Shown here one piece after another: positions 1-64,000 of a DNA stretch of 64,000 nt. The position numbers and the translations under genes are program-made. The DNA comes from an uncultured Spirochaetaceae bacterium (GTDB taxonomy: Bacteria; Spirochaetota; Spirochaetia; Treponematales; Treponemataceae). The notes beneath the pieces are model-generated. The model was not told the origin of the DNA and did no database searches. It was given only the letters and a program-made list of their open reading frames with translations. The stretch lies in contig CACYWZ010000002.1 in the NCBI GenBank assembly GCA_902778325.1, forward strand, positions 92,327 to 156,326. The letters run 5' to 3'. Within the stretch, counting starts at the first letter, position 1; the number at the start of each line of letters is the position of its first letter.

Positions 1-1145
1 GAAGCATTGTTCATTGCTTCCCAGTATGTTCCCATCTCAGGAATTGATGGCATTGGGAATGCAAAATCAAGCTGTGTGATAAAGCCTGTCATATATGGGC
101 TGTCAACTTTGACCTTGAGGCTTGGAGCAGCCTTTGTGAGATTGAAGCGCAAAATCTGCATTTCATCGCTCATCAAGAACTTTGCAAACTCATTTGCCTC
201 TTCTGGGTGGTCAGAGTATGCAGAAACGAACATAGCGCGTGTTCCAGAGAATGAAGCAGCAGGCTTTGTGTCGCCTGGAAGAGATGGAAGAGGTGCGACT
301 CCGAAATCAATTCCCGCTTTCTCAAACGGAACAACATTCCAAAGACCAGTGATGTGGATTGCAGCAGTTCCGCTCTGGAATGCAGCATCAACAGTTGCTG
401 TCTCAAGGTCAGCAGCAGGAACAGGAAGAGCGTCTCTCAAGCTCTGGAAGAACTCCATGCCCTTTACAGCAGCAGGAGAGTTGATGTTTGAGTGCTTTGA
501 ATCTGTACCGTCAGCACCATAGAGGCGGTTTCCGTCAGCAGTTGTGAAAATAATTGTGTAGTAGCTGTTTCCGACGTCCATGACGAATCCATATTTTCCA
601 GGATTGTTCTCGTTGAACTTCTTTGCGAACGCAGCAAGGTCTTCCCAAGTCTTAGGAAGCTCATCTTCGCTGATGAGAGCCTTGTTGTAGAACATTGCAT
701 AAGTCTCAGCAGAAACTGGATAGCCGTACATCGTTCCGCCATAAGTCAACGCTGTTGAGCAAGCGCCAAGAGCATGAGCGCGCACCTCATCAGGATTTGA
801 TGTCGGAAGAACATGTCCGCCGGAAACAAGAGTTCCCAAGCGGTCATGAGGAGCTGCGAACACATCAGGACCTTTTCCCGCAGGACCATCAAGAGCAATC
901 TGTCCGATAGCATCTCCAAGCTCTACGTTGACATACTTGATATCAACATTCGGATGTGTCTCGTGGAACTTTGCGCCCGCCTGCTTGATGAACTCATCAG
1001 GTCCGTTTGTAGACTCCCAAACCGTAAGCGTTACGTTTTCGACTTTTGCTGCTGAGGAAGAAACCTCTTCCTTACCTTTGCCGCAAGACATAACCATAAG
1101 TCCTGCTGCCGCAATCATAGTTGCTGTTGCAAACCCTTTGAACAT
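1..1145 (-). CDS. MalE-like sugar ABC transporter substrate-binding lipoprotein (C-terminus outside window)
   Basis: Extracytoplasmic binding component of a carbohydrate ABC importer, closest in style to maltose/maltodextrin-binding proteins. The start at 1145 is preceded by AGGGG. Residues 1-20 form a lipoprotein signal ending in the lipobox VMSC (lipidated Cys21). The mature part opens with LTVWESTNGPDEF and carries the MalE-like stretch GPAGKGPDVFAAPHDRLG at about residues 87-104. The reading frame stays open to base 1, so about 381 residues are visible and the end is missing. It lies 48 nt downstream of a LacI-type repressor on the same strand, so it is probably co-transcribed with and controlled by it. 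Permease genes would be expected beyond base 1. Exact sugar specificity is inference. Confidence 0.88.
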   Translation of the reverse strand, partial: MFKGFATATMIAAAGLMVMSCGKGKEEVSSSAAKVENVTLTVWESTNGPDEFIKQAGAKFHETHPNVDIKYVNVELGDAIGQIALDGPAGKGPDVFAAPHDRLGTLVSGGHVLPTSNPDEVRAHALGACSTALTYGGTMYGYPVSAETYAMFYNKALISEDELPKTWEDLAAFAKKFNENNPGKYGFVMDVGNSYYTIIFTTADGNRLYGADGTDSKHSNINSPAAVKGMEFFQSLRDALPVPAADLETATVDAAFQSGTAAIHITGLWNVVPFEKAGIDFGVAPLPSLPGDTKPAASFSGTRAMFVSAYSDHPEEANEFAKFLMSDEMQILRFNLTKAAPSLKVKVDSPYMTGFITQLDFAFPMPSIPEMGTYWEAMNNA

Positions 1146-1193
1146 ATATAACCCCTTATATGTTTTTGTCCGCCTCACATGAAGCAGACTTAA

Positions 1194-2186
1194 TTACCTG
1201 AACAAAAAATTGTAATCAACATAGTTCCTGCTCTCAACCTCTTTTCCACAAAGACAAGAGAGAAGCAGCTCCGAAGCAGTTTTTCCAAGCGTGTATGCGT
1301 CAACATCAATCGCAGACACTTTCGGACTGCTGCATGAAAAAGCGAGCGAATCATGAAACGAAGCGATTTTCACCTCAGAAGAGCCTTCGTTGTACCTCTC
1401 GTTTTCCCATTCAATCGCGCCCTCACACAAAACATCATCAGCGCAAATCACTATCGAACCATCAAAGCCAGAAAGCGCCTCTTTAGCTTCCTTTGCGCTT
1501 TCAATATCAAGCGTCACAGAATAATCAGATTTTCCCAATTCATTCATCGCCTCAAGAAAGCCGTTCAGACGCATTTTATTGACTATGATGTTCTGCTTTC
1601 CGCAAAGAAAAATTATTTTTCCGGCATTGCCCGCCCGCTTCACTACCTCAAGCGTGAAAGAGCGGCACGCCTCCTCATTTTTTGCGTCAACCTGAATAAC
1701 GCTGTCATCGTTGTAAGAGCCTATTGCCACAAAAGGAATAGAATGTTCTTTCAAAAGCTCAACATTCTTGTCATTTTCCATAACACGCGTGAGAATAACA
1801 GCGTCAGCCTTGCCAAGCCTCAACATCTGCAAAAGCCCGTCAGAAGAGTTCTCATCATTCAAAACCAAAAGAACATCATAGTTATGCGATTTGACTTCAC
1901 TTGCAATCCCGAAAAGACAATTCTGAAAAAACGGCATGTCAGCGCGAGAAGCATTTCCCTGAAGCACAACACCGATATTCCATGTTTTTGCCTCCGCAAG
2001 ACCTTTCGCCATCAAGTTCGGGTGATAATCATGCTCTTTTGCAAAATCAATAACAGCCCTTCGTGTGTCCTCACCGATTCTGCCTTTCCCCGAAAGCGCC
2101 CGCGACACAGTCGTTTTTGACATATTAAGAGCATCTGCGACGTCTTGAAGAGTCATTCGTTTTTTGTTGCGCAATCGGTTATCCAT
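1194..2186 (-). CDS. LacI-family transcriptional repressor
   Basis: Sugar-responsive DNA-binding repressor of 330 residues. It has an N-terminal HTH (TLQDVADALNMSKTTVSRAL, about residues 12-31), the usual hinge, then a periplasmic-binding-protein-like effector domain. The frame is open further upstream to 2354, but a sigma70-type promoter (2281-2309) and a palindromic operator (2259-2268) lie inside that extension, so the start must be downstream of them. ATG 2186 puts the HTH at the normal distance; ATG 2156 is a less likely alternative. No clear Shine-Dalgarno is seen. The adjacent MalE-like gene suggests the effector is the imported sugar or a derivative. Confidence 0.88.
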   Translation of the reverse strand: MDNRLRNKKRMTLQDVADALNMSKTTVSRALSGKGRIGEDTRRAVIDFAKEHDYHPNLMAKGLAEAKTWNIGVVLQGNASRADMPFFQNCLFGIASEVKSHNYDVLLVLNDENSSDGLLQMLRLGKADAVILTRVMENDKNVELLKEHSIPFVAIGSYNDDSVIQVDAKNEEACRSFTLEVVKRAGNAGKIIFLCGKQNIIVNKMRLNGFLEAMNELGKSDYSVTLDIESAKEAKEALSGFDGSIVICADDVLCEGAIEWENERYNEGSSEVKIASFHDSLAFSCSSPKVSAIDVDAYTLGKTASELLLSCLCGKEVESRNYVDYNFLFR

Positions 2187-2258
2187 AGCCACTATGGTAA
2201 CATTGTTTTTTTTCGCTGTCAAATGATTTTCGCTTTTGAAACACTTATGGATTTTTGT

Positions 2259-2268
2259 GAAACGTTTC
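2259..2268. promoter_or_regulatory. LacI-family operator
   Basis: Perfect palindrome GAAACGTTTC with the central CG typical of LacI-family operators. It sits at about +6 to +15 of the predicted lacI transcript, which implies autoregulation. No second copy is seen between lacI and malE, so this operator probably controls both. Confidence 0.75.
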
Positions 2269-2280
2269 CACTGCTTTTTA

Positions 2281-2309
2281 TTTATATAGCAACATTTTTT
2301 ATCTGTCAA
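2281..2309 (-). promoter_or_regulatory. Promoter of lacI-malE unit
   Basis: On the minus strand, TTGACA (2309-2304), a 17-bp spacer and TATAAA (2286-2281) form a strong sigma70-type promoter. Transcription should start near 2274, just before the operator. Confidence 0.75.
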
Positions 2310-2540
2310 CAAATTTTTTTCTCGACAGGGAAGGCTTTTCCCTGCCACACTCAAAAGCCATTTTTGTGCGCACCGAAGCGATATTGGCGCATTTCAAATA
2401 TCGAAAAACTTTTGAAATATCATTTTCGGAGGAGCAAAATTAAGGCTGAAAATCTGGAAAAACGCCTTTGCCGCAACATCTTTTAGCGCGTTCTCATCGC
2501 GCAATTCTCGCAAAACTTGCAGGAAGATGGCAAAAAAATT

Positions 2541-2801
2541 GTATACGCTTCTTTCAATAGAAAAAGCAAGCCGTATACAATATGTATATGAGCAGAAAAC
2601 ATTCAAAGTCAGTCGTATACAAAGTGTATATTTTCTATCAATAGAATTTTCTGGTCATATACAATTTGTATTTTTAAAGAAAACACGCAAAGTGAGCGCG
2701 TATACATATTGTATATTGCTTTGCCAGCGTGTTTTTGACTCGTATACAATGTGTATACGGCTCAAAAATTCTACAAACCAGAACGTATACAATTTTGGTT
2801 G
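2541..2801. repeat. Phased palindrome array 1 (GTATACAATnTGTATAY, 42-43 bp period)
   Basis: Seven copies of a 17-bp inverted repeat start at 2541 (partial), 2573, 2615, 2657, 2700, 2742 and 2785 (partial). Intervals are 32, 42, 42, 43, 42 and 43 bp. The roughly 25-bp spacers are diverged. It lies between the lacI promoter and the 3' end of the GNAT gene. Chance ORFs run through it on both strands. Confidence 0.85.
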
Positions 2802-2871
2802 CTTTATCTTTCAAGGCTGCTCGTCTACACTTGCAAGACACTTGACTACCCGCTTCTTTTGACACGCAAAG

Positions 2872-3420
2872 TCAAAGCATGTTCACCATAATGATTTCAT
2901 CGCGATAAGAGCCGTCTTTGAGCTTGAACGCACGCGGAGTCATGCCGTATTCTTTGAAGTGCGCCTTTTCGTACAAATGGCGCGCTTTTGCATTGTCGCT
3001 GAAAACTCCGAGTTCAAGTTGCTCAAAGCCGTTTTTCCGAGCCTGCTCCACAGCCAGGTTTATCATAAAAGTGCCCAAACCTTGCCCTGTGTATTTTTGC
3101 CTGATAGACATTCCAAGATACGCTCTGTGGCGCATTTTGAGCAGCTCTCTCATACACACCACGCCCAAATCACCAATAATTTCGCCATCAAGATACGCAT
3201 TGACCAAAAAGTTTTGCTCGCTTTCTTCGATAGCCTTGAGTCGTTCCTTTCGCACCTCAAGGCTCATCTCGCCGTCCTCTGGATATCGCGCCATAAAGTG
3301 AGTTTCCGCTGCCACAGCCTCGTGATGAGCCTTCACCAAAGCCGCATCGTCTGCCGTCGCGCTTTTTATGACAACCTCTCTTCCGTTTTTGAGCACAAAC
3401 TTTGTTTCATCAATCTTCAT
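2872..3420 (-). CDS. GNAT family N-acetyltransferase
   Basis: Acetyl-CoA dependent N-acetyltransferase of 182 residues; substrate unknown. The acetyl-CoA pyrophosphate loop is QKYTGQGLGT (about residues 109-118), followed by the typical ELGVFSDNAKARHLYEKAHFKEYG region with the conserved N and Y. ATG 3420 is chosen because AGAGG precedes it; an upstream in-frame ATG at 3447 lacks one. It follows the CrtO-like gene by 29 nt on the same strand, so they are probably co-transcribed. A clear paralogue lies at 22214-22765, sharing the AAETHF segment, the HRA motif and the C-terminal FRLEDGS-type motif. Confidence 0.88.
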   Translation of the reverse strand: MKIDETKFVLKNGREVVIKSATADDAALVKAHHEAVAAETHFMARYPEDGEMSLEVRKERLKAIEESEQNFLVNAYLDGEIIGDLGVVCMRELLKMRHRAYLGMSIRQKYTGQGLGTFMINLAVEQARKNGFEQLELGVFSDNAKARHLYEKAHFKEYGMTPRAFKLKDGSYRDEIIMVNML

Positions 3421-3449
3421 AAAAACCTCTAAAATATCATACTGCAAAG

Positions 3450-3977
3450 TTAGTCAAAAGCAATCATTTTAAGATAGCGAGGGCGGTTATAGCGCTGTAT
3501 TATCACAAAAGGAATGTCGCAAATCGTAGAAAATATCGATGTGAGAAGAAAAACATTTGCTGCGCCAAAGAAAGCACAAAGGAAGAGCGGAGCAAAACTG
3601 AGAATGATGATTATTTCGTGCCCGATTTCAGCCCTAAGAGATGCCTCATAAATCTTTTTTGCCTCTTTTTTCCTTATATCGAACGACGAAGGGCGCGCAG
3701 TCGGGAGTTTTGCTTTCCAGCGCTTCACTTTCATAAGCGAATACAGTTTCCGCTCGGCTTTGCTCACTTTTATCCATCGCTTTGGAAGAGGAAGCACATT
3801 GCCCGCAAGAAAGCCAATAATAAGGCGCATAAAAAAATGATACGTCGTTGTTCCAAACGTGATTGAAAGCGTCAAAAACACACTTTCTGAAGTACACGCA
3901 TACAAAAGACAAAATAATATTGCAACCACAAAAAGAGCAATCGCAATAATTTTGATTTGTTTTACCCACTCACTCAT
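3450..3977 (-). CDS. CrtO-like membrane acyltransferase family protein
   Basis: Membrane protein of 175 residues with about four hydrophobic segments (near residues 8-28, 40-55, 125-143 and 145-165). The central KRWKAKLP motif and the RAEIGHEI motif resemble glycosyl-4,4'-diaponeurosporenoate acyltransferase (CrtO) family proteins, which are also found outside carotenoid pathways. No carotenoid genes are nearby, so the substrate is unknown. ATG 3977 is favoured because the further-upstream ORF extension would run a non-membrane lead-in into tRNA promoter DNA; no strong ribosome-binding site is visible. Confidence 0.55.
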   Translation of the reverse strand: MSEWVKQIKIIAIALFVVAILFCLLYACTSESVFLTLSITFGTTTYHFFMRLIIGFLAGNVLPLPKRWIKVSKAERKLYSLMKVKRWKAKLPTARPSSFDIRKKEAKKIYEASLRAEIGHEIIIILSFAPLFLCAFFGAANVFLLTSIFSTICDIPFVIIQRYNRPRYLKMIAFD

Positions 3978-4051
3978 AATCTTATTATCGCACAAGAAAA
4001 AAGAAGTTCTTATGCCAAAAGCAACAAAGCAGTATCGCATAAAAACAGTTA

Positions 4052-4081
4052 TTGACACTTTTATTTTGATTGACGTATTAT
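4052..4081 (+). promoter_or_regulatory. Promoter of tRNA-Ser(CGA)
   Basis: TTGACA at 4052-4057 and TATTAT at 4076-4081 are spaced 18 bp, ending 12 nt before the tRNA. Confidence 0.55.
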
Positions 4082-4093
4082 AATGCCATATTT

Positions 4094-4178
4094 GGAGCGA
4101 TGGCAGAGTGGTCGAACGCGGCGGAATCGAAATCCGTTATACCGCAAGGTATCGGGGGTTCAAATCCCTCTCGCTCCG
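4094..4178 (+). tRNA. tRNA-Ser (anticodon CGA)
   Basis: Type II tRNA with acceptor GGAGCGA pairing to TCGCTCC and discriminator G, a long variable arm (ATACCGCAAGGTAT), T-loop TTCAAAT and anticodon loop ATCGAAA. CCA is not encoded. Confidence 0.93.
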
Positions 4179-4240
4179 AGGATTCGTTGTACTAAACAAT
4201 AGGGGAAATAAAAAAATAAAAGATTTTTTCCTTTTTCCTA

Positions 4241-4269
4241 TTGACACTTTTTCCAAAATAAAATAGTAT
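4241..4269 (+). promoter_or_regulatory. Promoter of tRNA-Ser(TGA)
   Basis: TTGACA at 4241-4246, a 17-bp spacer and TAGTAT at 4264-4269, 16 nt before the tRNA. The second tRNA-Ser therefore has its own promoter. Confidence 0.6.
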
Positions 4270-4285
4270 ACGAATACGCTGTTTT

Positions 4286-4370
4286 GGAGCGATGGCAGAG
4301 TGGTCGAACGCGGCGGTCTTGAAAACCGTTATACCGCAAGGTATCGGGGGTTCAAATCCCTCTCGCTCCG
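4286..4370 (+). tRNA. tRNA-Ser (anticodon TGA)
   Basis: Nearly identical to the CGA tRNA upstream, differing mainly in the anticodon arm (GGTCTTGAAAACC). This suggests a local duplication. Same acceptor, long variable arm and discriminator G. Confidence 0.94.
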
Positions 4371-4378
4371 TATTGCGT

Positions 4379-4463
4379 GGAAGCGTGGTAGAGCGGTAAT
4401 ACAACGGATTGCTAATCCGTCACTTCCGTAAGGGGTGGGCAGGTTCAACTCCTGTCGCTTCCG
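4379..4463 (+). tRNA. tRNA-Ser (anticodon GCT)
   Basis: Acceptor GGAAGCG pairs with CGCTTCC, discriminator G, anticodon stem CGGAT/ATCCG with anticodon GCT, and a long variable arm (CACTTCCGTAAGGGGTG). It begins 9 nt after the preceding tRNA and is probably part of the same transcript. Confidence 0.93.
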
Positions 4464-4493
4464 TCGGACCAAACGGTTTGGTTTAATTTATTT

Positions 4494-4569
4494 GAGATTG
4501 TAGCTCAGTTTTGGATAGAGCGCGTCCCTGCGGAGGACGAGGTCGCACGTTCGAATCGTGTCAGTCTCA
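4494..4569 (+). tRNA. tRNA-Arg (anticodon GCG)
   Basis: A 76-nt tRNA: acceptor GAGATTG/CAGTCTC with discriminator A, anticodon stem CGTCC/GGACG and loop CTGCGGA, which places GCG at positions 34-36. Bacteria normally use ACG (inosine) for the CGN box, so a G34 tRNA is unusual. A terminator hairpin follows. Confidence 0.85.
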
Positions 4570-4575
4570 TTATTC

Positions 4576-4606
4576 AGGTCTGCCAAAATCATGGCGGACC
4601 TTTTTT
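4576..4606 (+). terminator. Terminator after tRNA-Arg
   Basis: GGTCTGCC / GGCGGACC stem with an 8-nt loop followed by six T residues. Confidence 0.85.
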
Positions 4607-4616
4607 CGTAATCACT

Positions 4617-4703
4617 GGAAAGTTGTCCGAGTGGTTTAAGGTCCACGCTTGGAAGGCGTGCATACTCGAAAGAGTATCCGGGGTTCGAATCCCCGACTTT
4701 CCG
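4617..4703 (+). tRNA. tRNA-Ser (anticodon GGA)
   Basis: Type II tRNA: acceptor GGAAAGT/ACTTTCC, discriminator G, anticodon stem CACGC/GCGTG with loop TTGGAAG, and long variable arm ATACTCGAAAGAGTAT. It is the fourth serine isoacceptor in 600 bp. Confidence 0.94.
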
Positions 4704-4709
4704 ATATAT

Positions 4710-4809
4710 GAGTCCATGTTCTAAGCAAGATGTGGGCGCAAAACCCCGCCAGATTCGGAAGAAAGCAACGGTATGCGCTTTATGTCTGTGCCCTAGTCAA
4801 CATGGGCTC
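4710..4809 (+). ncRNA. ffs: Signal recognition particle RNA, small bacterial (4.5S) type
   Basis: About 100 nt. The ends pair (GAGTCCATGTT with AACATGGGCTC). The apical domain contains the conserved TTCGGAAGAAAGCAACGGT region, corresponding to the GGAA tetraloop and asymmetric loop of E. coli 4.5S RNA that bind Ffh. A T6 run at 4810-4815 gives the terminator. It begins only 7 nt after tRNA-Ser(GGA), so the two may be processed from one transcript. Confidence 0.85.
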
Positions 4810-4833
4810 TTTTTTATGCGAAGGGAAAAATCT

Positions 4834-5238
4834 ATGAGCGACAAAAAACTGTATAGTTGCATCACAAAAGCCACAAAAAGCGAAAACGGAAATCCAAGAC
4901 ATTCAATAAATTGGCTACTTTCAAAAAGAGGCGTCTTTTCAGTTTATGAAGATTATGTAAAATGCGGGGACTGGCAAATCTTGTTCTCACAAATTAAGTC
5001 GGCAAAACTTTACAAGACAAAGCAAATGTTTATCCCCGTAAATGTCCTTGAGCTGACAACGGAAACCGAGTCATACCAATTCGGCTTTAATCCGTGGGCA
5101 AATCCGTTCAAGAACCTCAAAATCGAATACGAAGTTGAAAGCGTAAAAATGGGGATGTCAGCATTCAGCCTTATTTTGCGAATTGCGCTTTTGATAAGCC
5201 TTCTCTTGATTTTCATCACAGAATACATCCAAAAATAA
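4834..5238 (+). CDS. Hypothetical protein with C-terminal membrane anchor
   Basis: A 134-residue protein of unknown function. The N-terminal 105 residues are soluble and beta-strand rich (WQILFSQIKSAKLYKTKQ, then VLELTTETESYQFGF), reminiscent of small membrane-anchored PH-like domains, but I cannot assign a family. A single hydrophobic helix (about residues 112-130) ends in EYIQK. ATG 4834 is chosen because AAGGGA precedes it and the longer frame from 4708 would translate the SRP RNA. No partner gene is evident. Confidence 0.72.
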   Translation: MSDKKLYSCITKATKSENGNPRHSINWLLSKRGVFSVYEDYVKCGDWQILFSQIKSAKLYKTKQMFIPVNVLELTTETESYQFGFNPWANPFKNLKIEYEVESVKMGMSAFSLILRIALLISLLLIFITEYIQK

Positions 5239-5318
5239 AGCCACAAAAAAGAGCAAAAAATATCTACGGAAAATCTGTTTTGTCTGTTATGATAAAAGAT
5301 AAGGAGAAAAACAGATTT

Positions 5319-6344
5319 ATGGATAAAGTCGTAACCTTCGGCGAAATTATGATGCGCATACAACCGCCAGATTATTACAGGTTCGTGCAGGTTGATTCGA
5401 TGACAACTACATTCGGAGGCGCAGAGGCGAATGTCGCGGTGTCTTTGGCGAACTTCGGGCTTGACTCGTACTATGTCACAAAACTTCCCGCCCACGAAAT
5501 CGGGCAGTCGGCTCTCAACGCGCTGAGGCGCTACGGCGTGAGGACAGATTACATCGTGCGCGGAGGAGAAAGGCTCGGAATCTATTTCAATGAGCGCGGC
5601 GCAAGTCAGAGAGGCTCAAAGTGCATCTACGACCGCAAGGGCTCGGCGATTTCACTGGCGAGAAGCGATGAGTTCGACTGGGAAAAAATCCTTGATGGCG
5701 CAAAGTGGTTTCACATCACGGGAATCACGCCCGCACTTGGCGAAAACATGGTTCAATCGTGCATTGACGCCGCGATTATCGCCCACAAGAAAGGCGCTAA
5801 AGTCTCGCTGGACATAAATTATCGCGCAAAACTCTGGACGAAGGAAGAAGCGCGCGAGGCATTGAGCAAAATCTGCAAGCACGTCGATATTTGCATTGCC
5901 AACGAGGACGATGCAGCCGACGTCTTCGGAATCAGGGCGGAGAACACCGACACGAAGAAGGGCGAAGTCAATACAGACGGCTACATCAGCGTCGCGCGAG
6001 GGCTAAAAGAGATGTTCGGCTTTGAAAAAGTCGCAATCACTCTCCGCTCGTCAATAAACGCAAGCCGAAACGACTGGCAGGCGCTCCTTTATGCAAACGA
6101 AAACGATTATGCCTTCTCCTCGAAGTACGAAATCTGGATTGTGGACAGGGTTGGCGGAGGCGACAGCTTTACGGCGGGTCTCATTTACTCAACGCTCAAA
6201 GGAAAGAGCACGCAAGAAATTGTGAGCTGGGCAAATGCCGCCTCATGCCTGAAACACTCAATAATCGGTGATTTTAACATGGTCAGCGCCGAGGAAGTTG
6301 AAAAATTGGCGCGAGGTGACGCGTCAGGACGCATTCAGCGCTAA
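5319..6344 (+). CDS. kdgK: PfkB-family sugar kinase, probable 2-dehydro-3-deoxygluconokinase
   Basis: ATP-dependent kinase of 341 residues. It probably phosphorylates 2-keto-3-deoxygluconate to KDPG in uronate/pectin breakdown. It begins MDKVVTFGEIMMRIQPP and has the PfkB signatures: FGGAEANVAVSLANFG near residues 32-47 for sugar binding, and VGGGDSFTAG with catalytic Asp282. AAGGAG lies 12 nt before ATG 5319, a little far; the upstream in-frame ATG 5280 has no better site. Family members with this opening are usually annotated KdgK, but other keto-sugar substrates are possible. No KDPG aldolase is adjacent, and it appears monocistronic with its own terminator. Confidence 0.85.
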   Translation: MDKVVTFGEIMMRIQPPDYYRFVQVDSMTTTFGGAEANVAVSLANFGLDSYYVTKLPAHEIGQSALNALRRYGVRTDYIVRGGERLGIYFNERGASQRGSKCIYDRKGSAISLARSDEFDWEKILDGAKWFHITGITPALGENMVQSCIDAAIIAHKKGAKVSLDINYRAKLWTKEEAREALSKICKHVDICIANEDDAADVFGIRAENTDTKKGEVNTDGYISVARGLKEMFGFEKVAITLRSSINASRNDWQALLYANENDYAFSSKYEIWIVDRVGGGDSFTAGLIYSTLKGKSTQEIVSWANAASCLKHSIIGDFNMVSAEEVEKLARGDASGRIQR

Positions 6345-6367
6345 TCCAAAAGTTATTTTTCAATATC

Positions 6368-6397
6368 GGGAGCAGAAAATGCTCCCTATTTTTTTTG
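6368..6397 (+). terminator. Terminator after KDG kinase
   Basis: GGGAGC / GCTCCC hairpin with a 7-nt loop, followed by TATTTTTTTT. Confidence 0.85.
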
Positions 6398-6431
6398 ATA
6401 TTTTGTATCGATTTGGGAAAACGGTCTTTCC

Positions 6432-6685
6432 TTGTTGCAAATTCAGCCAAAGAACTGCTTTTCTCTTCATTTGCATTGCAAAAACACTCAAAAACTGATT
6501 TTTCAGAGCATTTGCAATGCAAATTGTCTGGATATAGATTTTCTCACCTATTTGCACAGCAAATTGAATGAAAACCATTTTTTCACGCTTTTTGCATTGC
6601 AAATAGAGCAAAAACACCGCTCTTCGCACTTTTTGCATTGCAAATTCCTTGAAAAACGCATTCATCTCTTCATTTGCAATCAGGA
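6432..6685. repeat. Phased palindrome array 2 (TTTGCATTGCAAAT, 40-41 bp period)
   Basis: Units start at about 6432 (partial), 6470, 6511, 6551, 6591, 6632 and 6673 (partial), giving intervals of 38, 41, 40, 40, 41 and 41 bp. The core is a palindrome TTTGCAnTGCAAA. Spacers of about 27 bp are unlike each other except for A/T runs. It lies between convergent gene ends. Confidence 0.85.
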
Positions 6686-6695
6686 TTGCTCATCT

Positions 6696-7421
6696 TTAGC
6701 GTCCGAAGAGAGAAAAACCTCTTCCAGAGCGCGAAATGTGTGCGCCAGGCTTAATCCACTGAATTGTTTTGCTCATATTCTTTCCTCGCTCGCAATATTC
6801 GCCCAGATATTGGAAAATCCAACGTGCGAGCGCGCTATCCTCGCGGAATTCTTGCTCTTCGCAGTCGGCAAGGACAAGAAAAAAGTCTGCAAAGTCGCTT
6901 TCGAGGTTCATCGCCGCAAGATTTTCGGCAAAAGCCATAAAAGAGGCGGCGGCGGCGGATATATGGGGGAGGGAAGCGCTCGTTTTGTCCAGACCTTCGC
7001 GTGAAAGGGAGACAAGGGAGTAATTTTTTCGAATCAGGAAAATAATTTTTGCTTTCTCGCTTCCTTTTTGCTTTTTGAAGCGTTCCAAAAGCGAGAGGGA
7101 AAGATACTGAAAGCCGGCATTCTCTTCGTCCAAAACTTTTGAGCATTCGCTTATCGTCATGGTTTTCATGTTCCTGGAAAGTTCTTCTTCGTCAAAATAA
7201 AGCAGTGCCTCGCTTATTTTTGCTGAAGAGCTTTGAGATTTGACGAGAAAATTTTTTGTGGAAATCGGAGAGCTTTTATTCCAAAAGATTTCGTATTCTT
7301 TATTGCTCTCGCCCTGCGTTTTCACGCTTCTGAAAGCTTTTCTTCCATTTCTTTGCGCTTCTTCAAGAAATGCTCGTGTGTCTTTTCCTGCCTGAATGAA
7401 GATTTTTTCCATATTTTCCAT
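6696..7421 (-). CDS. Hypothetical cytoplasmic protein
   Basis: A 241-residue Lys/Glu/Ser-rich protein, predicted mostly helical, with no signal peptide, membrane segment or recognised motif. The start region is MENMEK; ATG 7421 or 7412 could be used, and neither has a Shine-Dalgarno. A minus-strand TATAAT (7437-7432) lies 10 nt before ATG 7421, consistent with a leaderless message. The gene is divergent from the DAACS transporter, and the two promoters overlap. Its 3' end abuts phased array 2. Function unknown. Confidence 0.7.
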   Translation of the reverse strand: MENMEKIFIQAGKDTRAFLEEAQRNGRKAFRSVKTQGESNKEYEIFWNKSSPISTKNFLVKSQSSSAKISEALLYFDEEELSRNMKTMTISECSKVLDEENAGFQYLSLSLLERFKKQKGSEKAKIIFLIRKNYSLVSLSREGLDKTSASLPHISAAAASFMAFAENLAAMNLESDFADFFLVLADCEEQEFREDSALARWIFQYLGEYCERGKNMSKTIQWIKPGAHISRSGRGFSLFGR

Positions 7422-7455
7422 GATGGATTGGATTATAGCACATATCTGATAAATC

Positions 7456-7484
7456 TTGTAGCAGAGTTTTTAGTATGGTATAAT
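7456..7484 (+). promoter_or_regulatory. Promoter of DAACS transporter
   Basis: TTGTAG at 7456-7461, a 17-bp spacer and an extended -10 TGGTATAAT ending at 7484. The ATG at 7495 is 10 nt after the -10, with no Shine-Dalgarno, so the mRNA is probably leaderless. Confidence 0.7.
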
Positions 7485-7494
7485 TTTGCTCATT

Positions 7495-8724
7495 ATGAAA
7501 CTTTGGATGAAATATCTTTTGGGTATCGTTTTGGGCGTGGCTTCAGCGTTTATAATCCCGCTCAACTCTCCTCAATCAACTGCGATTCTGGATTTCGTTG
7601 TGAATATCGTTTTGCGCATTGGACGCTATGCGCTTATCCCGTCTTTGTTCTTCGGAGCGGGTATCGCAGTTTTCCGCCTTCGTGACGGAGGGCTTACGTC
7701 GCTTAGCGCAATCTGGATTGTCTCGACGGTTGTCGCTTCAACGGCGCTTCTTGCGTTTTTGGGAACGCTGAGCGCTGTCCTCATAAAACTGCCTCCGCTT
7801 CCGATTACGGCGGAAAAAAGTTTTTCTGAAATATCGATTAGCGTTACAGATTTGATTATGAGCGTCTTTCCGGAAAGTCCGGTCGAGGCTTTTCTTGAGG
7901 GAACGTTCCTTCTTCCGTGTTTTGTCTTCGGCGGCGCTGTCGGCGGTGCTTGTGCGACTGACAAAAGCGCGTCAAAGCAGGCTGTCGGTACTCTTGAGTC
8001 GTTCTCAAATGTCGCTTATTCGATGCTTTGCTTTTTCTCGGATATGATGACGATTGGAATTATGGCGCTTTCGTGTCGCTGGGCTTTGAACTTCGCGACT
8101 GTTTTGAAGGCGGGCGTTTTTCTTCCGCTCATTACGATTTTGACGGTCAATCTTCTTTTGGTCGCTTTTGTGATTTACCCGCTGATTCTGCGCTTTATTT
8201 GTCATGACCCGCGTCCGTTCAAGGTGCTCTACGCGTCTGTTTGTCCGTTCTTGACGGCGTTCTTTTCAGGCGACACGAACTTGACGCTTCTTTGTTCGAT
8301 GCGGCACGGCAAGGACAGTCTTGGAATAAGAAGGAGAACGAACGCTGTCACGTTCCCTGTGTTTTCGATTTTTGCACGCGGCGGCTCTGTGCTTGTCACT
8401 TCGATTTGCTTTGTCGTGATTTTGCGAACTTACTCGTATTTGGAGATAAGTTTTTCTGACACGCTTTGGATTGGAACGATGTCGTTCTTGCTTTCGTTTG
8501 TTTTGGGGGGATTTTCTTCGGGAGGACCTTTTGTGGCGCTCACAATTCTTTGCACGATGTACGGGCGCGGATTTTCTTCGGGATATTTGCTTTTGCGAAC
8601 TGCCTCGCCGATAATCTGCGCTTATGCGGCGGGAATCGATGCGATTACGGCGATGTTCGGCAGCTACATTGTTGCGGTCAAGACGCGAACGATTGAACAT
8701 CGCGCCTTGAAGCAGTTCATCTAG
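7495..8724 (+). CDS. Dicarboxylate/amino acid:cation symporter (DAACS family)
   Basis: Inner-membrane secondary transporter of 409 residues in the glutamate/aspartate/C4-dicarboxylate symporter family. The alternation of hydrophobic helices begins MKLWMKYLLGIVLGVASAF. Later GDTNLT and the helical-hairpin glycine/serine stretch GGFSSGGPFVALTILCTMYGRGFSSGY (read as separate motifs) match the family's substrate and sodium-binding region. ATG 7495 is preferred over 7486 because of the promoter position. Its stop overlaps the stop of the convergent metallopeptidase gene by 4 nt. Substrate cannot be decided from sequence alone. Confidence 0.85.
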   Translation: MKLWMKYLLGIVLGVASAFIIPLNSPQSTAILDFVVNIVLRIGRYALIPSLFFGAGIAVFRLRDGGLTSLSAIWIVSTVVASTALLAFLGTLSAVLIKLPPLPITAEKSFSEISISVTDLIMSVFPESPVEAFLEGTFLLPCFVFGGAVGGACATDKSASKQAVGTLESFSNVAYSMLCFFSDMMTIGIMALSCRWALNFATVLKAGVFLPLITILTVNLLLVAFVIYPLILRFICHDPRPFKVLYASVCPFLTAFFSGDTNLTLLCSMRHGKDSLGIRRRTNAVTFPVFSIFARGGSVLVTSICFVVILRTYSYLEISFSDTLWIGTMSFLLSFVLGGFSSGGPFVALTILCTMYGRGFSSGYLLLRTASPIICAYAAGIDAITAMFGSYIVAVKTRTIEHRALKQFI

Positions 8725-9401
8725 CGGCGGCGCTCGTTTCGCAACGAGAGCAAGCGCAATAACTGCACGATTGCGGTCAAAGCGCTTGCGACATAGGTCA
8801 TTGCCGCAGCGCTAAGGACTGCACGCGCTCCGCGAAGCTCTCTTTCGCTAAGCGTTCCAGTTTGCCTTAAAAGGCGAAGGGCGCGGAAAGAAGCGTCAAA
8901 CTCTACAGGAAGCGTTACGAGATAAAAAATCACAGCCCCGAAAAAGAGCAGGATTCCAATCTCGGTCAGTGCGGAAAAACCAGCAAAAAAGCCAACGACA
9001 GCCAAAAGAGGTCCAAAGCGGGAGCCAATGTTAGCAGCTGGAACGAGGGTGCTTCGCAAAACGAGAGGGCCATAGCCGATTTTGTGCTGGACGGCGTGTC
9101 CAGTTTCGTGAGCCGCAACGCCTATTGCAGCGATGGACGTGCGCGAAAAGACAGGCTCGGAAAGATTCAGAGTCTTGTTACCGGGATTATAGTTATCCGT
9201 AAGCGAGCCTCCCACAGGGCGAATCGTTACATCGGAAATACCGCTTTCACGCATAAGAATCTGCGCTGTTTTTGCGCCTGAAACACCTTTTTCGCTCGGC
9301 ACTCGCGAATATTTTGCGAATGTGCTGTGTACTTTGTACTGAGCCCACATCGAAATCGCTGCTGAAGCAATGACCAAAATCAAATAAAAATCAGAATTCA
9401 T
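8721..9401 (-). CDS. YugP-family membrane zinc metallopeptidase
   Basis: Membrane protein of 226 residues in the neutral zinc metallopeptidase family typified by B. subtilis YugP. A first transmembrane helix is followed by the zinc motif HETGH (residues 98-102) and further hydrophobic helices at about 118-170 and 195-215. The FDASFRALRLL segment after the helices is typical of the family. Physiological substrate unknown. ATG 9401 matches the usual family N-terminus (membrane helix ending WAQYKVHS). TATAAT ends 7 nt before it and there is no Shine-Dalgarno. Confidence 0.88.
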   Translation of the reverse strand: MNSDFYLILVIASAAISMWAQYKVHSTFAKYSRVPSEKGVSGAKTAQILMRESGISDVTIRPVGGSLTDNYNPGNKTLNLSEPVFSRTSIAAIGVAAHETGHAVQHKIGYGPLVLRSTLVPAANIGSRFGPLLAVVGFFAGFSALTEIGILLFFGAVIFYLVTLPVEFDASFRALRLLRQTGTLSERELRGARAVLSAAAMTYVASALTAIVQLLRLLSLRNERRR

Positions 9402-9408
9402 AGAAGAG

Positions 9409-9437
9409 ATTATATATTTCGCTGATATGAACTTCAA
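9409..9437 (-). promoter_or_regulatory. Promoter of YugP-family gene
   Basis: Minus-strand TTGAAG (9437-9432), 17-bp spacer, TATAAT (9414-9409). The start codon follows 7 nt later, so the transcript is predicted to be leaderless. Confidence 0.7.
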
Positions 9438-9479
9438 GATTAGGCTGTTAGATAATGAACAAATCGCTTTTTTATGATA

Positions 9480-9541
9480 TAAAAAAAGCCGGTCTATAAA
9501 GGAGGAAGAATTTGACCGGCTTAGAAAAAAAATTATGCTGC
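9480..9541 (-). ncRNA. Predicted small RNA with anti-Shine-Dalgarno loop
   Basis: A complete small transcription unit on the minus strand. The promoter lies at 9549-9577, and a strong hairpin AAGCCGGTC/GACCGGCTT (9522-9486) is followed by T7. The only structured part of this roughly 60-nt RNA is the terminator hairpin, whose 19-nt loop contains UUCUUCCUCCUUU, complementary to AAGGAGGAAGAA-type ribosome-binding sites. No ORF fits. Read on the plus strand, the same hairpin would put AAGGAGG in its loop ahead of a poor 17-codon TTG frame, which I consider less likely. Confidence 0.6.
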
Positions 9542-9548
9542 GAAAGTA

Positions 9549-9577
9549 ACTATATATTGATATGAAAAACGTGTCAA
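9549..9577 (-). promoter_or_regulatory. Promoter of predicted sRNA
   Basis: Perfect -35 TTGACA (9577-9572), 17-bp spacer, TATAGT (9554-9549) on the minus strand, pointing at the hairpin and away from mtnN. Confidence 0.7.
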
Positions 9578-9644
9578 TAGAAAATGATATTTTATAGCGA
9601 AAATCTTCGCAAATTATTGCAGATTTCGCAAGGAGTGTGCTTTT

Positions 9645-10382
9645 ATGGCAAAAATCGGCATAATAGGAGCTATGGATATTGAAGTCCGAATGCTCTCAGC
9701 CAAAATGACGGGTGTAAATGGTATCGATGCGCCCGAAAAGACGATAATCGCGGGCGTAACTTATTACGACGGGCTTTTGGAAGGGGTTCCATGTGTCGTC
9801 GTGAAAAGCGGAATAGGAAAAGTAAACGCTGCACTTTGCACTCAGCGTCTTGTTCTTCTTTTTGGTGTCTCACACGTTATCAACACAGGTATTGCTGGCG
9901 CAATGGCACATGGGCTTGGCGTTCTTGATATGGTGGTGTCAACAGACGCGCTTTATCACGATTTCGATGTTACAGGCTTTGGCTATAAACCTTGTGTTAT
10001 TCCGCAGATGGAGTTGAGCGACTTCGCTGCAGATGAGAAAATGGTTGCAATTGCTTCAGAATCATTTGCTGCACTTGAAAAAGACAGCGCTTCTGGCTTT
10101 TCTGGTCACAAAATTGTAGTTGGACGCGTTGCTTCAGGTGACCAGTTTATTTCTGGCGCAGCAGAAAAGAGCAAAATCCGCGCTCTATGCAATCCTGCTT
10201 GCGTTGAAATGGAGGGAGCAGCAATAGCACACGCGTGTTATCTTAGCAAAGTGCCATTTGTCATAATCCGCTGTATAAGCGATATGGCTGATGATGGAGG
10301 AGAGAGCACGTATTCGTTTAACGAAGACACAGCCGCAAAGATGAGCGCAACGCTTGTCTTGAAAATGCTTCCAAGACTTTAA
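9645..10382 (+). CDS. mtnN: 5'-methylthioadenosine/S-adenosylhomocysteine nucleosidase
   Basis: Cytosolic nucleosidase (Pfs/MTAN) of 245 residues. It hydrolyses SAH to adenine and S-ribosylhomocysteine, and also MTA. N-terminal IGIIGAMDIEVRML contains the catalytic Glu13. NTGIAGAM lies in the middle, CVEMEGAAIAHACY provides the substrate-binding Met-Glu, and ISDMADD holds the catalytic Asp. AAGGAG precedes ATG 9645. luxS follows 27 nt downstream, so this gene supplies the LuxS substrate in one transcript. Confidence 0.96.
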   Translation: MAKIGIIGAMDIEVRMLSAKMTGVNGIDAPEKTIIAGVTYYDGLLEGVPCVVVKSGIGKVNAALCTQRLVLLFGVSHVINTGIAGAMAHGLGVLDMVVSTDALYHDFDVTGFGYKPCVIPQMELSDFAADEKMVAIASESFAALEKDSASGFSGHKIVVGRVASGDQFISGAAEKSKIRALCNPACVEMEGAAIAHACYLSKVPFVIIRCISDMADDGGESTYSFNEDTAAKMSATLVLKMLPRL

Positions 10383-10409
10383 TTTTAGTTTCCTAAGGAG
10401 GAAATATTT

Positions 10410-10880
10410 ATGGAAAAGAAATACAATGTTGATTCTTTCAATCTTGACCACACAAAAGTGACTGCACCTTATGTGCGTTTGGCTTCTCGAAAAACAGGCG
10501 AAAAGGGTGATGTCGTTTCAAAATTCGACATTCGCTTTTCTCAGCCGAACAAAGAATTCTTGTCGACAGGCGCAATTCACACGCTTGAGCACCTCATCGC
10601 TGAATATATCCGTGACGAAATGGACGGCGTCATTGATTTGTCTCCTATGGGCTGTCGCACAGGCTTTTATTTCACGCTTTTCGGCAATGTCGATGAAGAA
10701 TATGTCGCAAACCATCTTTTGAACGTGCTTAAAAAGGTCGCAGTCTGGGACAAAGAAGTGCCTGCAACAACAGAAGCCGAGTGCGGAAACTACCGAGACC
10801 ATGACCTTGAAGGCGCGAAAGAGTGGGCTTCTCGCTGGGTCAAAGGCATCGAAGAAAAAGGTTGGAACTGCTACAAATAA
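10410..10880 (+). CDS. luxS: S-ribosylhomocysteine lyase (AI-2 synthase)
   Basis: Converts S-ribosylhomocysteine to homocysteine and DPD, the precursor of autoinducer-2. It has 156 residues, the normal family length. The metal site is HTLEH (His57, His61) plus Cys125 in AECGNYRDH, and the catalytic cysteine is Cys82 in MGCRTGFY. A strong AAGGAGG precedes ATG 10410. Located between mtnN and birA with only 2 nt to birA; the mtnN-luxS pair completes SAH detoxification. Confidence 0.97.
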   Translation: MEKKYNVDSFNLDHTKVTAPYVRLASRKTGEKGDVVSKFDIRFSQPNKEFLSTGAIHTLEHLIAEYIRDEMDGVIDLSPMGCRTGFYFTLFGNVDEEYVANHLLNVLKKVAVWDKEVPATTEAECGNYRDHDLEGAKEWASRWVKGIEEKGWNCYK

Positions 10881-10882
10881 TT

Positions 10883-11968
10883 ATGGACGAGCGAAAAAGC
10901 ACAAAGCAGATTGTTCTTGAAATCTTGAAAAACGGTGGTTTTGTTTCAGGCGAAGAACTTGCGCAAAAAACGAAGGTTTCAAGAACAGCAATCTGGAAAG
11001 CCGTTGAATCGCTAAGAAAAGACGGTTGGGCGATTGAAGCCGTGACAAACAAAGGCTATTTGCTCTCGCCTGAAAAAAGCGCCTTGAGCAAGCAAAATCT
11101 TTTGGAACATCTCAAAGAGTTTTCGAATGGAAACGACATTCAGATAGATTTTTTTCCGTCAATTGACTCAACGAACAACGAATTAAAGCGCCTTGCATCT
11201 TCAGTGCCATCAATCCGAGACTCAAAAGGCAATTTGACCGAAGAAGGAAAAAAACTTCACAAGCGCGCCATAATCGCTTCAGAGCAAACAGCAGGACGCG
11301 GAAGGCTAGGACGTTCGTTTTTTTCTGCAAACGGAGCCGGCATCTTTATGAGCCTGTTTTATTCACCAAAAGCAGGCGTAACCGACCCTGCCAGAATGAC
11401 AGCGAACGCTGCCGTAGCGGTGTGTCGTGCAATTTCGGCTCTTTTCGGACTTGAAGCACAGATAAAATGGGTGAACGACATTTTTCTTGATGGCAAAAAA
11501 ATCTGCGGCATTCTTGCAGAGGGTGTCTCAAATCTTGAAACAGGGATAATCGAAGGCGCAGTTATCGGTATCGGGATTAACATTTGTGCTCCAGATTCGC
11601 TTCCAGCTGAACTTCGCGATATTGTTGGCTTCTTGGAAGACGCAGCAGAATTAAAAGGAAAATCCGCTGACAAAAACAAACTTGCAGTCACTGTGCTTTC
11701 TGAATTGGTACGGATTTACGACACAGATGATGACGGAAACACGGCAGAAAAGCAAAAGTGTCTCGAAGAATACCGCTCTCGCTCAATTCTTACAGGCAAA
11801 ACGATACAAGTAACGCCTGTGATAGGAGAAGAGCGCACAACTTTTCAAGCGAAAGTCATGGGTATTGGAGATGATTTGTCTCTCATTGTGGAAGACAACG
11901 AGGGAAAACGTCTTTCGCTAAAGAGCGGAGAAGTTTCGCTTTCGTCTTCAAAAATCGCAAGAAAATAA
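10883..11968 (+). CDS. birA: Biotin-[acetyl-CoA-carboxylase] ligase / biotin operon repressor
   Basis: Bifunctional BirA of 361 residues. An N-terminal winged HTH (about 8-60; SGEELAQKTKVSRTAIWKAV) would bind a biotin operator. The catalytic domain has the biotinyl-AMP loop GRGRLGR (138-144) and KWVND (195-199) with catalytic Lys. An insertion of about 20 residues (near 108-127) precedes the catalytic loop. ATG 10883 lies 2 nt after the luxS stop and has a luxS-internal purine run as ribosome site, suggesting translational coupling. A longer frame from 10823 would overlap luxS and is not needed. Confidence 0.94.
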   Translation: MDERKSTKQIVLEILKNGGFVSGEELAQKTKVSRTAIWKAVESLRKDGWAIEAVTNKGYLLSPEKSALSKQNLLEHLKEFSNGNDIQIDFFPSIDSTNNELKRLASSVPSIRDSKGNLTEEGKKLHKRAIIASEQTAGRGRLGRSFFSANGAGIFMSLFYSPKAGVTDPARMTANAAVAVCRAISALFGLEAQIKWVNDIFLDGKKICGILAEGVSNLETGIIEGAVIGIGINICAPDSLPAELRDIVGFLEDAAELKGKSADKNKLAVTVLSELVRIYDTDDDGNTAEKQKCLEEYRSRSILTGKTIQVTPVIGEERTTFQAKVMGIGDDLSLIVEDNEGKRLSLKSGEVSLSSSKIARK

Positions 11969-12005
11969 AAACTCATTCCGCGTGTTTTTGCTCAAAAATG
12001 CGCGG

Positions 12006-12034
12006 TTGTTAATAAAAAAAGACTGTGTTATAAT
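12006..12034 (+). promoter_or_regulatory. Promoter of the 12069 gene
   Basis: TTGTTA (12006-12011), 17-bp spacer, TATAAT (12029-12034). The transcript would carry a leader of about 27 nt with AGGAGA before ATG 12069. Confidence 0.65.
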
Positions 12035-12068
12035 TTTTCTTATAATTACTCACAGGAGAAGAGAAAAT

Positions 12069-13736
12069 ATGTCTGATGATTTCGACCCGATAGCGTTTAT
12101 TCTTGACAATAACGAAGACAGCGACAAATCGGAAATTATTCCGGTTGACACTTTTGACTCTTTAGGCACTTCAAAACAAAAAATAACATACAGCGACAAC
12201 GAAGAAACTGTAAAGAGAGACCCGTTCAAAGTTGATTTGAGCATTCGCAGTTTTGAGCCAATCGACAAAGTATTTCAAGACACATCAACGGGAGTTTTTG
12301 ACGACCCGAAATACTACAAAGTCCTTATGGGAGGCGAGGGCGATACCGCTCAGCGTCTTCACACATTGCTTTCAAAATATCTGACAAGCAAAGAGCCTCA
12401 GGACAGAATCGTTTTCAGACAGCAAATAATTGGCGCATACTGGGAGTTTGTAAAAACACTCGCCCCGAAAATGATGTCGTCATCAACGCCAATGCCGAAG
12501 CGTATGATTATGCGCTTTGCTGTTGTTTTGCCATCGCTTTTCACAGCCGAGCAAAAAGATATGTTCTCAAAGGTTTTCTATGAAAACAATTCAGGAGAGC
12601 CAATCCTTTATCTTGACGAATGGATGAAAGCGATTGCGACAGGAAAGCTCGACCTTTCCGCAACCGACGACGTTCCTGTTCGAAAGAAGGATTTGACTGG
12701 AAACGCCGAGCAGCAATATCTTATGCAGTTGCAAAGCAAAAACGAAGGCAAATTGCAGAGCGTCGAAAGTCAGCTTATGGCAAAAGAGAACGAGCGCACA
12801 ATGACAGAAGCGGAACTCAAGAGCCGAATCGACAATCTTTGTGAGCACCCGCCTTATGTTGGTCTTGCGCCTCACAAAATGGCGTGGAGCGACGCTCAGC
12901 GCCGTCTTATCGCCGAAATCACAGAGCGCCTTCGCAATTTGCAGAGAATCGACAAAGAGCTTTCAAAGATTCTCAACGAGTTCCAGGATTTGAAAGACAT
13001 TCACACTTCACTTGAAACAAAAATGGCTGATATGCCGCAGCAAGTCGAGGTCAATCTTGGCGAAATCCAAAAAGAAATGGACACGGTTCGACAGATGGCA
13101 AAGATGACTGTCGGACGAAAGGGAAATCACTTCCCTGTTTACTCACGCGAGTTCTTCCACTGCGTTCCGAATGCGACGGGCTTCCGCGAGAACGTGATTC
13201 AGGTGTTCTCATGGATTGAAAGCATCGACCCAGATGTTTTTGTCCGCGTCCACAAAAACCAAAAGAACCGCATCGTGCCGTACACGCTTCTTCTTCCGAC
13301 TTATGGCGACATGGGAATCTGCTGGGAGCCATTCAACCGCTACAATCGCTTGACGAGCCGCGGACGAATCGCAATCCCGATGTATCCGCGCGACCTCAAA
13401 ATCGCCTGTCTTGCCGCTGTCGCAGACTTGAGATGGCAGGTTGCGAAGGCAAAAGCTATCGACTGGACTTCCGACGGTCTTACAGGTCAGTATTATCAGT
13501 GGATTGAAAGCCAGAAACTCAAGGGCGACCTCAAGACATACTTTATCGCAGATTACATTCTTTGGATGACGAAGGAAGCGACTGGTATTCAGAAATTGCC
13601 AAAAGAAGTTCGCGGCATTTTCTGGCGCTACATGCCGTTCCCGCAGTCGCTCAAGGACGAACTGGGAAGGCGAAGCCCTGTTTATGCCGACCTTGTGCAA
13701 AAAGACAAGAACCGCGAGATGAGCGACGGCTATTGA
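12069..13736 (+). CDS. Large conserved-looking hypothetical protein
   Basis: A 555-residue cytoplasmic protein without signal peptide or membrane segments. The first 70 residues are acidic and probably disordered. A globular part at about 85-190 follows, then a long charged coiled-coil region at about 220-370 (repeated Gln/Glu/Lys with MQLQSKNEGKLQ), and a C-terminal domain (385-550) rich in Trp/Tyr/Pro. I recognise no family. Codon use and a good AGGAGA site at ATG 12069 support a real gene. It is followed by a terminator. Confidence 0.8.
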   Translation: MSDDFDPIAFILDNNEDSDKSEIIPVDTFDSLGTSKQKITYSDNEETVKRDPFKVDLSIRSFEPIDKVFQDTSTGVFDDPKYYKVLMGGEGDTAQRLHTLLSKYLTSKEPQDRIVFRQQIIGAYWEFVKTLAPKMMSSSTPMPKRMIMRFAVVLPSLFTAEQKDMFSKVFYENNSGEPILYLDEWMKAIATGKLDLSATDDVPVRKKDLTGNAEQQYLMQLQSKNEGKLQSVESQLMAKENERTMTEAELKSRIDNLCEHPPYVGLAPHKMAWSDAQRRLIAEITERLRNLQRIDKELSKILNEFQDLKDIHTSLETKMADMPQQVEVNLGEIQKEMDTVRQMAKMTVGRKGNHFPVYSREFFHCVPNATGFRENVIQVFSWIESIDPDVFVRVHKNQKNRIVPYTLLLPTYGDMGICWEPFNRYNRLTSRGRIAIPMYPRDLKIACLAAVADLRWQVAKAKAIDWTSDGLTGQYYQWIESQKLKGDLKTYFIADYILWMTKEATGIQKLPKEVRGIFWRYMPFPQSLKDELGRRSPVYADLVQKDKNREMSDGY

Positions 13737-13794
13737 TTGTCACGGACAGCTTTGCAAAGTCTGCTTGATAAAAGAAACCGTGCTACTACAAAAG

Positions 13795-13820
13795 ACGGAG
13801 GTGAAAACCCTCCGTTTTTT
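13795..13820 (+). terminator. Terminator downstream of the 12069 gene
   Basis: ACGGAGG / CCTCCGT stem with a 7-nt loop followed by T6. It reaches the 3' end of the convergent yoeB. Confidence 0.85.
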
Positions 13821-14097
13821 ATTCTTCATAATGCCCTTTGCAAGAAATAACCCATAAAAATTCACTATCATTAATCGTTACAATATTGTACACAAGCCGA
13901 TGCTCTTGATTTATGCGCCTGCTCCACGCATTTCTTCCATGCTTTAGCGGTTCTGGCTTTCCAAGACCTTTTGAAAGACCTTCCCGCTCTATACTTTTCA
14001 AAAGGTCGTTAATTTTAGAAACCATCTTTTTATCAGTAGACTGCCAATATAGATAATCAGCCCAAGCATCGTCTGTCCACGTTTTAATCACCTTCAA
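13819..14097 (-). CDS. yoeB: YoeB-family toxin (type II TA, mRNA interferase)
   Basis: Ribosome-dependent endoribonuclease of 92 residues. Family landmarks are WADYLYWQSTDKKMVSKIN, GKPEPLKH (47-54), WSRRINQEHRLVY with Glu65 and Arg67, and the C-terminal GHY (His89, Tyr90) that forms the catalytic end. The start overlaps the antitoxin gene by 14 nt, the usual coupled arrangement. Its partner is the YefM-type gene upstream. All key residues appear present, so it is probably functional. Confidence 0.95.
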   Translation of the reverse strand: MKVIKTWTDDAWADYLYWQSTDKKMVSKINDLLKSIEREGLSKGLGKPEPLKHGRNAWSRRINQEHRLVYNIVTINDSEFLWVISCKGHYEE

Positions 14098-14338
14098 CCT
14101 CGATTATATCGTGGATTTTACCGAAACCTGCCTCAAGCTGTCTTATTCCTCTGTCAATTTTTTCAAGATATGCTTTATTACGAGCTTCTTTTGTCAATTC
14201 GTTATAGCGGTCAAGTCGCAAAATAACAATATCGTTGCCACCATCTTTTGAAACGATAACAGTTTCATTTTTGTCAGCAACTTTTTCATAAAAATCTGCA
14301 AAATCTTTCTTTACGCTCTGATAATTTGCCGCAATCAT
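14084..14338 (-). CDS. yefM: YefM/Phd-family antitoxin
   Basis: An 84-residue antitoxin that should bind and inhibit YoeB and repress its own promoter. The N-terminal Phd/YefM fold (ANYQSVKKDFADFYEKV, then NETVIVSKDGGNDIVILRLDRYNEL) is clear. The acidic C-terminus (HDIIEVEGD) would bind the toxin. AGGAGG lies 5 nt before ATG 14338. It has its own promoter at 14356-14384, downstream of a separate sRNA unit. Confidence 0.94.
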   Translation of the reverse strand: MIAANYQSVKKDFADFYEKVADKNETVIVSKDGGNDIVILRLDRYNELTKEARNKAYLEKIDRGIRQLEAGFGKIHDIIEVEGD

Positions 14339-14355
14339 TTTTGCCTCCTGTTTTT

Positions 14356-14384
14356 ATTGTATTGCTTTTTTTTCACTCAAGCAA
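14356..14384 (-). promoter_or_regulatory. Promoter of yefM-yoeB
   Basis: Minus-strand TTGCTT (14384-14379), 17-bp spacer, TACAAT (14361-14356). The AGGAGG of yefM follows almost directly. Confidence 0.5.
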
Positions 14385-14387
14385 TCA

Positions 14388-14486
14388 GCAAAAAATAGCC
14401 GTCTTTAGTTTGACAAACTAAGGCGGCTCATTGAAAAGGCATGAAAGTCATGTTTGAAGCCCAAATAAAACACCCAAGGGCTTCTT
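14388..14486 (-). ncRNA. Predicted ~98-nt small RNA upstream of yefM-yoeB
   Basis: Minus-strand unit with promoter TTGGAT-N17-TATAAT at 14520-14492 and no ORF. Predicted structure is a 5' stem GAAGCCC/GGGCTTC, a small central CATGACTTTCATG stem, and a long 3' hairpin (AGCCGCCTTAGTTT pairing across GTC) followed by T6. It ends about 50 nt before yefM. It could be an independent sRNA or an attenuated leader of the toxin-antitoxin operon. The 5' stem also has T7 on the plus strand, so plus-strand termination there is possible too. Confidence 0.5.
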
Positions 14487-14604
14487 TTTTTATTATATCA
14501 CTGTTATCCGAAAAATCCAAAAAGAAATTCACTTCAATCTATAAAATTTTCTTAAACGAAAAACGACGCACACAGCGAAACCTTAAATGTAGGTAATAAA
14601 ATTG

Positions 14605-14780
14605 GCTCCTGCATGTTGCGCAAAGCCGTTTTACAAGAAAAATGCTCTCCTGCACGCTGCGCCAAGTCGTTTTACAAGAAAAAAAGACTCCTGCACGCTG
14701 CGACAAGCAATTTTGCAAGAAAAAAACGTTCCTGCACGTTGCGGGAGTCAATTTTTGAAGAAAAATGAGTTGTTGCACGA
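14605..14780. repeat. Phased array 3 (CTGCACGCTGCG, 41 bp period)
   Basis: CTGCA cores at 14609, 14650, 14691 and 14732, with TTGCA at 14773, spaced exactly 41 bp each time. The unit reads CTGCACGCTGCG, a variable stretch, then TTTTnCAAGAAAAA. Three middle units are highly similar and the edges decay. It ends about 50 bp before the DUF6261 start at 14833. Confidence 0.88.
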
Positions 14781-14832
14781 TAAAAGCAAAAGCAATAAAA
14801 TGTGAATATATTTCTTCAATAGGGAGATTTCA

Positions 14833-15549
14833 ATGAAACGAACTGCAAGATTTAGTTCTTTGGCGCGACTTTCTGAACTGGTCGCGGGGTTTGAAAGAGT
14901 GGTTTCATGGCTTTCCGAGCTTTCGCCGGAAGACGATGAATATCTTTCAGAGCAGAAAAAAGAACTTGAGAAGCAGACGAAACAGATTACAGCATCGCTC
15001 AAAAAAGACAGAGCGTACTCCCAACACGAAGAACTTGATGCTCTCCGCGATAATCTGCTAAAGTTGCTTTTCAAGCTCATCGACGGCTATACGGCACACC
15101 CTGACGCAAAAATCGCACAGAGCGCAAAAACGATTTTCGACAAAATCAGCAAAAAGTATTCGTCAATTGCACGCGCAAACTACGAAGAAGAGTCCGGGCT
15201 TTTGTCCAGTATGTTTGGTGATTTTGAGACGGAGGAGTTTTCTTCAGCTGTCAAAGATTTGAACGGGGTCAGCGAGCGTCTTTCACAGCTCAAAACGGCT
15301 CAGGAGAACTTTGAGAAGGCTCACAAGGTCTATATCGAGGCTCTTAAAGCCGAAAAAAGTGAGGAGAGCGCGACTTCAATAAAGAAAAAGGCGCTCTATC
15401 TTGTGAACGACGAACTTGTGCCGTATCTTTCGACGATGCGCCGTGTCAAAAAAGCGCAATACGAGAAACTCGCGCAGATGATTGAAGGCGAGATTCAGAA
15501 CGTAAACGACAAAGTTGTAACAAGGAGCAAAAATGAGAAAAAAGCGTAA
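14833..15549 (+). CDS. DUF6261 family protein (copy 1)
   Basis: A 238-residue helical protein matching the DUF6261 pattern: N-terminal ARFSSLARLSELV, a central KKDRAYSQHEELDALRD block, AKTIFDKISKKYSSIARANYEEESGLL, then a C-terminal helical bundle. Function unknown for the family. AGGGAG precedes ATG 14833. It is the first gene of a probable operon with LolA-like, MMPL and DUF4105 genes (17-nt overlap with the next). Two paralogues lie at 33360 and 57465; all three follow a phased repeat array. Confidence 0.78.
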   Translation: MKRTARFSSLARLSELVAGFERVVSWLSELSPEDDEYLSEQKKELEKQTKQITASLKKDRAYSQHEELDALRDNLLKLLFKLIDGYTAHPDAKIAQSAKTIFDKISKKYSSIARANYEEESGLLSSMFGDFETEEFSSAVKDLNGVSERLSQLKTAQENFEKAHKVYIEALKAEKSEESATSIKKKALYLVNDELVPYLSTMRRVKKAQYEKLAQMIEGEIQNVNDKVVTRSKNEKKA

Positions 15550-16150
15550 TGCTTTTTTCCTCTCGGCGCTGATTCTTCTTTCAGCGCCGCTTGAAGCCCT
15601 GACGCTTGACGAGGTGTGCAAGAACATTCTTGGCTCAAGCGTCACGACGGGAGAGTTCAGGCAGGAAAAAAGCGCAAAAGCACTAAAAAGGCCGCTGGTG
15701 TCCTCTGGAGATTTCATCATCTCAAAAGAAGGCATTGTCTGGAAGACGAAAAAGCCGTTTTCCTCAACGATGGTCGTGAGCGAAAGCGCAATCACGAGAA
15801 TTGGCGCAGACGGCAAGAAAAGCATGATAGACGCAGAATCGAACACCGTTTTCATGAGCGTCTCGGCAATGCTCTCATCGATTTTCAAAGGCGACAAAAA
15901 GGCTCTCGAAGAAAACTTTTTTGTGAGTTTTGAAGACAACGGAGAAACTTGGCTCGCGCTTCTTTCGCCGAAAGACAAGACGATAAAAAGCGCTGTCTCA
16001 TCGATAACGCTGAGCGGAAATGCGGCAGAAGGGGATTTTTCGACTGTCGAGATTGAGCAGGCGAACGGGGATAAAATCCGATATGATTTTTTTGAGAAGG
16101 TGCATAAAGAGGTTTTGAGCGATGAAGAGCGCGCATTTTTTGGAAAATAA
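15533..16150 (+). CDS. LolA-like outer-membrane lipoprotein carrier protein
   Basis: Periplasmic protein of 205 residues. The signal peptide spans about 1-22 (ends APLEA), followed by the LolA-type start (LTLDEVCKNILGSSVTTGEFRQEKSAKALKRPL) and the half-barrel strands FIISKEGIVWKTKKPF. LolA homologues shuttle lipoproteins to the outer membrane. This divergent type is often coupled to an MMPL/RND-like exporter, and here the next gene, overlapping by 29 nt, is exactly that. It may therefore carry a specific lipid or lipoprotein cargo rather than being the housekeeping LolA. Confidence 0.75.
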   Translation: MRKKRNAFFLSALILLSAPLEALTLDEVCKNILGSSVTTGEFRQEKSAKALKRPLVSSGDFIISKEGIVWKTKKPFSSTMVVSESAITRIGADGKKSMIDAESNTVFMSVSAMLSSIFKGDKKALEENFFVSFEDNGETWLALLSPKDKTIKSAVSSITLSGNAAEGDFSTVEIEQANGDKIRYDFFEKVHKEVLSDEERAFFGK

Positions 16151-18419
16151 CTCTTTTTTCACTCGTCTTTGGCTCATTTTTCATATTGTGATTGCGCTTT
16201 CTTTTGCTCTTGGCGCGTTTTTTGGCGGTGGCGTCAAGTTCGACGCGGACTTTATGAATATGATGCCCGAAAACGAAAAGAGCAAGGCGGTGAGGGTGGC
16301 TGACAAAGCGCTTTTTAGCACTGCGTCGAAAAATGTTTTTCTCCTTGTTGCAAACGAGGATTTTTCAAAGGCGAAAAAAGCAGCCGAGGACATTTTCGCT
16401 TCTCTTAATGCTCAAAGCGAGCGCGACAAATTCGACAGCATTTCACTGAGCGCGGATATTTCTTCGATGGAGGATATCCGCGATTTTGTCAAAGAATGGA
16501 AATGGAACTTCATCAGCAAGGAAAACCGGGAGCGCATCGCTCAAAGCCCCGAAGCGTTCGCGTTCACAGCGCTTGAGCGGGCGTCGGGCTTCACAATTGG
16601 CGGGCTTGACGACATCGAAAGCGACCCGTTTATGCTTGAGGACGAAGTTTTGGAGGATTATCTTGGAGCGATTTCGGATTCAGGGATTGCAATGAGCGCA
16701 AAGGACGGCGTTTTGGCAAGTGAGTACGAGGGCGTTTGGTATGTTATGATTCGCGCGGTTTTGAGCGAAAAGGGAGAGCGCCTTTTGAGTCGCGGAAACG
16801 CTGTCCCGCTACTTGAAAAGGTGGCAAAAGAGAGCGAAAAGGATGGAACTCGCGTTGTTTTTTATGGCACGCCGTTCCATTCTTACTACGCATCGACTTC
16901 AGCGCAGCGCGAAATCACGATAATCAGCACTATTTGCACGATTGCTCTTCTTGTTTTGCTCGTTTTCACTTTCAAAAGCGCAAAGCCGATTTTGTTCTCG
17001 CTTTTTTCTGTCGCGATTTCTGTTTTGACGGCGCTTTTTGCAACGCACGCCATCTTCGGCAGTGTCCACACGCTCACGCTCGTCTTCGGAACGTCGCTTT
17101 TAGGCTCATCGATTGACTACAGCCTTCACTTTTTCATCAATTGGAAAAATGGCTCTCTCAAATCTGGAAGCGAAATCAGGCGAAAACTCTTTGCGCCGCT
17201 CTCGCTTTCGCTTTTTTCAACCGAAATCTGCTATGCGCTTTTGCTTTTTGCGCCGTTTGCGCTCGTAAAGCAGATGGCGGTCTTTTCGTTCTGCGGAATT
17301 ATGAGCACGTTTTTGACGTCAATCTCGATTTTCCCGCTTTTGAGTGTGCCGAGCGAAAAACAAGCGCCTTCCACTCGCCTTTTTTGCCTTCACAACGCGA
17401 AGATGAAAATCGCTTTGAAGGCGCTCCTCGCCTCACTTTGCGCCATCACAATCGCACTCAACGCAGGCAGCGTCAAGATGAAAAACAACATCAGCGCGCT
17501 TTACAAAATGGATGGCAAACTCAAAGACGACACAATTCTCGCCTACAAGATTTTGCGCTATAACCCGACAAACTTTTTTATCGTGTCAGCAAAGAGCGCG
17601 CAAGAAGTTCTCGAAAAAGAAGAGCGCTTGGCTTCTCGCATTGAGGGCGGCTGCACGGCGACATCGCGCTTTGTGCCGTCGGTGAAAGCGCAAAAAGAGG
17701 CGAAGGACGATGCAAAAGCGCTCTTGCCTTACGTCGGCGCTCTTCACGAGTATCTCGGCTTTTCAGGCGAGAGCAGCCAAAAGGTCATCGCTGAGTGCCA
17801 AAGCGACAAGTTTTTCAGAATTGAAGACGACTTTGATGAGCTTCCTGCGACATTGAAAAGCGTTCTTGGCGCGCTTTGGATTGGAGAAGTCGGCAAAGAG
17901 TTTTATTCTGTCGTGATTCCGTCAAAAATCGAGGACGAAGCCATGATGAAAAAGATTGCAAACAGCGAAAGCGGCGTTTATTTTGAGAGCAAAGTTGAAT
18001 CTGTCAGCTCGAGCCTTGATGAGCTGACGCTTTTCATCGTGAAAATGTTTTTGATTTCGTTCGCAATCATTTTTGTTGTTTTGCGGTTTTTCTATGGCTG
18101 GCGTGATACAATAAAAATTGCAACAGTTCCGATTTTGAGCATTGGCGCTATCGTTTCGCTCTTTGCGCTCTTGAAGCAGAGCCTTGAGTTTTTCAGCGTT
18201 ATCGGAATGGTTCTTGTGTTCGGGCTTGGGCTTGATTACATCATTTACGCGACGCAAAAAAACGAGAGCGAAGACGAAAAAGAAGCAATCACGCTTTCGT
18301 TTTTGACAACAGCGATTTCGTTCGGTTCTCTCGCCTTGAGCTCGTTTGTGCCGGTTCACGTTTTGGGTCTGTCCATTTTGACAGGTCTTTCGGCAGCTTT
18401 CATTTGCACAATATTATAA
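16122..18419 (+). CDS. MMPL/RND-type membrane exporter
   Basis: A 765-residue exporter with the duplicated MMPL plan. One N-terminal helix (about 15-35) precedes a periplasmic domain (40-260) and a five-helix bundle (270-420). A second periplasmic domain (450-630) and a second helix bundle (635-765) follow. LLGSSIDYSLHFFINW and VFGLGLDYIIYATQKN are the paired RND motif-bearing helices with Asp. Partners are the preceding LolA-like protein and the DUF4105 gene 4 nt downstream. The likely job is export of a lipid or lipoprotein across the inner membrane. The C-terminus ends at a helix without a tail. Confidence 0.82.
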   Translation: MKSAHFLENNSFFTRLWLIFHIVIALSFALGAFFGGGVKFDADFMNMMPENEKSKAVRVADKALFSTASKNVFLLVANEDFSKAKKAAEDIFASLNAQSERDKFDSISLSADISSMEDIRDFVKEWKWNFISKENRERIAQSPEAFAFTALERASGFTIGGLDDIESDPFMLEDEVLEDYLGAISDSGIAMSAKDGVLASEYEGVWYVMIRAVLSEKGERLLSRGNAVPLLEKVAKESEKDGTRVVFYGTPFHSYYASTSAQREITIISTICTIALLVLLVFTFKSAKPILFSLFSVAISVLTALFATHAIFGSVHTLTLVFGTSLLGSSIDYSLHFFINWKNGSLKSGSEIRRKLFAPLSLSLFSTEICYALLLFAPFALVKQMAVFSFCGIMSTFLTSISIFPLLSVPSEKQAPSTRLFCLHNAKMKIALKALLASLCAITIALNAGSVKMKNNISALYKMDGKLKDDTILAYKILRYNPTNFFIVSAKSAQEVLEKEERLASRIEGGCTATSRFVPSVKAQKEAKDDAKALLPYVGALHEYLGFSGESSQKVIAECQSDKFFRIEDDFDELPATLKSVLGALWIGEVGKEFYSVVIPSKIEDEAMMKKIANSESGVYFESKVESVSSSLDELTLFIVKMFLISFAIIFVVLRFFYGWRDTIKIATVPILSIGAIVSLFALLKQSLEFFSVIGMVLVFGLGLDYIIYATQKNESEDEKEAITLSFLTTAISFGSLALSSFVPVHVLGLSILTGLSAAFICTIL

Positions 18420-18423
18420 GATT

Positions 18424-19779
18424 ATGCTGATACATTTTTTGAAAAAAACACTTTTCGCTTCTTTGTTTTTTTTGTCCGCGCTCTTTGTTTTTGCCTCCGA
18501 AAACATGGCGTATGTCTCGCCATACCCGCAGGACGTCACAAAGCGCAGTCTTTCGAGCCTTGCGGAAATATCCGTGATTACGTTTGACTCAGGCAAAGAG
18601 ATTTACAGGCGATTCGGACATTCGGCGATTCGCGTTTCTGACCCCGTGAAAAACATCGACAAACTCTTTTCGTTCGGCGTCATAAAAAACATCGACAGCC
18701 CCGCAGTATTTTTCCGCTCGCTTTTCGCTCATCCCGAAAGCATTGCAGGCGCCGTCCGCTTTCCTGATGCGATGGAATACGACAGGCAAACGCAAAACCG
18801 CGATTGCATCGAGCAAAAACTCAACATAAGCCACGAAGACAAAGAGAAAATCTATTCGTATTTGCTTTGGAAAACCGAAGAGCAAAACAGGCTCGAAAAA
18901 TATGACACCACAAAAAACAACTGCGCGACAGGCGTCAGAGATGTTCTGAAACTTGTTTGGGCGATAGGAATTGCCGAAAACCATTTTCTTCGCACAAGTG
19001 CTGCGCCTTTGACAAGCCGAAAACAGATTTTGAGCCGTCTTGAGAAAAATGAGTGGGAAAAGCTAAGTGCCGCGCTCCTTATCGGGACAGCGGGCGACAG
19101 GGCGGTTGATATTCTCGACATGACCTTTTTTCCAGAAGTGCTTCGAGTTGTGCTTTCTGTTTCAAAAACAAAAAACGCCTCGGCAATAGTTCCGTTTGTC
19201 AAAAGCACGGAAGTAATCGCGGAAAGTTCGAGCGAAATCATAAAAGCCGAAAGCGCAAAGAAAAAATGCACACTGCCCTTTTTGCCTGTTTCGCCAAAGA
19301 CGATTTTCTTTTTCGCTTTTGTTTCCGTCTCGTTTTTCACAGCGCTTCAAGTTGCGTTTTTGTTTGTCGCAAAAAAAATACGGCAAAGGCATCTTTTTGA
19401 ACTCACAAGAGTGATTGACAATCTGATGTTTTCTTTTGATATTTTGTTTTTCTTTTTGACAGGGCTTATCGGCGCTTTTATCCTTGTGCTCACAATAAAA
19501 GAGCGCTCAGGCATATTCGGAGGAAATCTCAATTTCTTGTGGCTTTTGCCTACAAACATCATCGCAGCATTTTTTTGCACAACAGAGAAAAGGTCGAAAG
19601 TAATCACCGCCTATTTCTTAAGTTGCGCATACATTTCAGTTTTCGTTCTTGTCTTTCGCGAAAAACTGCCTCAGACAATTGACAGCGCTTTTTCTCCAAT
19701 CATCGTCACAACGATTGTGCGCTCAACATACCTTGCGCTCAGTCGAGAAGTGAAAGCAATGCTTCAAGACCGGAGCTGA
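18424..19779 (+). CDS. DUF4105 (Lnb N-terminal-like) membrane protein
   Basis: A 451-residue envelope protein. A signal or first membrane helix (1-24) leads into an extracytoplasmic DUF4105 domain (about 40-230) with YRRFGHSAIRV and NCATGVRDVL. The RFGHS and NC motifs give the cysteine-protease-like His/Cys arrangement typical of this family. At least four transmembrane helices follow (about 290-440). It starts 4 nt after the MMPL stop, so it belongs to the same operon. Its 3' end overlaps the convergent phosphatase gene by 41 nt. Enzymatic activity is unproven for the family. Confidence 0.75.
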   Translation: MLIHFLKKTLFASLFFLSALFVFASENMAYVSPYPQDVTKRSLSSLAEISVITFDSGKEIYRRFGHSAIRVSDPVKNIDKLFSFGVIKNIDSPAVFFRSLFAHPESIAGAVRFPDAMEYDRQTQNRDCIEQKLNISHEDKEKIYSYLLWKTEEQNRLEKYDTTKNNCATGVRDVLKLVWAIGIAENHFLRTSAAPLTSRKQILSRLEKNEWEKLSAALLIGTAGDRAVDILDMTFFPEVLRVVLSVSKTKNASAIVPFVKSTEVIAESSSEIIKAESAKKKCTLPFLPVSPKTIFFFAFVSVSFFTALQVAFLFVAKKIRQRHLFELTRVIDNLMFSFDILFFFLTGLIGAFILVLTIKERSGIFGGNLNFLWLLPTNIIAAFFCTTEKRSKVITAYFLSCAYISVFVLVFREKLPQTIDSAFSPIIVTTIVRSTYLALSREVKAMLQDRS

Positions 19780-20275
19780 TTTCTGCAAAAGTGCGCTCAA
19801 AGTTTCCCGAATACCACGGGTCGCTTATTTCTGCGCCATAACCCGTGAAATCAAGAAGCTTGCAAACACGGGCTTTTATCATTCCGTTTGAAGAGTAAGG
19901 AGAAGCCGGGTCTTCCTGAAAAATGCGGCGAACGTCCTGAGGCGTTACATAAACAGCGCGGTCACCCAAAATCGAATGAACGCCATGCATATTTTCATTA
20001 TCCATGCAGATAATCCAATCGTATTTTTGCGCGTCCTCTGCCCTAATCTGAACAGCGCGATGCACGACGATTTCGACGTGATTTCGAATGAGGCACTCGC
20101 GAGCCTTCGGATACATTCCGTTGCCGATTTCCTCAGTGCTTGTTGCGGCTGAATTGACAAGGAAGCGCTCTTCGATTTTGCGCTGTTTCACCATCTGCGT
20201 AAAAATTGACTGAGCCATTGTCGAGCGGCAAATGTTGCCGTGGCACACAAAAAGAAGACGAATATGCACTATCAT
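19739..20275 (-). CDS. Low-molecular-weight protein tyrosine phosphatase
   Basis: Cytosolic phosphatase of 178 residues. The P-loop CHGNICRS has catalytic Cys11 and Arg17, and the general-acid loop is SDPWYSG near residue 150. Insertions around 100-140 make it a little longer than the roughly 155-residue norm. ATG 20275 puts the P-loop at the usual position; the open frame continues upstream to 20386 into phased array 4 and is not coding there. No good Shine-Dalgarno is seen. No tyrosine kinase is adjacent. Confidence 0.92.
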   Translation of the reverse strand: MIVHIRLLFVCHGNICRSTMAQSIFTQMVKQRKIEERFLVNSAATSTEEIGNGMYPKARECLIRNHVEIVVHRAVQIRAEDAQKYDWIICMDNENMHGVHSILGDRAVYVTPQDVRRIFQEDPASPYSSNGMIKARVCKLLDFTGYGAEISDPWYSGNFERTFAEISSGLEALLSLLD

Positions 20276-20330
20276 ATTTCTTTTTATCGGCACATTTTCA
20301 CTTTCCTCTTTTAAAAGCCGTCGTGAAAAA

Positions 20331-20593
20331 TATGTCCGCGACGATTTTTTCAGGCCAAAGCCAAGTACATTTGTCCATGAGACCAAAACACTTCAGGCGC
20401 TCTCGAGAACTTTTGTCCGCGACAAGAAATCACTTCAAGGAAAGCAAAGTACATTTGTCCACGAGGGAAAAACACCCGAAAAGTCGTCATGGATTTTTGT
20501 CCTCGACAGGAAATCACCCCAAGAAAAGCAAAGTACATTTGTCCGCGACAGAAAAATACCCGAAGCGTCCTCGTGGACTTTTGTCCGCGACAA
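20331..20593. repeat. Phased array 4 (TTTTGTCCGCGACA, 42 bp period, ABAB)
   Basis: TGTCC starts at 20333, 20372, 20414, 20456, 20498, 20540 and 20582: one interval of 39, then five of exactly 42 bp. Units alternate between two types. Type A has AAGTACATTTGTCC (20372, 20456, 20540) and type B has CTTTTGTCCGCGACA or close variants (20414, 20498, 20582), so the higher-order period is 84 bp. The core TGTC-n3-GACA is palindromic. Confidence 0.9.
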
Positions 20594-20610
20594 AAAACAA
20601 AAAAAACGCC

Positions 20611-20631
20611 CATATACAAACTGTATATGAG
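20611..20631. repeat. Lone array-1-type palindrome
   Basis: ATATACAAACTGTATAT followed by GAGC, matching the array 1 unit at 2573, including the GAGC flank, about 18 kb away. It sits just beyond the last unit of array 4. Confidence 0.7.
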
Positions 20632-20694
20632 CAAGGCAGGTATGTAAAAAAATTATTTTTTCCCCTCAACCTCGTGAGGAAAATCTTTTTGTTT

Positions 20695-21489
20695 TTACTT
20701 CTCCAGCAATGAAAACTCTTCTTGAACGCGAGTCAAAATCACTCTTTTTGTGCGAGAAGCATCGTTTCGGATTTTTCCAAATCGCGCGCCGACTTTTTCT
20801 AGCGTTAATTTTTCACAAGAAGAAAAGAACGAAGAGAAAACATCGCCATCAAAAAAAGAATGTGGCGACAAAAGCGAATACAGCGCATTTTTGTCGCTAA
20901 AATAAAGAAGAGCAGAAAGTTCTTTCAAAAGACAAAACGTCAAAATTGCGCCGCGGTAAGAGCGCACTCTTTCTTGCTCGCGCGAAAAGACAACGTCGGC
21001 GCATTTTAGGAGGCGCTTTGTTGTGAAAAGCGCTTTTTCGATTTGTTCGGTTTTCTCGTTTTGCGCTTCACTTTTTTCAGGCGAATAGATTTCATCGTCA
21101 TAGCTTTCACTTTCGATTTCCCGCTTTTTCAGGCTTTTCGCGATAAATCGTTGCACAGAAAGTTTTAATCTGACAGAAAAATAGCGCGAAAATGATGTCG
21201 CTTCCCCGCTTTTCGTTTCGTGATTCTCATCGTAATCTCTCAAGCAGCTTTTTATGAGCGAGCAAAACTCAAAGTTGTAGTTGTCAGAATCTTTTTTGCC
21301 AAGACGTGACTCAAGTTTTGCCCTTTGCGTTTGCTCAAAGTAATTAAGAAGTTTTACTGCCAGTTTGTTATAAAGTGTGCGAGTTCTTGCGTCCATCGGC
21401 TCTGATGACGCATTGTTAAGCGCAGAAAAAGCAGCATATGCCCTGTCAATCTCGTCATCAAGGTGCTTAAAGTCTATTTCGCCGCTCAA
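20695..21489 (-). CDS. Hypothetical helical protein (TTG start)
   Basis: A 264-residue charged, mainly helical protein without signal peptide or membrane helix. It opens MSGEIDFKHLDDEIDRAYAAFSALNN, with a Glu-rich linker (about 135-155) and a C-terminal helical part ending QEEFSLLEK. The best start is TTG at 21489, with GGAGAGAAGA just upstream. No family is recognised. It lies between phased array 4 and the CARF-like gene, with only 28 nt between it and the latter, so the two may be co-transcribed. Confidence 0.68.
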   Translation of the reverse strand: MSGEIDFKHLDDEIDRAYAAFSALNNASSEPMDARTRTLYNKLAVKLLNYFEQTQRAKLESRLGKKDSDNYNFEFCSLIKSCLRDYDENHETKSGEATSFSRYFSVRLKLSVQRFIAKSLKKREIESESYDDEIYSPEKSEAQNEKTEQIEKALFTTKRLLKCADVVFSREQERVRSYRGAILTFCLLKELSALLYFSDKNALYSLLSPHSFFDGDVFSSFFSSCEKLTLEKVGARFGKIRNDASRTKRVILTRVQEEFSLLEK

Positions 21490-21517
21490 AATCTTCTCTC
21501 CGTTTTTGTTTTACGAC

Positions 21518-22135
21518 TTATTTTCCAAAAAAAGCGTCCAGCATTGAAAGCGCGTTCTTTGAACTTGAAGCATTGATTGAAGACGCAAACAAACTCATGT
21601 AATAAAGCGGCGTAACATCAAAAAGCTCTGGATTCACAGGCTTTCCGTCCTTGAAATTCACTTTGCCGTAAAACACGCCCTTTATGTCAGCGTTGAAAAA
21701 CTTTTCCGCAAAGTTCATCGCAGCCATAAGAACCATCGGAAGAGGCTTCGGTCCATAAGTGATATCAGCATAAACAGCGCAATCGTCCTCAAAAAAATCA
21801 AGAATTGCGCGATACATTTTCTCAAAGTTTTCCTTCGAGCCTTCAAAATCAGTGCAAAGCATCTCATAAGAGATTTTTGCCCCGCAACCCTTGTTTATCT
21901 CATCAAGCTCATCTTTGAAAAGCTGTGTGTTGACAAGATATTTTCCCTCGCTGTCTTTTGTTTGCAAAAGAACCGCCTTAACCTCGTCCCCTGCCTTCAG
22001 TCGCTCGCCAAGAACTGCGTTTATGGCAAAATGCACGTCTTTCTCGTAATTTGAGCCGGCATTTCCCGTGTGCGCGTAGCAGTGCGAATCGATTTTGTTG
22101 AGCATCGGAATATCGCAAAATACAATAGTCTTCAT
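21518..22135 (-). CDS. Stand-alone CARF-like protein of the TM1812/Csx1 type
   Basis: A 205-residue protein with the layout of TM1812-family CRISPR-associated CARF proteins: N-terminal beta-strand MKTIVFCDIP, a central FKDELDEINKGCGAKISYEM, the motif YADITYGPKPLPMVLMAAM (DITYG-x-x-PLP at 124-133, compare the family's DITHGFRSLP), and IKGVFYGKVNF (151-161). CARF domains bind cyclic oligoadenylates or related nucleotides. No HEPN nuclease, HTH, cas gene or CRISPR array is present here, so a CRISPR role is doubtful. ATG 22135 follows TATAAT by 9 nt with no Shine-Dalgarno (leaderless). Confidence 0.6.
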   Translation of the reverse strand: MKTIVFCDIPMLNKIDSHCYAHTGNAGSNYEKDVHFAINAVLGERLKAGDEVKAVLLQTKDSEGKYLVNTQLFKDELDEINKGCGAKISYEMLCTDFEGSKENFEKMYRAILDFFEDDCAVYADITYGPKPLPMVLMAAMNFAEKFFNADIKGVFYGKVNFKDGKPVNPELFDVTPLYYMSLFASSINASSSKNALSMLDAFFGK

Positions 22136-22213
22136 ATAGAAGAAATTATACGTGGCTATCACTTTGCATTGCAACAGATTTTTGAAAAAATATTCCGATA
22201 ATATTATCAGTCT

Positions 22214-22765
22214 ATGACAATCAAGCCTCTGAAAGCCACTCTCAAAAACGGAAAAACCGTACTTCTCAAAAGCCCCGAAGAAGCCGACGCGCTCGCTTTG
22301 CTGCAACACACAAAAAAAACGGCGGCAGAAACGCACTTCCTTGTCAAAACTGCCGCCGAAGCCGAAAAACTTTCGCTTGAAAAAGAAAAGGTTTTAATCA
22401 ACGCCGTCAACGAAAGCAAAGACAGCTTTATCATCGCGGCATTTCTCGACGGAGATGTCGTTGCGAGCGCGGAAATCGACTGCTCCTGTCGCAGAGTAAA
22501 GACGCGGCACAGGGCATCTTTTGGCGTGGCGGTCTCAAAAAGCGCGGCAAACAACGGGCTTGGAACGCTTCTCACGCTAAAAGCCTTGCAAATCGCCAAA
22601 GAAATCGGCTACACGCAGGTTGAGCTAGGCGTTTATAGCGACAATTTTTGCGCAATCCACGTCTATGAAAAATGCGGCTTCAAGCGATACGGCGTTTTGG
22701 ACAAATCTTTCCGCCTAGAAGACGGCTCATTCCGCGCCGAAATTCTCATGGTAAAATATCTCTGA
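22214..22765 (+). CDS. GNAT family N-acetyltransferase (paralogue)
   Basis: A 183-residue acetyltransferase paralogous to the one at 2872-3420, with the same AAETHF, CoA-loop (NNGLGTLLTLKAL, 113-125) and VYSDNFCAIHVYEKCGFKRYG features. It is divergent from the CARF-like gene with 78 nt between the starts. Alanine-rich insertions near residues 45-60 differ from the paralogue. Substrate unknown. Phased array 5 begins about 100 nt after its stop. Confidence 0.88.
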   Translation: MTIKPLKATLKNGKTVLLKSPEEADALALLQHTKKTAAETHFLVKTAAEAEKLSLEKEKVLINAVNESKDSFIIAAFLDGDVVASAEIDCSCRRVKTRHRASFGVAVSKSAANNGLGTLLTLKALQIAKEIGYTQVELGVYSDNFCAIHVYEKCGFKRYGVLDKSFRLEDGSFRAEILMVKYL

Positions 22766-22868
22766 TTCTTTGTCATTGGCGAACTCGTTTCGGAATCTCT
22801 TTGTCAAAAACATTTTCTGATGCAGATGCTGAAACAAGTTCAGCATGACACAGCGTGTTTTCTGTTTA

Positions 22869-23082
22869 TTCTACATGGAAAAAGGCTCAAAACGCTCAAA
22901 GTCGCCTTGTTCTACGTAGAATTGACGGAATTTGACTGATTTTGACGTTTTCGCGCGTAGAACTGACGGACTTTGACTGAAGTTGCTCATTTCTACGTAG
23001 AAATAACAAAAAACGCTCAAAGTCGCCCTTTTTTCATGTAGAAATGGCTGACTTCGTTCAAAGTCGCTTTTTATCCGCAGAA
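22869..23082. repeat. Phased palindrome array 5 (TTCTACGTAGAA, 39-41 bp period)
   Basis: Unit ends fall at 22880, 22921, 22962, 23002, 23043 and 23082, giving intervals of 41, 41, 40, 41 and 39. Two units are perfect TTCTACGTAGAA palindromes. Spacers share a CAAAGTC core that occurs in both orientations: GCTCAAAGTCGCC in three spacers and GGAnTTTGACTGA in two. The last, decayed unit lies inside the final codons of the MATE gene. Confidence 0.88.
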
Positions 23083-24389
23083 AAATAGTAAATCGTGAAC
23101 AAAATCGTCGAAAGCGCCCACGTTATCGGATAAACGCAGTTGACGATGAGGATTGAATGGGCGAACATAAAGCCGATTGTCAAAATCGTTACGCGGATTA
23201 TGCACCAGCAGATGAGCATGACGACCATCGGAACGATTGACTTGCCCTGCCCGCGCAAAATTGCGGAAAGCGCGTGCGAATACGCCAAAAGGCAGTAAAA
23301 GAACGAGCAGACTCTCGCCCGCGAAACTCCATATGCGACGGCTTCGGCGTTTGAGTCGAATGCGCTTACCAAAAGGGGCGCAAAGGTGAATGTGACAAGT
23401 CCGATTGCTTCTGCCAAAATGCAAGTCCAAAGCGTGCCGAACCTTGCGCCCTCTTTGACGCGGTCAAACTCTTTTGCGCCGATGTTTTGCGAAACGAATG
23501 TTGTCAGAGCCGCCGTAAAGCTCGTGATTGGCAAGAAGGCAAAGCCCTCGATTTTGCTGTATGCGCCTTGTCCCGCCATCGCAAGCGCGCCGAATGAGTT
23601 GATGTGCGACTGAACGACGATGTTCGCAAAGCCGATGATTGAGTTTTGCGCTCCCGACGGCACTCCGATTCGGATTATCTTTTTGAAAAGGCTTATGTCG
23701 ATAGAAATCTTTTTGAGATAAAGGCGGTGGCTTCCCTCGACCGTGAGCAGCTTTTTAAGGCACAAAACGACGCTCAATGTTTCCGAGATGACGGTTGCAA
23801 GCGCGACAGAGCCGACTCCCAAGCGCAAAACGCCGACAAAAAAGAAATCCAGCGCGATGTTCGCGACTGACGACACGATGAGGAAATAAAGCGGGGATTT
23901 GCTGTCGCCTGCTGCGCGCAAAATCCCCGTGAATGTGTTGTACAAAACGAGGACGAGGCTTCCCGAAAAGTAGATGCGGAAATATACGAGGGATTCTGCC
24001 ATAACTTCGTCGGGTGTGCCGATTAAGCGCAAAATCACGGGGGCGAGGAAAATGCCCAAAACAGTAAGGAGCGCGCCAGTGATTAAACCGAGCGAAACGG
24101 TGGTATGCACGGCTTTTTGTGTCTGCGAGGCATCTTTTGCGCCGATGAAATGACCGATAACGACGCCAGCTCCCATAAAAACGCCGTCGAAAAATCCCAC
24201 GAGCAAGAAAATCAAGTATCCTGCTGAAGACACTGCCGCAAGTGCGCGAGAGCCGATGAAGTTTCCGACGAAAAGAGAATCCGCCGTGTTGTAAAGCTGC
24301 TGAAACATACTGCCAATAAACACAGGCAGCGCAAAATAGACGATGTTACGCGACACCGCCCCTGTTGTCATATCTATTGTATTTTTCAT
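23058..24389 (-). CDS. MATE family efflux transporter
   Basis: Twelve-helix cation-coupled multidrug exporter of 443 residues. MATE hallmarks include the N-terminal ALPVFIGSMFQQLYNTADSL, the GxG and helix-loop patterns in both halves, and GVPSGAQNSIIGFANIVVQ opening the second half. It exports drugs or metabolites with sodium or proton exchange. ATG 24389 follows the FGE-domain gene by 15 nt on the same strand without a strong Shine-Dalgarno, so it is probably co-transcribed. Its 3' end carries one unit of phased array 5. Confidence 0.93.
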   Translation of the reverse strand: MKNTIDMTTGAVSRNIVYFALPVFIGSMFQQLYNTADSLFVGNFIGSRALAAVSSAGYLIFLLVGFFDGVFMGAGVVIGHFIGAKDASQTQKAVHTTVSLGLITGALLTVLGIFLAPVILRLIGTPDEVMAESLVYFRIYFSGSLVLVLYNTFTGILRAAGDSKSPLYFLIVSSVANIALDFFFVGVLRLGVGSVALATVISETLSVVLCLKKLLTVEGSHRLYLKKISIDISLFKKIIRIGVPSGAQNSIIGFANIVVQSHINSFGALAMAGQGAYSKIEGFAFLPITSFTAALTTFVSQNIGAKEFDRVKEGARFGTLWTCILAEAIGLVTFTFAPLLVSAFDSNAEAVAYGVSRARVCSFFYCLLAYSHALSAILRGQGKSIVPMVVMLICWCIIRVTILTIGFMFAHSILIVNCVYPITWALSTILFTIYYFSADKKRL

Positions 24390-24404
24390 TTTGTTTGTTC
24401 TGTA

Positions 24405-25163
24405 TTATTTTGTAAAAGCCAGGCGAAAGCCCATATTAAAATAGGTGTAGCAAGGCTGATAGCGGCTAGGATAATGCAAGCCACGGAAAGAAAGAGCGCA
24501 AAGTTCTTTGTCGCTTGACCACGAACCGCCTTTTTTGACTCTGAAACGAGTGCCTTTTATTTTGTCGTTGCACCACTCCCACACATTCCCGCTCATATCA
24601 TAAAGTGCGTATCCGTTCGGCTTTTTACTCGCAACTTCGTGCGTGAAACTGCCGCTTGTGCGCGAAAACCACGCAACTTCTTTTGCGTCATCGCTTCCAG
24701 AATACAAAAAGTCCTCTCCGCCCTTTGCCGCATAAATCCATTCGTCTTCGTTCGGCAATCTAAAGCCGTTCGCGCTCAAATCGATTTCGACATTGCCCAA
24801 AATGCCCGCGCCGCCGTGTGCCGAATAGTCCCAAGACTCCGTGTCGCTGTTGCCGTCCACGCTATAGACAGCCTTTCGCCCTGTCGCCTCAGAAAGCAGA
24901 TTGCAAAACACAATCGCGTCGTACCAGCTCACGTTTTCAACGGGGAACTTCTCGCCGACGTTATGGCTCGGGTTTTCGCCCATAATATGCTCATAAATGT
25001 CTTGCGTTACCTCAGTTTCAGCGATGGCAAAGTTTTTCCCGCTGATTTCGACCATGGAAAACTCAAACTCATCAACTTTTATTGTCTGCTTGTTTTGCGC
25101 AAAAATCGCCGTCGCAAAAAAGAGAAAAAGAAGAGCTGAAAACGCCTTTTTACCTTTATCCAT
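24405..25163 (-). CDS. Secreted FGE-sulfatase (SUMF1) domain protein
   Basis: A 252-residue exported protein. The signal peptide (about 1-22, ending AIFAQ) is followed by a formylglycine-generating-enzyme-like domain: AETEVTQDIYEHIMGENPSHN, FPVENVSWYDAIVFCNLLSE, NGFRLPNEDEWIYAAKGG, YDMSGNVWEWC and RVKKGGSW, ending in MGFRLAFTK. These motifs define the SUMF1 fold, but many bacterial members lack sulfatase-activating activity and serve in lectin-like or structural roles. AAGGAGG precedes ATG 25163. No sulfatase gene lies nearby. Confidence 0.9.
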   Translation of the reverse strand: MDKGKKAFSALLFLFFATAIFAQNKQTIKVDEFEFSMVEISGKNFAIAETEVTQDIYEHIMGENPSHNVGEKFPVENVSWYDAIVFCNLLSEATGRKAVYSVDGNSDTESWDYSAHGGAGILGNVEIDLSANGFRLPNEDEWIYAAKGGEDFLYSGSDDAKEVAWFSRTSGSFTHEVASKKPNGYALYDMSGNVWEWCNDKIKGTRFRVKKGGSWSSDKELCALSFRGLHYPSRYQPCYTYFNMGFRLAFTK

Positions 25164-25343
25164 CGATTATTCCTCCTTTGTTTTTATAAGATGTTACCTC
25201 AAATTATAGTGTAAGTGAGCAAAAAACTCATAGAGCAAAGGCAGATAATTTTTTGTGAGAGTTTATTCCATCAAAAAAATATTTGAGAAGAAAAAACTTC
25301 TATAGAAAGGCAGCATAAAGAGAAATCTTAAATTGCACACTAA

Positions 25344-25372
25344 TAGACAACTGAAAAATCTTACGGTATACT
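25344..25372 (+). promoter_or_regulatory. Promoter of pheT
   Basis: TAGACA (25344-25349), 17-bp spacer, TATACT (25367-25372). The predicted leader is about 45 nt; no T-box structure is visible. Confidence 0.6.
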
Positions 25373-25424
25373 GACAATTGATTCCTGAAAAATTGGGGAA
25401 TGACACAAAAGCCAGAGGTTTCAA

Positions 25425-27731
25425 ATGCCTAAAATAGAAGTCAACGAAAAATTATTTTTCAAACTTGTGGGTCGCACTTGGGATTACGACACGCTCGAAA
25501 GAAAGCTAACCTGCGCAAAGGCAGAACTTGATGAAAAGCCTGATATGACTCAGAAAGAAGATGAAAGAGTCATCAAAATCGAGCTTAACGATACAAACCG
25601 TCCTGATTTGTGGTCAACAGGCGGTATCGCACGCTGTTTGCGCGAGTACGAAAACGGCTGTTCTACTTCTGATTACCGAGATTTTCTTTCTTCTGACAAG
25701 GAGATAAAATCTTCAGCGAACAGATACATCACAGTCGACCCGTCGCTAAAAGATATTCGTCCTTATATGGTCGCATTCGTTATCAGCGGAAAGAGTGTTG
25801 ATGACGCTATGCTAAAAGACATCATTCAGACGCAGGAAAAACTCTGCTGGAACTTCGGACGAAAGCGAAAGACGATTTCTATGGGCGTTTATCGCGAGGC
25901 TGAAATCAAATGGCCTGCTCACTACAAGGCTGTTGACCCAGAAAGCACATTCTTCACGCCGCTTGGCTTTGATGAACCTATGAACTGCCGCAAAATTGTT
26001 GAGGAACACCCAAAAGGAAAGGATTTCGGCTGGATTTTGAAAGATTTGCCTCGCTTCCCTCTTTTTACAGACGACGCGGGCGAAGTTCTTTCTATGGCTC
26101 CGATTATCAACAGCGCAAAGCTTGGCGCTGTTCAAGTCGGCGACAAAGATTTGCTCGTTGAGCTTACTGGTAGCGAGATGGAAAGCCTTATCCTTGCGGC
26201 GAACATCGTTGCTTGCGATTTTGCGGACGCAGGATATGAGATTAAGCCTGTAAAAGTCGTTCACCCTTATGAAACAGGATTCGGCAAAGAAATCACAGTT
26301 CCGTTCTATTTCCAAAAGCCGACGACAGCACGTTTGAGCGCAATCAACAAGAAGCTCGGCGTAAACTTGTCTGCAAAAGAAGTTGAAGACGCACTTTTGA
26401 AGATGGGCAATTCTGTAAACGTTCGCGCTGACGACAACGACACCGTTTTCACTGTGAAGCCAGCCCCGTACAGAAACGATTTCTTGCATGAAGTTGACGT
26501 TATCGAAGATGTTATGATTGGTCAGGGCTTGGATTATTTCACACCAACTGCTCCGAGCGATTTCACTATCGGTCGCCTTTTGCCGCTCACGATTTACAGC
26601 CGCAAAGCAAAGACGATTATGACAGGCTTGGGCTATCAGGAGATGATTTTCAACTATCTCGGAAGCAAAAAGCACTACATCGACAACATGAACATTGACG
26701 GCAAAGATGTTATCGAGATTGCAAACCCGATGAGCGAAAACTATCAGTTTATCCGCCCGTCAATCATCGCATCTTTGCTCGAGTCTGAATCTTTGAGCGC
26801 AAACGCTGTTTATCCTCACAAGATTTACGAAATCGGCAAAATCGCATATATCGCTCCAGATGAAGTTACAGGAACAAAGACAGTTCAGAGCCTTGGTTTC
26901 TTGTCTGCAAGCACAAATGCAAACTTCAATCAGGCAGCCTCAGAAGTTGCTTCACTTCTCTACTACCTTGACCACGAATATATCGTAAAAGAAGCCGATG
27001 ACCCGCGCTTTATCCCTGGTCGACAGGCCGAGATTTTGGCAAACGGAAAAGTTATCGGTATCTTTGGCGAAGTTCACCCGTCAGTTCTTGAAAACTGGGA
27101 AATCACAGTGCCGTGCGTTGCAGGTGAAATCGATGTTGAAGCGCTCATGGCAACAGAGCCACTAAAAACTGTTTCAAAAAAGCAGCCACAAGCAGAAGAA
27201 GCAAAGGCTGAGAAGAAAGAAGAGCCTGCTTTTGACGCAATCGAGCATTTCAACAAATACATTGAGTTGAAAGTTGCAAAGATTCTGAGCGTTGAGTGCA
27301 ATCCTCAAGGCGACAAGCTCTACATCGAGCATCTTGACGACGGAAGCGGAACAGAGCGCATTATCCAGAGCGGACTTCGCCCGTATTTGCGCGAAGATGA
27401 GCTTTTGGGACAGCACGTTATTATCGCGTCAAACCTCGCACCGCGAAAGATGAAGGGAGTTGAAAGTCGCGGAATGCTTTTGGCAGCAGATTACACAGAA
27501 GACGGCAAAGAAAAAGTCGAGCTTCTCACAGCTCCTTGGGCTGCACCGGGAACGCTCATCGTTCCAGAAGGGTCTGAGCCTTGTGAAAAGCCAGAGAAAA
27601 TCAACATCGACAAGCTTGAAAAGATTACGCTTGAAATCAAAGACAAGCATTTCAAGGTGAACGGTGTAAATCTCACCGCTGACGGCAAAGCAATCACAAC
27701 CGAAAAGACCGTGAACTCAAAAGTCGAGTAA
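25425..27731 (+). CDS. pheT: Phenylalanyl-tRNA synthetase beta subunit, archaeal/eukaryal type with C-terminal tRNA-binding domain
   Basis: Beta subunit of PheRS, 768 residues. The first 580 follow the archaeal/eukaryal PheT plan (start MPKIEVNEKLFFKLVGR, NDTNRPDLWSTGGIAR, MGVYRE, YETGFGKEITVPF, PYRNDFLHEVDVIEDVMIG). Unlike bacterial PheT it has no N-terminal tRNA-binding domain. Instead a charged linker (585-605) leads to an EMAPII/Trbp111-like domain (about 606-700): KVAKILSVECNPQGDKLYIEHLD, NLAPRKMKGVESRGMLLAA. A lysine-rich tail follows. No pheS is in the window. AGAGG precedes ATG 25425. Confidence 0.92.
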   Translation: MPKIEVNEKLFFKLVGRTWDYDTLERKLTCAKAELDEKPDMTQKEDERVIKIELNDTNRPDLWSTGGIARCLREYENGCSTSDYRDFLSSDKEIKSSANRYITVDPSLKDIRPYMVAFVISGKSVDDAMLKDIIQTQEKLCWNFGRKRKTISMGVYREAEIKWPAHYKAVDPESTFFTPLGFDEPMNCRKIVEEHPKGKDFGWILKDLPRFPLFTDDAGEVLSMAPIINSAKLGAVQVGDKDLLVELTGSEMESLILAANIVACDFADAGYEIKPVKVVHPYETGFGKEITVPFYFQKPTTARLSAINKKLGVNLSAKEVEDALLKMGNSVNVRADDNDTVFTVKPAPYRNDFLHEVDVIEDVMIGQGLDYFTPTAPSDFTIGRLLPLTIYSRKAKTIMTGLGYQEMIFNYLGSKKHYIDNMNIDGKDVIEIANPMSENYQFIRPSIIASLLESESLSANAVYPHKIYEIGKIAYIAPDEVTGTKTVQSLGFLSASTNANFNQAASEVASLLYYLDHEYIVKEADDPRFIPGRQAEILANGKVIGIFGEVHPSVLENWEITVPCVAGEIDVEALMATEPLKTVSKKQPQAEEAKAEKKEEPAFDAIEHFNKYIELKVAKILSVECNPQGDKLYIEHLDDGSGTERIIQSGLRPYLREDELLGQHVIIASNLAPRKMKGVESRGMLLAADYTEDGKEKVELLTAPWAAPGTLIVPEGSEPCEKPEKINIDKLEKITLEIKDKHFKVNGVNLTADGKAITTEKTVNSKVE

Positions 27732-27760
27732 TTTTTTCTCAAGTGTTCTAACTCTATAAA

Positions 27761-27798
27761 AATAATCCCTGCTGAAATACGCAGGGATTATTTTTTTC
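27761..27798 (+). terminator. Terminator of pheT
   Basis: AATAATCCCTGC / GCAGGGATTATT stem, 8-nt loop, then T-rich tail. A closely similar hairpin terminates the block at 31242. Confidence 0.88.
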
Positions 27799-28056
27799 TT
27801 CTGAAGAGCTTGAGGAAAAAGCCGTCCGTTTTTGCAACGCGGCGGCTATGATATAATAAAAATCAGCAGAAGCATGAGCGTTGCAAAAACGCGGCGGCTC
27901 GTTTGCCAAGCGACGCTAACGCGCGCTTGGCAAACGATGTTTTCTGCAAGATGTCATCGCGATGACTCTGTGAATATTACATTATTATCGTTTTATTAGC
28001 TTTATTAAAAAGCAGCTTGTATAAGTCTGCTATTTTGATGAAGAGAGGTTCTTAAG
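27799..28056. other. Intergenic region with direct repeats and hairpins
   Basis: AACGCGGCGGCT occurs at 27836 and 27888 (52 bp apart), each beside a TTGCAA. A GC-rich hairpin TTTGCCAAGCG...CGCGCTTGGCAAA follows at about 27902-27934, and the palindrome GTCATCGCGATGAC at about 27959-27972. The rest is AT-rich. No ORF is convincing. The structure suggests recombination debris or a structured RNA, but I cannot assign it. Confidence 0.5.
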
Positions 28057-28140
28057 ATGGATTTTATCAAAACCATTATTAAGGCATTTCGCTTACCAGT
28101 GAATATTTCACTGATAGTTATTATTACGATTAATAAGTAA
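28057..28140 (+). CDS. Putative 27-residue hydrophobic peptide
   Basis: ATG 28057 is preceded by AGAGG at 8-nt spacing. It encodes MDFIKTIIKAFRL followed by PVNISLIVIITINK, a basic amphipathic start and a hydrophobic C-terminal half. A perfect palindromic terminator lies 18 nt after the stop. Size and composition resemble small membrane peptides such as type I toxins or leader peptides, but no antisense RNA promoter is obvious. Could also be a chance ORF. Confidence 0.4.
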   Translation: MDFIKTIIKAFRLPVNISLIVIITINK

Positions 28141-28157
28141 TTTTTACTAGTATTTAT

Positions 28158-28190
28158 GACAGTGCAGAGTACTCTGCACTGTCTTTTTTA
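28158..28190. terminator. Palindromic terminator after small ORF
   Basis: Perfect inverted repeat GACAGTGCAGAGT / ACTCTGCACTGTC followed by T6. Confidence 0.85.
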
Positions 28191-28232
28191 TGTACAAGAA
28201 GTTTTGCTATAAACAAAACAGGGGGAATTTTT

Positions 28233-28586
28233 ATGAATTTAATTCTGTATTGGTTGCTTAATGCATTTGGAATTGGAGCGGTTGCAAAGATAACAATTAT
28301 CACTTTTATTGTTTTTATAATAGTGCATATCGTTACTGGTATTTTAACAGTATCTGAAGAACCTATTATTGGAGGATTCAGTTTTTTCTGGGCTGTTGTG
28401 AAAATAATCCTTCTGTTTGTTTTTATAGGAACTGGTTCTTCATTGAAAGCCATTATACTGGCAAATTCAATCCTAGCAGGAGTTTCTCTCTTAGGATTTT
28501 TGGCAGGTCCTTCAGGTGCAGCAAATCTTCCAGGCTTTATTATTAACATTATAGGTGCTGTTCTTTTTTATACGAAGATTTTTTAA
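28233..28586 (+). CDS. Hypothetical small membrane protein
   Basis: A 117-residue, very hydrophobic protein with about four transmembrane helices (near 3-20, 25-45, 50-72 and 85-112) and short polar loops. No family recognised. GGGGG lies 8-10 nt before ATG 28233. It starts an AT-rich three-gene block; the next gene begins 14 nt after its stop. Confidence 0.68.
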   Translation: MNLILYWLLNAFGIGAVAKITIITFIVFIIVHIVTGILTVSEEPIIGGFSFFWAVVKIILLFVFIGTGSSLKAIILANSILAGVSLLGFLAGPSGAANLPGFIINIIGAVLFYTKIF

Positions 28587-28599
28587 GGAGAACAATCTG

Positions 28600-30342
28600 A
28601 TGAAAAAATTGTTTCTTTTTCTTTCAGCAATTATTTTGTCATTTCCTGTTTTTTCAGCCGAACCAACTCAGCTGCAAAAACAAGCTGTGTTCATGATGAA
28701 CTATTCGCAGTATGTTACATACAAGCTGAAGACTTACAACAACATTTTGGCTCTTGAGGAAGAATATAAGAATCTCAAGGACAATATGAATTTTCAGACT
28801 ATTCAAGATTATGATAGTGTTGATGAAATCAATAATCTGATGGACGCAATTCATAACGAAAGAAAAAATCATAAAAACCGTGAACGTCTTGAGCAATCTG
28901 TTCAACGAAGAATGAATAACTCTTTGTTCAACTCAATTCCAAAAGTAACAACGATTGTAAGTGGAGGTGCAAATCCTCTTTCTGTTGCAATAAACTCGGC
29001 TCGCTCTTTGGGCGGAATTTTTGTGAGCTATCAGCAGTACAAAAATGAGCTTTCGGAAGAGTACGATGAAAAAATGTTTGAATATCAGTTTTTAACAGAG
29101 GATATTCTTAACGACAAGTATAAAAATTTGAATACCTACACTTGGAACTTGATACAAAAATATGGGATTTCTGATGAGTGGAGACTTAACGAAACAGAAC
29201 TTTCTCAGTTTTTTATGTACTTGAAAGATTCTGATACGCACAGAGCGTATACAAATCTGAAAAATATGAGTTCAGATAGATATGTACAGCATTTTCCAAT
29301 GTTCTGGTATCATCTTGCAAATCTTGCATACAAGGATGGTGAAGAAGCTGAAGCTTTGAAATATTATACTCGCTTTGAAGCAGAAAATATTGAAATCTTC
29401 CGTTATGACACAACCGCTGTCGATGCGTATAAAGGGAAAATCTCGATTCTCTTGAAAAATCAAGAAGCAAATAAAAAAGAGATTTTGTCAAAACTGGCAT
29501 TTATCGAAAAGAACAAAACTTCTTGGAATGATTATTATTTCTGTGCTCTTGTTTACGCTCAATTACAAGATAAACAAAATGCAAAACGTCTTTTGGAACG
29601 TAACATAAATGAACTTTCAAGCAAAGTTGAAGCACAGTTTTTACAAGGTTCATATTTGGACAAAATTTTGAATGAAAGTGCGAAAACAGAGCAAAATGGT
29701 ATTTTCGGAATTATGAATAATACTTTCAATAATGAAGAAAGCTCAACATTAGAAGTTGCAGGAAGTACAGATTATGACGGCTTGGAACTTTGCAGAGCTT
29801 TGCTGAAAGAGCTTGATGACAATAAAATCTCTGTTGCTTCAATCGAAAATCAGTACAAAAGCGATACTCAAAGCGTAAATGAAATTTTGTATTGGTTTGG
29901 ATTAAATCCTGCATCGTCAGTTTTGAGAAACTCAAAAGAAGACATAAAGAAGGTTCTTGTCAGCAGCAAAGTGCTTTCTGAAAAAGCTTGCCAAATTGAT
30001 GTGAAAATCCCATTGCAGTGGGTAATGAGTGCGAATACAGATTTAGTTGCTCTTTTCTACAAACCAAATTCAAATGAGCCTGTTATTTTAAGATTAAAGA
30101 TTGATGAAAAAGAAACCAAGAAGCTTAAGAAAGCTAAATCTACTCCCAAAGATACAATTCTTTGCTATACAACAGGCAAGGCTGATTTTAACTGGAAAAA
30201 GGAAGGCTATTATTTCGCAGGAATTTATTTGGCACACGCTATTTATCCAGTTCAGTTTTTATACCCAATTGACTTGAACAAACCTGCAAAGAATGTTGCT
30301 CCATGTGGTATTTATTTTAATGGTCGCGAATATGGGCTTTAA
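28600..30342 (+). CDS. Hypothetical secreted protein with TPR-like repeats
   Basis: A 580-residue exported protein. ATG 28600 has AAGGAG in front and starts a signal peptide (about 1-21, MKKLFLFLSAIILSFPVFSA). The centre (about 230-350) has TPR-like helical pairs, for example YHLANLAYKDGEEAEALKYY and YFCALVYAQLQDKQNAKRLL. The C-terminal 130 residues are beta-rich and end in NGREYGL. No family recognised. The downstream gene overlaps its stop, so the two are likely translationally coupled and act together in the envelope. Confidence 0.75.
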   Translation: MKKLFLFLSAIILSFPVFSAEPTQLQKQAVFMMNYSQYVTYKLKTYNNILALEEEYKNLKDNMNFQTIQDYDSVDEINNLMDAIHNERKNHKNRERLEQSVQRRMNNSLFNSIPKVTTIVSGGANPLSVAINSARSLGGIFVSYQQYKNELSEEYDEKMFEYQFLTEDILNDKYKNLNTYTWNLIQKYGISDEWRLNETELSQFFMYLKDSDTHRAYTNLKNMSSDRYVQHFPMFWYHLANLAYKDGEEAEALKYYTRFEAENIEIFRYDTTAVDAYKGKISILLKNQEANKKEILSKLAFIEKNKTSWNDYYFCALVYAQLQDKQNAKRLLERNINELSSKVEAQFLQGSYLDKILNESAKTEQNGIFGIMNNTFNNEESSTLEVAGSTDYDGLELCRALLKELDDNKISVASIENQYKSDTQSVNEILYWFGLNPASSVLRNSKEDIKKVLVSSKVLSEKACQIDVKIPLQWVMSANTDLVALFYKPNSNEPVILRLKIDEKETKKLKKAKSTPKDTILCYTTGKADFNWKKEGYYFAGIYLAHAIYPVQFLYPIDLNKPAKNVAPCGIYFNGREYGL

Positions 30343-31225
30343 ACTGATAAAAAAGATTCTTTTGTTCTTTTTGCTTTTATCTCTGCCCTTTTTCACTTTT
30401 GCAAAGGACGGAGATGAACACGAAAAAGACCAGCTGAAAGTTCTTGGTTTATGGAATGATAACGACTGGTTTGCGAAGCAAAAGAGCAAAAAGAATCGAG
30501 AGATTATGCGTCCGCTTTTGGTCTTGTATAATGATATGATTGATGACCCATCTGATAACAAAAATTCAGATATTCATCAAAGTCTGTTTTATAAAAAATA
30601 TTATCATCAAGGGGAAGACAGGGAATTTTACAATCTTGTCAAAGAAAAATTTCCAGGCTTTACTTGGGGAAAATATACGCACAGACTTTTTTATCATTGG
30701 GGATTTGAATACGGAGACCCTGCAAATCAAGAAAAACTGCAAGTTCAATTTTACAAAAAACTGCCAAACGCTACAGAAACTGAATGGAACGATTTTATTC
30801 AGTTGATTCAAAGTGAACAGGAAAAGCGAAATCAAAAGACTGTAAAAGCAACTGATGAGTTTTTTGCTCTTGCTGGCGATAGAACTTTTTCGCGAGGCAT
30901 AGCAGGTATTTGCTATTACACGCATTTGCTTGGTGATTTAGTTGTTCATTCTACAAATAGTTCTGAATCCGCAGAAGCTGTGCTTTCGTCCAAGTTTATC
31001 GCAAGAAATCTTGACAGATATGTAAAAGATTTAGCAACACACGGTAATCAGAAAGAGTTTCAGCAGTATAAAGAGTATCATGAAAAAGTTTTGATGACAG
31101 TTTATCAAAGCAACGAGCAATATGCACAAGCAATGATTGATATGCTTGCTGAATATGTGCCAAAACTGCTAAAACGAAATTTAGCAACAACATTTAAGAA
31201 CAAACAACTTGAGTTTGTAAATTAG
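30332..31225 (+). CDS. Secreted protein, possibly zinc-dependent hydrolase-like (S1/P1 or phospholipase C fold)
   Basis: A 297-residue exported protein with signal peptide 1-25 (ends TFA). It carries scattered histidines in helices, notably YTHRLFYHWGFEYGD and CYYTHLLGDLVVHS. The HxxGDxxxxH pattern resembles the zinc-binding helices of S1/P1 nucleases and phospholipase C. The N-terminal Trp ligand of those enzymes is not evident, so this is tentative. ATG 30332 overlaps the preceding stop by 11 nt (coupled translation). The block ends at the terminator at 31242. Confidence 0.55.
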   Translation: MGFKLIKKILLFFLLLSLPFFTFAKDGDEHEKDQLKVLGLWNDNDWFAKQKSKKNREIMRPLLVLYNDMIDDPSDNKNSDIHQSLFYKKYYHQGEDREFYNLVKEKFPGFTWGKYTHRLFYHWGFEYGDPANQEKLQVQFYKKLPNATETEWNDFIQLIQSEQEKRNQKTVKATDEFFALAGDRTFSRGIAGICYYTHLLGDLVVHSTNSSESAEAVLSSKFIARNLDRYVKDLATHGNQKEFQQYKEYHEKVLMTVYQSNEQYAQAMIDMLAEYVPKLLKRNLATTFKNKQLEFVN

Positions 31226-31241
31226 AAACACTCAAAATAAA

Positions 31242-31277
31242 AACAATCCCTGCGAAAAATACGTGGGGATTGTTTTG
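31242..31277 (+). terminator. Terminator of the AT-rich block
   Basis: AACAATCCC / GGGATTGTT hairpin followed by TT. Its sequence resembles the pheT terminator at 27761. Confidence 0.8.
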
Positions 31278-31363
31278 CGCTATTTGACCAGATGATAATT
31301 TGCGTCGCAGTGGTGCATTTTATCCCGTAAAAAATTTTTTTAATCAAAATCATCACCAAAAAC

Positions 31364-31957
31364 TCAGTTTTTTCGCTTTCTCTTTTTTTGGATTTTCTCG
31401 ATTTCCATCTTTTCAAAATCAACTCTCCGAATGACGAAATCACCCATTGGCAAAATAACCTCTTTCGCATTCGGCGACAAACACTCAATCAAATCAGAAA
31501 AAAACTCCTCAACAAACATTCCAGTTTTCGGCGTTCCGTCTTCACCAAGAAGAAGCACAACAGAGTCAAACCGTTTTACCTCGTTATCTTCACTCTCATA
31601 AGCGCAAAACTCAAGAGGCTGATAAATCGCAGCATCATCCCCCTTTCTGAAAACAGACAAGTGCGCTTTTCCAATATCGCTTTCTGCAAAAGTTTTGTCA
31701 CCATAGCCAGAAAACGCATCTTTTTCTTGGCTTCTGACAGCGTTTATGAACCAAACGATTTCGCTTTCGCTAAAAGTCGCACGAAAATCTCTGTATGGGT
31801 CAGTGAACGCAGGATAGCACATCGTTCGCGCCTCGATTACAAAATTCCCAGCCTTGTTTTTCTCGATTTTCCACACGCAAAGCCCGCGACGCTGCTTTTG
31901 AAAATCTTTTTTCGCTTCTATCTCTCTTGCTTTTTCGCTATCTTTCTCGATTTCCAT
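31364..31957 (-). CDS. Hypothetical cytoplasmic protein
   Basis: A 197-residue soluble protein opening MEIEKDSEKAREIEAKKDF and ending in a highly basic tail (KKRKRKN). The middle (VRSQEKDAFSGYGDKTF, DSVVLLLGEDGTPKTGMFVEEFF) has no recognised motif. ATG 31957 is favoured because a minus-strand TATACT (31970-31965) lies 7 nt upstream, a leaderless arrangement seen repeatedly here. The longer frame to 32080 would cross that promoter. Confidence 0.68.
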   Translation of the reverse strand: MEIEKDSEKAREIEAKKDFQKQRRGLCVWKIEKNKAGNFVIEARTMCYPAFTDPYRDFRATFSESEIVWFINAVRSQEKDAFSGYGDKTFAESDIGKAHLSVFRKGDDAAIYQPLEFCAYESEDNEVKRFDSVVLLLGEDGTPKTGMFVEEFFSDLIECLSPNAKEVILPMGDFVIRRVDFEKMEIEKIQKKRKRKN

Positions 31958-32107
31958 AAAATTAAGTATACCAGAGAAAGCAAAAATCGACTGCATTGAC
32001 GTAAACTCTGCGATTGCTGAGCGTAGTAGAAGCATAAACTTGTCAATCCGAAGTTTTTGTGTTCCGATAAAAATAGACACAATGAAATTTTTTGAGGACG
32101 AAAAAAA

Positions 32108-32854
32108 ATGAAAACACTATTTTTTGCATTGACCTTGTTTTTTGGCATTGCAGCACTGAACGCAAACGAAAGTATCAGAAGCAAAATCGATTCACTGCTC
32201 GAAAACAGAGTCATTGAAATGAGCAGCGAGGAGCTAAACGCTTTTTTGAATAAAGATTTTGAGCAAAAAGTCATTTCAAAACTGAACAAAGAAAATTCCG
32301 ACAAAATCTGGGCAAAAGCCATCTCGGATTACATCGAAATCAAAAATTATGAAATAATAAACGCGATAAACTTGAGCAAAAACTTTCTTTTCTTTAATTA
32401 TCTAATCAGAAGCAACGAAGGCATTTCGCCTGAGAGCGAAGATTCAAAAAAAGCGCTCGGACACGACAAAATCAAACATCATCTGATTTTTATATACGAC
32501 AAAAACAAAAAAGAAATCGCACAACTTCAATATCTTTTTGTGCAATATACCCCAATAACATTTCACAAATACGAATACAAAAGAAAAAATGTTTTGTACG
32601 CAATAGCAAATAATTCTTCTTCCGGAATGGCAGTCACAGACATTTATCTAGTGGCTTTTTCGACCAAAAATCTTGAGCTGCTTTTCTCAGAATGTGTGTT
32701 GTTCTCAAAAAGTTTTTATTCCGTCGACATTGAAGATGTAAAATTTGAAAAAGATTTTGTTTTTGACAAGAACAAGATAAAATTTTCAGGAAAAGATTTT
32801 GATTTCAAGGCGCAAAAGTATCTTGATTACAACAAAACTTACACCCTTTTTTGA
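32108..32854 (+). CDS. Hypothetical secreted protein
   Basis: A 248-residue exported protein with signal peptide about 1-19 (ending ALNA), then a charged helical segment and a beta-rich C-terminal half (KHHLIFIYDKNKKEIAQLQYLF, VTDIYLVAFSTKNLELLF). TGAGGA precedes ATG 32108. No family recognised. It is divergent from the 31364 gene, and phased array 6 follows its stop. Confidence 0.7.
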   Translation: MKTLFFALTLFFGIAALNANESIRSKIDSLLENRVIEMSSEELNAFLNKDFEQKVISKLNKENSDKIWAKAISDYIEIKNYEIINAINLSKNFLFFNYLIRSNEGISPESEDSKKALGHDKIKHHLIFIYDKNKKEIAQLQYLFVQYTPITFHKYEYKRKNVLYAIANNSSSGMAVTDIYLVAFSTKNLELLFSECVLFSKSFYSVDIEDVKFEKDFVFDKNKIKFSGKDFDFKAQKYLDYNKTYTLF

Positions 32855-32910
32855 AATTCGCAAAAAAAAGAAGCGCAAAAATCCCGCTTTCATCACTGCA
32901 TTGACGTAAA

Positions 32911-33118
32911 CTACAGTTTAAAGCCTTCTTCACTTTGAAGAAGCCAATAAATTCCAGTTTAAAGAGTCATGCAGCAGTGAAGCAGCAAATAAATTCCAGT
33001 TTAAACGCTTCTTCACGCTGAAGAAGATAATAAATTCCAGTTTAAAGAGCCATGCAACAGTGAGGCAAACAATAAATTCCAGTTCACGAGTTTCTTCACG
33101 CTGAAGAAGAGAAAAAAC
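32911..33118. repeat. Phased array 6 (CCAGTTTAAA, 41-42 bp period, alternating spacers)
   Basis: CAGTT starts at 32914, 32955, 32997, 33038 and 33080 (41, 42, 41, 42 bp). Spacers alternate: CTTCTTCACgCTGAAGAAG-type inverted repeats (first, third, fifth) with GCAnCAGTGAnGC-type (second, fourth). The true higher-order period is therefore 83 bp. AATAAATTC precedes four of the five cores. Confidence 0.9.
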
Positions 33119-33132
33119 TGTGGTTAATTGGC

Positions 33133-33274
33133 TTTGTCATTCTGAGCGAAGTGAATGCAATGAGCGGAGTCGAAGAATCTAGCCCACAAAATCACAATCT
33201 CCTATGAAAATGCACAATCAGATTCTTCGACTACAAACGGTTTCACCGTTTTTCGCTCAGAATGACACAGGGAG
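33133..33274. repeat. REP-like long inverted repeat
   Basis: GTCATTCTGAGCGAAG with CGAAGAATCT on the left, and AGATTCTTCGACTAC with CGCTCAGAATGACA on the right, form an imperfect inverted repeat spanning about 140 bp. Elements of this type are dispersed in many bacterial genomes. Confidence 0.7.
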
Positions 33275-33359
33275 TCTAAATTCTGAACATCACAACAGGC
33301 AAAAAAATATTTACACGAAGTTTTCAAAGGTCTATAATCGCAGTCAATTGGAGTTCGTT

Positions 33360-34049
33360 ATGAGTTATTTCAAATATAATTCAACTATTACGACGGTCAA
33401 CACGATAGCATTTGCTGTCGCGGAAATGGTGGAAAAGCAGAAGAGCGACGACAAAACGCTCAATCTCTTCGGCTCTAAGATTAAAGAAAAGGCGGACGCA
33501 CAGTCTATCGCGATTAAAAAAGACCGCGTGTACTCAGGGCTCGACGTTCTGGATTCACAAAGGGACACGCTTTGGAAGACGACAATCGACATCGTGAGCG
33601 CCTACAAGAAAAATCCCGTGGAAACGCTCTCACAGGCGGCGATTTTGATTTATCCAATCGTTGAAAAATACGGAAAAAAGATAACCAGAGTCGCATACGA
33701 CGAGGAAACGGCGTACTTGAAGAGCGCACAAACTGATTTGAGCGCGCCGAACGTGGCGGAAGCGGTCAAAGTTCTTCCTGGTCTTGACGAAACGCTCGAA
33801 AAACTCTGGGCGAAGAACGCGGAGTTTGAAGGTCAAACCGCTTCGTTCGTCTCGCAGAACGCAATCGACGAGAAAAACGCTACAATCTTGAAAAAAGATT
33901 TGGTTTCGCTTATCAACTCGCTTGTCTCATACGTCGAGGCGGTCGGCGCTGTCCGAGATGACTTGACGGAGTTCGGCAAAGAGCTTGAGGCAAGAATCGA
34001 GCGCGCAAACGCTCAGGACGCAGAGGCAAATAAGAAGAAAACAGAGTAA
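33360..34049 (+). CDS. DUF6261 family protein (copy 2)
   Basis: A 229-residue helical protein with DUF6261 landmarks: TVNTIAFAVAEMVEKQ, KKDRVYSGLDVLDSQRD, AILIYPIVEKYGKKITRVAYDEETAYL and GLDETLEKLWAKNAEFE. It ends in a charged tail. GGAG precedes ATG 33360; the longer frame from 33204 runs into a REP element and is rejected. Phased array 6 lies about 240 nt upstream. Paralogues at 14833 and 57465. Function unknown; the terminator at 34083 follows. Confidence 0.78.
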   Translation: MSYFKYNSTITTVNTIAFAVAEMVEKQKSDDKTLNLFGSKIKEKADAQSIAIKKDRVYSGLDVLDSQRDTLWKTTIDIVSAYKKNPVETLSQAAILIYPIVEKYGKKITRVAYDEETAYLKSAQTDLSAPNVAEAVKVLPGLDETLEKLWAKNAEFEGQTASFVSQNAIDEKNATILKKDLVSLINSLVSYVEAVGAVRDDLTEFGKELEARIERANAQDAEANKKKTE

Positions 34050-34082
34050 AACAAGCGCGACTTTTTAGCGCAAAAAGACGAA

Positions 34083-34127
34083 AGCGCCGCTTTTTGGGAT
34101 TTTGTTCTCAAAGGCGGCGTTTTTTTG
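34083..34127 (+). terminator. Terminator after DUF6261 copy 2
   Basis: CGCCGCTTTTTG / CAAAGGCGGCG hairpin followed by T7. Confidence 0.8.
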
Positions 34128-34193
34128 TCATGCTGAACTCGTTTCAGCATCCGCATCTCAAGTTTCTGTCATGCTGAATTTATTTCAGCATCC
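34126..34193. repeat. Pair of REP-like elements spaced 41 bp
   Basis: TGTCATGCTGAA...TTCAGCATCC occurs at 34126 and 34167, exactly 41 bp apart. Single related copies (usually in the other orientation) lie near 22825, 36480 and 51779. Confidence 0.8.
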
Positions 34194-34255
34194 GCGTTTT
34201 TATAAAAACAGATTTCAGAGACAAGCTCGCCGAAGACACTCAAAAAGAGAAAAGA

Positions 34256-34284
34256 TTGACGCACGAGAAAAAAACAAAGATAAT
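34256..34284 (+). promoter_or_regulatory. Promoter of queH (leaderless)
   Basis: TTGACG (34256-34261), 17-bp spacer, GATAAT (34279-34284). The ATG at 34292 is 7 nt downstream and has no Shine-Dalgarno. Confidence 0.75.
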
Positions 34285-34291
34285 TCTGCAT

Positions 34292-34924
34292 ATGCAAACA
34301 CAAAAAATCAATTATCAGAGCGTTCTTGAAAAAACACTTTCCACGCTAAATGGGCGAAAGAAACTTTTGCTTCACGCTTGCTGTGCGCCCTGCTCTTCAT
34401 ACGTCATCGAATACTTGAGCCAGTTTTTCGACATCACGATTTACTATTACAACCCGAACATTCACCCCGAAACTGAGTACAGACGCCGATTGCAAGAGTT
34501 GCGCGACTTCTTGCCACGATTTTCTCAAGGAAAAAGCGTGAAACTCGTTGAAGACACTTATGACACAGAAGATTATTTTTCAGCAACGAACGTCCGAAAC
34601 GAAGTTGAGCTTCAAAGCGAGCGCGAAATGGGCGAGCGATGCCGCAGATGCTACGAGTTTCGCATGAAAAAGGCTTGGGCGTATGCAAAAGAAAACGGGT
34701 TTGATTACTTCACGACCACACTTTCAATCAGCCCTCACAAAGATTCCGCCAAAATCAACGCAATCGGAGCTGAATTGCAAAAAGAAAGCGCAGACCTTAC
34801 TTATCTCTTTTCGGATTTCAAGAAAAAAGGCGGATTTAAGCGCTCACTTGAGATTTCAGCAGAATATGGTTTGTACCGACAAGATTACTGCGGTTGTGTT
34901 TTTAGCATGCGGAAAGAGAATTAG
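34292..34924 (+). CDS. queH: Epoxyqueuosine reductase QueH
   Basis: Reduces epoxyqueuosine to queuosine in tRNA, as the non-orthologous replacement of QueG. It has 210 residues with the QueH cysteine set: HACCAPCSS near residue 27, MGERCRRCYEFR near 113 and YCGC near the C-terminus, binding an Fe-S cluster and metal. DYFTTTLSISPHKD is also typical. ATG 34292 is chosen on promoter position. It ends one nucleotide before a parS-like site. No other queuosine genes are in the window. Confidence 0.93.
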   Translation: MQTQKINYQSVLEKTLSTLNGRKKLLLHACCAPCSSYVIEYLSQFFDITIYYYNPNIHPETEYRRRLQELRDFLPRFSQGKSVKLVEDTYDTEDYFSATNVRNEVELQSEREMGERCRRCYEFRMKKAWAYAKENGFDYFTTTLSISPHKDSAKINAIGAELQKESADLTYLFSDFKKKGGFKRSLEISAEYGLYRQDYCGCVFSMRKEN

Positions 34925-34940
34925 TGTTTCACGTGAAACA
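34925..34940. promoter_or_regulatory. parS site (ParB binding)
   Basis: TGTTTCACGTGAAACA, a perfect 16-bp palindrome that matches the bacterial parS consensus TGTTnCACGTGAAACA. It lies in the queH-argA gap, 6.6 kb from dnaA, where chromosomal parS sites are expected. Confidence 0.88.
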
Positions 34941-34982
34941 TTTTGACTTTATAAAAAAAACAAAATCGCGTATACTCTGCTT

Positions 34983-36320
34983 ATGAACGAGATACCAAAG
35001 AAAAACACGCCTATTCCACGCCGCGCCGAGAGAATCCGCGATGTTATACGATATATCAGACGATTCAAAAACGCGACCGTTGTCATTTACATCGACGACG
35101 CACTTTTGGCGTCGCCACTTTTCACCAGCCACATTCGCGACATTTGCTTGATTCACGAAGCGGGCTTGCAGGTTCTTATTGTTCCTGGCGCGAGGAACAG
35201 AATTGACCAAGTTTTGAACGAAGCCAAAATCGAATGGACAATCAAAGACGGTTGCAGAATTGCCGACGAAGACGCGATGCCGCTCATAAAAATGGCTGCG
35301 TTCGATGTGTCCAATCGCATTATGACCGCGCTCGCTGGCGAAAAGAGAACGGCAGTTATCGGAAACTGGGTTCGCGCTCGCGGCAAGGGCGTTTTGAACG
35401 GAGTCGACTTTGCAACTTCTGGCGAAATCGACAAGTTGCAAGACGACGCAATTCAAACAGTGCTAGACAGCGGATTTATTCCGATTTTTCCTTGCATTGG
35501 CTGGAGTCAAACAGGAAAGCCGTACAACATTTCGTCGTTAAGTCTTGCCGAGCAAATCGCGAGCCACTTGAAAGCCGACAAACTCTTTTTCATGATGCCC
35601 GACACTGAAATCACAAGCCGAGAATTTTTCATTCCTGAAGGCATCGGGCTTTCGGCAGAAGATTGCGTTCCCGCAATGAACCTTGAAGAACTTGAGTTGT
35701 TCCTTGAAAAAAATCACGACAAAGATAAAAAAGTGCTTCAACTTTTGAATCTCGCCTCTTCCGCTTGCAAAAACGGAGTTTCGCGCGTGCACATCTTGAA
35801 CGGTTCAATCGACGGCACACTCCCCTGCGAAATTTTCAGCAATCTTGGTTCTGGCACTATGATTTACAAATCTGATTACGGCGGAATCCGCGATATGACG
35901 CGCGAGGACATTCCGGCGCTTTTGAATTTGATTCGCCCGTTCGTTGAGCACGGAAATCTTTTGCCCCGCACAGAAGCCCAACTTCAAGAGCAATTCAAAA
36001 ACTTTATCGTTTACGAGATGGACGGCGGAATTCGGGCTTGTGCTGCCCTCGAACCATACAGCGACGCACAAATGGAAATCGCAGCCGTCGCCGTCGACGA
36101 AACTTGCGCGCACATTGGCATTGGTCCAAAGCTGATTGACTTCTTAATACAGAGAGCCAAAACGCGAGGAGCAAAATGCGTGTTTGTTCTGACAACACAA
36201 ACAGCAGATTGGTTTGAACGATTAGGCTTTGTTAGCGCAAGCATTGATACGCTGCCAGAAAAACGAAAAGCGATTTGGACTCCAGAACGCGGTTCAAAAG
36301 TTTTTAGGCTCACATTCTAA
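34983..36320 (+). CDS. argA: N-acetylglutamate synthase
   Basis: First enzyme of arginine biosynthesis, acetylating glutamate with acetyl-CoA; 445 residues as in classical ArgA. The N-terminal amino-acid-kinase-like domain (about 15-290: RYIRRFKNATVVIYIDDALL, VPGARNRID) serves arginine feedback. The C-terminal GNAT domain (about 300-445: RDMTREDIPALLNLIRPFVEHG, CAHIGIGPKLIDFLIQRAK) is catalytic. The start follows TATACT (34971-34976) by 6 nt without a Shine-Dalgarno, again a leaderless layout. A terminator follows. Confidence 0.93.
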   Translation: MNEIPKKNTPIPRRAERIRDVIRYIRRFKNATVVIYIDDALLASPLFTSHIRDICLIHEAGLQVLIVPGARNRIDQVLNEAKIEWTIKDGCRIADEDAMPLIKMAAFDVSNRIMTALAGEKRTAVIGNWVRARGKGVLNGVDFATSGEIDKLQDDAIQTVLDSGFIPIFPCIGWSQTGKPYNISSLSLAEQIASHLKADKLFFMMPDTEITSREFFIPEGIGLSAEDCVPAMNLEELELFLEKNHDKDKKVLQLLNLASSACKNGVSRVHILNGSIDGTLPCEIFSNLGSGTMIYKSDYGGIRDMTREDIPALLNLIRPFVEHGNLLPRTEAQLQEQFKNFIVYEMDGGIRACAALEPYSDAQMEIAAVAVDETCAHIGIGPKLIDFLIQRAKTRGAKCVFVLTTQTADWFERLGFVSASIDTLPEKRKAIWTPERGSKVFRLTF

Positions 36321-36329
36321 AACTCAAAA

Positions 36330-36362
36330 GACGCACTGTGAAAATCATAGTGCGTCTTTTTC
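36330..36362 (+). terminator. Terminator of argA
   Basis: GACGCACT / AGTGCGTC stem with an 11-nt loop, then T5. Confidence 0.88.
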
Positions 36363-36712
36363 TTGGAGACAAATCTTTTGCAAAAAAACAAATATCCATA
36401 AAAAATGCAGTAGTATTTCAAAAGGTATGCAATTTTTTTATAGTTTATCATTCCAAACTTGTTTAGCAATCTAAGCAGCAGATGCTAAAACAAGTTCTGC
36501 ATGACAGTATTTTATGAAGCATACTGCTCAAAACACATTCAAAAACAATCACATTCTAAAACATCTTTATCATGAAAGAAAAATTAATTTTCATACTCAA
36601 AGAAAATTATTGCTCGAAAAAAAGTATGAATCGAAATAGCAAAAAAAATCTTGAAAGAGATAAATAATCAAATGGCAATTACAATTTTCTATTTGCTATT
36701 TTTTTTATAAAA

Positions 36713-36730
36713 CAGTTTCACGTGAAACTG
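36713..36730. promoter_or_regulatory. Second parS-like site
   Basis: CAGTTTCACGTGAAACTG, an 18-bp palindrome containing the parS core GTTTCACGTGAAAC, with A/T changed to C/G at the outer positions relative to consensus. Confidence 0.75.
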
Positions 36731-36755
36731 TTGCTTACTGAATTTTTATCAACAA

Positions 36756-36896
36756 AATTCCACAACTTTTCCACACAAACTTCTAACACATTTTACACAG
36801 TACACACTTATAACATTTCTTGCTAATATAATAATTTATAAAATTTCGACATTTTCCACAAATTTAACTACACAAATTTTCCAATACTTTTCCACA
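36756..36896. other. AT-rich DnaA-box cluster, candidate oriC element
   Basis: In the 36363-36979 gene-free stretch, boxes TTTTCCACA occur at 36767, 36852 and 36888, with variants AATTCCACA at 36756 and TTTTACACA at 36791. Surrounding DNA is extremely A/T-rich and a parS site adjoins. It lies downstream of gyrA, so it could be part of a bipartite origin with the dnaA-dnaN gap. Confidence 0.6.
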
Positions 36897-36979
36897 TCTT
36901 GTACAAACAGACAAGGGCTATAAAATTTACAATATATAGCGTGATAAAAATAACAAAAACTCTGCATATTGTGTTTGTA

Positions 36980-37016
36980 AAAAAAAAGGACTCTGAAATA
37001 AAATCAGAGTCCTTTT
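36980..37016 (-). terminator. Terminator of gyrA
   Basis: Minus-strand GGACTCTGA / TCAGAGTCC hairpin followed by an 8-nt T run. Confidence 0.88.
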
Positions 37017-37032
37017 TCAAACTAATCAATAA

Positions 37033-39501
37033 TTAGTCTTCTTCTTTTTGCGCTTCTTCATTAGAGGCTTTGTCAATTGAAATTACATATTCATCATCAT
37101 CAAAAGTGAATATCGTTACACCAGACGCTGTACGACCTTGCTCTGAAATACCAGAAACAGGGGTTCTAATAATCTGACCTTTATTAGTCACACACATAAG
37201 TGTATCATCTTCTTTGACACACAGCGCGCCTGCAATACCGCCCTTACCTTCGACATTACCAAAAATACGCTGTCCGCCAGTTCCTCGCCCGTGAATCGTG
37301 AAATCATTGATATCGATTCGCTTTCCAAAGCCTTTTTCTGTTACGACCAAAATCATTCCGCTTTCATCGCTTGGAATAGCAGCAACAACCTTGTCACCTT
37401 CACTCAAGTCTATTCCACGAACTCCAGCAGCACCTCGTCCCATTGAACGAACAGAAGTTTCTGATATTCGCAAAGCTTTTCCATTTCGTGAAATTATAAG
37501 CATATCATTTTTTCCATTCGTCAACATCGCTGTTACAACTTTATCATCATCTTTTTTGAATGACAGTGCTGTAACGCCTCTTGAGCGAGCGTTACGGAAC
37601 TCATTTGTTGCAATACGCTTTGCAACACCCTTTTCAGTCATCATAAACAAGTATTCGTCATCACGGAATTCTCTTAAAGAGGTAACTGAAGAAATCTCTT
37701 CACCTTCTGAAAGTTGTAACAAACTTTTGAGATGTCCGCCACGACTATTTCTGCTAGATTCAGGGATTTCGTAAGCTCTAACAGTATACGCACGCCCCGC
37801 AGTTGTTGTGAAAAGAATAATGTCATGTGTAGATGCTACAAATATATGCTTTACAAAATCCTCTTCAACAAGTTTTGTGCCAGAAATTCCTTTGCCACCA
37901 CGACTTTGACTTCTGTACGTTGTGACTGGCATTCTCTTTAAATATCCAAGATTAGACATGACAACAACGACATCTTCTTCTTTTATCATGTCTTCAACAG
38001 AAATATTCTCTGCACCAGCAGCAACTATATCAGTTCTGCGATCATCACCGTACTTATCTGCAATTTCATTTGTCTCAGTCTTGATGAGAGCCAAGATTTT
38101 TTCATGATGCTCAAGCAAATCCTGAAGATGTGCAATAAGAGTATTAAGTTCTGCAATCTCATTTTTAAGGTCATCAATCTGAAGATGCGTAAGTTTTTTG
38201 AGTTGCATATCAACTATAGACTGCGCCTGAGGCTCATCAAAAGAAAAACGAGTCATAAGAGCATTCTTTGCAGATTCTGTATCACGGCTTCCGCGAATAA
38301 TTGAAATAACCTCGTCAATATTATTAATAGCTGTAATTTGAGCTTCGAGAATATGAGCACGAGCGAGCGCTTTTCCAAGTTCAAATTTCGTTCGGCGAGT
38401 AATAACAATATCACGATGAGCAACAAAATGTTCTATAAGTTGCTTAAGATTAAAAATCTGAGGGCGTCCTTTTGCGAGAGCCAGATTTATAACGTTAAAA
38501 GATGATTGAAGAGGTGTCTTAGCAAAAAGTTGATTCAATACAAGTTTTAAAACTGCACCACGTTTCAAATCAATGACAATTCTCATTCCAATGCGGTCTG
38601 AAGATTCATCATTTATACCAGAAATGCCGTCAATAATTTTATCTCTGGCAAGTTCACCAATTCGTTCGCAAAGAACGCGTGTATTTACTTGATAAGGAAC
38701 TTCTGTAAAAACAATCGATTCACGACCGTTTTTGCCTTCCTCTACAACATATCGACCTCGAACAACGATTTTACCTCGTCCAGTACGATATGCTTGCATA
38801 ATTCCAGACTTGCCATAAATTATACCACCTGTAGGAAAATCAGGACCTTTTATATGCTCAGCAAGTTCCTCTATAGATATTTCAGGATTGTCAATATAAG
38901 CACTTATCGCAGATGCAATTTCTCGCAAATTATGAGGAGGCATATTTGTTGCCATACCGACAGCAATTCCATTTGTACCATTTGCAAGTAAAAAAGGAAA
39001 TTTTGCAGGAAGAACAGTCGGCTCTTTTGTCGTTTCATCAAAATTTGGAAGAAAATCTACCGTATCTTTAGAAATATCTGCTACCATCTCTTCCGCTAAA
39101 CGAGCCATCTTCGCCTCTGTATAACGATAAGCAGCAGCAGGGTCTCCAGCAATTGTTCCAAAGTTTCCTTGAGGAGTTACAACAGGATAACGAAGACTAA
39201 AATCTTGTCCAAGACGAACAAGAGCATCATAAACAGAAGCATCTCCGTGCGGATGATATTTTCCAAGTACATCACCGACAATTTTTGCACATTTTCGAGT
39301 AGGTCCGCTATTATGAAGATTTAGCTCATCCATGGCATACAAAATACGACGATGAACAGGCTTTAAACCATCACGTACATCAGGAAGAGCGCGACTTACA
39401 ATAACAGACATTGAATAGTCTATATAAGCCCTTTTTACTTCTTGATCAATAGGCATATTAATAAGAGTTCCGCCTTCAGGCGTCTTTATTTCGTTTTCCA
39501 T
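37033..39501 (-). CDS. gyrA: DNA gyrase subunit A
   Basis: Subunit of the type II topoisomerase that introduces negative supercoils; 822 residues. N-terminal breakage-reunion domain with VGDVLGKYHPHGDASVYDALVRL and catalytic Tyr127 (AYRYTEA). C-terminal beta-pinwheel repeats with a GyrA box near residue 565 (QSRGGKG). At the position equivalent to E. coli Ser83 it has Ala (Ala88), while Asp87 is conserved (Asp92). Acidic C-terminal tail. It follows gyrB by 23 nt on the same strand; GGAG is 13 nt before ATG. Confidence 0.97.
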   Translation of the reverse strand: MENEIKTPEGGTLINMPIDQEVKRAYIDYSMSVIVSRALPDVRDGLKPVHRRILYAMDELNLHNSGPTRKCAKIVGDVLGKYHPHGDASVYDALVRLGQDFSLRYPVVTPQGNFGTIAGDPAAAYRYTEAKMARLAEEMVADISKDTVDFLPNFDETTKEPTVLPAKFPFLLANGTNGIAVGMATNMPPHNLREIASAISAYIDNPEISIEELAEHIKGPDFPTGGIIYGKSGIMQAYRTGRGKIVVRGRYVVEEGKNGRESIVFTEVPYQVNTRVLCERIGELARDKIIDGISGINDESSDRIGMRIVIDLKRGAVLKLVLNQLFAKTPLQSSFNVINLALAKGRPQIFNLKQLIEHFVAHRDIVITRRTKFELGKALARAHILEAQITAINNIDEVISIIRGSRDTESAKNALMTRFSFDEPQAQSIVDMQLKKLTHLQIDDLKNEIAELNTLIAHLQDLLEHHEKILALIKTETNEIADKYGDDRRTDIVAAGAENISVEDMIKEEDVVVVMSNLGYLKRMPVTTYRSQSRGGKGISGTKLVEEDFVKHIFVASTHDIILFTTTAGRAYTVRAYEIPESSRNSRGGHLKSLLQLSEGEEISSVTSLREFRDDEYLFMMTEKGVAKRIATNEFRNARSRGVTALSFKKDDDKVVTAMLTNGKNDMLIISRNGKALRISETSVRSMGRGAAGVRGIDLSEGDKVVAAIPSDESGMILVVTEKGFGKRIDINDFTIHGRGTGGQRIFGNVEGKGGIAGALCVKEDDTLMCVTNKGQIIRTPVSGISEQGRTASGVTIFTFDDDEYVISIDKASNEEAQKEED

Positions 39502-39524
39502 TTATTCGAGAATCTCCAATTTTA

Positions 39525-41441
39525 TTAAACATCTAGATTTGCATAAATAGCATTTTCTTCGATGAATTTTCTTCGAGGCTCAACTTCCTCGCCCATACAA
39601 GTACTGAAAATCTTATCAGCAGCAATCGCATCAGGGATTGTAACTCTCATCATCTTTCTGCGAGACGGATCCATAGTCGTTTCCCAAAGTTGAGTACCGT
39701 CCATTTCACCAAGACCTTTGTAACGCTGTACAGAAAGCTTAGAAGTTTCAACTCCAATAGATTTTATTACAGCATCTTTTTCAGCATCATCATAAACATA
39801 CCAGTCTTTTTTATTATATGTGATTTTAAAAAGCGGCGGCATAGCAAGATAAACATAACCATCTTCAATTATCTTTGGCATATAACGGAAAAAGAATGTC
39901 AAAAGAAGCGTACGAATATGAGAACCATCAACATCGGCATCAGCCATTATGATAATCTTGTGATAACGCAATTTCGTTATATCAAAATCATCTCCAATTC
40001 CTGTACCAAGAGAAGCTATAACAGGTTGCAACTTTTCATTCGTTATAACTTTATCGAGTCGGCTTTTTTCAACATTAAGCATCTTTCCCCAAAGAGGTAA
40101 AATTGCTTGAGTACGACTATCTCGACCTTTCTTTGCAGATCCTCCTGCAGAATCTCCCTCAACAATGTATACTTCACATTCTGAAGGATCTTTAGAAGAA
40201 CAATCACTTAATTTACCAGGAAGCCCAAAACTGTCCAATCCAGATTTACGTCTAGTAGCTTCTTTTGCTTTTCTTGCCGCAATACGAGCAGCAGCCTCGC
40301 CTACTGCTTTATCAAGGATTTGCTCAATAACAGATGGGTTTTGCTCAAAGAATACCGTCAATTTCTCTTTAACAAGAGTATCAACTATACCCTTTACCTC
40401 GTAGTTACCAAGTTTTGTCTTTGTTTGTCCCTCAAACTGAGGCTCTGGCACTTTTATCGAAAGAACAGCGGTAAGACCTGCACGAACATCATCGCCTAAA
40501 AGATGTTCATCTTTTGCAAGGCGACGCTGAATTTTCGGATACTTTTCCAAGAACTTATTCAAAACATAGCTCAATGCACTCTTAAATCCTTCAAGATGCA
40601 TACCGCCTTCATGAGTATTTATATCATTAACATACGACGAAATATTCTCAGAATATCCGTCGTTATACTGCATTGCAAGCTCTGTTATTATATCTTTATC
40701 GCTTCCAGAAATATACAAAGGTTCAGCAGGTATTACAGTTTTTCCCTCATTAAGATAAGAAACAAAATGCCTAATACCACCCTCAAACTTAAATACAGTT
40801 TCCTTAGACTCATCTCCTCTCTCATCACGGAAAACAATGGTAATTCCTTGATTTAAAAAAGCAAGTTCTCTAAAACGAATAGACAAAACATCATAATCAT
40901 AATTAGTTGTTTCTGTAAAAATTTCAGGATCAGCTCTCCAGCGGATAGTAGTTCCATGTCGGTTAGACTCTCCCTTTTGCTCAACAGGAGTTATAGGTTG
41001 TCCAACTTCATATTTTTGGCAATATTTCTTTCCGTCGCGCTCTACTGTTGCTTCCATCCAAGTAGAAAGCGCATTTACACAGCTTACACCTACACCGTGA
41101 AGACCACCAGAAACTTTATAACTACCTTTGTCAAATTTTCCACCAGCATGAAGTCTTGTCAAAACAAGTTCAAGAGCACTAATATGCTCAGTTGGATGCA
41201 TATCAACAGGAATACCGCGTCCGTCATCTTCTACACGGCAAATATTACCTTTTTCAAGAACAATAGTTATAGTACTGCAAAAACCTGCCATAGCTTCATC
41301 AATACTATTGTCCACAACTTCATAAACCAAATGGTGCAATCCCATTGGACCTGTAGAGCCTATATACATACCTGGACGCTTACGAACAGCTTCCAAACCT
41401 TTTAAAACTTGTATATTTCCGGCTGAATAAGATGTTGCCAT
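39525..41441 (-). CDS. gyrB: DNA gyrase subunit B
   Basis: ATPase subunit of gyrase, 638 residues, the usual length without insertions. GHKL ATPase motifs (VVDNSIDEAMAGF, EDDGRGIPVDMH, GGLHGVGVSCVNALS) precede the TOPRIM domain (EVYIVEGDSAGGSAKKGRD, IIIMADADVDGSHIRTLLL) and QRYKGLGEMDGTQLWETTMDP. AAGGGA precedes ATG 41441. It is divergent from dnaA (128 nt between starts) and heads the gyrB-gyrA operon. Confidence 0.97.
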   Translation of the reverse strand: MATSYSAGNIQVLKGLEAVRKRPGMYIGSTGPMGLHHLVYEVVDNSIDEAMAGFCSTITIVLEKGNICRVEDDGRGIPVDMHPTEHISALELVLTRLHAGGKFDKGSYKVSGGLHGVGVSCVNALSTWMEATVERDGKKYCQKYEVGQPITPVEQKGESNRHGTTIRWRADPEIFTETTNYDYDVLSIRFRELAFLNQGITIVFRDERGDESKETVFKFEGGIRHFVSYLNEGKTVIPAEPLYISGSDKDIITELAMQYNDGYSENISSYVNDINTHEGGMHLEGFKSALSYVLNKFLEKYPKIQRRLAKDEHLLGDDVRAGLTAVLSIKVPEPQFEGQTKTKLGNYEVKGIVDTLVKEKLTVFFEQNPSVIEQILDKAVGEAAARIAARKAKEATRRKSGLDSFGLPGKLSDCSSKDPSECEVYIVEGDSAGGSAKKGRDSRTQAILPLWGKMLNVEKSRLDKVITNEKLQPVIASLGTGIGDDFDITKLRYHKIIIMADADVDGSHIRTLLLTFFFRYMPKIIEDGYVYLAMPPLFKITYNKKDWYVYDDAEKDAVIKSIGVETSKLSVQRYKGLGEMDGTQLWETTMDPSRRKMMRVTIPDAIAADKIFSTCMGEEVEPRRKFIEENAIYANLDV

Positions 41442-41531
41442 ACTGAAGAAATCCCTTGTATTTTAATTCGTGATTGACATTCTAAAACTTTGCCATATAT
41501 AGAAAGAACACGTAAAATAAGTATACTTGTA

Positions 41532-41561
41532 TTGCAGAAAAAAGTAAAGGCAGAGTATAAT
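41532..41561 (+). promoter_or_regulatory. dnaA promoter (leaderless)
   Basis: TTGCAG (41532-41537), 18-bp spacer, TATAAT (41556-41561). ATG 41570 is 8 nt after the -10, and no Shine-Dalgarno is present. Confidence 0.65.
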
Positions 41562-41569
41562 ACAAGACT

Positions 41570-43177
41570 ATGAGCGAGCATAATTACAGAGATTTTTGGC
41601 AAGAAGCTGTGCGCCAAATCCGTGAAGAATACAAAGCAAAAGGTAAAGATTCAGACTTCCAATTTTGGTTCAATATGGAATATGTAGAAGATAATTACAA
41701 TACAATAACAGTTTCTGTTCCTTCTACATTTATGTGGAATCAAATGCAAAGTAAAGGCTATGTAAAAGCTGTAGCAGACAAGATTTGCTCTTTAACAGGA
41801 CAGAAAAATATAGAAATAACTAGTATCGTAAAATCTCAAGATTTAGGAGAAATAATCCACTCTTCAAAAAAAGAAGAGGCGCCTATTCAGGTAGATAATA
41901 ATTATCTAAAAAATACAGATAGGGATTATCCAAATGCAATTCCTATTTTTACTGCGCTAAAAGAAAATTTTAAAGAGCAAACATCAACTTACGAGGAATA
42001 TTCCGAAAAAAGACAAGAAAATACTCATACAGAAGTTTTTAATAAACCTATTCAAACTTCAGTCCCACAAGTAAAATCTGAATTATTTGTAAAACATCCT
42101 CAACTCAGAGAAGATTACACCTTTGAAAACTTTATACCAGGAGATAATAGCAACTTAGCATACAATGTTTGTTTGGATGCTGCAAAAAATCCTGGTAGAA
42201 AATGGAATCCAATTTTGATTTACGGTGGAGTAGGTCTTGGAAAAACACACTTAATGCAATCAATTGGCAACTATATATACAAAGAAAAAGGTTCTTCGAC
42301 AAAAATTTGTTGTGTTGCAGCTGAGAAATTTACAAATGAATTCATTGCTTCTCTCCATGATCAAACAGCCTCAAAATTCAAAAATAAATATCGAAAATTA
42401 GATGTTCTTCTAATAGACGATATCCACTTTTTACAGGACAAAGAAGGAACTCAAGAAGAACTTTTTCATACATTTAATGCACTTTTTGACAACCATTCTC
42501 AACTTGTTTTTACTTGTGACCGTCCTATTTCGGAATTAAAAAATATAACAGAACGTCTCAAATCCCGCTTTTCACTCGGAATGAATGTAGATATTCAAAT
42601 GCCAAACTACGAAACAAGACGCGCAATTCTTATACAAAAGCTCGCAAAAGCAGACTCAGATCCAAAGTTTTTAGCAAATTTACAAGCAGGAGTTGTACCA
42701 TCTGATTTAATACCAGATGATGTAATTGACTATATTGCAAAAAACGTTCAAACAAATGTAAGAGATCTTGAAGCTTCATTAACAAAAATGATTGGCTATG
42801 CGTGTCTTATACACGAAAAAATAACAGTGGAAATAGCACAACAACAACTTAGAGATGTATTTTCTTCACCTCTTTCAGGAACAATTACAATTGATATAAT
42901 CCAAAAAGTAGTTGCAGAACACTACAATATTTCTTTATCAGATATAAAAGGAAAAAAACGTGATAGAAAATATGTTATTCCTCGTCAAATAGCACTTTAT
43001 ATCGCAAGACAGCTCACAGAATATTCTTTAAAAGAGCTTGGAAATGAATTTGGAGGAAGAGACCATTCGACTGCAATGCATTCTCTTGAAAAAGTGGAGG
43101 ATGCACTTAAAATCGATAGTCAATTAGACAGTGTTATTCAACTTTTAATAAGAAATATTAAGGACTACAAGAAATGA
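41570..43177 (+). CDS. dnaA: Chromosomal replication initiator protein DnaA
   Basis: Initiator ATPase that binds DnaA boxes and opens oriC; 535 residues, longer than E. coli's 467 because domain II (about 95-180) is extended and polar. The AAA+ core has Walker A GGVGLGKT (219-226) and Walker B LLIDDIHFL. The C-terminal domain IV has GGRDHSTAMHS for DNA binding. The leaderless promoter suggests start-codon-first initiation. dnaN follows after a 251-bp DnaA-box-containing gap. Confidence 0.97.
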   Translation: MSEHNYRDFWQEAVRQIREEYKAKGKDSDFQFWFNMEYVEDNYNTITVSVPSTFMWNQMQSKGYVKAVADKICSLTGQKNIEITSIVKSQDLGEIIHSSKKEEAPIQVDNNYLKNTDRDYPNAIPIFTALKENFKEQTSTYEEYSEKRQENTHTEVFNKPIQTSVPQVKSELFVKHPQLREDYTFENFIPGDNSNLAYNVCLDAAKNPGRKWNPILIYGGVGLGKTHLMQSIGNYIYKEKGSSTKICCVAAEKFTNEFIASLHDQTASKFKNKYRKLDVLLIDDIHFLQDKEGTQEELFHTFNALFDNHSQLVFTCDRPISELKNITERLKSRFSLGMNVDIQMPNYETRRAILIQKLAKADSDPKFLANLQAGVVPSDLIPDDVIDYIAKNVQTNVRDLEASLTKMIGYACLIHEKITVEIAQQQLRDVFSSPLSGTITIDIIQKVVAEHYNISLSDIKGKKRDRKYVIPRQIALYIARQLTEYSLKELGNEFGGRDHSTAMHSLEKVEDALKIDSQLDSVIQLLIRNIKDYKK

Positions 43178-43193
43178 GATATACAGTATAAAA

Positions 43194-43303
43194 TGTGGAA
43201 AACTGGATAAAATCTTTTATAAATATTTGCTTTTAAAGTGGAAAAATAAATAAAATGTGTAAAAGTGGATAACATGTTGATGATTTTCATATCTTTATCC
43301 ACT
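43194..43303. other. DnaA-box cluster between dnaA and dnaN
   Basis: Boxes or near-boxes: TGTGGAAAA (43194), ACTGGATAA (43202), AGTGGAAAA (43237), TGTGTAAAA (43256), AGTGGATAA (43264) and, inverted, TTATCCACT (43295), followed by A/T-only DNA to 43425. This is a strong oriC or dnaA-autoregulation candidate. Confidence 0.65.
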
Positions 43304-43428
43304 TTTTAACTTTTTATTTTATAATAAAAAAGATTGTTTTTCCAGAAATTAACAGACCTTATTATTATTACTATTAAAATTTAAATTTTTAGTAAATTTA
43401 GCAAATTACTTTTGAAAAGGAGTTTCAA

Positions 43429-44556
43429 ATGAAATTTACATTCGATAGGGATGCAGTTGTAAAAGAACTTGCAATTGCACAAGAGATTATTGCTTCAAAA
43501 AATCATTCTTTAGTTATGTCAAATATAATGTTGACTGCAGAAAATAATAAACTAATAATGACAGCCACTGATTCTCTTATAAACTTTAAGACAACAGTCC
43601 CTGTTGATATAATAGAAGAAGGTACTGTTATAGTTTTCTGTGCAAAATTTCTAGAAATCCTCTCATCATTACCAAATGGATGTGGAGAGATTGAGTTTAT
43701 CGAACAAAAAAATGCAGATGGCTCTACACAGTCAGTAATAATAAGACCTATTGCAAAACGTGTAAAATTTGAGTTGTCATCACTCTCTGCTGAAAAATTC
43801 CCTGAAACAAAATTTGAATCTGAAAGTCCATTTTTTGAAATAGAATCAAAAAAACTTAAAACAATGATACAGCAAACAATATTTGCTATCAGTAATGATG
43901 ATAAAAGAAGATTTTTGAGTGGCGTTTATTTCTCAAAAAATGAAGGAAATTTTATTCTTGTCGCAACAGATGCAAAAAGACTTTCTCTTGCAAAATGTGA
44001 AATAACAACAGATATTCCTGATTTTCCTTCAGCAATAGTACCTACAAAAATTTTAGGAATTATTCAAAAACATGCTCCTTTGGAAGGAATGATTTCTATG
44101 TCTATAACACAAGATACTATTTTCTTTAAATTTGGTAGCTATGAATTTTCATCTCTACTTATCAGCGGAAAATTCCCTGCATATCAACGAGTAATTCCTG
44201 AAAATCAATCTCATACTCTTAAATTGAAAAAAACTGATTTGATAGATGCTATTAGGCGTATGACAATTATGACAGATCAGAAAGCAGAACGTATTTATCT
44301 TGATATTCAACCAGGAATGATGAAAGTTCTTTCTTCTCAAACTGATGAGGGGCAGTCAGAAGAGGAAATTCCTTGTCAATATGCAGATGAAGCTATCACT
44401 ATTGCTGTAAATTATAAATACCTTGATAATCCTCTTCGAGTTATGACAAGTGAAGATGCGGCTATTGAATTTAGTCAAGAAATGAGTGCTATAACACTAC
44501 GTCCAGATCCTGCAGAAGATTATTTTCATATCATAATGCCAATGCAAAAGGAATAA
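43429..44556 (+). CDS. dnaN: DNA polymerase III beta sliding clamp
   Basis: Ring-shaped processivity clamp; 375 residues in three repeated clamp folds. MKFTFDRDAVVKELAIAQEIIASKNH opens domain I. IFAISNDDKRRFLSGVYF and FILVATDAKRLSLA are the domain II hallmarks. The C-terminus ends HIIMPMQKE, close to the usual P-M-R/K motif. AAAGGAG precedes ATG 43429. recF follows by 10 nt. Confidence 0.96.
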   Translation: MKFTFDRDAVVKELAIAQEIIASKNHSLVMSNIMLTAENNKLIMTATDSLINFKTTVPVDIIEEGTVIVFCAKFLEILSSLPNGCGEIEFIEQKNADGSTQSVIIRPIAKRVKFELSSLSAEKFPETKFESESPFFEIESKKLKTMIQQTIFAISNDDKRRFLSGVYFSKNEGNFILVATDAKRLSLAKCEITTDIPDFPSAIVPTKILGIIQKHAPLEGMISMSITQDTIFFKFGSYEFSSLLISGKFPAYQRVIPENQSHTLKLKKTDLIDAIRRMTIMTDQKAERIYLDIQPGMMKVLSSQTDEGQSEEEIPCQYADEAITIAVNYKYLDNPLRVMTSEDAAIEFSQEMSAITLRPDPAEDYFHIIMPMQKE

Positions 44557-44566
44557 ATTTATCTTT

Positions 44567-45667
44567 ATGCCGTTTTTATCGCTTACTCTTTATAACTTCA
44601 GGAATCTCGCAAATGAAACAATTGATTTGTTTGCAAAAGAAGTGTTTTTTGTAGGCGAAAACGGACAGGGAAAAAGCAATCTGCTTGAAGCTTTATATTA
44701 CTCTGCTTATGCATCTTCTTTTAGAACTAGAATTGAGCATGAAGTCATAAGAAATGGCGAAAATGAAATGAGTTTGAATGCTCTTTTTAAAAGTGATATT
44801 TCAACCGATAGTGTAAGCGTAAAGTATGAAAATGGTCGAAAAAGGATTGAAAAAAATAGAAAGCGTGTTAACGACAGAAAAGATTTGATAAATACGATTC
44901 CATGTGTGCTTTTTAGCCACGGAGATATTGAGTTTGCTTCAGGAGAGCCTGAACGTCGTCGTTTTTTTATTGACCAAAGTCTTAGCATGTACGATATAGT
45001 ACATCTTGAAGCGCTTAGACGATACAGATATGTCTTAAAAAGTCGGAATACATGTATTAGAGAGCGAAATTTAGAAATGCTTTCAAGCTATGATACGCAA
45101 CTTTCTCACTACGGACTTGAAGTTGAAAAGAAAAGACGCGACGCTATTTTCAGATTTAATCAGATTTTTGGAAAGTTATTTGAACAAATTTCTGGAATTG
45201 AAGACTTAGTTATAAGTTATGAACCTGCTTGGAAAAAAAAGACTGAAACAGGCTTTGATTTTCCAAACGAAGAAGAAATAATATCTCATTTAGAAAGTCG
45301 TCGTGATATAGATTTGAAAGTTGGAACGACACTATCTGGCCCTCATCGTGATAGAATCCGATTTCTTAAAAACGGAATTCCGTTTATACCTCAAGCATCA
45401 ACAGGGCAGCGTCGCCTTGTTAGTTTGATTTTGAGAGTTGCGCAAGGTGTATTTTATACTCAAATAACAGGAAAAAAACCTGTGTTTTTAATGGATGATG
45501 TTATGCTTGAACTTGACCCTCTAAAAAGAGAAAAGTTTACTTCTCTTCTTCCTGAGTATGACCAATTATTTTGTACTTTTTTACCTGGAGAACCTTTTGA
45601 AAAATATATTCGAAGTTCGACAAAGGTTTATCAAATCGAAAAAGGCTTTTGGAAAGAAAAGTCTTAA
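44567..45667 (+). CDS. recF: DNA replication and repair protein RecF
   Basis: SMC-like ATPase that loads RecA at gaps; 366 residues. Walker A is VGENGQGKSNLLEAL (near residue 27), followed by the RecF region ERRRFFIDQSLS. The signature ASTGQRRLVSLILRVAQ and Walker B VFLMDDVMLELD are in the C-terminal half. It starts 10 nt after dnaN without a strong ribosome site, implying coupled expression in the dnaA-dnaN-recF order usual for origins. Confidence 0.95.
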   Translation: MPFLSLTLYNFRNLANETIDLFAKEVFFVGENGQGKSNLLEALYYSAYASSFRTRIEHEVIRNGENEMSLNALFKSDISTDSVSVKYENGRKRIEKNRKRVNDRKDLINTIPCVLFSHGDIEFASGEPERRRFFIDQSLSMYDIVHLEALRRYRYVLKSRNTCIRERNLEMLSSYDTQLSHYGLEVEKKRRDAIFRFNQIFGKLFEQISGIEDLVISYEPAWKKKTETGFDFPNEEEIISHLESRRDIDLKVGTTLSGPHRDRIRFLKNGIPFIPQASTGQRRLVSLILRVAQGVFYTQITGKKPVFLMDDVMLELDPLKREKFTSLLPEYDQLFCTFLPGEPFEKYIRSSTKVYQIEKGFWKEKS

Positions 45668-45709
45668 TGAAATACAAAGAAAAGTTTTAGCAGATTTTTT
45701 GGAGATTGA

Positions 45710-46348
45710 ATGAAACGAAATATAGCAGAGCCTGCTGATTTTTCAAAACTTGTAAACAGTGTTTTTGACAGTATAAAAATAGTTGATGCAGAACACAGTG
45801 TAAGAGTCCTGACTCTTTGGCAAGAAGTTACAGAAACCCTTTATGGACGAGGAAGTTTTTTAAGCTCTCATTCTAGAATAATTGAGATGAACAACGGGAC
45901 ACTTCTTGTGGAAGCCGACCACTCAGGATGTATAACACTTTTGCAGATGTACAAACGAACGATTATAAAAGCGCTTAGAAAAAGAGCTCCTGAACTTGAA
46001 ATAAAGAATATGGTTTACAGATTGAAAGGTTCTGATGCCACTCTTTTTAAGTCTCAGAAAGTTTCACCTCCTGTTGAAGCTATTATTGCAGAAATAAAAC
46101 GAAGACAAGAAGCTGAAGATGCTGCTCTTGAAATTGTGAATAAAAAAGATAAGATGCCAAAAAATTTTGAAGAAATGATAGCTCTTCCGGAGTTCCAAAA
46201 AAAAATGGAACAAGAAGAGGCTGTCCTTGAAAAATTTAGGCGAAATGAAGAAAAATCAAAAAATCAAAAGGGTTATTTACCACCTGACCTTATTTCTAAA
46301 TTTAAAGAATTGGAATGCACTGTGTTGACCAATTCAAAAAATAAATGA
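45710..46348 (+). CDS. DUF721 / DciA-like protein
   Basis: A 212-residue protein whose N-terminal 110 residues have the DUF721 fold (LWQEVTETLYGRGSFLSSHSRIIEMNNGTLLVEADHSGCITLLQMYKRTIIKALRKRAP). DciA-type members help load the replicative helicase DnaB. The location after recF in origin clusters is typical. The C-terminal 100 residues are charged and probably flexible. TTGGAGA precedes ATG 45710. Confidence 0.82.
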   Translation: MKRNIAEPADFSKLVNSVFDSIKIVDAEHSVRVLTLWQEVTETLYGRGSFLSSHSRIIEMNNGTLLVEADHSGCITLLQMYKRTIIKALRKRAPELEIKNMVYRLKGSDATLFKSQKVSPPVEAIIAEIKRRQEAEDAALEIVNKKDKMPKNFEEMIALPEFQKKMEQEEAVLEKFRRNEEKSKNQKGYLPPDLISKFKELECTVLTNSKNK

Positions 46349-46354
46349 TATAGT
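46325..46354 (+). promoter_or_regulatory. Promoter of rpmH-rnpA
   Basis: TTGACC (46325-46330) and TATAGT (46349-46354) with an 18-bp spacer, overlapping the end of the DUF721 gene. Confidence 0.6.
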
Positions 46355-46400
46355 GAAACACTATTTCTTGAGATACTTTAATTTATAAGGAGCATATTTT

Positions 46401-46556
46401 ATGTTACGAACATATCAGCCTAGCAAAGTTAAGCGCAACAGAAAGTTTGGTTTCCGTGCACGTATGGCAACTCGCGGAGGTCGTGCAGTTCTTTCTCGCC
46501 GCCGTGCAAAGGGAAGAGCAAAGCTCACTATTTCTGACGAAAAGAAACCTTACTGA
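46401..46556 (+). CDS. rpmH: 50S ribosomal protein L34
   Basis: A 51-residue basic ribosomal protein: [38 protein letters not shown], then [13 protein letters not shown], the canonical L34 sequence with a short C-terminal tail. AAGGAGC precedes ATG 46401. It is directly followed by rnpA (4-13 nt gap depending on start), the universal rpmH-rnpA pairing. Confidence 0.97.
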
Positions 46557-46568
46557 TTTTTGACGGGC

Positions 46569-46931
46569 ATGAAAACAGGCTTGTCAACTTCGGAGCGTTT
46601 TACTCGTGAAGAGCGAATAAAACGCTCCGTGGATATACAGAATCTGTTTAAGTGCGGAAAACGGGTAAGCATACAAGGAGCAAAACTCTTTTATGCAGAG
46701 AATCATCTTGGATTCAACCGGATTGGATTTCCTCTTCCGCGAAAATACGGTACTGCTGTAGAGCGTAATTGCTCGAAACGCTTTAGCCGTGAAATTTACC
46801 GCAGTTTTAAAACACACCTGAACACTGGATATGATATGCTGCTGCTTATTTATCCTGGTAATGATTCGTTCCATTCGCGGTGTGTCCAGTTTCGTGTCTT
46901 ATGCATGAAAGCAGGATTGCTCAAAGAATGA
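46569..46931 (+). CDS. rnpA: Ribonuclease P protein component
   Basis: Protein cofactor of RNase P for 5' maturation of tRNAs; 120 residues. RNR-type motif [29 protein letters not shown], with the family's usual RN-xx-KR-xx-RE arrangement. ATG 46569 is chosen; TTG 46560 is an alternative three codons earlier. Ribosome-binding signal is weak, consistent with coupling to rpmH. yidD begins inside its stop codon (ATGA overlap). Confidence 0.92.
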
Positions 46932-47170
46932 AGCGGATTTTTAAATCCCTATACCGATTGCTTAGTGATTTCCTCTGTATACTTATTCGTTTTTATCAAA
47001 AATTTATTTCTCCGTTGAAGCCTCCTGTTTGCAGATTTACTCCGACATGTTCGGAATATGCACTTGAGGCTATAAAAAAATATGGCCCATTAAAAGGGCT
47101 TTTTATGGCAATCTGGAGGGTTTTACGCTGTAATCCGTTTTCTAAAGGAGGCTTTGACCCAGTTCCTTGA
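46928..47170 (+). CDS. yidD: Membrane protein insertion efficiency factor YidD
   Basis: An 80-residue membrane-associated protein. The family core is [37 protein letters not shown] and ends [14 protein letters not shown], a textbook YidD C-terminus with Cys residues. It helps YidC-dependent insertion. ATG 46928 overlaps the rnpA stop (ATGA). yidC starts 29 nt after its stop. Confidence 0.95.
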
Positions 47171-47198
47171 TTGTCTTAAAGTTAACGAGGCATTTTTT

Positions 47199-48992
47199 AT
47201 GGATAAAAACACTGTCTGGGCAATAGGTCTATCCACAGTCGTAATTGTGGGTTCTCTGTTCATTCAAACAAAATTCTTCCCACCACAACAGCAAGTTCAA
47301 AATTTAGAAACAACTGAAGAACCTGTTTCTTCTAGCGAAGAAGTATCAACTTCTAAAAATGTGCAAGTATCAACAATCAATTCTGCAATACCTGAAAAGG
47401 CTGAAGAGTTTGTAATTGAAACAAATAAAGCCAGAATTACATTTACAAATGTTGGTGGCGATATTATCGGTTATGAGCTTCTTGGCGAAAAAGAAAAAGA
47501 TATAGACCGTCCATTTGACAATAATGGAAAAGAAGATTATCGCGGTGTTGAAATGGCAGACAGCATATCCGAAAAAAACAGAGCATTTGCTTTGTCTTTT
47601 GGTGGATATTCAGAACCTATTATAAATGATTTGTTTACTGCAAAAAGAATAGACGATTACACAATTGGCTTTTTCCGTACTTTTAGCGCGCTTGACGAAA
47701 GTGGAAATACAAGAGAGTTTACGCTTGCAAAAACATACTCTTTTATCCCTGATGAATATATGTTCAAATTAGAAGTCAATGTTTATGGTGCTGATGGAAA
47801 AGAAGCAAACCTTAATGTTGACGGTATTGGATATACTCTTAGAACATCTCCTCAAATTGGTCCACATTTTGATCCAAAACAAAATCGATATGAGTATCGC
47901 AGGTTTATGGCGTATACAAACGGAAAGAGAAAAGATTCAAACCTTGGAAATAATCAGACCCGCGAATTCGAGAAAGCATTTTCATGGACTGGTATTGCAG
48001 GAAAGTATTTTGAAATTTTGGCGATTCCATCAAGCCTTGATACAGTAGAGTCTCTTCATTATTCAACTTTGGTTGAATCAGGATATGCAAACTCTCAGAT
48101 TCTTTTGTCAAGAAAATCCGTTTCTTCTAATACAACAGATACTTATTATATCTATGCAGGTCCGAGAGATGAAAAGAACCTTGTAAAATATAATGCGTCA
48201 GAAAATAACGGCTGGAAACTTTCAGGACTCCGCCTTAATGACAGCTCTGCTTCAAGTTGGCTTGCTTGGATTGAAATCATTCTCAAAAAAGTGCTTGAGC
48301 TCATCAACAAAGTTGTGAAAAACTGGGGTGTCTCAATCATTATAATGACAATCATTATCAAAGCCGCTATGTTCCCGCTTTCAAGCAAGAGCTCTCTTTC
48401 AACCCTCAAGATGCAGGAACTTCAGCCTAAAATGCAGGCTTTGCAGAAGAAATACGAAGGCAACCAGCAGAAACTTCAGGAAGAGATGGCAAAACTTTAT
48501 AAAGAGTCTGGCTATAATCCTGCAAGCGGATGCGCTCCGATGATTTTGCAGATGATTATCATCTTGGCGCTTTATCAGCTCTTTAATAATTACTTTGAGT
48601 TCCGAGGCGCTGTATTCATCCCTGGCTGGATTTCTGACCTTTCTCTTGGTGATAGCGTTTTGCAATTCAAGAACACAGTTCCTCTTCTTGGCTGGAATCA
48701 CTTGCGCATTTTGCCTTTTGTCTATGTTATTACGCAGATTGTTTCTAGCTTCATTATGCAGAAAACAACACCACAGGCGCAGAGTTCTCAGCAGCAACAG
48801 CAGATGAAGATGATGATGTACGGATTGCCGGCAATCTTCTTCTTCATGTTCTATGATGCACCTTCAGGACTTCTCATTTATTGGACTGTAAGCAACGTAT
48901 TCCAGATGATTCAGCAGATAATCATCAACCGTATGCTTGCACAGAAAAAGGCTGAGATGAAGTTGGTCAAATCTGCGACGAAAAAAAGATAA
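47199..48992 (+). CDS. yidC: Membrane protein insertase YidC
   Basis: Inserts and folds inner-membrane proteins; 597 residues, the long Gram-negative-type YidC. The first transmembrane helix (about 5-22) is followed by a large periplasmic beta domain (about 70-340). The conserved five-helix core is NWGVSIIIMTIIIKAAMFPLSSKSS, KMQELQPKMQALQKKY, GCAPMILQMIIILALYQLF and FMFYDAPSGLLIYWTVSN. ACGAGG precedes ATG 47199. An upstream frame from 47154 overlaps yidD and is not used. Confidence 0.96.
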   Translation: MDKNTVWAIGLSTVVIVGSLFIQTKFFPPQQQVQNLETTEEPVSSSEEVSTSKNVQVSTINSAIPEKAEEFVIETNKARITFTNVGGDIIGYELLGEKEKDIDRPFDNNGKEDYRGVEMADSISEKNRAFALSFGGYSEPIINDLFTAKRIDDYTIGFFRTFSALDESGNTREFTLAKTYSFIPDEYMFKLEVNVYGADGKEANLNVDGIGYTLRTSPQIGPHFDPKQNRYEYRRFMAYTNGKRKDSNLGNNQTREFEKAFSWTGIAGKYFEILAIPSSLDTVESLHYSTLVESGYANSQILLSRKSVSSNTTDTYYIYAGPRDEKNLVKYNASENNGWKLSGLRLNDSSASSWLAWIEIILKKVLELINKVVKNWGVSIIIMTIIIKAAMFPLSSKSSLSTLKMQELQPKMQALQKKYEGNQQKLQEEMAKLYKESGYNPASGCAPMILQMIIILALYQLFNNYFEFRGAVFIPGWISDLSLGDSVLQFKNTVPLLGWNHLRILPFVYVITQIVSSFIMQKTTPQAQSSQQQQQMKMMMYGLPAIFFFMFYDAPSGLLIYWTVSNVFQMIQQIIINRMLAQKKAEMKLVKSATKKR

Positions 48993-49009
48993 TTATTAAG
49001 GAGATATAG

Positions 49010-49726
49010 ATGGTCAAAGAATACGAAGCAAAGACCGAAAAAGAAGCCATTGAGTTGGCTGCTAGTGATTTGGGACTGGAAAGAGACCAGTTCGACGTTG
49101 AAATCCTCGAAACACAGAAAAGTTCTCTTTTCAAAAAAGGTTTCGTAAAAATCCGCATTCACACATTGGAGTCAACTTCTGATGCTGTAAACGATGAGGA
49201 GCGAGATTCTGTACATTTCGCTTCTGCAAGAAACAATTCTGTTGTTGCAGACCCGCTTCCTGCTGACGAATTCGAGAAGAAGCTCCTCGAATTCGTGAAC
49301 ACTGTAATTGAAAAAATGGGTTATGACATCAAAACAGAAGTTATGTTCCGCGAAGAGCACAAGATTGGCATCAAACTTGATTCTGAAAACTCGTCAATCC
49401 TTATCGGACGCAAGGGAAAGAACCTCGATGCATTGCAGCTTTTGGCAAACGTTTACGCAGGCCGACTTGGAAGAGAAGACATCAGAGTTATCCTTGATAC
49501 CGAAAATTATCGAATTCGCCGTGAGGAATCTCTTGTTCGTCTTGCTTATGCGTGCGCGGACAAAGTTCGCTCTTCCCGCTCATCAGTGCTTCTTGAGCCG
49601 ATGAACCCGTTTGAGCGCCGCTTGATTCACACAACATTGAACGATGTTGCTGATGTTGAGACAAAGAGCGAAGGTGACGGACTTTACAAACAAGTTCGCG
49701 TTATTTACAAAGGTGTTCGCCGCTAA
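49010..49726 (+). CDS. jag: Jag/KhpB RNA-binding protein
   Basis: A 238-residue RNA-binding protein. The Jag N-terminal domain (1-50, VKEYEAKTEKEAIELAASDLGLERDQFDVEILE type) leads to a linker. A KH domain (about 90-170, SSILIGRKGKNLDALQLLANV) and an R3H domain (about 175-238, EPMNPFERRLIHTTLNDV) follow. It lies in the rpmH-rnpA-yidD-yidC-jag order conserved across bacteria; AAGGAGA precedes ATG 49010. Probable role in post-transcriptional control linked to envelope growth. Confidence 0.94.
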   Translation: MVKEYEAKTEKEAIELAASDLGLERDQFDVEILETQKSSLFKKGFVKIRIHTLESTSDAVNDEERDSVHFASARNNSVVADPLPADEFEKKLLEFVNTVIEKMGYDIKTEVMFREEHKIGIKLDSENSSILIGRKGKNLDALQLLANVYAGRLGREDIRVILDTENYRIRREESLVRLAYACADKVRSSRSSVLLEPMNPFERRLIHTTLNDVADVETKSEGDGLYKQVRVIYKGVRR

Positions 49727-49750
49727 GAAAACGGAAAAAGTGAGGGCGGA

Positions 49751-50551
49751 ATGACAAAAAAGATATTTGCGCTTTTGACGCTGATTTTTCTATCTGTCTC
49801 GATTTTTGCACAACCTTACAAAAAAGAAGACATTGTTCCAGCCTCTCTTTTGAAAGAACTTGAAGGCAAAGAGTTTATCAGAAGGTCGAGCTACAAAGCT
49901 CATGATGTCAAATTTGAGCTCGCGCCTTCGACACCTCTTGCCAAACTTTCAACAACACAATGGACAGACGCCGAAGAGCCTGCTTTTGTTGTTGAAAGCC
50001 TTTACGTCATAAAAAAAGTGCGTCTTTCTGCAAACAGCAAGCTGAAAGGCAGAGCTGGAGATGATATTTCCATAAGCGCGGCATCTCGAATTTGCCGTTC
50101 GGTTTCAAAAATGGAAGGAATGAAATATTATTCATCTTCAAGCAAAAAGCAGAAAACTCTCTACAAAAACATGTACATGATAAAATCTGCAACAGACGAA
50201 ACTCGCGTTCCTGACCCGATTTATGGCGATGCTGACGGACTAGTGGCGTATTGCCTTATGGACGACAACAGCTTCGGGCGATGCAATTATCGCCTTAACT
50301 ATCGCCAGAGCGAGAACGAAGTGTTCACGAGTTTTACGAATGTGCAGTGGATTAGTTATGCGTTTTTGAAGGCTGTAGCGCCAGAAAATCTGAAAATCTC
50401 GCTCGTGATTATCGATTGCGGTGATGAGTTTTTGATTTATATGCCGCTTCAGGCAAAATTTCCTGCTCTTGGCGTCTTTGAAAAACATTTGAACCAGTCT
50501 TTCACATCGCGCCTTGAAGCGATTTGCAATTGGTTCATAATGCAATTTTAA
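49751..50551 (+). CDS. Hypothetical secreted protein
   Basis: A 266-residue exported protein with signal peptide about 1-20 (ending IFAQ). The mature part has KGRAGDDISISAASRICRSVSKMEGMKYYSSSSKKQK and a beta-rich second half with ISLVIIDCGDEFLIYMPLQAKFPAL. No family is recognised with confidence; proteins of this kind seem typical of treponemes. GTGAGGGCGG precedes ATG 49751, 24 nt after jag, so it may be co-transcribed. Confidence 0.75.
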   Translation: MTKKIFALLTLIFLSVSIFAQPYKKEDIVPASLLKELEGKEFIRRSSYKAHDVKFELAPSTPLAKLSTTQWTDAEEPAFVVESLYVIKKVRLSANSKLKGRAGDDISISAASRICRSVSKMEGMKYYSSSSKKQKTLYKNMYMIKSATDETRVPDPIYGDADGLVAYCLMDDNSFGRCNYRLNYRQSENEVFTSFTNVQWISYAFLKAVAPENLKISLVIIDCGDEFLIYMPLQAKFPALGVFEKHLNQSFTSRLEAICNWFIMQF

Positions 50552-50609
50552 CAGCCAAAGGCTGTTTTGAATGGCAAATTCGATAAGCAAATTCGAGGTT
50601 AGTAAGATT

Positions 50610-51671
50610 ATGAAAAAATTGCTTAGCGCACTTCTTGCAAGTGTATTATTTATTTCAGTTGGAGGTTGTAAACCTATGTATAAGGGAATTGAAGGAAAAG
50701 ACGGTCTTTTCGCTGTTCTTGAAACAGAAAAAGGCACAATAGCAATGGAGCTTTTCTACAAGGAAACTCCCCTCACTTGCGTTAACTTCGTCGGTCTTGC
50801 CGAAGGAACACTTGACGCTGCAAAGGGCAAGAAGTTCTATGACGGCTTGAAATTTCACCGCGTAATCTCTAAGGCTAACGGCGACGGACAGGACTTTATG
50901 ATTCAGGGCGGCGACCCGCAGGGAACAGGCGCGGGCGGTCCTGGCTACCGCTTTGCAGACGAAATCGTTGACAGCCTCAAATTCGACAAGGGCGGATATC
51001 TTGCGATGGCAAACGCGGGCGCTGGCACAAACGGAAGCCAGTTCTTCATCACAATCGTTCCGACAACTTGGCTCAACGGAAAGCACACAATTTTTGGCAA
51101 AGTCGTTGATGACGCGAGCCAGAAAGTCGTTAACAGCGTAAAGCAGGGCGACCACATCAAGAGCCTTACAATCGTCAGAAACGGTGCGGACGCTCAAAAA
51201 TTCAGCGCGACACAGGCGGATTTCGACCGTGAGGCAAAAGTTGCCAACGAAAAGGTCGAGGCTCGAAAGAAGGCTGAGCGCGAGGCTCAGGAAAAGGCTA
51301 TGCAGGGCGTTATCGCTGATTGTGAGAAATCAAAAGAGGGCATTTACTTCAAAGTGCTGAAGACAGGCTCTGGCGACAAAATCGGCAAGGGCAAGAACGT
51401 TTTTGTCGAGTACAAGGGATATCTTGTTGACGGCACGATTTTCGACGGCTCAGAGAAGATGGTCGATGGCGGACACGAGGGGCTTTCGTTCCGCGTTGGC
51501 GCAGGTCAGATGATTCCGGGCTTTGACATCATGGTTCAGGACATGAAGGTCGGTGAGACTCGCAAGATGGTCATTCCGCCGGACTTCGCTTATGGCGCGC
51601 GCGGCATTCCTGGCGTTATCCCAGGCGGCGCATACATTTGCTTTGATGTTATGCTCGTGAGCGCAAAATAA
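50610..51671 (+). CDS. Dual-family immunophilin lipoprotein: cyclophilin-FKBP fusion
   Basis: Peptidyl-prolyl isomerase of 353 residues with two unrelated PPIase folds. Lipoprotein signal with Cys20 (ISVGGC). Cyclophilin domain about 28-200 (KFYDGLKFHRVI, FMIQGGDPQGTG, NGSQFFIT). A charged coiled linker (205-235, RKKAEREAQEKA) leads to an FKBP domain at about 240-353 (VFVEYKGYLVDGTIFDGS, GQMIPGFDIMVQDMKVGE, DFAYGARGIPGVIPGG). It likely folds exported proteins at a membrane surface. GAGG precedes ATG 50610. Cyclophilin-FKBP fusions are known from Treponema and Flavobacterium. Confidence 0.95.
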   Translation: MKKLLSALLASVLFISVGGCKPMYKGIEGKDGLFAVLETEKGTIAMELFYKETPLTCVNFVGLAEGTLDAAKGKKFYDGLKFHRVISKANGDGQDFMIQGGDPQGTGAGGPGYRFADEIVDSLKFDKGGYLAMANAGAGTNGSQFFITIVPTTWLNGKHTIFGKVVDDASQKVVNSVKQGDHIKSLTIVRNGADAQKFSATQADFDREAKVANEKVEARKKAEREAQEKAMQGVIADCEKSKEGIYFKVLKTGSGDKIGKGKNVFVEYKGYLVDGTIFDGSEKMVDGGHEGLSFRVGAGQMIPGFDIMVQDMKVGETRKMVIPPDFAYGARGIPGVIPGGAYICFDVMLVSAK

Positions 51672-51969
51672 GCGTCACAGACGCTTTTGTCAGGCGCAGG
51701 CTGCTTTGACAGGCACAGACGCTTTTGTCGGGCGCGGGCTGTTTTTGGAATCTGTCCAATCAATCAAGGTCAAGGCAGATGCTGAAACGAGTTCTGCATG
51801 ACAATAATTTCTGGAGCATATTTTTCAAGAAAATCCTTCTCGAATTTGAGAGGGATTTTTTTTCGCGAATTCGAGGAATGTCGTCAGCGCTTTTTTGAAA
51901 GCAAAAACAACATGGGGGACGCTTTCCTTTTTGTTCATTTCGTCGAATTCGTGAAGCGGGAAAAAAGGA

Positions 51970-52320
51970 TTGACGCCATTTCTTTCTTCCTTGACGAAAG
52001 GGAAACTCTCCTAAAGATGAAAACTTCTCTCCTTGACGTGAATTACTCTCTTTTTGACGTTGTTTTTACTTTTTGCAATGTTGCAAGTCTTGTTTTTGAT
52101 GTTGCAAAGATAATTTGCAATCTTTCAAAATATTTTTGCTATGTTGCAAAATGTCTTTGTGATGTGAAAAACACTAATTTTTATGTTGCAAATTCTTTTT
52201 GCAATGTGGAAAAATAAAATTGCGACGTTACAAATTTATTTTGCAATGTGGAAAAAGTGTTTTGCAATGTGGAAAATATTATTTTTGATATAAAAAAGGC
52301 TTGTTTTGATGTTGTTTTCT
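51970..52320. repeat. Phased array 7 (TTTTTGCAATGTTGCAAA, exact 21 bp period)
   Basis: The central AYG of each unit falls at 51973, 51994, then 52036, 52057, 52078, 52099, 52120, 52141, 52162, 52183, 52204, 52225, 52246, 52267, 52288 and 52309, all in strict 21-bp register. Only the unit at 52015-52017 is shifted. Early units read TTGACG; later ones TTTTGCAATGTnGnAAA. The 800-bp gap 51672-52471 holds no convincing gene. Confidence 0.92.
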
Positions 52321-52471
52321 TGATAAATCGTAAGAAACTTGATTGTTTTCTTCTTTTTCTTTCAAAATCCGAGAAAAAGGAGAGTTTTTCCGTCTTTTAT
52401 TATTTTTCAAAGAATGTCGAATTTAGAAGGTTTGGTTTCTAAAAGTCAAAAAGGCGTGCTATAATTTATTT

Positions 52472-55336
52472 ATGCCGATGATATTGACTGTTTTTCTTGC
52501 TGTGGCAGTTGTCCTTTTGACCTCAGCGACTATATACATCGTTTTTCATTACAGGAAGAAGCTGCTTTCTTTGTATTCTCTCCTCAAGGTGACGCGCGAA
52601 AAGCTCGAATTTGCGCGAAGTTCTCTCGATATGCTTTGCGAGTCGAATGACATTTATTATTGGGAGCTGGACGTTACGACTGGCATTGCCCGAATGTGCG
52701 AGCGGATTCAGAAAAATTACGGCATTCCTGAGTATTGCGATAATTACGTCGAGAGGATGATTAGCGACGGCTTTGTTCACCCTTCGAGCGCGAATGAGTA
52801 CAGAAGGCTCGACGAGCGAATTCGAGGCGGCGAGCGTATTGCGACGGCGAATGTTCGCATTATGGAAAGCGACGGCGCTTGTGAATGGAGGCGATTGGGC
52901 TACATTAAGACCGATGTCGCCAAGTATTTTGGCTTTAGCGTCAACATTGACGACTTTTCTGACTTCGAGCAGTGTTTTATCACTGCGGCTGAGCAGGCGG
53001 GCTTGAATGCGTGGATTTACGATGTGAAGTCAAGGCGCATTGTCCTTAGCGCGACGCCTTCGATTCCCGGAAGCCAAATCGCTTATATCCCTGAGGATAT
53101 ATCAGCCAGCTCTCTTGTTCATCCCGCCGATGTCGACAAATTCGAGGCGATTTTTGCGCGGCTCAAGAGCGGCGAGGAAAAAGTGAGCGAGGAGATAAGG
53201 CTCAAAAAAAGCCATATCGCTGAAATTGGCTCGAATTTGGATTACGGTTGGGTTCGTCTTAATTACACGGGCGTTTTCGATGAATACGGGCGTGTTAAGC
53301 GCGCTATCGGAACTGCCGTGGATATTTCGCAGCAGAAAATCGATGAGCAGCGCTTCAAGGACCAGACGACTTATCACGACATTGTTCTGAAGAACACTGT
53401 CATGTCTGTTTGGATTAACATCACTCAAAACACTTACAAAGACACGCGCGGTGTTTACGCTTTCCTTGAGGACGCGGACATCAATGGCAATCTTGATGAG
53501 CTGTTCGAGAATATCTACAAGCGCATTCCTGAATCAGACAGAATCCACTGCGCTGCTTTCAACCGCGCTCTTTTGCAAGGCTATTCCGAAAGCGGACAGA
53601 TGGACGTCGAGATTGAGCATCAGTTCTGCATTGACAAGATGGGCACTTACAGCGAATGGCTTCACTCTTCTATTCACATGATGCGAAATCCTGCGACGAA
53701 CGACCTTGAGGCGTTCATGTACGCGATTAACATCGACAAGAACAAAATGCGACAGAAGATGCTCGACGAGGTTCTTCTGAACGACTACGACATCATTTTC
53801 GGGCTTGATTTCTACACGGGCTACTATAACGTTTTGGGAAGCCGCGACATTGGCGAATTCCATGACATTGACTCTCAGGGCAAATTCGACGAGCTCATCA
53901 ACGAGCTTTGCGCCCACGAGCCTGCGTTTTTTGACAATCCTCTTGGAATCATTTCGTCAATATCGATTGACCGCATTCAAAAGAGCCTTGACGAGAACGG
54001 CGTTTTCACCGCGTATATGCGTGTCAGCGAAAACGGTGAATGGCGGCGAAAGAAGATGCAGGCGACTTACGTTGACAAGTTCAAGAAACTCGCCTATCTC
54101 ATTCAAAGCGACATCACAGAAACGTTCGAGGAAGAGCAGAGGCGAAACGATGAGCTTTCAGCGGCTCTTCGTGAGGCGAAAAAGGCAAATCAGGCAAAAT
54201 CTGAGTTTCTGAGCAATATGAGCCACGAAATCAGAACGCCTTTGAACGGCGTTAAAGGTATGCTCGATTTGATTCAGCTCAACCCGAAAAGCCCTGATGT
54301 TCCTGAATATCTTGATAAGGCTGTAATCTCTGCAAAATATCTTGCGGGGCTTATCAACGACATTCTTGATATGAGCAAAATCGAAAGCGGGAAACTCGTT
54401 CTTCATTCTGAGTGGATGCGATTCGACGACCTTGAAAAATACATCGACGCGATTATAAAGCCGCAAGCTGAAGAGAGAAATCACTCATTCTCAATAACGT
54501 TTGTGGGCTTCTCGCCTGTTTGGTCGATTTATGCCGATTCAAACCGCCTCAAGCAAATCTGCATAAACTTGTTGAGCAATTCTGTCAAATACACGCCGAA
54601 CGGTGGCAAAATCAGCGTTCGCATTGAGCTTCGCGAACTTCGCGACGACGATAAAGCTGATTTTTATTTTGTCTTTGAGGATAACGGAATTGGAATGAGC
54701 AAAGAGTTTTTGCGCCACGCCTTCGAGCCGTTCGTTCAGGAAAGCGCCAAACTTTCAAAGAAAGGCACAGGCTTGGGACTTTCAATCGTGAAAAGCCTCA
54801 TCGAAATCATGGGAAGCAAAATCGAAGTTGAGAGCGAACTTGAAAAAGGCACGACTGTGAGTTTCCTTCTTTCTGTTCCTGTGCGACGGTCAAGCGCTGC
54901 AAGTCCAGAAAAGGACGCAGGCGGAAGCGGAGATGCGAAATACGAAGGAAAACATGTCCTTATTGCCGAGGATAACGAAATCAATATGGTTATCGCTGTC
55001 GAGCAACTCAAATCGTTTGCGCTCACTGTCGATACGGCGGAAAACGGCTCTGTTGCGTCTGAGATGTTCGAGAAGAGCCCTGTCGGATATTACGATTGCA
55101 TTTTTATGGACATAATGATGCCTGTGATGGACGGTTTTGCTGCAACCAAGAAAATCCGAAGCTTCCAGCGCGCAGACAGTGACAGCGTTCCGATTATCGC
55201 AATGACGGCGAACGCGTTTGCCGAGGACGTGCAGAAATCGCTTGAGAACGGCTTGAATTATCATTTGTCAAAGCCGTTTGAGCGTGAGCAGCTTGCCAAA
55301 GTTCTTGCAAAAGCATTTAATCCCGATGAGGAATAA
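52472..55336 (+). CDS. Hybrid sensor histidine kinase/response regulator
   Basis: Signal-transduction kinase of 954 residues. One N-terminal membrane helix (about 3-24), a coiled segment, then several PAS-like sensor regions (about 50-550; [16 protein letters not shown] marks a PAC end). HisKA with [15 protein letters not shown] (His585) is followed by HATPase_c ([39 protein letters not shown]). The C-terminal receiver has [11 protein letters not shown] and [11 protein letters not shown] (Asp880). It starts 6 nt after an extended -10 TGCTATAAT (52460-52465), so it is probably leaderless. No separate output regulator is adjacent; pncA-like follows by 18 nt. Confidence 0.93.
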
Positions 55337-55354
55337 AGATAGAAAGAGGTTTTT

Positions 55355-55876
55355 ATGAGAAAAATTCTTGTTGTCGTTGATATGCAAAACGATTTTATCG
55401 ACGGCTCTCTTGGTACTCCTGAGGCTCAAGCAATTGTGGAGAACGTGAAAGCGAAAATCCGCTCTTATCGCGCTGAGGACATCTTTGCCACTCGCGACAC
55501 GCACAGCGCGGATTATCTTTCCACTCAGGAAGGCAAAAAACTGCCTGTTGTGCATTGCGTGAAAGGCTCTCACGGCTGGCAAATCCGCGCGGACATCGCC
55601 GAGTTGCTCAAGAATGCCGTGATTGTGGACAAGCCCACTTTTGGCTCGACAGAACTTGCGCAGAAAATCGCTGCGATTGCCAAAAGTGAAGAAATCGTGG
55701 TGGAATTGGTAGGTCTTTGCACAGACATTTGCGTTGTGTCGAATGCGCTTTTGCTCAAGGCAACTTTGCCCGAAATGCCCGTCAGCGTGGACTCAAGCTG
55801 CTGCGCGGGAGTGTCGCCTGCCACTCACAAAGCCGCTCTTGAAACAATGCGCTGTTGCCAAGTCGATGTGATTTAG
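55355..55876 (+). CDS. pncA: Nicotinamidase (isochorismatase-like cysteine hydrolase)
   Basis: Hydrolyses nicotinamide to nicotinic acid for NAD salvage; 173 residues. Catalytic triad is Asp9 (VVDMQNDF), Lys93 (IVDKPTFGS) and Cys126 (GLCTDICVVSN). RDTH (47-50) contributes the metal site and HCVKGSHGWQI the substrate loop. AAAGAGG precedes ATG 55355. It is 18 nt after the kinase gene and probably shares its transcript. Other isochorismatase-family amidase activities cannot be excluded. Confidence 0.88.
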   Translation: MRKILVVVDMQNDFIDGSLGTPEAQAIVENVKAKIRSYRAEDIFATRDTHSADYLSTQEGKKLPVVHCVKGSHGWQIRADIAELLKNAVIVDKPTFGSTELAQKIAAIAKSEEIVVELVGLCTDICVVSNALLLKATLPEMPVSVDSSCCAGVSPATHKAALETMRCCQVDVI

Positions 55877-55912
55877 CTTTTGATTGATTTTTTATTGAGA
55901 GCAAAAAATAAA

Positions 55913-55945
55913 CCCTGCCGCAAAAAAATGGGCAGGGCTTTTCTT
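55913..55945. terminator. Bidirectional-position terminator between pncA and rpsU
   Basis: CCCTGCC / GGCAGGG hairpin followed by CTTTTCTTTT on the plus strand. It sits just before the convergent rpsU stop and may serve both genes. Confidence 0.75.
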
Positions 55946-55956
55946 TTCGCTAAAAA

Positions 55957-56163
55957 CTAGTAGTCTTTGCGCTCTGACTTTCTTCTCTTGTTCAAAAGTT
56001 TTCTCTCAAGAGTAGTCTTCTTCTGATGAAGTGTGGCAGAAGGCTTTACGAAATACTCACGCTTTTTGAACTCGCGGATAATGCCTTCTTTTTCAACCAT
56101 ACGCTTGAAGCGCTTGATTGCTTTCTCGAGGTTCTCTGTATCCTCAACCATGATTGTTGCCAT
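55957..56163 (-). CDS. rpsU: 30S ribosomal protein S21
   Basis: A 68-residue basic ribosomal protein: MATIMVEDTENLEKAIKRF, then EGIIREFKKREYFVKPSATLHQKK and a basic C-terminal tail. A strong AAAGGAGGTG precedes ATG 56163, which rejects the upstream extension to 56241. It lies between pncA and the XRE regulator. Confidence 0.96.
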   Translation of the reverse strand: MATIMVEDTENLEKAIKRFKRMVEKEGIIREFKKREYFVKPSATLHQKKTTLERKLLNKRRKSERKDY

Positions 56164-56265
56164 TTGTTTCACCTCCTTTGTTCTCGGAGTGCCGAAAAGT
56201 GTTGTCAGTATAGCAAAGGCGCTTTTTTTAATCAAGCGCAAACCGCCGTTTTTGCGGGGCGCTTT

Positions 56266-56586
56266 TTAGTATTTTTCATTGAGCGCGTTGATGACGGTTG
56301 TAATCACATTGAGGTCGCTGCTTGAGAATCGCCTGAGCTTGTTTTCGATTTCGGAAAGCCGTGAATTCTCAGTATTCTTTTTTGGCGATTCACTCATTTC
56401 AAGTAAATAATCAAGAGAAACTCCCAAAAAGTGCGCAACTTTCAACGCGGTATCTGCATACGGGATACTGTTTCTTTTTATGCCAAAGCTGATGTTTGCC
56501 ACATCGAAGCCGACTGCTGCTGCAAGTTCTTTGCGTGTTTTTCCCAAATATTTTAATTCATAATCTACGTTTTGCCAAAAGTTCAT
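56266..56586 (-). CDS. XRE-family transcriptional regulator
   Basis: A 106-residue repressor-like protein. HTH_3 domain at about 5-62 (LGKTRKELAAAVGFDVANISFGIKRNSIPYADTALKVAHFLGVSLDYLL, read as consecutive motifs), then a short helical C-terminus (SSSDLNVITTVINAL). It is divergent from the DUF1232 gene, and the gap contains a near-perfect long palindrome overlapping the opposite promoter, a likely target. The layout resembles small phage- or toxin-type repressors but no phage genes are here. Confidence 0.88.
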   Translation of the reverse strand: MNFWQNVDYELKYLGKTRKELAAAVGFDVANISFGIKRNSIPYADTALKVAHFLGVSLDYLLEMSESPKKNTENSRLSEIENKLRRFSSSDLNVITTVINALNEKY

Positions 56587-56619
56587 AGGTTTTAGTATTG
56601 AGAAAAGATATTTTTTGAC

Positions 56620-56647
56620 TTGAAATAATTAAGTAATGATATATAAT
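56620..56647 (+). promoter_or_regulatory. Promoter of DUF1232 gene
   Basis: TTGAAA (56620-56625), 16-bp spacer, TATAAT (56642-56647). Predicted transcription start is at about 56654, the first base of the operator. Confidence 0.55.
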
Positions 56648-56653
56648 GTGTAG

Positions 56654-56677
56654 TATAATTAAGTGAACTTAATTATA
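56654..56677. promoter_or_regulatory. XRE operator palindrome
   Basis: A 24-bp inverted repeat with arms TATAATTAAGT and ACTTAATTATA around a 2-bp centre, plus an extra AATTAAGT half-site at 56627-56634. It sits at the predicted start of the DUF1232 transcript. Confidence 0.7.
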
Positions 56678-56710
56678 AGTGCCAAAATTTAACAATCGTT
56701 AGGAGGCTTT

Positions 56711-57097
56711 ATGAAAAAGAGCTTTACGCAAGAAGAGATAAATAAAAAGTTTAGTTCTTTCAAAACGTATTCTAACAGTGATATGAATAAAGTTTTGAAT
56801 AATGAAAGCAAATTGAAGCAAATGTGCATCGACAATGAGCCGCTGAGAGATTTTTTGGATACTGTGAGCTTGTATATAGATATGCTTCGGGCTATTTTCA
56901 CTGGTAAATATAAAGAAGTTCCTGTAGGAACTATTGCGGCTATTGTTGGTACGCTTTTGTATGTGTTGTCGCCTATTGATATTATTCCTGACCCTATTCC
57001 TGTCGTTGGATTTCTTGACGATGCGGCTGTAATGGCGGCTTGCTTGAACTTTACAAAGTATGATGTAGATAAATATAAACGTCATTTGGGTAAATAA
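56711..57097 (+). CDS. DUF1232 (YkvA-like) membrane protein
   Basis: A 128-residue protein with the YkvA/DUF1232 motif SPIDIIPDPIPVVGFLDD (about 86-103) within a hydrophobic hairpin (about 68-113) and a soluble N-terminal helix region. Function unknown; such proteins are often stress-linked. AGGAGG precedes ATG 56711. The operator upstream implies control by the divergent XRE protein. A small gene follows 25 nt downstream. Confidence 0.85.
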   Translation: MKKSFTQEEINKKFSSFKTYSNSDMNKVLNNESKLKQMCIDNEPLRDFLDTVSLYIDMLRAIFTGKYKEVPVGTIAAIVGTLLYVLSPIDIIPDPIPVVGFLDDAAVMAACLNFTKYDVDKYKRHLGK

Positions 57098-57122
57098 AGT
57101 TTAATTGATTTTGGAGGAAGCT

Positions 57123-57335
57123 ATGGGATTTAGAGATTCGTTTGAAAAGGCTGATATTGCCATAAAAATAGGGTTACTGAAAAAAGAGGAAGTTTTTACA
57201 CCAAAAATTATTTCTCCAGACTATCAGTATGAATTAAAGCTCAAAGCCCTTGAAAGAGGAATCAGAAAGGGTGGAGAAGGTATTACAAAGGGAATTTATG
57301 GTCTAAATTCTTTTTTATCTATGTTTAAAAAATAG
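57123..57335 (+). CDS. Small hypothetical protein
   Basis: A 70-residue protein, MGFRDSFEKADIAIKIGLL, with a Gly-rich middle (ERGIRKGGEGITKGIYGLN) and a hydrophobic end. TGGAGGA gives a good ribosome site for ATG 57123. It is likely co-transcribed with the DUF1232 gene and may be its partner. No family recognised. Confidence 0.65.
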   Translation: MGFRDSFEKADIAIKIGLLKKEEVFTPKIISPDYQYELKLKALERGIRKGGEGITKGIYGLNSFLSMFKK

Positions 57336-57464
57336 ATGAAGAATCTAAACACCTGCGGATATTGTTTTCGTAGTTTTTTTTTGTGCGAAAAAACAAAAAT
57401 GCACCCAAAAACACTCACCCCCTGAGCGCCAAAAGATGAGCGGACAGGAGGTGAGAAGCGAGTG

Positions 57465-58196
57465 CTATTTCTTTGCGGCAGAAGAATGCTTTGAAGTCAA
57501 TGAGTTTGCGCGAGATACGTCCTCATCGATAACAGACGCGATAGGTGCATAAGTCGCAGAATCAAGCAAAGACGCAGCGCTCAGGAACGGCAAAATCTTG
57601 TCGTTGATGCAGTGCAAAATCTCCTTTTTCAAGTCAGAAGACGATTTTGACACCTTGCCAGCCGCGTTTTTCTCCGCCGTTTGATTGAACGCCTGAGAAA
57701 ATGCCGCGTGTGCTTCCCCTATCGCTTCCACAGCCTCGCCAATCCCTCCGAGAAGCTCAATCGCTGCTTTTGCCTTGTCGTTTTTGAACTCGTCGAGAGC
57801 GCTTTCAATCGTCGTCGTTTCACTGGCAAAGTTAAGACGAGCCGCACTCTTTCCGCCGTGTCGGGAATACAAGTCGAGAAGAGTCTTCGCCGCCTCCTTT
57901 TTCTCGCCCTTTTGAAGCGCGAAATGTCCTTCCAGTCCCGTGCCGAGAGCCGTCCAAGCCTCGTCTAGCGCACGGTCAAGGTCGTCAAGACTGCTCTTTG
58001 ATTTTTCGCTGTTGAGAGTGCTGATTGCGCTTTTTGTGAGCGTATCCAGTTCCGCAAAACCCACATTCAAAAGCGGACATTTTTCTGCCAAGCCCGACGA
58101 AGCCCAATGAGAGAGCATCGCCTGCGCTGCCGTTGGAATCTCTGAAACACGAATTGAGCCAGAAAGGTTCTTTATGCCACTTTTTCCTGAATACAT
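57465..58196 (-). CDS. DUF6261 family protein (copy 3)
   Basis: A 243-residue helical protein with a DUF6261-like architecture: N-terminal GSIRVSEIPTAAQAML, central LDDLDRALDEAWTALG, SRHGGKSAARLNFASETTTIESAL, then a four-helix C-terminal part ending in Ser/Lys. It is more diverged than copies 1 and 2. CGGAGGA precedes ATG 58196. Phased array 8 begins 65 nt upstream, divergent from hipBA. Confidence 0.7.
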   Translation of the reverse strand: MYSGKSGIKNLSGSIRVSEIPTAAQAMLSHWASSGLAEKCPLLNVGFAELDTLTKSAISTLNSEKSKSSLDDLDRALDEAWTALGTGLEGHFALQKGEKKEAAKTLLDLYSRHGGKSAARLNFASETTTIESALDEFKNDKAKAAIELLGGIGEAVEAIGEAHAAFSQAFNQTAEKNAAGKVSKSSSDLKKEILHCINDKILPFLSAASLLDSATYAPIASVIDEDVSRANSLTSKHSSAAKK

Positions 58197-58260
58197 AGTT
58201 TCCTCCGAAAAAATAATGTCATAAACATTATACCACCAAAAAACATTTGTGATTCACATT

Positions 58261-58481
58261 TCACAGCACTTGAGAAATCCAAAAAAGAGCTTGAACGCTT
58301 CTCACAGCCGCTACGCCTTGAAGCAAAAGAGCGATTTTTCAATCGGAAGAGCTGTGAGAGGCGACGCAGAAGTTTTTTTGATTTCACAGCCGTTCCGATG
58401 CAAAAAACAAAAGTGTTTCCTTCATCACAGCGGTTGTGATGAGAAAAATGCTTTTGTGTCCACAATCGGAAACTTTCCGAT
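58261..58481. repeat. Phased array 8 (TCACAGC / TCGGAA half-sites, 41 bp period)
   Basis: Dyad centres fall at 58268, 58309, 58350, 58391, 58432 and 58473, each exactly 41 bp apart. Units combine two half-sites, A (TCACAGC) and B (ATCGGAA): B-A' at 58350, A-B' at 58391, A-A' at 58432 and B-B' at 58473. The 58350 unit is an inverted copy of 58391. Confidence 0.88.
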
Positions 58482-58533
58482 GAGAAAAACAGCTCCGTTT
58501 TGTCCTGATTTGAACCGAACAATTCTCAAAAGT

Positions 58534-58587
58534 GCTAAAATATTAGCAAAAATAGACAAAATTGGGCAAAATTGCTAAAATATTGGC
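58534..58587. promoter_or_regulatory. Paired HipB operators
   Basis: GCTAAAATATTAGC at 58534 and GCTAAAATATTGGC at 58574, 40 bp apart. The second overlaps the predicted -10 of hipB. Confidence 0.7.
58553..58581 (+). promoter_or_regulatory. Promoter of hipBA (leaderless)
   Basis: TAGACA (58553-58558), 17-bp spacer, TAAAAT (58576-58581). ATG 58589 follows 7 nt later without a Shine-Dalgarno. Confidence 0.6.
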
Positions 58588-58588
58588 T

Positions 58589-58870
58589 ATGATACAGTTG
58601 ACCCAAAAGACTGCTCCTCAAATTGCAGAAGATATTGCTTTGAGAGTGCAGAAACGCAGAAAAGAGCGGCATCTTACTCAAAGCGAGCTTTCGACAAAAG
58701 CAGGCGTGAGTTTTGCGTCATACAAACGTTTTGAGCAAAAGCACGAAATTTCGTTCGGTTCTCTTATAAAAATCGCGATTGCGCTGGATATGGAAAAAGA
58801 TTTTGAGTCGCTTTTTGCCACTCCGCAATTTTCCACAATCGAGGAGATGTTTGCAAGTGAAAAAAATTGA
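58589..58870 (+). CDS. HipB-like XRE antitoxin
   Basis: A 93-residue HTH protein: IALRVQKRRKERHLTQSELSTKAGVS, then FASYKRFEQKHEISFGSLIKIA. This is the HipB-type XRE fold. It should bind the paired GCTAA palindromes in its own promoter and neutralise HipA. ATG 58589 is set by the promoter and operators. The toxin gene overlaps its 3' end by 14 nt. Confidence 0.88.
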   Translation: MIQLTQKTAPQIAEDIALRVQKRRKERHLTQSELSTKAGVSFASYKRFEQKHEISFGSLIKIAIALDMEKDFESLFATPQFSTIEEMFASEKN

Positions 58871-60005
58871 TCGTCTTTGCGTATTTTTTAACAACGGCTC
58901 TCAAAAAACTCTTGTTGGCACACTTGCGCTTTTCAAAAATCGATTCGCGGCTTTTTCGTATTCGGACATTTGGTTAAAAACAGGATTTTCGATTTCTCCT
59001 TTTTCTCTTCCGCTGGAAAAAAAAGTTTTTATTCCCGAATGGGAGGCGTTCGGCGGACTGCACGGCATTTTTAACGACAGCTTGCCAGACGGCTGGGGAC
59101 GGCTTTTGGTTGACCGAATGATAACAAAAGCTGGCGGAAATCCTGCTGAACTTTCGGTTTTGGACAGGCTTGCGATTGTAGGTTCTCTTGGTATGGGTGC
59201 TCTGACGTATGAGCCAGAATCTTTTTTGTCTGATACCCAAATTTTAAGCGATGATTTTGATAAGATTTCTGCGGAATGTGAGCGGATTTTGAATTCGGAA
59301 CTTTCTGATAGTGAAAATCTTGATGCGATTTTTGCTGCGGGCGGTTCTTCTGGAGGCGCAAGACCGAAAGTGTTTGCAAAAATCGGCGGTGAAGACTGGA
59401 TTGTAAAATTTCCGTCGAGCGTGGACAGCAAAGAAATCGGCAAGCAAGAATATGATTACAACATTTGTGCCAAAAACTGTGGCGTAGAAGTTAGCGATGT
59501 AAAGTTGTTTGCGTCAAAAAAATGTTCTGGATATTTCGGCACAAAAAGGTTTGACAGAAATTATTTTTGCAAGGGAAGAATTTTGATGGCAAGCGCTTCT
59601 GCTTTGCTTGAAACAAGCCACAGAATCCCGAACCTTGATTACAACACGCTTTGCTTGCTTTCGTTGCAACTTACAAAAGACAATGCGGAAATTGAAAAAC
59701 TCTTTCGATTGATGTGCTTCAACGTGTTTTCGCATAATCGCGATGACCATTCCAAAAACTTTTCGTGGCTTTACAATGAAAATGAAAAGCGTTGGTTTCT
59801 TTCTCCTGCATACGATTTGACCTACAGCAATTCAATCGGCGGAGAACACGCAACAACGATTGACGGAGAGGGGAAAAATCCAAATATTGAGAATATTCTT
59901 GCGGTGGCGAAAAAGAACGGCATAAAACTTTCCCGTGCAAAAGAAATTGCAGAAGAAATCGAAGCAAGTGTCAAAAAAGATTTGTCTGAATATCTTATTC
60001 TGTGA
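58857..60005 (+). CDS. hipA: HipA-like serine/threonine kinase toxin
   Basis: Toxin kinase of 382 residues. GTG 58857, preceded by GAGGAG, gives VKKIDRLCVFFNNG, the usual HipA beginning. Key regions are GLHGIFNDSLPDGWGRLLVDRM, GALTYEP, GGSSGGARPKVF (ATP/P-loop region), the catalytic SHNRDDHSKNFSWLY, and the metal-binding SPAYDLTYS. All expected motifs are intact, so it is probably active. E. coli HipA phosphorylates GltX; the target here is unknown. Confidence 0.92.
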   Translation: MKKIDRLCVFFNNGSQKTLVGTLALFKNRFAAFSYSDIWLKTGFSISPFSLPLEKKVFIPEWEAFGGLHGIFNDSLPDGWGRLLVDRMITKAGGNPAELSVLDRLAIVGSLGMGALTYEPESFLSDTQILSDDFDKISAECERILNSELSDSENLDAIFAAGGSSGGARPKVFAKIGGEDWIVKFPSSVDSKEIGKQEYDYNICAKNCGVEVSDVKLFASKKCSGYFGTKRFDRNYFCKGRILMASASALLETSHRIPNLDYNTLCLLSLQLTKDNAEIEKLFRLMCFNVFSHNRDDHSKNFSWLYNENEKRWFLSPAYDLTYSNSIGGEHATTIDGEGKNPNIENILAVAKKNGIKLSRAKEIAEEIEASVKKDLSEYLIL

Positions 60006-60052
60006 TAATTTCAGTTTTACAAAACAGCCCAAAATGCTTTAAAATTAAAAAT

Positions 60053-60793
60053 ATGAAAAAGCTCTTTTTACTTTCAATCCCAGTTTTGACATTATTTTCA
60101 CTCTTCTTTTTTGGAAAATGCTTTGCGGACGAGCCTTTGCCACAAGCGCAAGACAATCACAACTTTGTTTTTGTAACCAACGATGGAAAATATCGCATAA
60201 CTTCTGACAACTTGGAATTAATCCCCAGAAAATTCAAAAAGAGCGACACATTGTTTTCTGTTTACAAAAATGGCGAACTTTATGAGAACGTTAGCTTTGA
60301 AAAAGTAATCGCAAACAAAAAAAATCTAAAAGAAACAGCATCGCATTATTTTTGGGGAACTATAAAAGCGGTGAATGATGACTCAATTCTTTTGCAAACT
60401 GCGGAAGGCAAGAAAATATATGATTTTGAAACAAAAGAAATCAGCCAAGTTCAAACCGTCAATGAAATTTTTATTGTGAAAGATGAATTGAACATTCTGA
60501 CAAAAGAAAAAGTTGCTGAATATCTAAACGAATTATTTGATTTTATGTTCTCAAAAGATTGTCCAGATTGCAGAGAAATAATCAAACAATGGAATCAATA
60601 TGATGTTCAGCTAGAAAGTATAAGGCTTGAAGACAAAGAAAGAATCTTTTTTAACTTTTTGACAGGCATTACAGGAGATTGGCTGGAAACCGACATAATA
60701 GAAGTTAATGATGGCGGAAACTATTTTTGGCAAATCTATTATGATGTAAAAGAAAAAGAGTTCTTCAACTTGGGAATAAACGGACTAGCCTAA
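60053..60793 (+). CDS. Hypothetical secreted protein
   Basis: A 246-residue exported protein with signal peptide about 1-23 (ending KCFA), a beta-rich N-terminal half (FVTNDGKYRITSDNLELIPRKF) and CPDCREI near residue 180. No family recognised. ATG 60053 follows TTACAA-N17-TAAAAT (60017-60045) by 7 nt, another leaderless layout. Confidence 0.7.
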   Translation: MKKLFLLSIPVLTLFSLFFFGKCFADEPLPQAQDNHNFVFVTNDGKYRITSDNLELIPRKFKKSDTLFSVYKNGELYENVSFEKVIANKKNLKETASHYFWGTIKAVNDDSILLQTAEGKKIYDFETKEISQVQTVNEIFIVKDELNILTKEKVAEYLNELFDFMFSKDCPDCREIIKQWNQYDVQLESIRLEDKERIFFNFLTGITGDWLETDIIEVNDGGNYFWQIYYDVKEKEFFNLGINGLA

Positions 60794-60819
60794 ATCTTTA
60801 TTCCAAAATCTCAGGATTC

Positions 60820-60865
60820 CAGTTGTGCTTTGGGTATCGACCTTTCATCTCGCGGCAAATATCGA
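60820..60865 (-). pseudogene. Remnant of an hrpB 3' end
   Basis: About 45 bp nearly identical to the last codons of hrpB at 61524-61568: encodes DICREMKGRYPKHNW, then NPEILE and a stop. It is separated from hrpB by the truncated Rpn gene. It looks like a leftover C-terminus after insertion or duplication. Confidence 0.75.
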
Positions 60866-60885
60866 AAACTTAGTGTATTTGTGAT

Positions 60886-61476
60886 ATGAGATTGGATATT
60901 TTCGCAATCGACACGAATGGCAAGCAGTATAATATTGAGATACAGAGGGCTGATAAAGGTGCGTCAGAACGGCGTGCGAGATACAATCAAGCGATGATTG
61001 ACAGTCATACACTTAAAAAGAATGATGATTTTAATCTCTTGCCAGAAACGTATATCATTTTTATTACCGAACACGATATAAGGAAAAAAGGCAAGCCCAT
61101 TTATAAAGTTGAAAAGATAATTGACGGCGAATCGTATGATGACGGTGTGCATACGATTTATGTAAATGGCTCGTATCGTGGAAATGATGCAATTGGGCGT
61201 TTGATGAATGATTTTTGTTTGAGCAATGCAGACGAAATGTATTATACTGAAATTGCTGAGAGAGTTCGGTTTCATAAGCAAGAAGAAGGAGGTGCAAGAG
61301 ATATGTGCAGAGCGTTTGAAGAATATGGAAATGAAAGAGCAGAAGAAGCTAGAAATGAAAAAGCAATTGAAGTGGCAAAAGACTTGCTAAAAGAAAATGT
61401 TTTACCTATAGAGCGAGTTGCGGCTATAGCGAAACTCCCTCTTGAGCAGGTTCAAAAATTAGCAGAGCAACTTTAG
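60886..61476 (+). CDS. N-terminally truncated Rpn-family PD-(D/E)XK nuclease/transposase
   Basis: A 196-residue frame beginning inside the nuclease core: MRLDIFAIDTNGKQYNIEIQR contains the D...ExQ catalytic motif, then ERRARYNQAMIDSHTL, YIIFITEHDI and a C-terminal helical tail. Complete Rpn proteins have about 50-80 more N-terminal residues. Upstream is hrpB-like DNA, so the 5' part was lost, and this may be a pseudogene or use the internal ATG. Confidence 0.75.
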   Translation: MRLDIFAIDTNGKQYNIEIQRADKGASERRARYNQAMIDSHTLKKNDDFNLLPETYIIFITEHDIRKKGKPIYKVEKIIDGESYDDGVHTIYVNGSYRGNDAIGRLMNDFCLSNADEMYYTEIAERVRFHKQEEGGARDMCRAFEEYGNERAEEARNEKAIEVAKDLLKENVLPIERVAAIAKLPLEQVQKLAEQL

Positions 61477-61511
61477 GCTCTTACAAAAAAGTCTGCGCTT
61501 TACAAAACAGA

Positions 61512-63797
61512 CTAAAATGCCTGCCAGTTGTGCTTTGGGTATCTGCCTTTCATCTCGCGGCAAACATCTGCCCATGTGTTCGCCCAAAAGCCCGCAAGGT
61601 CGCGCGTAACCTGAAGCGGACGGCTCGCAGGCGAAAGCAAGCGCAAGAGTACAGGGACGCCGTGAACTATTGGCGTTTCTTTCACACCAAAAATCTGCTG
61701 AATGATAATCTCCAAAACTGGCACAATCCCCGCGCTTCCTTGGTCTTCGTAAACGAGCTTTCGCGTTTTGCCGTTTGCAAGCATTATAGACTTCGGGGCG
61801 TCGCGATTGATTTTTGCCTCATCAAGATAATAGGCAAGAGCTGAGAAAACCGCTTCTTTCGTGAGTTTTGCCTCAGTGAGAAAAGGCGTGAGCCAGTCCA
61901 TCGCCGTTTTTGAAAGCGTGTCGAGCTTTTCTTTTAGTGCAGTATCGCCCGTTTGAGATAAAAATCGCGCACGCAAAATCAAATCTTGAGCCTTGTCAGA
62001 AAGCTCTAGCCAATCAATGCCATTTTTTGAAACAGCGTCGCACACTGCAAAAGCAAAATCTGCTACAGAAGACTCTTTTTTCTTTGCCGACAAAATGATT
62101 TCGCCGTAGCATTTTACTTCTTCACAGATGAGCTTTTTGTTTTCGCCAAAATACGAGCGAGTTTTCGTTTGGGCTTTGCTTTCCAAAAATGCGCGGGCTT
62201 CTTCTTCGTCGAGAGCCTTGTAGGCGCGGATTTTTCCCTGCACTTCGCCTGAGTCCACGTCGAGCGCGATGATAAAAGCGGGAAGAGTGCTGTGCTTTTG
62301 CGCTTCGGCTTGAATTAGCGAGGCTTGACGACCAGAGGGGAATTTGTAAACGCCAAAATCTTGAGTGCGCATTGCAATTCTGTCGGGAAAGCCCGCAAGC
62401 AAAAGGTTTTTCACACCGAGAGCACCCTCAATTCTGATTTGCTTCACGCGTCGGGAAATGTCGCTTCTGTTTTGATAAGACGTGTATTCAAGGATTTCGC
62501 TAATTGCTTCGTCGCTTCTGTTCTGCGCCTTGCCCTCAAGCAAAATGCACGCCAATCGCGGATTTTCGCCGATTTGAAGAGCCGCTTTGCCTTTGTCCAA
62601 AATCGCACCGTCTTCGCCGATTAAGCCCAATCGCTTCAAAAGTTTTTGCGCTTCTTTCCACGCGGCACGGTTTGGCGGTGTGAACCAATCAAGATTTTCG
62701 ACGCTGAGCGCACCCCACTCCGCGCACTCCAAAACAAGCGACAATAAATCCACCCGCTCGATTTCTGCGCTTTGCTCTGATAGCCGCCTGTCGCTTTCTG
62801 CCCAAAGACGCACGCATTTTCCTGCCTTGACGCGACCCGCACGCCCTGCCCGCTGAGCCGCCGAAAACTCCGATTCGCGCTCTGTTACAAGCCGCTCCAT
62901 TCCTGTGGCAACGTTCATTTTTACCAAACGCGACAAACCCGAATCAATCACGACCGAAACATCTGGCACGGTTATCGAAGTTTCTGCGATTGCCGACGAC
63001 AAAATAACGCGAGGCGTTCCTTGCTTTCCTGTCGATAGCACTTTTTTTTGCTCATCGTTCGAGATGCTTGAGTGCAAAAGCAAAATCTCTGCGTCAATGT
63101 CAGATAAATCCTCTTGAGCCTGCCGTATCTCGCGAAGTCCTGGCAAAAAGACAAGAATTGAGCCTGTGTCAAGTTCTGCCAATTCGTCTTTCACGGCTTT
63201 TGCAACAGAAACGTTTGGCTTGTAGCAGATTTCAACGGGGAACTGCCTGCCTTTGACAGCGAAAATCGGAGCGTTGCCAAGATAAGCCGAAAGGCGTTTT
63301 GTGTCCATCGTCGCGCTCATCACGATACAAAACAAATCATCGCGCAGTTGCATTGCTTCTTTGAGGAACGCGAGTGCTAAATCCGCGTGAATGCTTCGCT
63401 CGTGAAACTCATCGATAACGACGACCGAAACGCCCTCAAGACTCATATCGCTTTGAAGTCGTCGCGTCAAAATCGCCTGCGTGATGACTTCTAGGCGCGT
63501 GGATTTGCTCGTACGGTTTTCGCCGTGCATTGAATATCCCGCCCTTTCGCCGACGTTTTCGCCCAAAAGAGAAGCGACGCGGGAAGCGATTGCGATTGTG
63601 GCAATGCGGCGAGGCTCAAGCATAAGGATTTTGCCCTGAAAATGCTCTAACAGCGCGAGCGGCACTGCTGTGGATTTTCCTGCGGCTGTTTCGGCTGTTA
63701 AGACAAGAAAGCGGCTTTCTGAGGCTTTTAGATTTTCACAGATTTCATCAAGATATGGTGTTATGGGTAAGTTGTCAATTTTTGGCGTGTAGTTCAT
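61512..63797 (-). CDS. hrpB: ATP-dependent helicase HrpB
   Basis: DEAH-box RNA helicase-like protein of 761 residues. Walker A is ETAAGKST (36-43), motif II DEFH (128-131), MSATMDTKRL motif III, and QRAGRAGRVKAGKCVRLW motif VI near residue 315. The HrpB-specific C-terminal domain ends MKGRYPKHNWQAF. AGGGAAA precedes ATG 63797. The physiological role of HrpB is poorly defined. Its 3' end is duplicated at 60820, implying rearrangement here. Confidence 0.92.
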   Translation of the reverse strand: MNYTPKIDNLPITPYLDEICENLKASESRFLVLTAETAAGKSTAVPLALLEHFQGKILMLEPRRIATIAIASRVASLLGENVGERAGYSMHGENRTSKSTRLEVITQAILTRRLQSDMSLEGVSVVVIDEFHERSIHADLALAFLKEAMQLRDDLFCIVMSATMDTKRLSAYLGNAPIFAVKGRQFPVEICYKPNVSVAKAVKDELAELDTGSILVFLPGLREIRQAQEDLSDIDAEILLLHSSISNDEQKKVLSTGKQGTPRVILSSAIAETSITVPDVSVVIDSGLSRLVKMNVATGMERLVTERESEFSAAQRAGRAGRVKAGKCVRLWAESDRRLSEQSAEIERVDLLSLVLECAEWGALSVENLDWFTPPNRAAWKEAQKLLKRLGLIGEDGAILDKGKAALQIGENPRLACILLEGKAQNRSDEAISEILEYTSYQNRSDISRRVKQIRIEGALGVKNLLLAGFPDRIAMRTQDFGVYKFPSGRQASLIQAEAQKHSTLPAFIIALDVDSGEVQGKIRAYKALDEEEARAFLESKAQTKTRSYFGENKKLICEEVKCYGEIILSAKKKESSVADFAFAVCDAVSKNGIDWLELSDKAQDLILRARFLSQTGDTALKEKLDTLSKTAMDWLTPFLTEAKLTKEAVFSALAYYLDEAKINRDAPKSIMLANGKTRKLVYEDQGSAGIVPVLEIIIQQIFGVKETPIVHGVPVLLRLLSPASRPLQVTRDLAGFWANTWADVCREMKGRYPKHNWQAF

Positions 63798-63896
63798 TCT
63801 GTTTCCCTGAAAAAGATTATAGTGGAAACGCCCTTTTTTGTCTGATTGTGGAGAAAATTAAAATAAGATTATTCGGAATTATCCCTTTACATACTT

Positions 63897-64000
63897 TTAC
63901 ACATTTGGAGTGTCTTGATTAAATATATACAACGCAGTTCCCATTGTGTATAATTCAGTATCATATCTTTCGTTATAATTTTTGATATTTTCATCAAGGC
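63897..64000 (-). CDS. C-terminal fragment of an unidentified protein
   Basis: A minus-strand frame open from the window edge to a TAA at 63897-63899, encoding LDENIKNYNERYDTELYTMG, then TALYIFNQDTPNV. Composition looks like real coding sequence, but it is too short to identify. The gene starts beyond base 64000. Confidence 0.45.
   Translation of the reverse strand, partial: LDENIKNYNERYDTELYTMGTALYIFNQDTPNV

Follow-up and report, generated by a model that had tools for sequence, protein, structure and literature searches.

Eight intergenic arrays of tandemly repeated units occur in the 64,000-nucleotide stretch of Treponema DNA analysed here (the window), raising the question why arrays with different core sequences share a pitch of about 41 or 42 bp, or 21 bp, and whether this pitch is functional or a by-product of copying. 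Autocorrelation across the window (240 bp, lags 15-100, z>4.8) recovered all eight arrays described in the earlier note, with best lags of 84/85 (array 2541), 41 (6432), 41 (14605), 84 with 42 (20331), 41 (22869), 83 with 41 (32911), 21 and 42 (51970, in agreement with the 21-bp unit reported there) and 41 with 82 (58261). Beyond these arrays, just two window positions pass the threshold, with lag 36 at 23881 (z 4.8) and lag 90 at 38601 (z 4.9). TRF reports five of the eight arrays (2541, 22869 and 58261 are absent from its list), and no Rfam family was found at any of the eight. Directly downstream of three of the arrays lies a gene of the DUF6261 family (PF19775), for which we know of no function on record; in the open-access papers searched, DUF6261 occurs once, in one paper, and PF19775 does not appear. 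All three genes exceed the Pfam gathering cut-off of 27. The features are as follows:

2534..2796, no strand: solo array element 2541, palindromic core GTATACAnnnTGTATAC, 42-43 bp pitch
6432..6680, no strand: solo array 6432, core TTTGCATTGCAAA, 40-41 bp pitch
14605..14780, no strand: DUF6261-adjacent array 14605, unit CTCCTGCACGCTGCG..., 41-bp pitch
14773..14801, + strand: promoter-like TTGCAC-17-TAAAAT, a consensus match only, with the -35 within the last unit of array 14605
14833..15549, + strand: DUF6261 protein (238 aa), Pfam, 69.5 bits; extended N-terminal arm and helical body predicted (AlphaFold2 model)
20357..20597, no strand: solo array 20331, core TTTGTCCGCGACAA, 42/84-bp pitch
22869..23070, no strand: solo array 22869, core TTCTACGTAGAA, 41-bp pitch
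32905..33117, no strand: DUF6261-adjacent array 32911, core TAAATTCCAGTTTAAA, 41-42 (83) bp pitch
33360..34049, + strand: DUF6261 protein, Pfam, 67.6 bits on 33204-34049; putative start codon, the ORF being open from 33204 too
52070..52300, no strand: solo array 51970, 21-bp unit, TTTTGCAATGTTGCAAAA core
57465..58196, - strand: DUF6261 protein, Pfam, 51.6 bits
58255..58485, no strand: DUF6261-adjacent array 58261, TCACAGCnGnnGTGA core, 41/82-bp pitch, immediately upstream of the 57465-58196 gene

The same periods prevail across the sampled genome. In 429 kb of unmasked sequence (13% of this genome, denoted G000), 65 of the 78 locally periodic clusters detected at z>5.5 have lags of 20-22, 40-43 or 81-85 bp (7 in the first range and 58 in the other two), with 13 elsewhere, so that the broad range of periods that would speak against a common pitch is not seen in this sample. 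A preceding scan at z>5.0 gave 91 clusters, two of them artefacts of N-masked stretches, compared to 3 in a mononucleotide shuffle. Most of the sampled arrays (59 of 66) are solo, that is, lack a DUF6261 gene, and we estimate that the genome contains a few hundred dispersed arrays. The occurrence in all gene orientations, noted previously for the window, extends to this sample, with no clear preference: among the 48 classable of 64 arrays, the tandem, convergent and divergent contexts number 23, 13 and 12, respectively, compared to 74, 26 and 27 for all gaps. From this comparison, and from the two tests that follow, the masked loci L044 and L049 were excluded. Core palindromes in automatic consensus sequences are moderately above those in shuffled units (mean 11.9 vs 9.9, sd 1.5, of 16), the excess being moderate in part owing to the rough assignment of cores (as at L061, L066 and L097). 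A second dyad at the half-period is unsupported (Wilcoxon p 0.097, 83 arrays).

To delineate the association between the arrays and DUF6261, we analyzed 150 loci, which include, outside G000, 21 of the 22 same-genus matches and, from ten selected genomes of Bacteroidota, 30 of 100 matches; after the exclusion of seven loci with an upstream region shorter than 250 bp and of 20 identical or nearly identical ones, 123 remained. An array with a lag of 41, 42 or a multiple thereof is located directly upstream of the gene in 115 of these 123 distinct loci, from both Spirochaetota and Bacteroidota, with no array detectable in the remaining 8, and an equal stretch downstream contains an array in none of 114. 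Among control ORFs of at least 200 codons, an upstream array precedes 40 of 241 in G000, a set that still includes the DUF6261 genes. In same-genus genomes, the count is 2 of 222 other ORFs where DUF6261 is present and 1 of 221 where it is absent; in the Bacteroidota samples, it is 13 of 209 other ORFs. In G000, the best promoter-like pair was located for 27 DUF6261 loci: in 20 of these, it begins 45-80 bp ahead of the start codon, and in 16, its spacer is 17 bp, with scores modestly above those of shuffled sequences (8.2 vs 7.5, sd 1.0). Clustering of adjacent ORFs of at least 100 codons revealed no neighbor gene common to all clades.

Many of the solo arrays resemble the gene-linked ones: 26 of the 59 score at least 60 bits against the region upstream of one of 28 DUF6261 genes, compared to none of 300 control stretches; the other 33, including window arrays 6432, 20331 and 51970, show no strong match. 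In particular, the upstream regions of the DUF6261 genes L073 and L061 resemble arrays 2541 (117 bits) and 22869 (88 bits), respectively. The earlier note described the arrays as a genome-resident class with different cores and a common pitch; both the class and the pitch stand, with the correction that several arrays belong to dispersed families, and the connections of the arrays to DUF6261, whether by linkage or by likeness of the solo copies, were absent from that reading. Array 2541 has 12 further copies in the genome, about 260 bp or longer and 71-87% identical; its termini are inverted repeats, AAAAATTGTATACG...CGTATACAATTTT, and alignment of 8 copies shows exact inverted ends and unrelated flanks. 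No clean empty sites were found in seven same-genus genomes, which match the piece of the window compared at only ~64-80% over long stretches, so that the argument for insertion draws on the exact ends and unrelated flanks. Array 32911 also represents a dispersed family, in which the cores are largely retained and the spacers vary. Array 6432, with no match to DUF6261 upstream regions, has dispersed relatives in the genome, and no array was detected around the four same-genus PfkB matches compared for it (L219, L220, L221 and L229). Searches detected no DNA similar to array 2541 in plasmid sequences and no relative of the query in viral contigs. Among the sampled same-genus genomes, those without DUF6261 yielded 2 marginal hits in 387 kb, and those with 1-10 copies of the gene are nearly devoid of solo arrays in the sequence sampled; of all sampled genomes, the three with 28-38 DUF6261 genes have the highest array density. 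DUF6261 matches number 38 in Parabacteroides sp. An277 and 33 in Prevotella micans.

The N-terminus of DUF6261 covaries with the palindromic core of the adjacent array. The comparison included 28 Treponema proteins, retained from 59 proteins after unclassified and start-truncated (L133) ones and one identical sequence were dropped, and four core classes that were defined after the motifs had been seen. Core TCCGAGGCCTCCGA pairs with the arm x[TS][LI]PLT[ST], TCAAGTGCCACTTGA with QSIFLG[NG], TCAAACGCCGTTTGA with xSI[AS]LVN, and AATTTGGTGCAACAAATT with [TQ][ST][FV]Y[VIL][GS]G. The AMI with core class reaches 0.97 at alignment column 8, 0.81 at column 10, 0.70 at column 11 and 0.61 at column 7, with a mean of 0.53 for columns 5-11 vs 0.04 for 116 other variable columns, a result matched by none of 1000 label shuffles. 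Identity in columns 5-11 is 0.81 within core classes and 0.31 between them; in columns 12-60, it is 0.84 in both cases. The coupling ends at codon 11 (mean AMI of 0.07 for the third positions of codons 12-20). Third positions within codons 5-11 also track the class (mean AMI 0.38, 6 positions), as do column 2 (0.42) and the nucleotides immediately before the start codon (0.20), so the covariation could in part reflect physical linkage, the codons of the arm being adjacent to the array.

The coupled switch of arm and core occurred repeatedly. The best tree of the protein body (28 proteins) implies 11 class changes, where the minimum is 3; the class labels are somewhat clustered on this tree (shuffled mean of 14.1 changes, with values as low in 2 of 200). 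Of the 25 inner branches, 14 are open, and the starred branches alone force only 2 or 3 changes per class; the different-class sister pairs L111/L119 and L120/L146 sit on starred branches. In Bacteroidota, where the automatic core finder failed at several loci, pairs also fit by eye: TIDLHS with TGCCGAGGTTCGGCA, SIHLPN with TGCTCAACTTGAGCA, SINLPA with TTTGCTGAACCTCAGCAAA and DINIQR with TTGATTGCAATCAA (two records), the last of these pairs occurring in Segatella copri; same-arm arrays there are often alike over their whole length, and hence these cases are not independent. Given the joint change of arm and palindrome, each protein probably recognizes the array that belongs to it. The pitch is retained across the two phyla and the core is not, and this pattern argues that the pitch is functional rather than a by-product of copying.

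Taken as sequence comparisons, these observations make it likely that DUF6261 and the phased arrays together constitute a single two-part module, in which a dimeric, arm-reading DNA-binding protein would assemble along the array. Most likely, DUF6261 binds DNA sequence-specifically as a dimer, and its extended N-terminal arm (residues about 5-11) would read the palindromic core. In doing so, the arms would probably form a two-stranded ribbon of the kind found in ribbon-helix-helix repressors. The arm has a strand-like pattern, with residues 7 and 9 remaining hydrophobic and 8 and 10 changing with the core; peaks at 8 and 10 with hydrophobic 7 and 9 would be expected of a ribbon-helix-helix strand, but columns 7 and 11 covary too. 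The AlphaFold2 monomer model of the 14833-15549 protein has non-helical residues 1-12 and helices at 13-30 and 36-86, and a second monomer model has only a 3-residue turn within residues 1-13 and a helix at 14-30; thus, in both, the first dozen residues lie outside the long helices with no strand assigned. Fold comparison of one DUF6261 model retrieved generic helical bundles only. The matches listed for 36 N-terminal segments include no ribbon-helix-helix family, remote relatives of which can escape such searches, and profile searches against PDB listed no match to such a family or to a solved structure. The long helical body would connect adjacent dimers placed on the same face of the DNA at intervals of 41 or 42 bp (four helical turns), possibly in a cooperative manner. 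The gene-linked array, located on the 5' side and either immediately preceding the promoter or overlapping it, could serve both as an operator for autoregulation and as an assembly site, and the solo arrays would be additional binding sites of the same protein, spread via some copying or transposition process. New specificities would arise through a joint change of arm and array core, with the body and the pitch maintained.

Several alternative explanations bear on the same data. That the arrays are selfish miniature elements mobilised by DUF6261 or a lost partner, with the pitch reflecting the geometry of a synaptic complex, as in a REP/RAYT-like system without the tyrosine transposase, fits the numerous dispersed copies, the 2541 family with its exact inverted termini and unrelated flanking sequences, the peak of array density in the three DUF6261-rich genomes, and the absence from G000 (94% complete) of matches to the Y1 (HUH) transposase family PF01797, which is matched in 5 of 14 control genomes. 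However, DUF6261 shows no consistent match to transposase or nuclease families, the gene-linked arrays stay 5' of the gene in two phyla, and few if any solo arrays occur in sampled same-genus genomes with 1-10 DUF6261 genes; we regard this explanation as unlikely, albeit compatible with the binding module, because both can hold. Under pure linkage, the array and the first 11 codons would be co-inherited via recombination in the conserved block past codon 11, without any recognition. The arm indeed adjoins the array, codons 12-20 form such a block, and the class is followed by third positions of codons 5-11 and by nucleotides before the start; nevertheless, this scenario appears quite improbable given that the signal stops sharply at codon 11 without decay, that changes focus on residues 8 and 10 with 7 and 9 staying hydrophobic, and that palindromic cores are retained while spacers vary.

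In type III toxin-antitoxin modules, tandem repeats lie directly 5' of a small gene, and the arrays could, by analogy with this layout, be RNA templates, with cores that may form hairpins and DUF6261 binding RNA. This would be at odds with the promoter-like sites located past the array near the start codon, the predominance of solo arrays in all gene orientations, the 21/42/84 pitch family that suits DNA turns, the lack of Rfam families at the window arrays and the absence of a consistent PADLOC match, and we consider it very improbable. Conventional minisatellites that share a period through accidental slippage would account for the tandem layout and variable copy number, yet are contradicted by the sharp lag spectrum at 21/41/42/83, the nearly array-free same-genus genomes without DUF6261, and the association with a single gene family in both phyla, which leave this explanation with hardly any plausibility.

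As to the role of the module of DUF6261 and its arrays, we tentatively propose genomic addressing, a possibility that we consider less likely than not: a cell would contain dozens of orthogonal DUF6261 paralogues, and each of these would decorate its own set of dispersed arrays at four-turn spacing through a 7-residue arm. The resulting nucleoprotein bars would organise or insulate the chromosome and expand by array copying, with the address changed by a joint swap of arm and core. If so, the natural set of paralogues would constitute a readable protein-DNA recognition code. More generally, these findings provide DUF6261, so far without an assigned function, with a testable role, and the repeats, a class present in two phyla, with a partner. 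If confirmed, the arm/core pairs would be a natural data set on how a short peptide specifies a palindrome, modules re-targeted by seven residues would be useful DNA-binding parts, and 28-38 paralogues with many dispersed arrays would represent either a new chromosome organisation or selfish expansion.

No published description of this array type was found among the open-access papers searched, in line with the earlier note, but several known systems share some of its features. Ribbon-helix-helix repressors, such as MetJ with its met boxes, ParR-parC and omega, bind phased repeated sites upstream of their own genes and owe their specificity to an N-terminal strand in which every other residue acts as a reader. 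The DUF6261 arrays resemble such operators and centromeres in consisting of phased repeated sites upstream of the gene; they differ in the four-turn pitch, the about 180 additional helical residues of DUF6261, the lack of a listed family match, the absence of a conserved partner gene among those seen, and the estimated few hundred dispersed arrays per genome. In REP/BIME systems, palindromes scattered through intergenic DNA, and regularly spaced in BIMEs, are likewise accompanied by a cognate gene, that of a REP-associated tyrosine transposase (RAYT), and in G000, too, dispersed repeats are related to copies beside the cognate gene. Unlike in REP/RAYT, there is no Y1 transposase match in G000, the repeat is fixed at 41/42 bp, the array lies 5' of the gene, and the helical DUF6261 protein does not match the RAYT family. 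ToxIN and its relatives share the tandem array directly 5' of a small gene, whereas here the array is apparently upstream of the promoter, many arrays are gene-less, and DUF6261 has no match in the libraries scanned. The BrickBuilt MITE of Porphyromonas gingivalis (Bacteroidota) contains an intergenic tandem array within an element with inverted ends; unlike the arrays described here, it has a 23-nt unit without a spacer, and no link to DUF6261 is seen in the available portion of that report (PMC4596501). Finally, CRISPR arrays combine constant repeats and unique spacers with cas genes; in the units of the window arrays, by reading, the cores vary and the spacers are partly common to several units.

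The eight intergenic arrays of common pitch described in the earlier note were all recovered by a local autocorrelation scan of the window, at lags of 41/42, 82-85 or 21; two further windows marginally pass the same scan. We sampled the Treponema-type genome that contains this DNA (G000; 3.35 Mb, 173 contigs) in 20 genome stretches plus the window (461 kb, 429 kb unmasked). The genome-wide lag excess that the note had anticipated was observed: 65 of the 78 clusters above z 5.5 fall at 20-22, 40-43 or 81-85 bp. The other 13 include lag-69 clusters, one of which (stretch L054) looks, by eye, like coding leucine-rich repeats. Extrapolating from the sample, the whole genome would hold about 500 phased arrays. 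Open frames of at least 200 codons contain 20% of array bases compared to 77% of all bases (64 arrays, 19 samples), with 10 of the 64 arrays lying mostly inside such a frame, and the orientation of the flanking genes tracks the background (48 classifiable arrays), in keeping with the diverse gene contexts reported before. Thus, the arrays are mainly intergenic and show no clear preference for promoters or terminators.

Three genes of the DUF6261 family (PF19775) adjoin arrays in the window:

14833-15549, DUF6261 gene adjoining an array (Pfam)
14773-14801, promoter-like pair of gene 14833-15549, overlapping the last array unit
33204-34049, DUF6261 gene adjoining an array (Pfam)
57465-58196, DUF6261 gene adjoining an array (Pfam)

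There are 28 DUF6261 matches in G000, and a phased array lies directly 5' of the gene at 27 of these loci. The family is present in 8 of 59 same-genus genomes (G000 included), and arrays were found at 20 of the 21 loci fetched, from 22 matches, in the seven others; one protein from these (locus L088, genome G052) is 100% identical to that of locus L111, which would identify G052 as Treponema sp. isolate HAN028 on the evidence of this one locus. A pattern search across species genomes yielded 68 DUF6261 loci, in Treponema, Segatella, Prevotella, Hoylesella, Phocaeicola, Bacteroides, Parabacteroides, Palleniella, Bergeyella and a Bacteroidales, and 30 of the 100 matches in ten Bacteroidota genomes were examined. 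Once 20 duplicates and the 7 loci truncated by contig ends are left out, an array is located directly upstream of DUF6261 at 115 of 123 loci (lag 41 at 50, lag 42 at 51 and a multiple at 14) and in the equal-sized downstream stretch at none of 114. The background, measured upstream of ORFs of at least 200 codons, is 40/241 in G000 (DUF6261 genes left in), 2/222 and 1/221 in same-genus genomes with and without DUF6261, respectively, and 13/209 in the Bacteroidota samples. Among the eight loci of the 123 where no array was detected, L129 also has an in-frame stop. The pitch tracks the protein clade: in the Treponema clade whose protein is Bacteroidota-like, every locus that has an array shows lag 42 or 84, and the oral Prevotella clade shows lag 41. 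DUF6261 genes with arrays also occur in two human-gut 'Bacteriophage sp.' records (L109 and L110; MT839608.1 and MT837725.1), which would be either DNA of bacterial origin within a phage collection or a case of phage carriage of DUF6261.

The Treponema paralogues are about 80% identical to each other; their arrays have palindromic cores that form classes, and the arm of the protein (residues 5-11) changes in step with the core. Among 28 Treponema proteins with four core classes, the mean association score (AMI) with core class is 0.53 for columns 5-11; none of 1000 shuffles reaches this level of arm/core association. The remaining 116 variable columns average 0.04, the highest being column 2 at 0.42. 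In columns 5-11, proteins of one class have an identity of 0.81 and those of different classes 0.31; for columns 12-60, both values are 0.84. At third codon positions the score is 0.38 for codons 5-11 and 0.07 for codons 12-20; the 20 bases that precede the start codon score 0.20, indicating that arm codons and array also travel together as DNA. Arm and core switch as a pair: the best tree built from the body (residue 20 onward; 14 of 25 inner branches open) requires 11 switches of core class, where 3 would be the minimum and shuffled labels average 14.1, with 2 of 200 shuffles as low. The starred branches alone force two to three changes per class, and in two sister pairs on starred branches the partners belong to different classes.

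In Bacteroidota, arm TIDLHS pairs by eye with core TGCCGAGGTTCGGCA, SIHLPN with TGCTCAACTTGAGCA, SINLPA with TTTGCTGAACCTCAGCAAA and DINIQR with TTGATTGCAATCAA (two records), these pairs being non-independent because same-arm arrays are often alike throughout; the first three cores have their outer bases in common and differ in the inner bases with the arm. The arrays of L153 and L155, which share arm DISLPR, are only weakly alike (39 bits). No array was detected upstream of DUF6261 at L161 (Palleniella muris); single sites there, such as CAGGAAACTGTGTTTTCCG, resemble by eye the core of L157, which has the same arm, ISLER, and the region is perhaps an eroded array.

Arrays without an adjoining DUF6261 gene (solo arrays) account for 59 of 66 sampled in G000, the remaining 7 being gene-linked. 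Similarity of at least 60 bits to DNA upstream of any of the 28 DUF6261 genes was detected for 26 of the 59 solo arrays and for none of 300 array-free control stretches (11 pass E 1e-3, best 48 bits). In the window, array 2541 matches the upstream region of L073 and array 22869 that of L061; none of the 28 regions strongly matches array 6432, 20331 or 51970. Eight copies of the 2541 family can be aligned over their whole length; their termini are inverted repeats, and the sequences flanking them are unrelated. In seven copies of the 32911 family, core TAAATTCCAGTTTAAA is largely constant across units and the spacers vary, suggesting that the core is the part under selection. A solo array of Prevotella micans (L274:2561-3280) lies, by eye, between inverted flanks of about 100 bp each, and the entire locus could fold as one long hairpin.

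Array density is highest in the three genomes, from two phyla, with 28-38 DUF6261 copies, in no strict order among them, as estimated from genome samples rather than complete genomes (arrays at 40-43 or 81-85 bp, those at 20-22 in brackets): 58 (+7) in 429 kb of G000, 8 (+2) in 100 kb of a Bacteroidota genome with 38 copies and 5 in 80 kb of one with 33. Bacteroidota with 11, 4 and 1 copies yielded 2 (+4) in 80 kb, 0 (+1) in 60 kb and 0 in 79 kb, respectively. Seven same-genus genomes with 1-10 matches yielded 2 (+2) in 400 kb pooled, and nine without DUF6261 yielded 2 marginal arrays (lag 84, z < 6) in 387 kb.

The simplest reading is that DUF6261 and the arrays form a self-addressed DNA-binding module. 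The arm would read the core, a DUF6261 dimer would account for the palindrome, and the body would set the four-turn pitch; the adjoining array would regulate its own gene, and the dispersed arrays would be further targets. AlphaFold2 models (mean pLDDT 87.4 and 90.7) are all-helical; the long helices do not include the first dozen residues, and part of the body resembles generic four-helix bundles. Arm positions 7 and 9 are constantly hydrophobic and 8 and 10 variable, an alternation that would fit a strand with alternate residues exposed, as in ribbon-helix-helix proteins, which read DNA by such a strand. The best promoter-like pair begins 45-80 bp before the start codon at 20 of 27 G000 loci, with a 17-bp spacer at 16 of 27 and a mean score of 8.2 compared to 7.5 (sd 1.0) in shuffles; so close to the start codon, it would place the array in an operator position rather than in a leader RNA. 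No Rfam family matches any array in the window, where the six matches comprise five tRNAs and the SRP RNA at 4094-4810. The main rival explanation, that DUF6261 mobilises the arrays, is compatible with the binding module. Among known systems, the closest in logic include REP/RAYT, although a defining feature of it, the RAYT gene, was not found in G000 (94% complete), and ribbon-helix-helix operator or centromere arrays. In the searched literature, the name DUF6261 occurs once, in a single paper, and PF19775 not at all. What appears to be new is the combination of a fixed-pitch array, a cognate protein, a swappable reading arm and many parallel specificities per genome, less so if DUF6261 is a ribbon-helix-helix protein.

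No third gene is common to all DUF6261 clades in the neighbour comparison. A probable leucine-rich-repeat gene cluster (69-bp period) neighbours DUF6261 at 27 loci, almost all from Treponema, with L170 of Prevotella micans as a non-Treponema member; in many Treponema loci (L111-L149), such genes, probably encoding 23-residue leucine-rich repeats, lie downstream of DUF6261 and might be a regulated target. In oral Prevotella relatives, a large, probably secreted protein is common to 8 DUF6261 loci; its gene (about 3.6 kb) flanks DUF6261 in L108 and L165-L174, and L108 has a 3.7-kb gene on each side. In the window, a HipA-like kinase gene and an ORF without a Pfam match (58779-60793) adjoin array 58261 and its DUF6261 gene.

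The 26-27-bp repeat GATGCTGAAACAAGTTCAGCATGACA (window about 22824-22851) recurs nearly unchanged at dozens of same-genus sites, chiefly in genomes G003 and G038, and is a dispersed-repeat class distinct from the phased arrays. A repeat of the GTCATTCTGAGCG...GTCGAAGAATCT type, which adjoins two arrays (window 33139-33181 and stretch L041:11345-11490), is probably another dispersed palindromic repeat.
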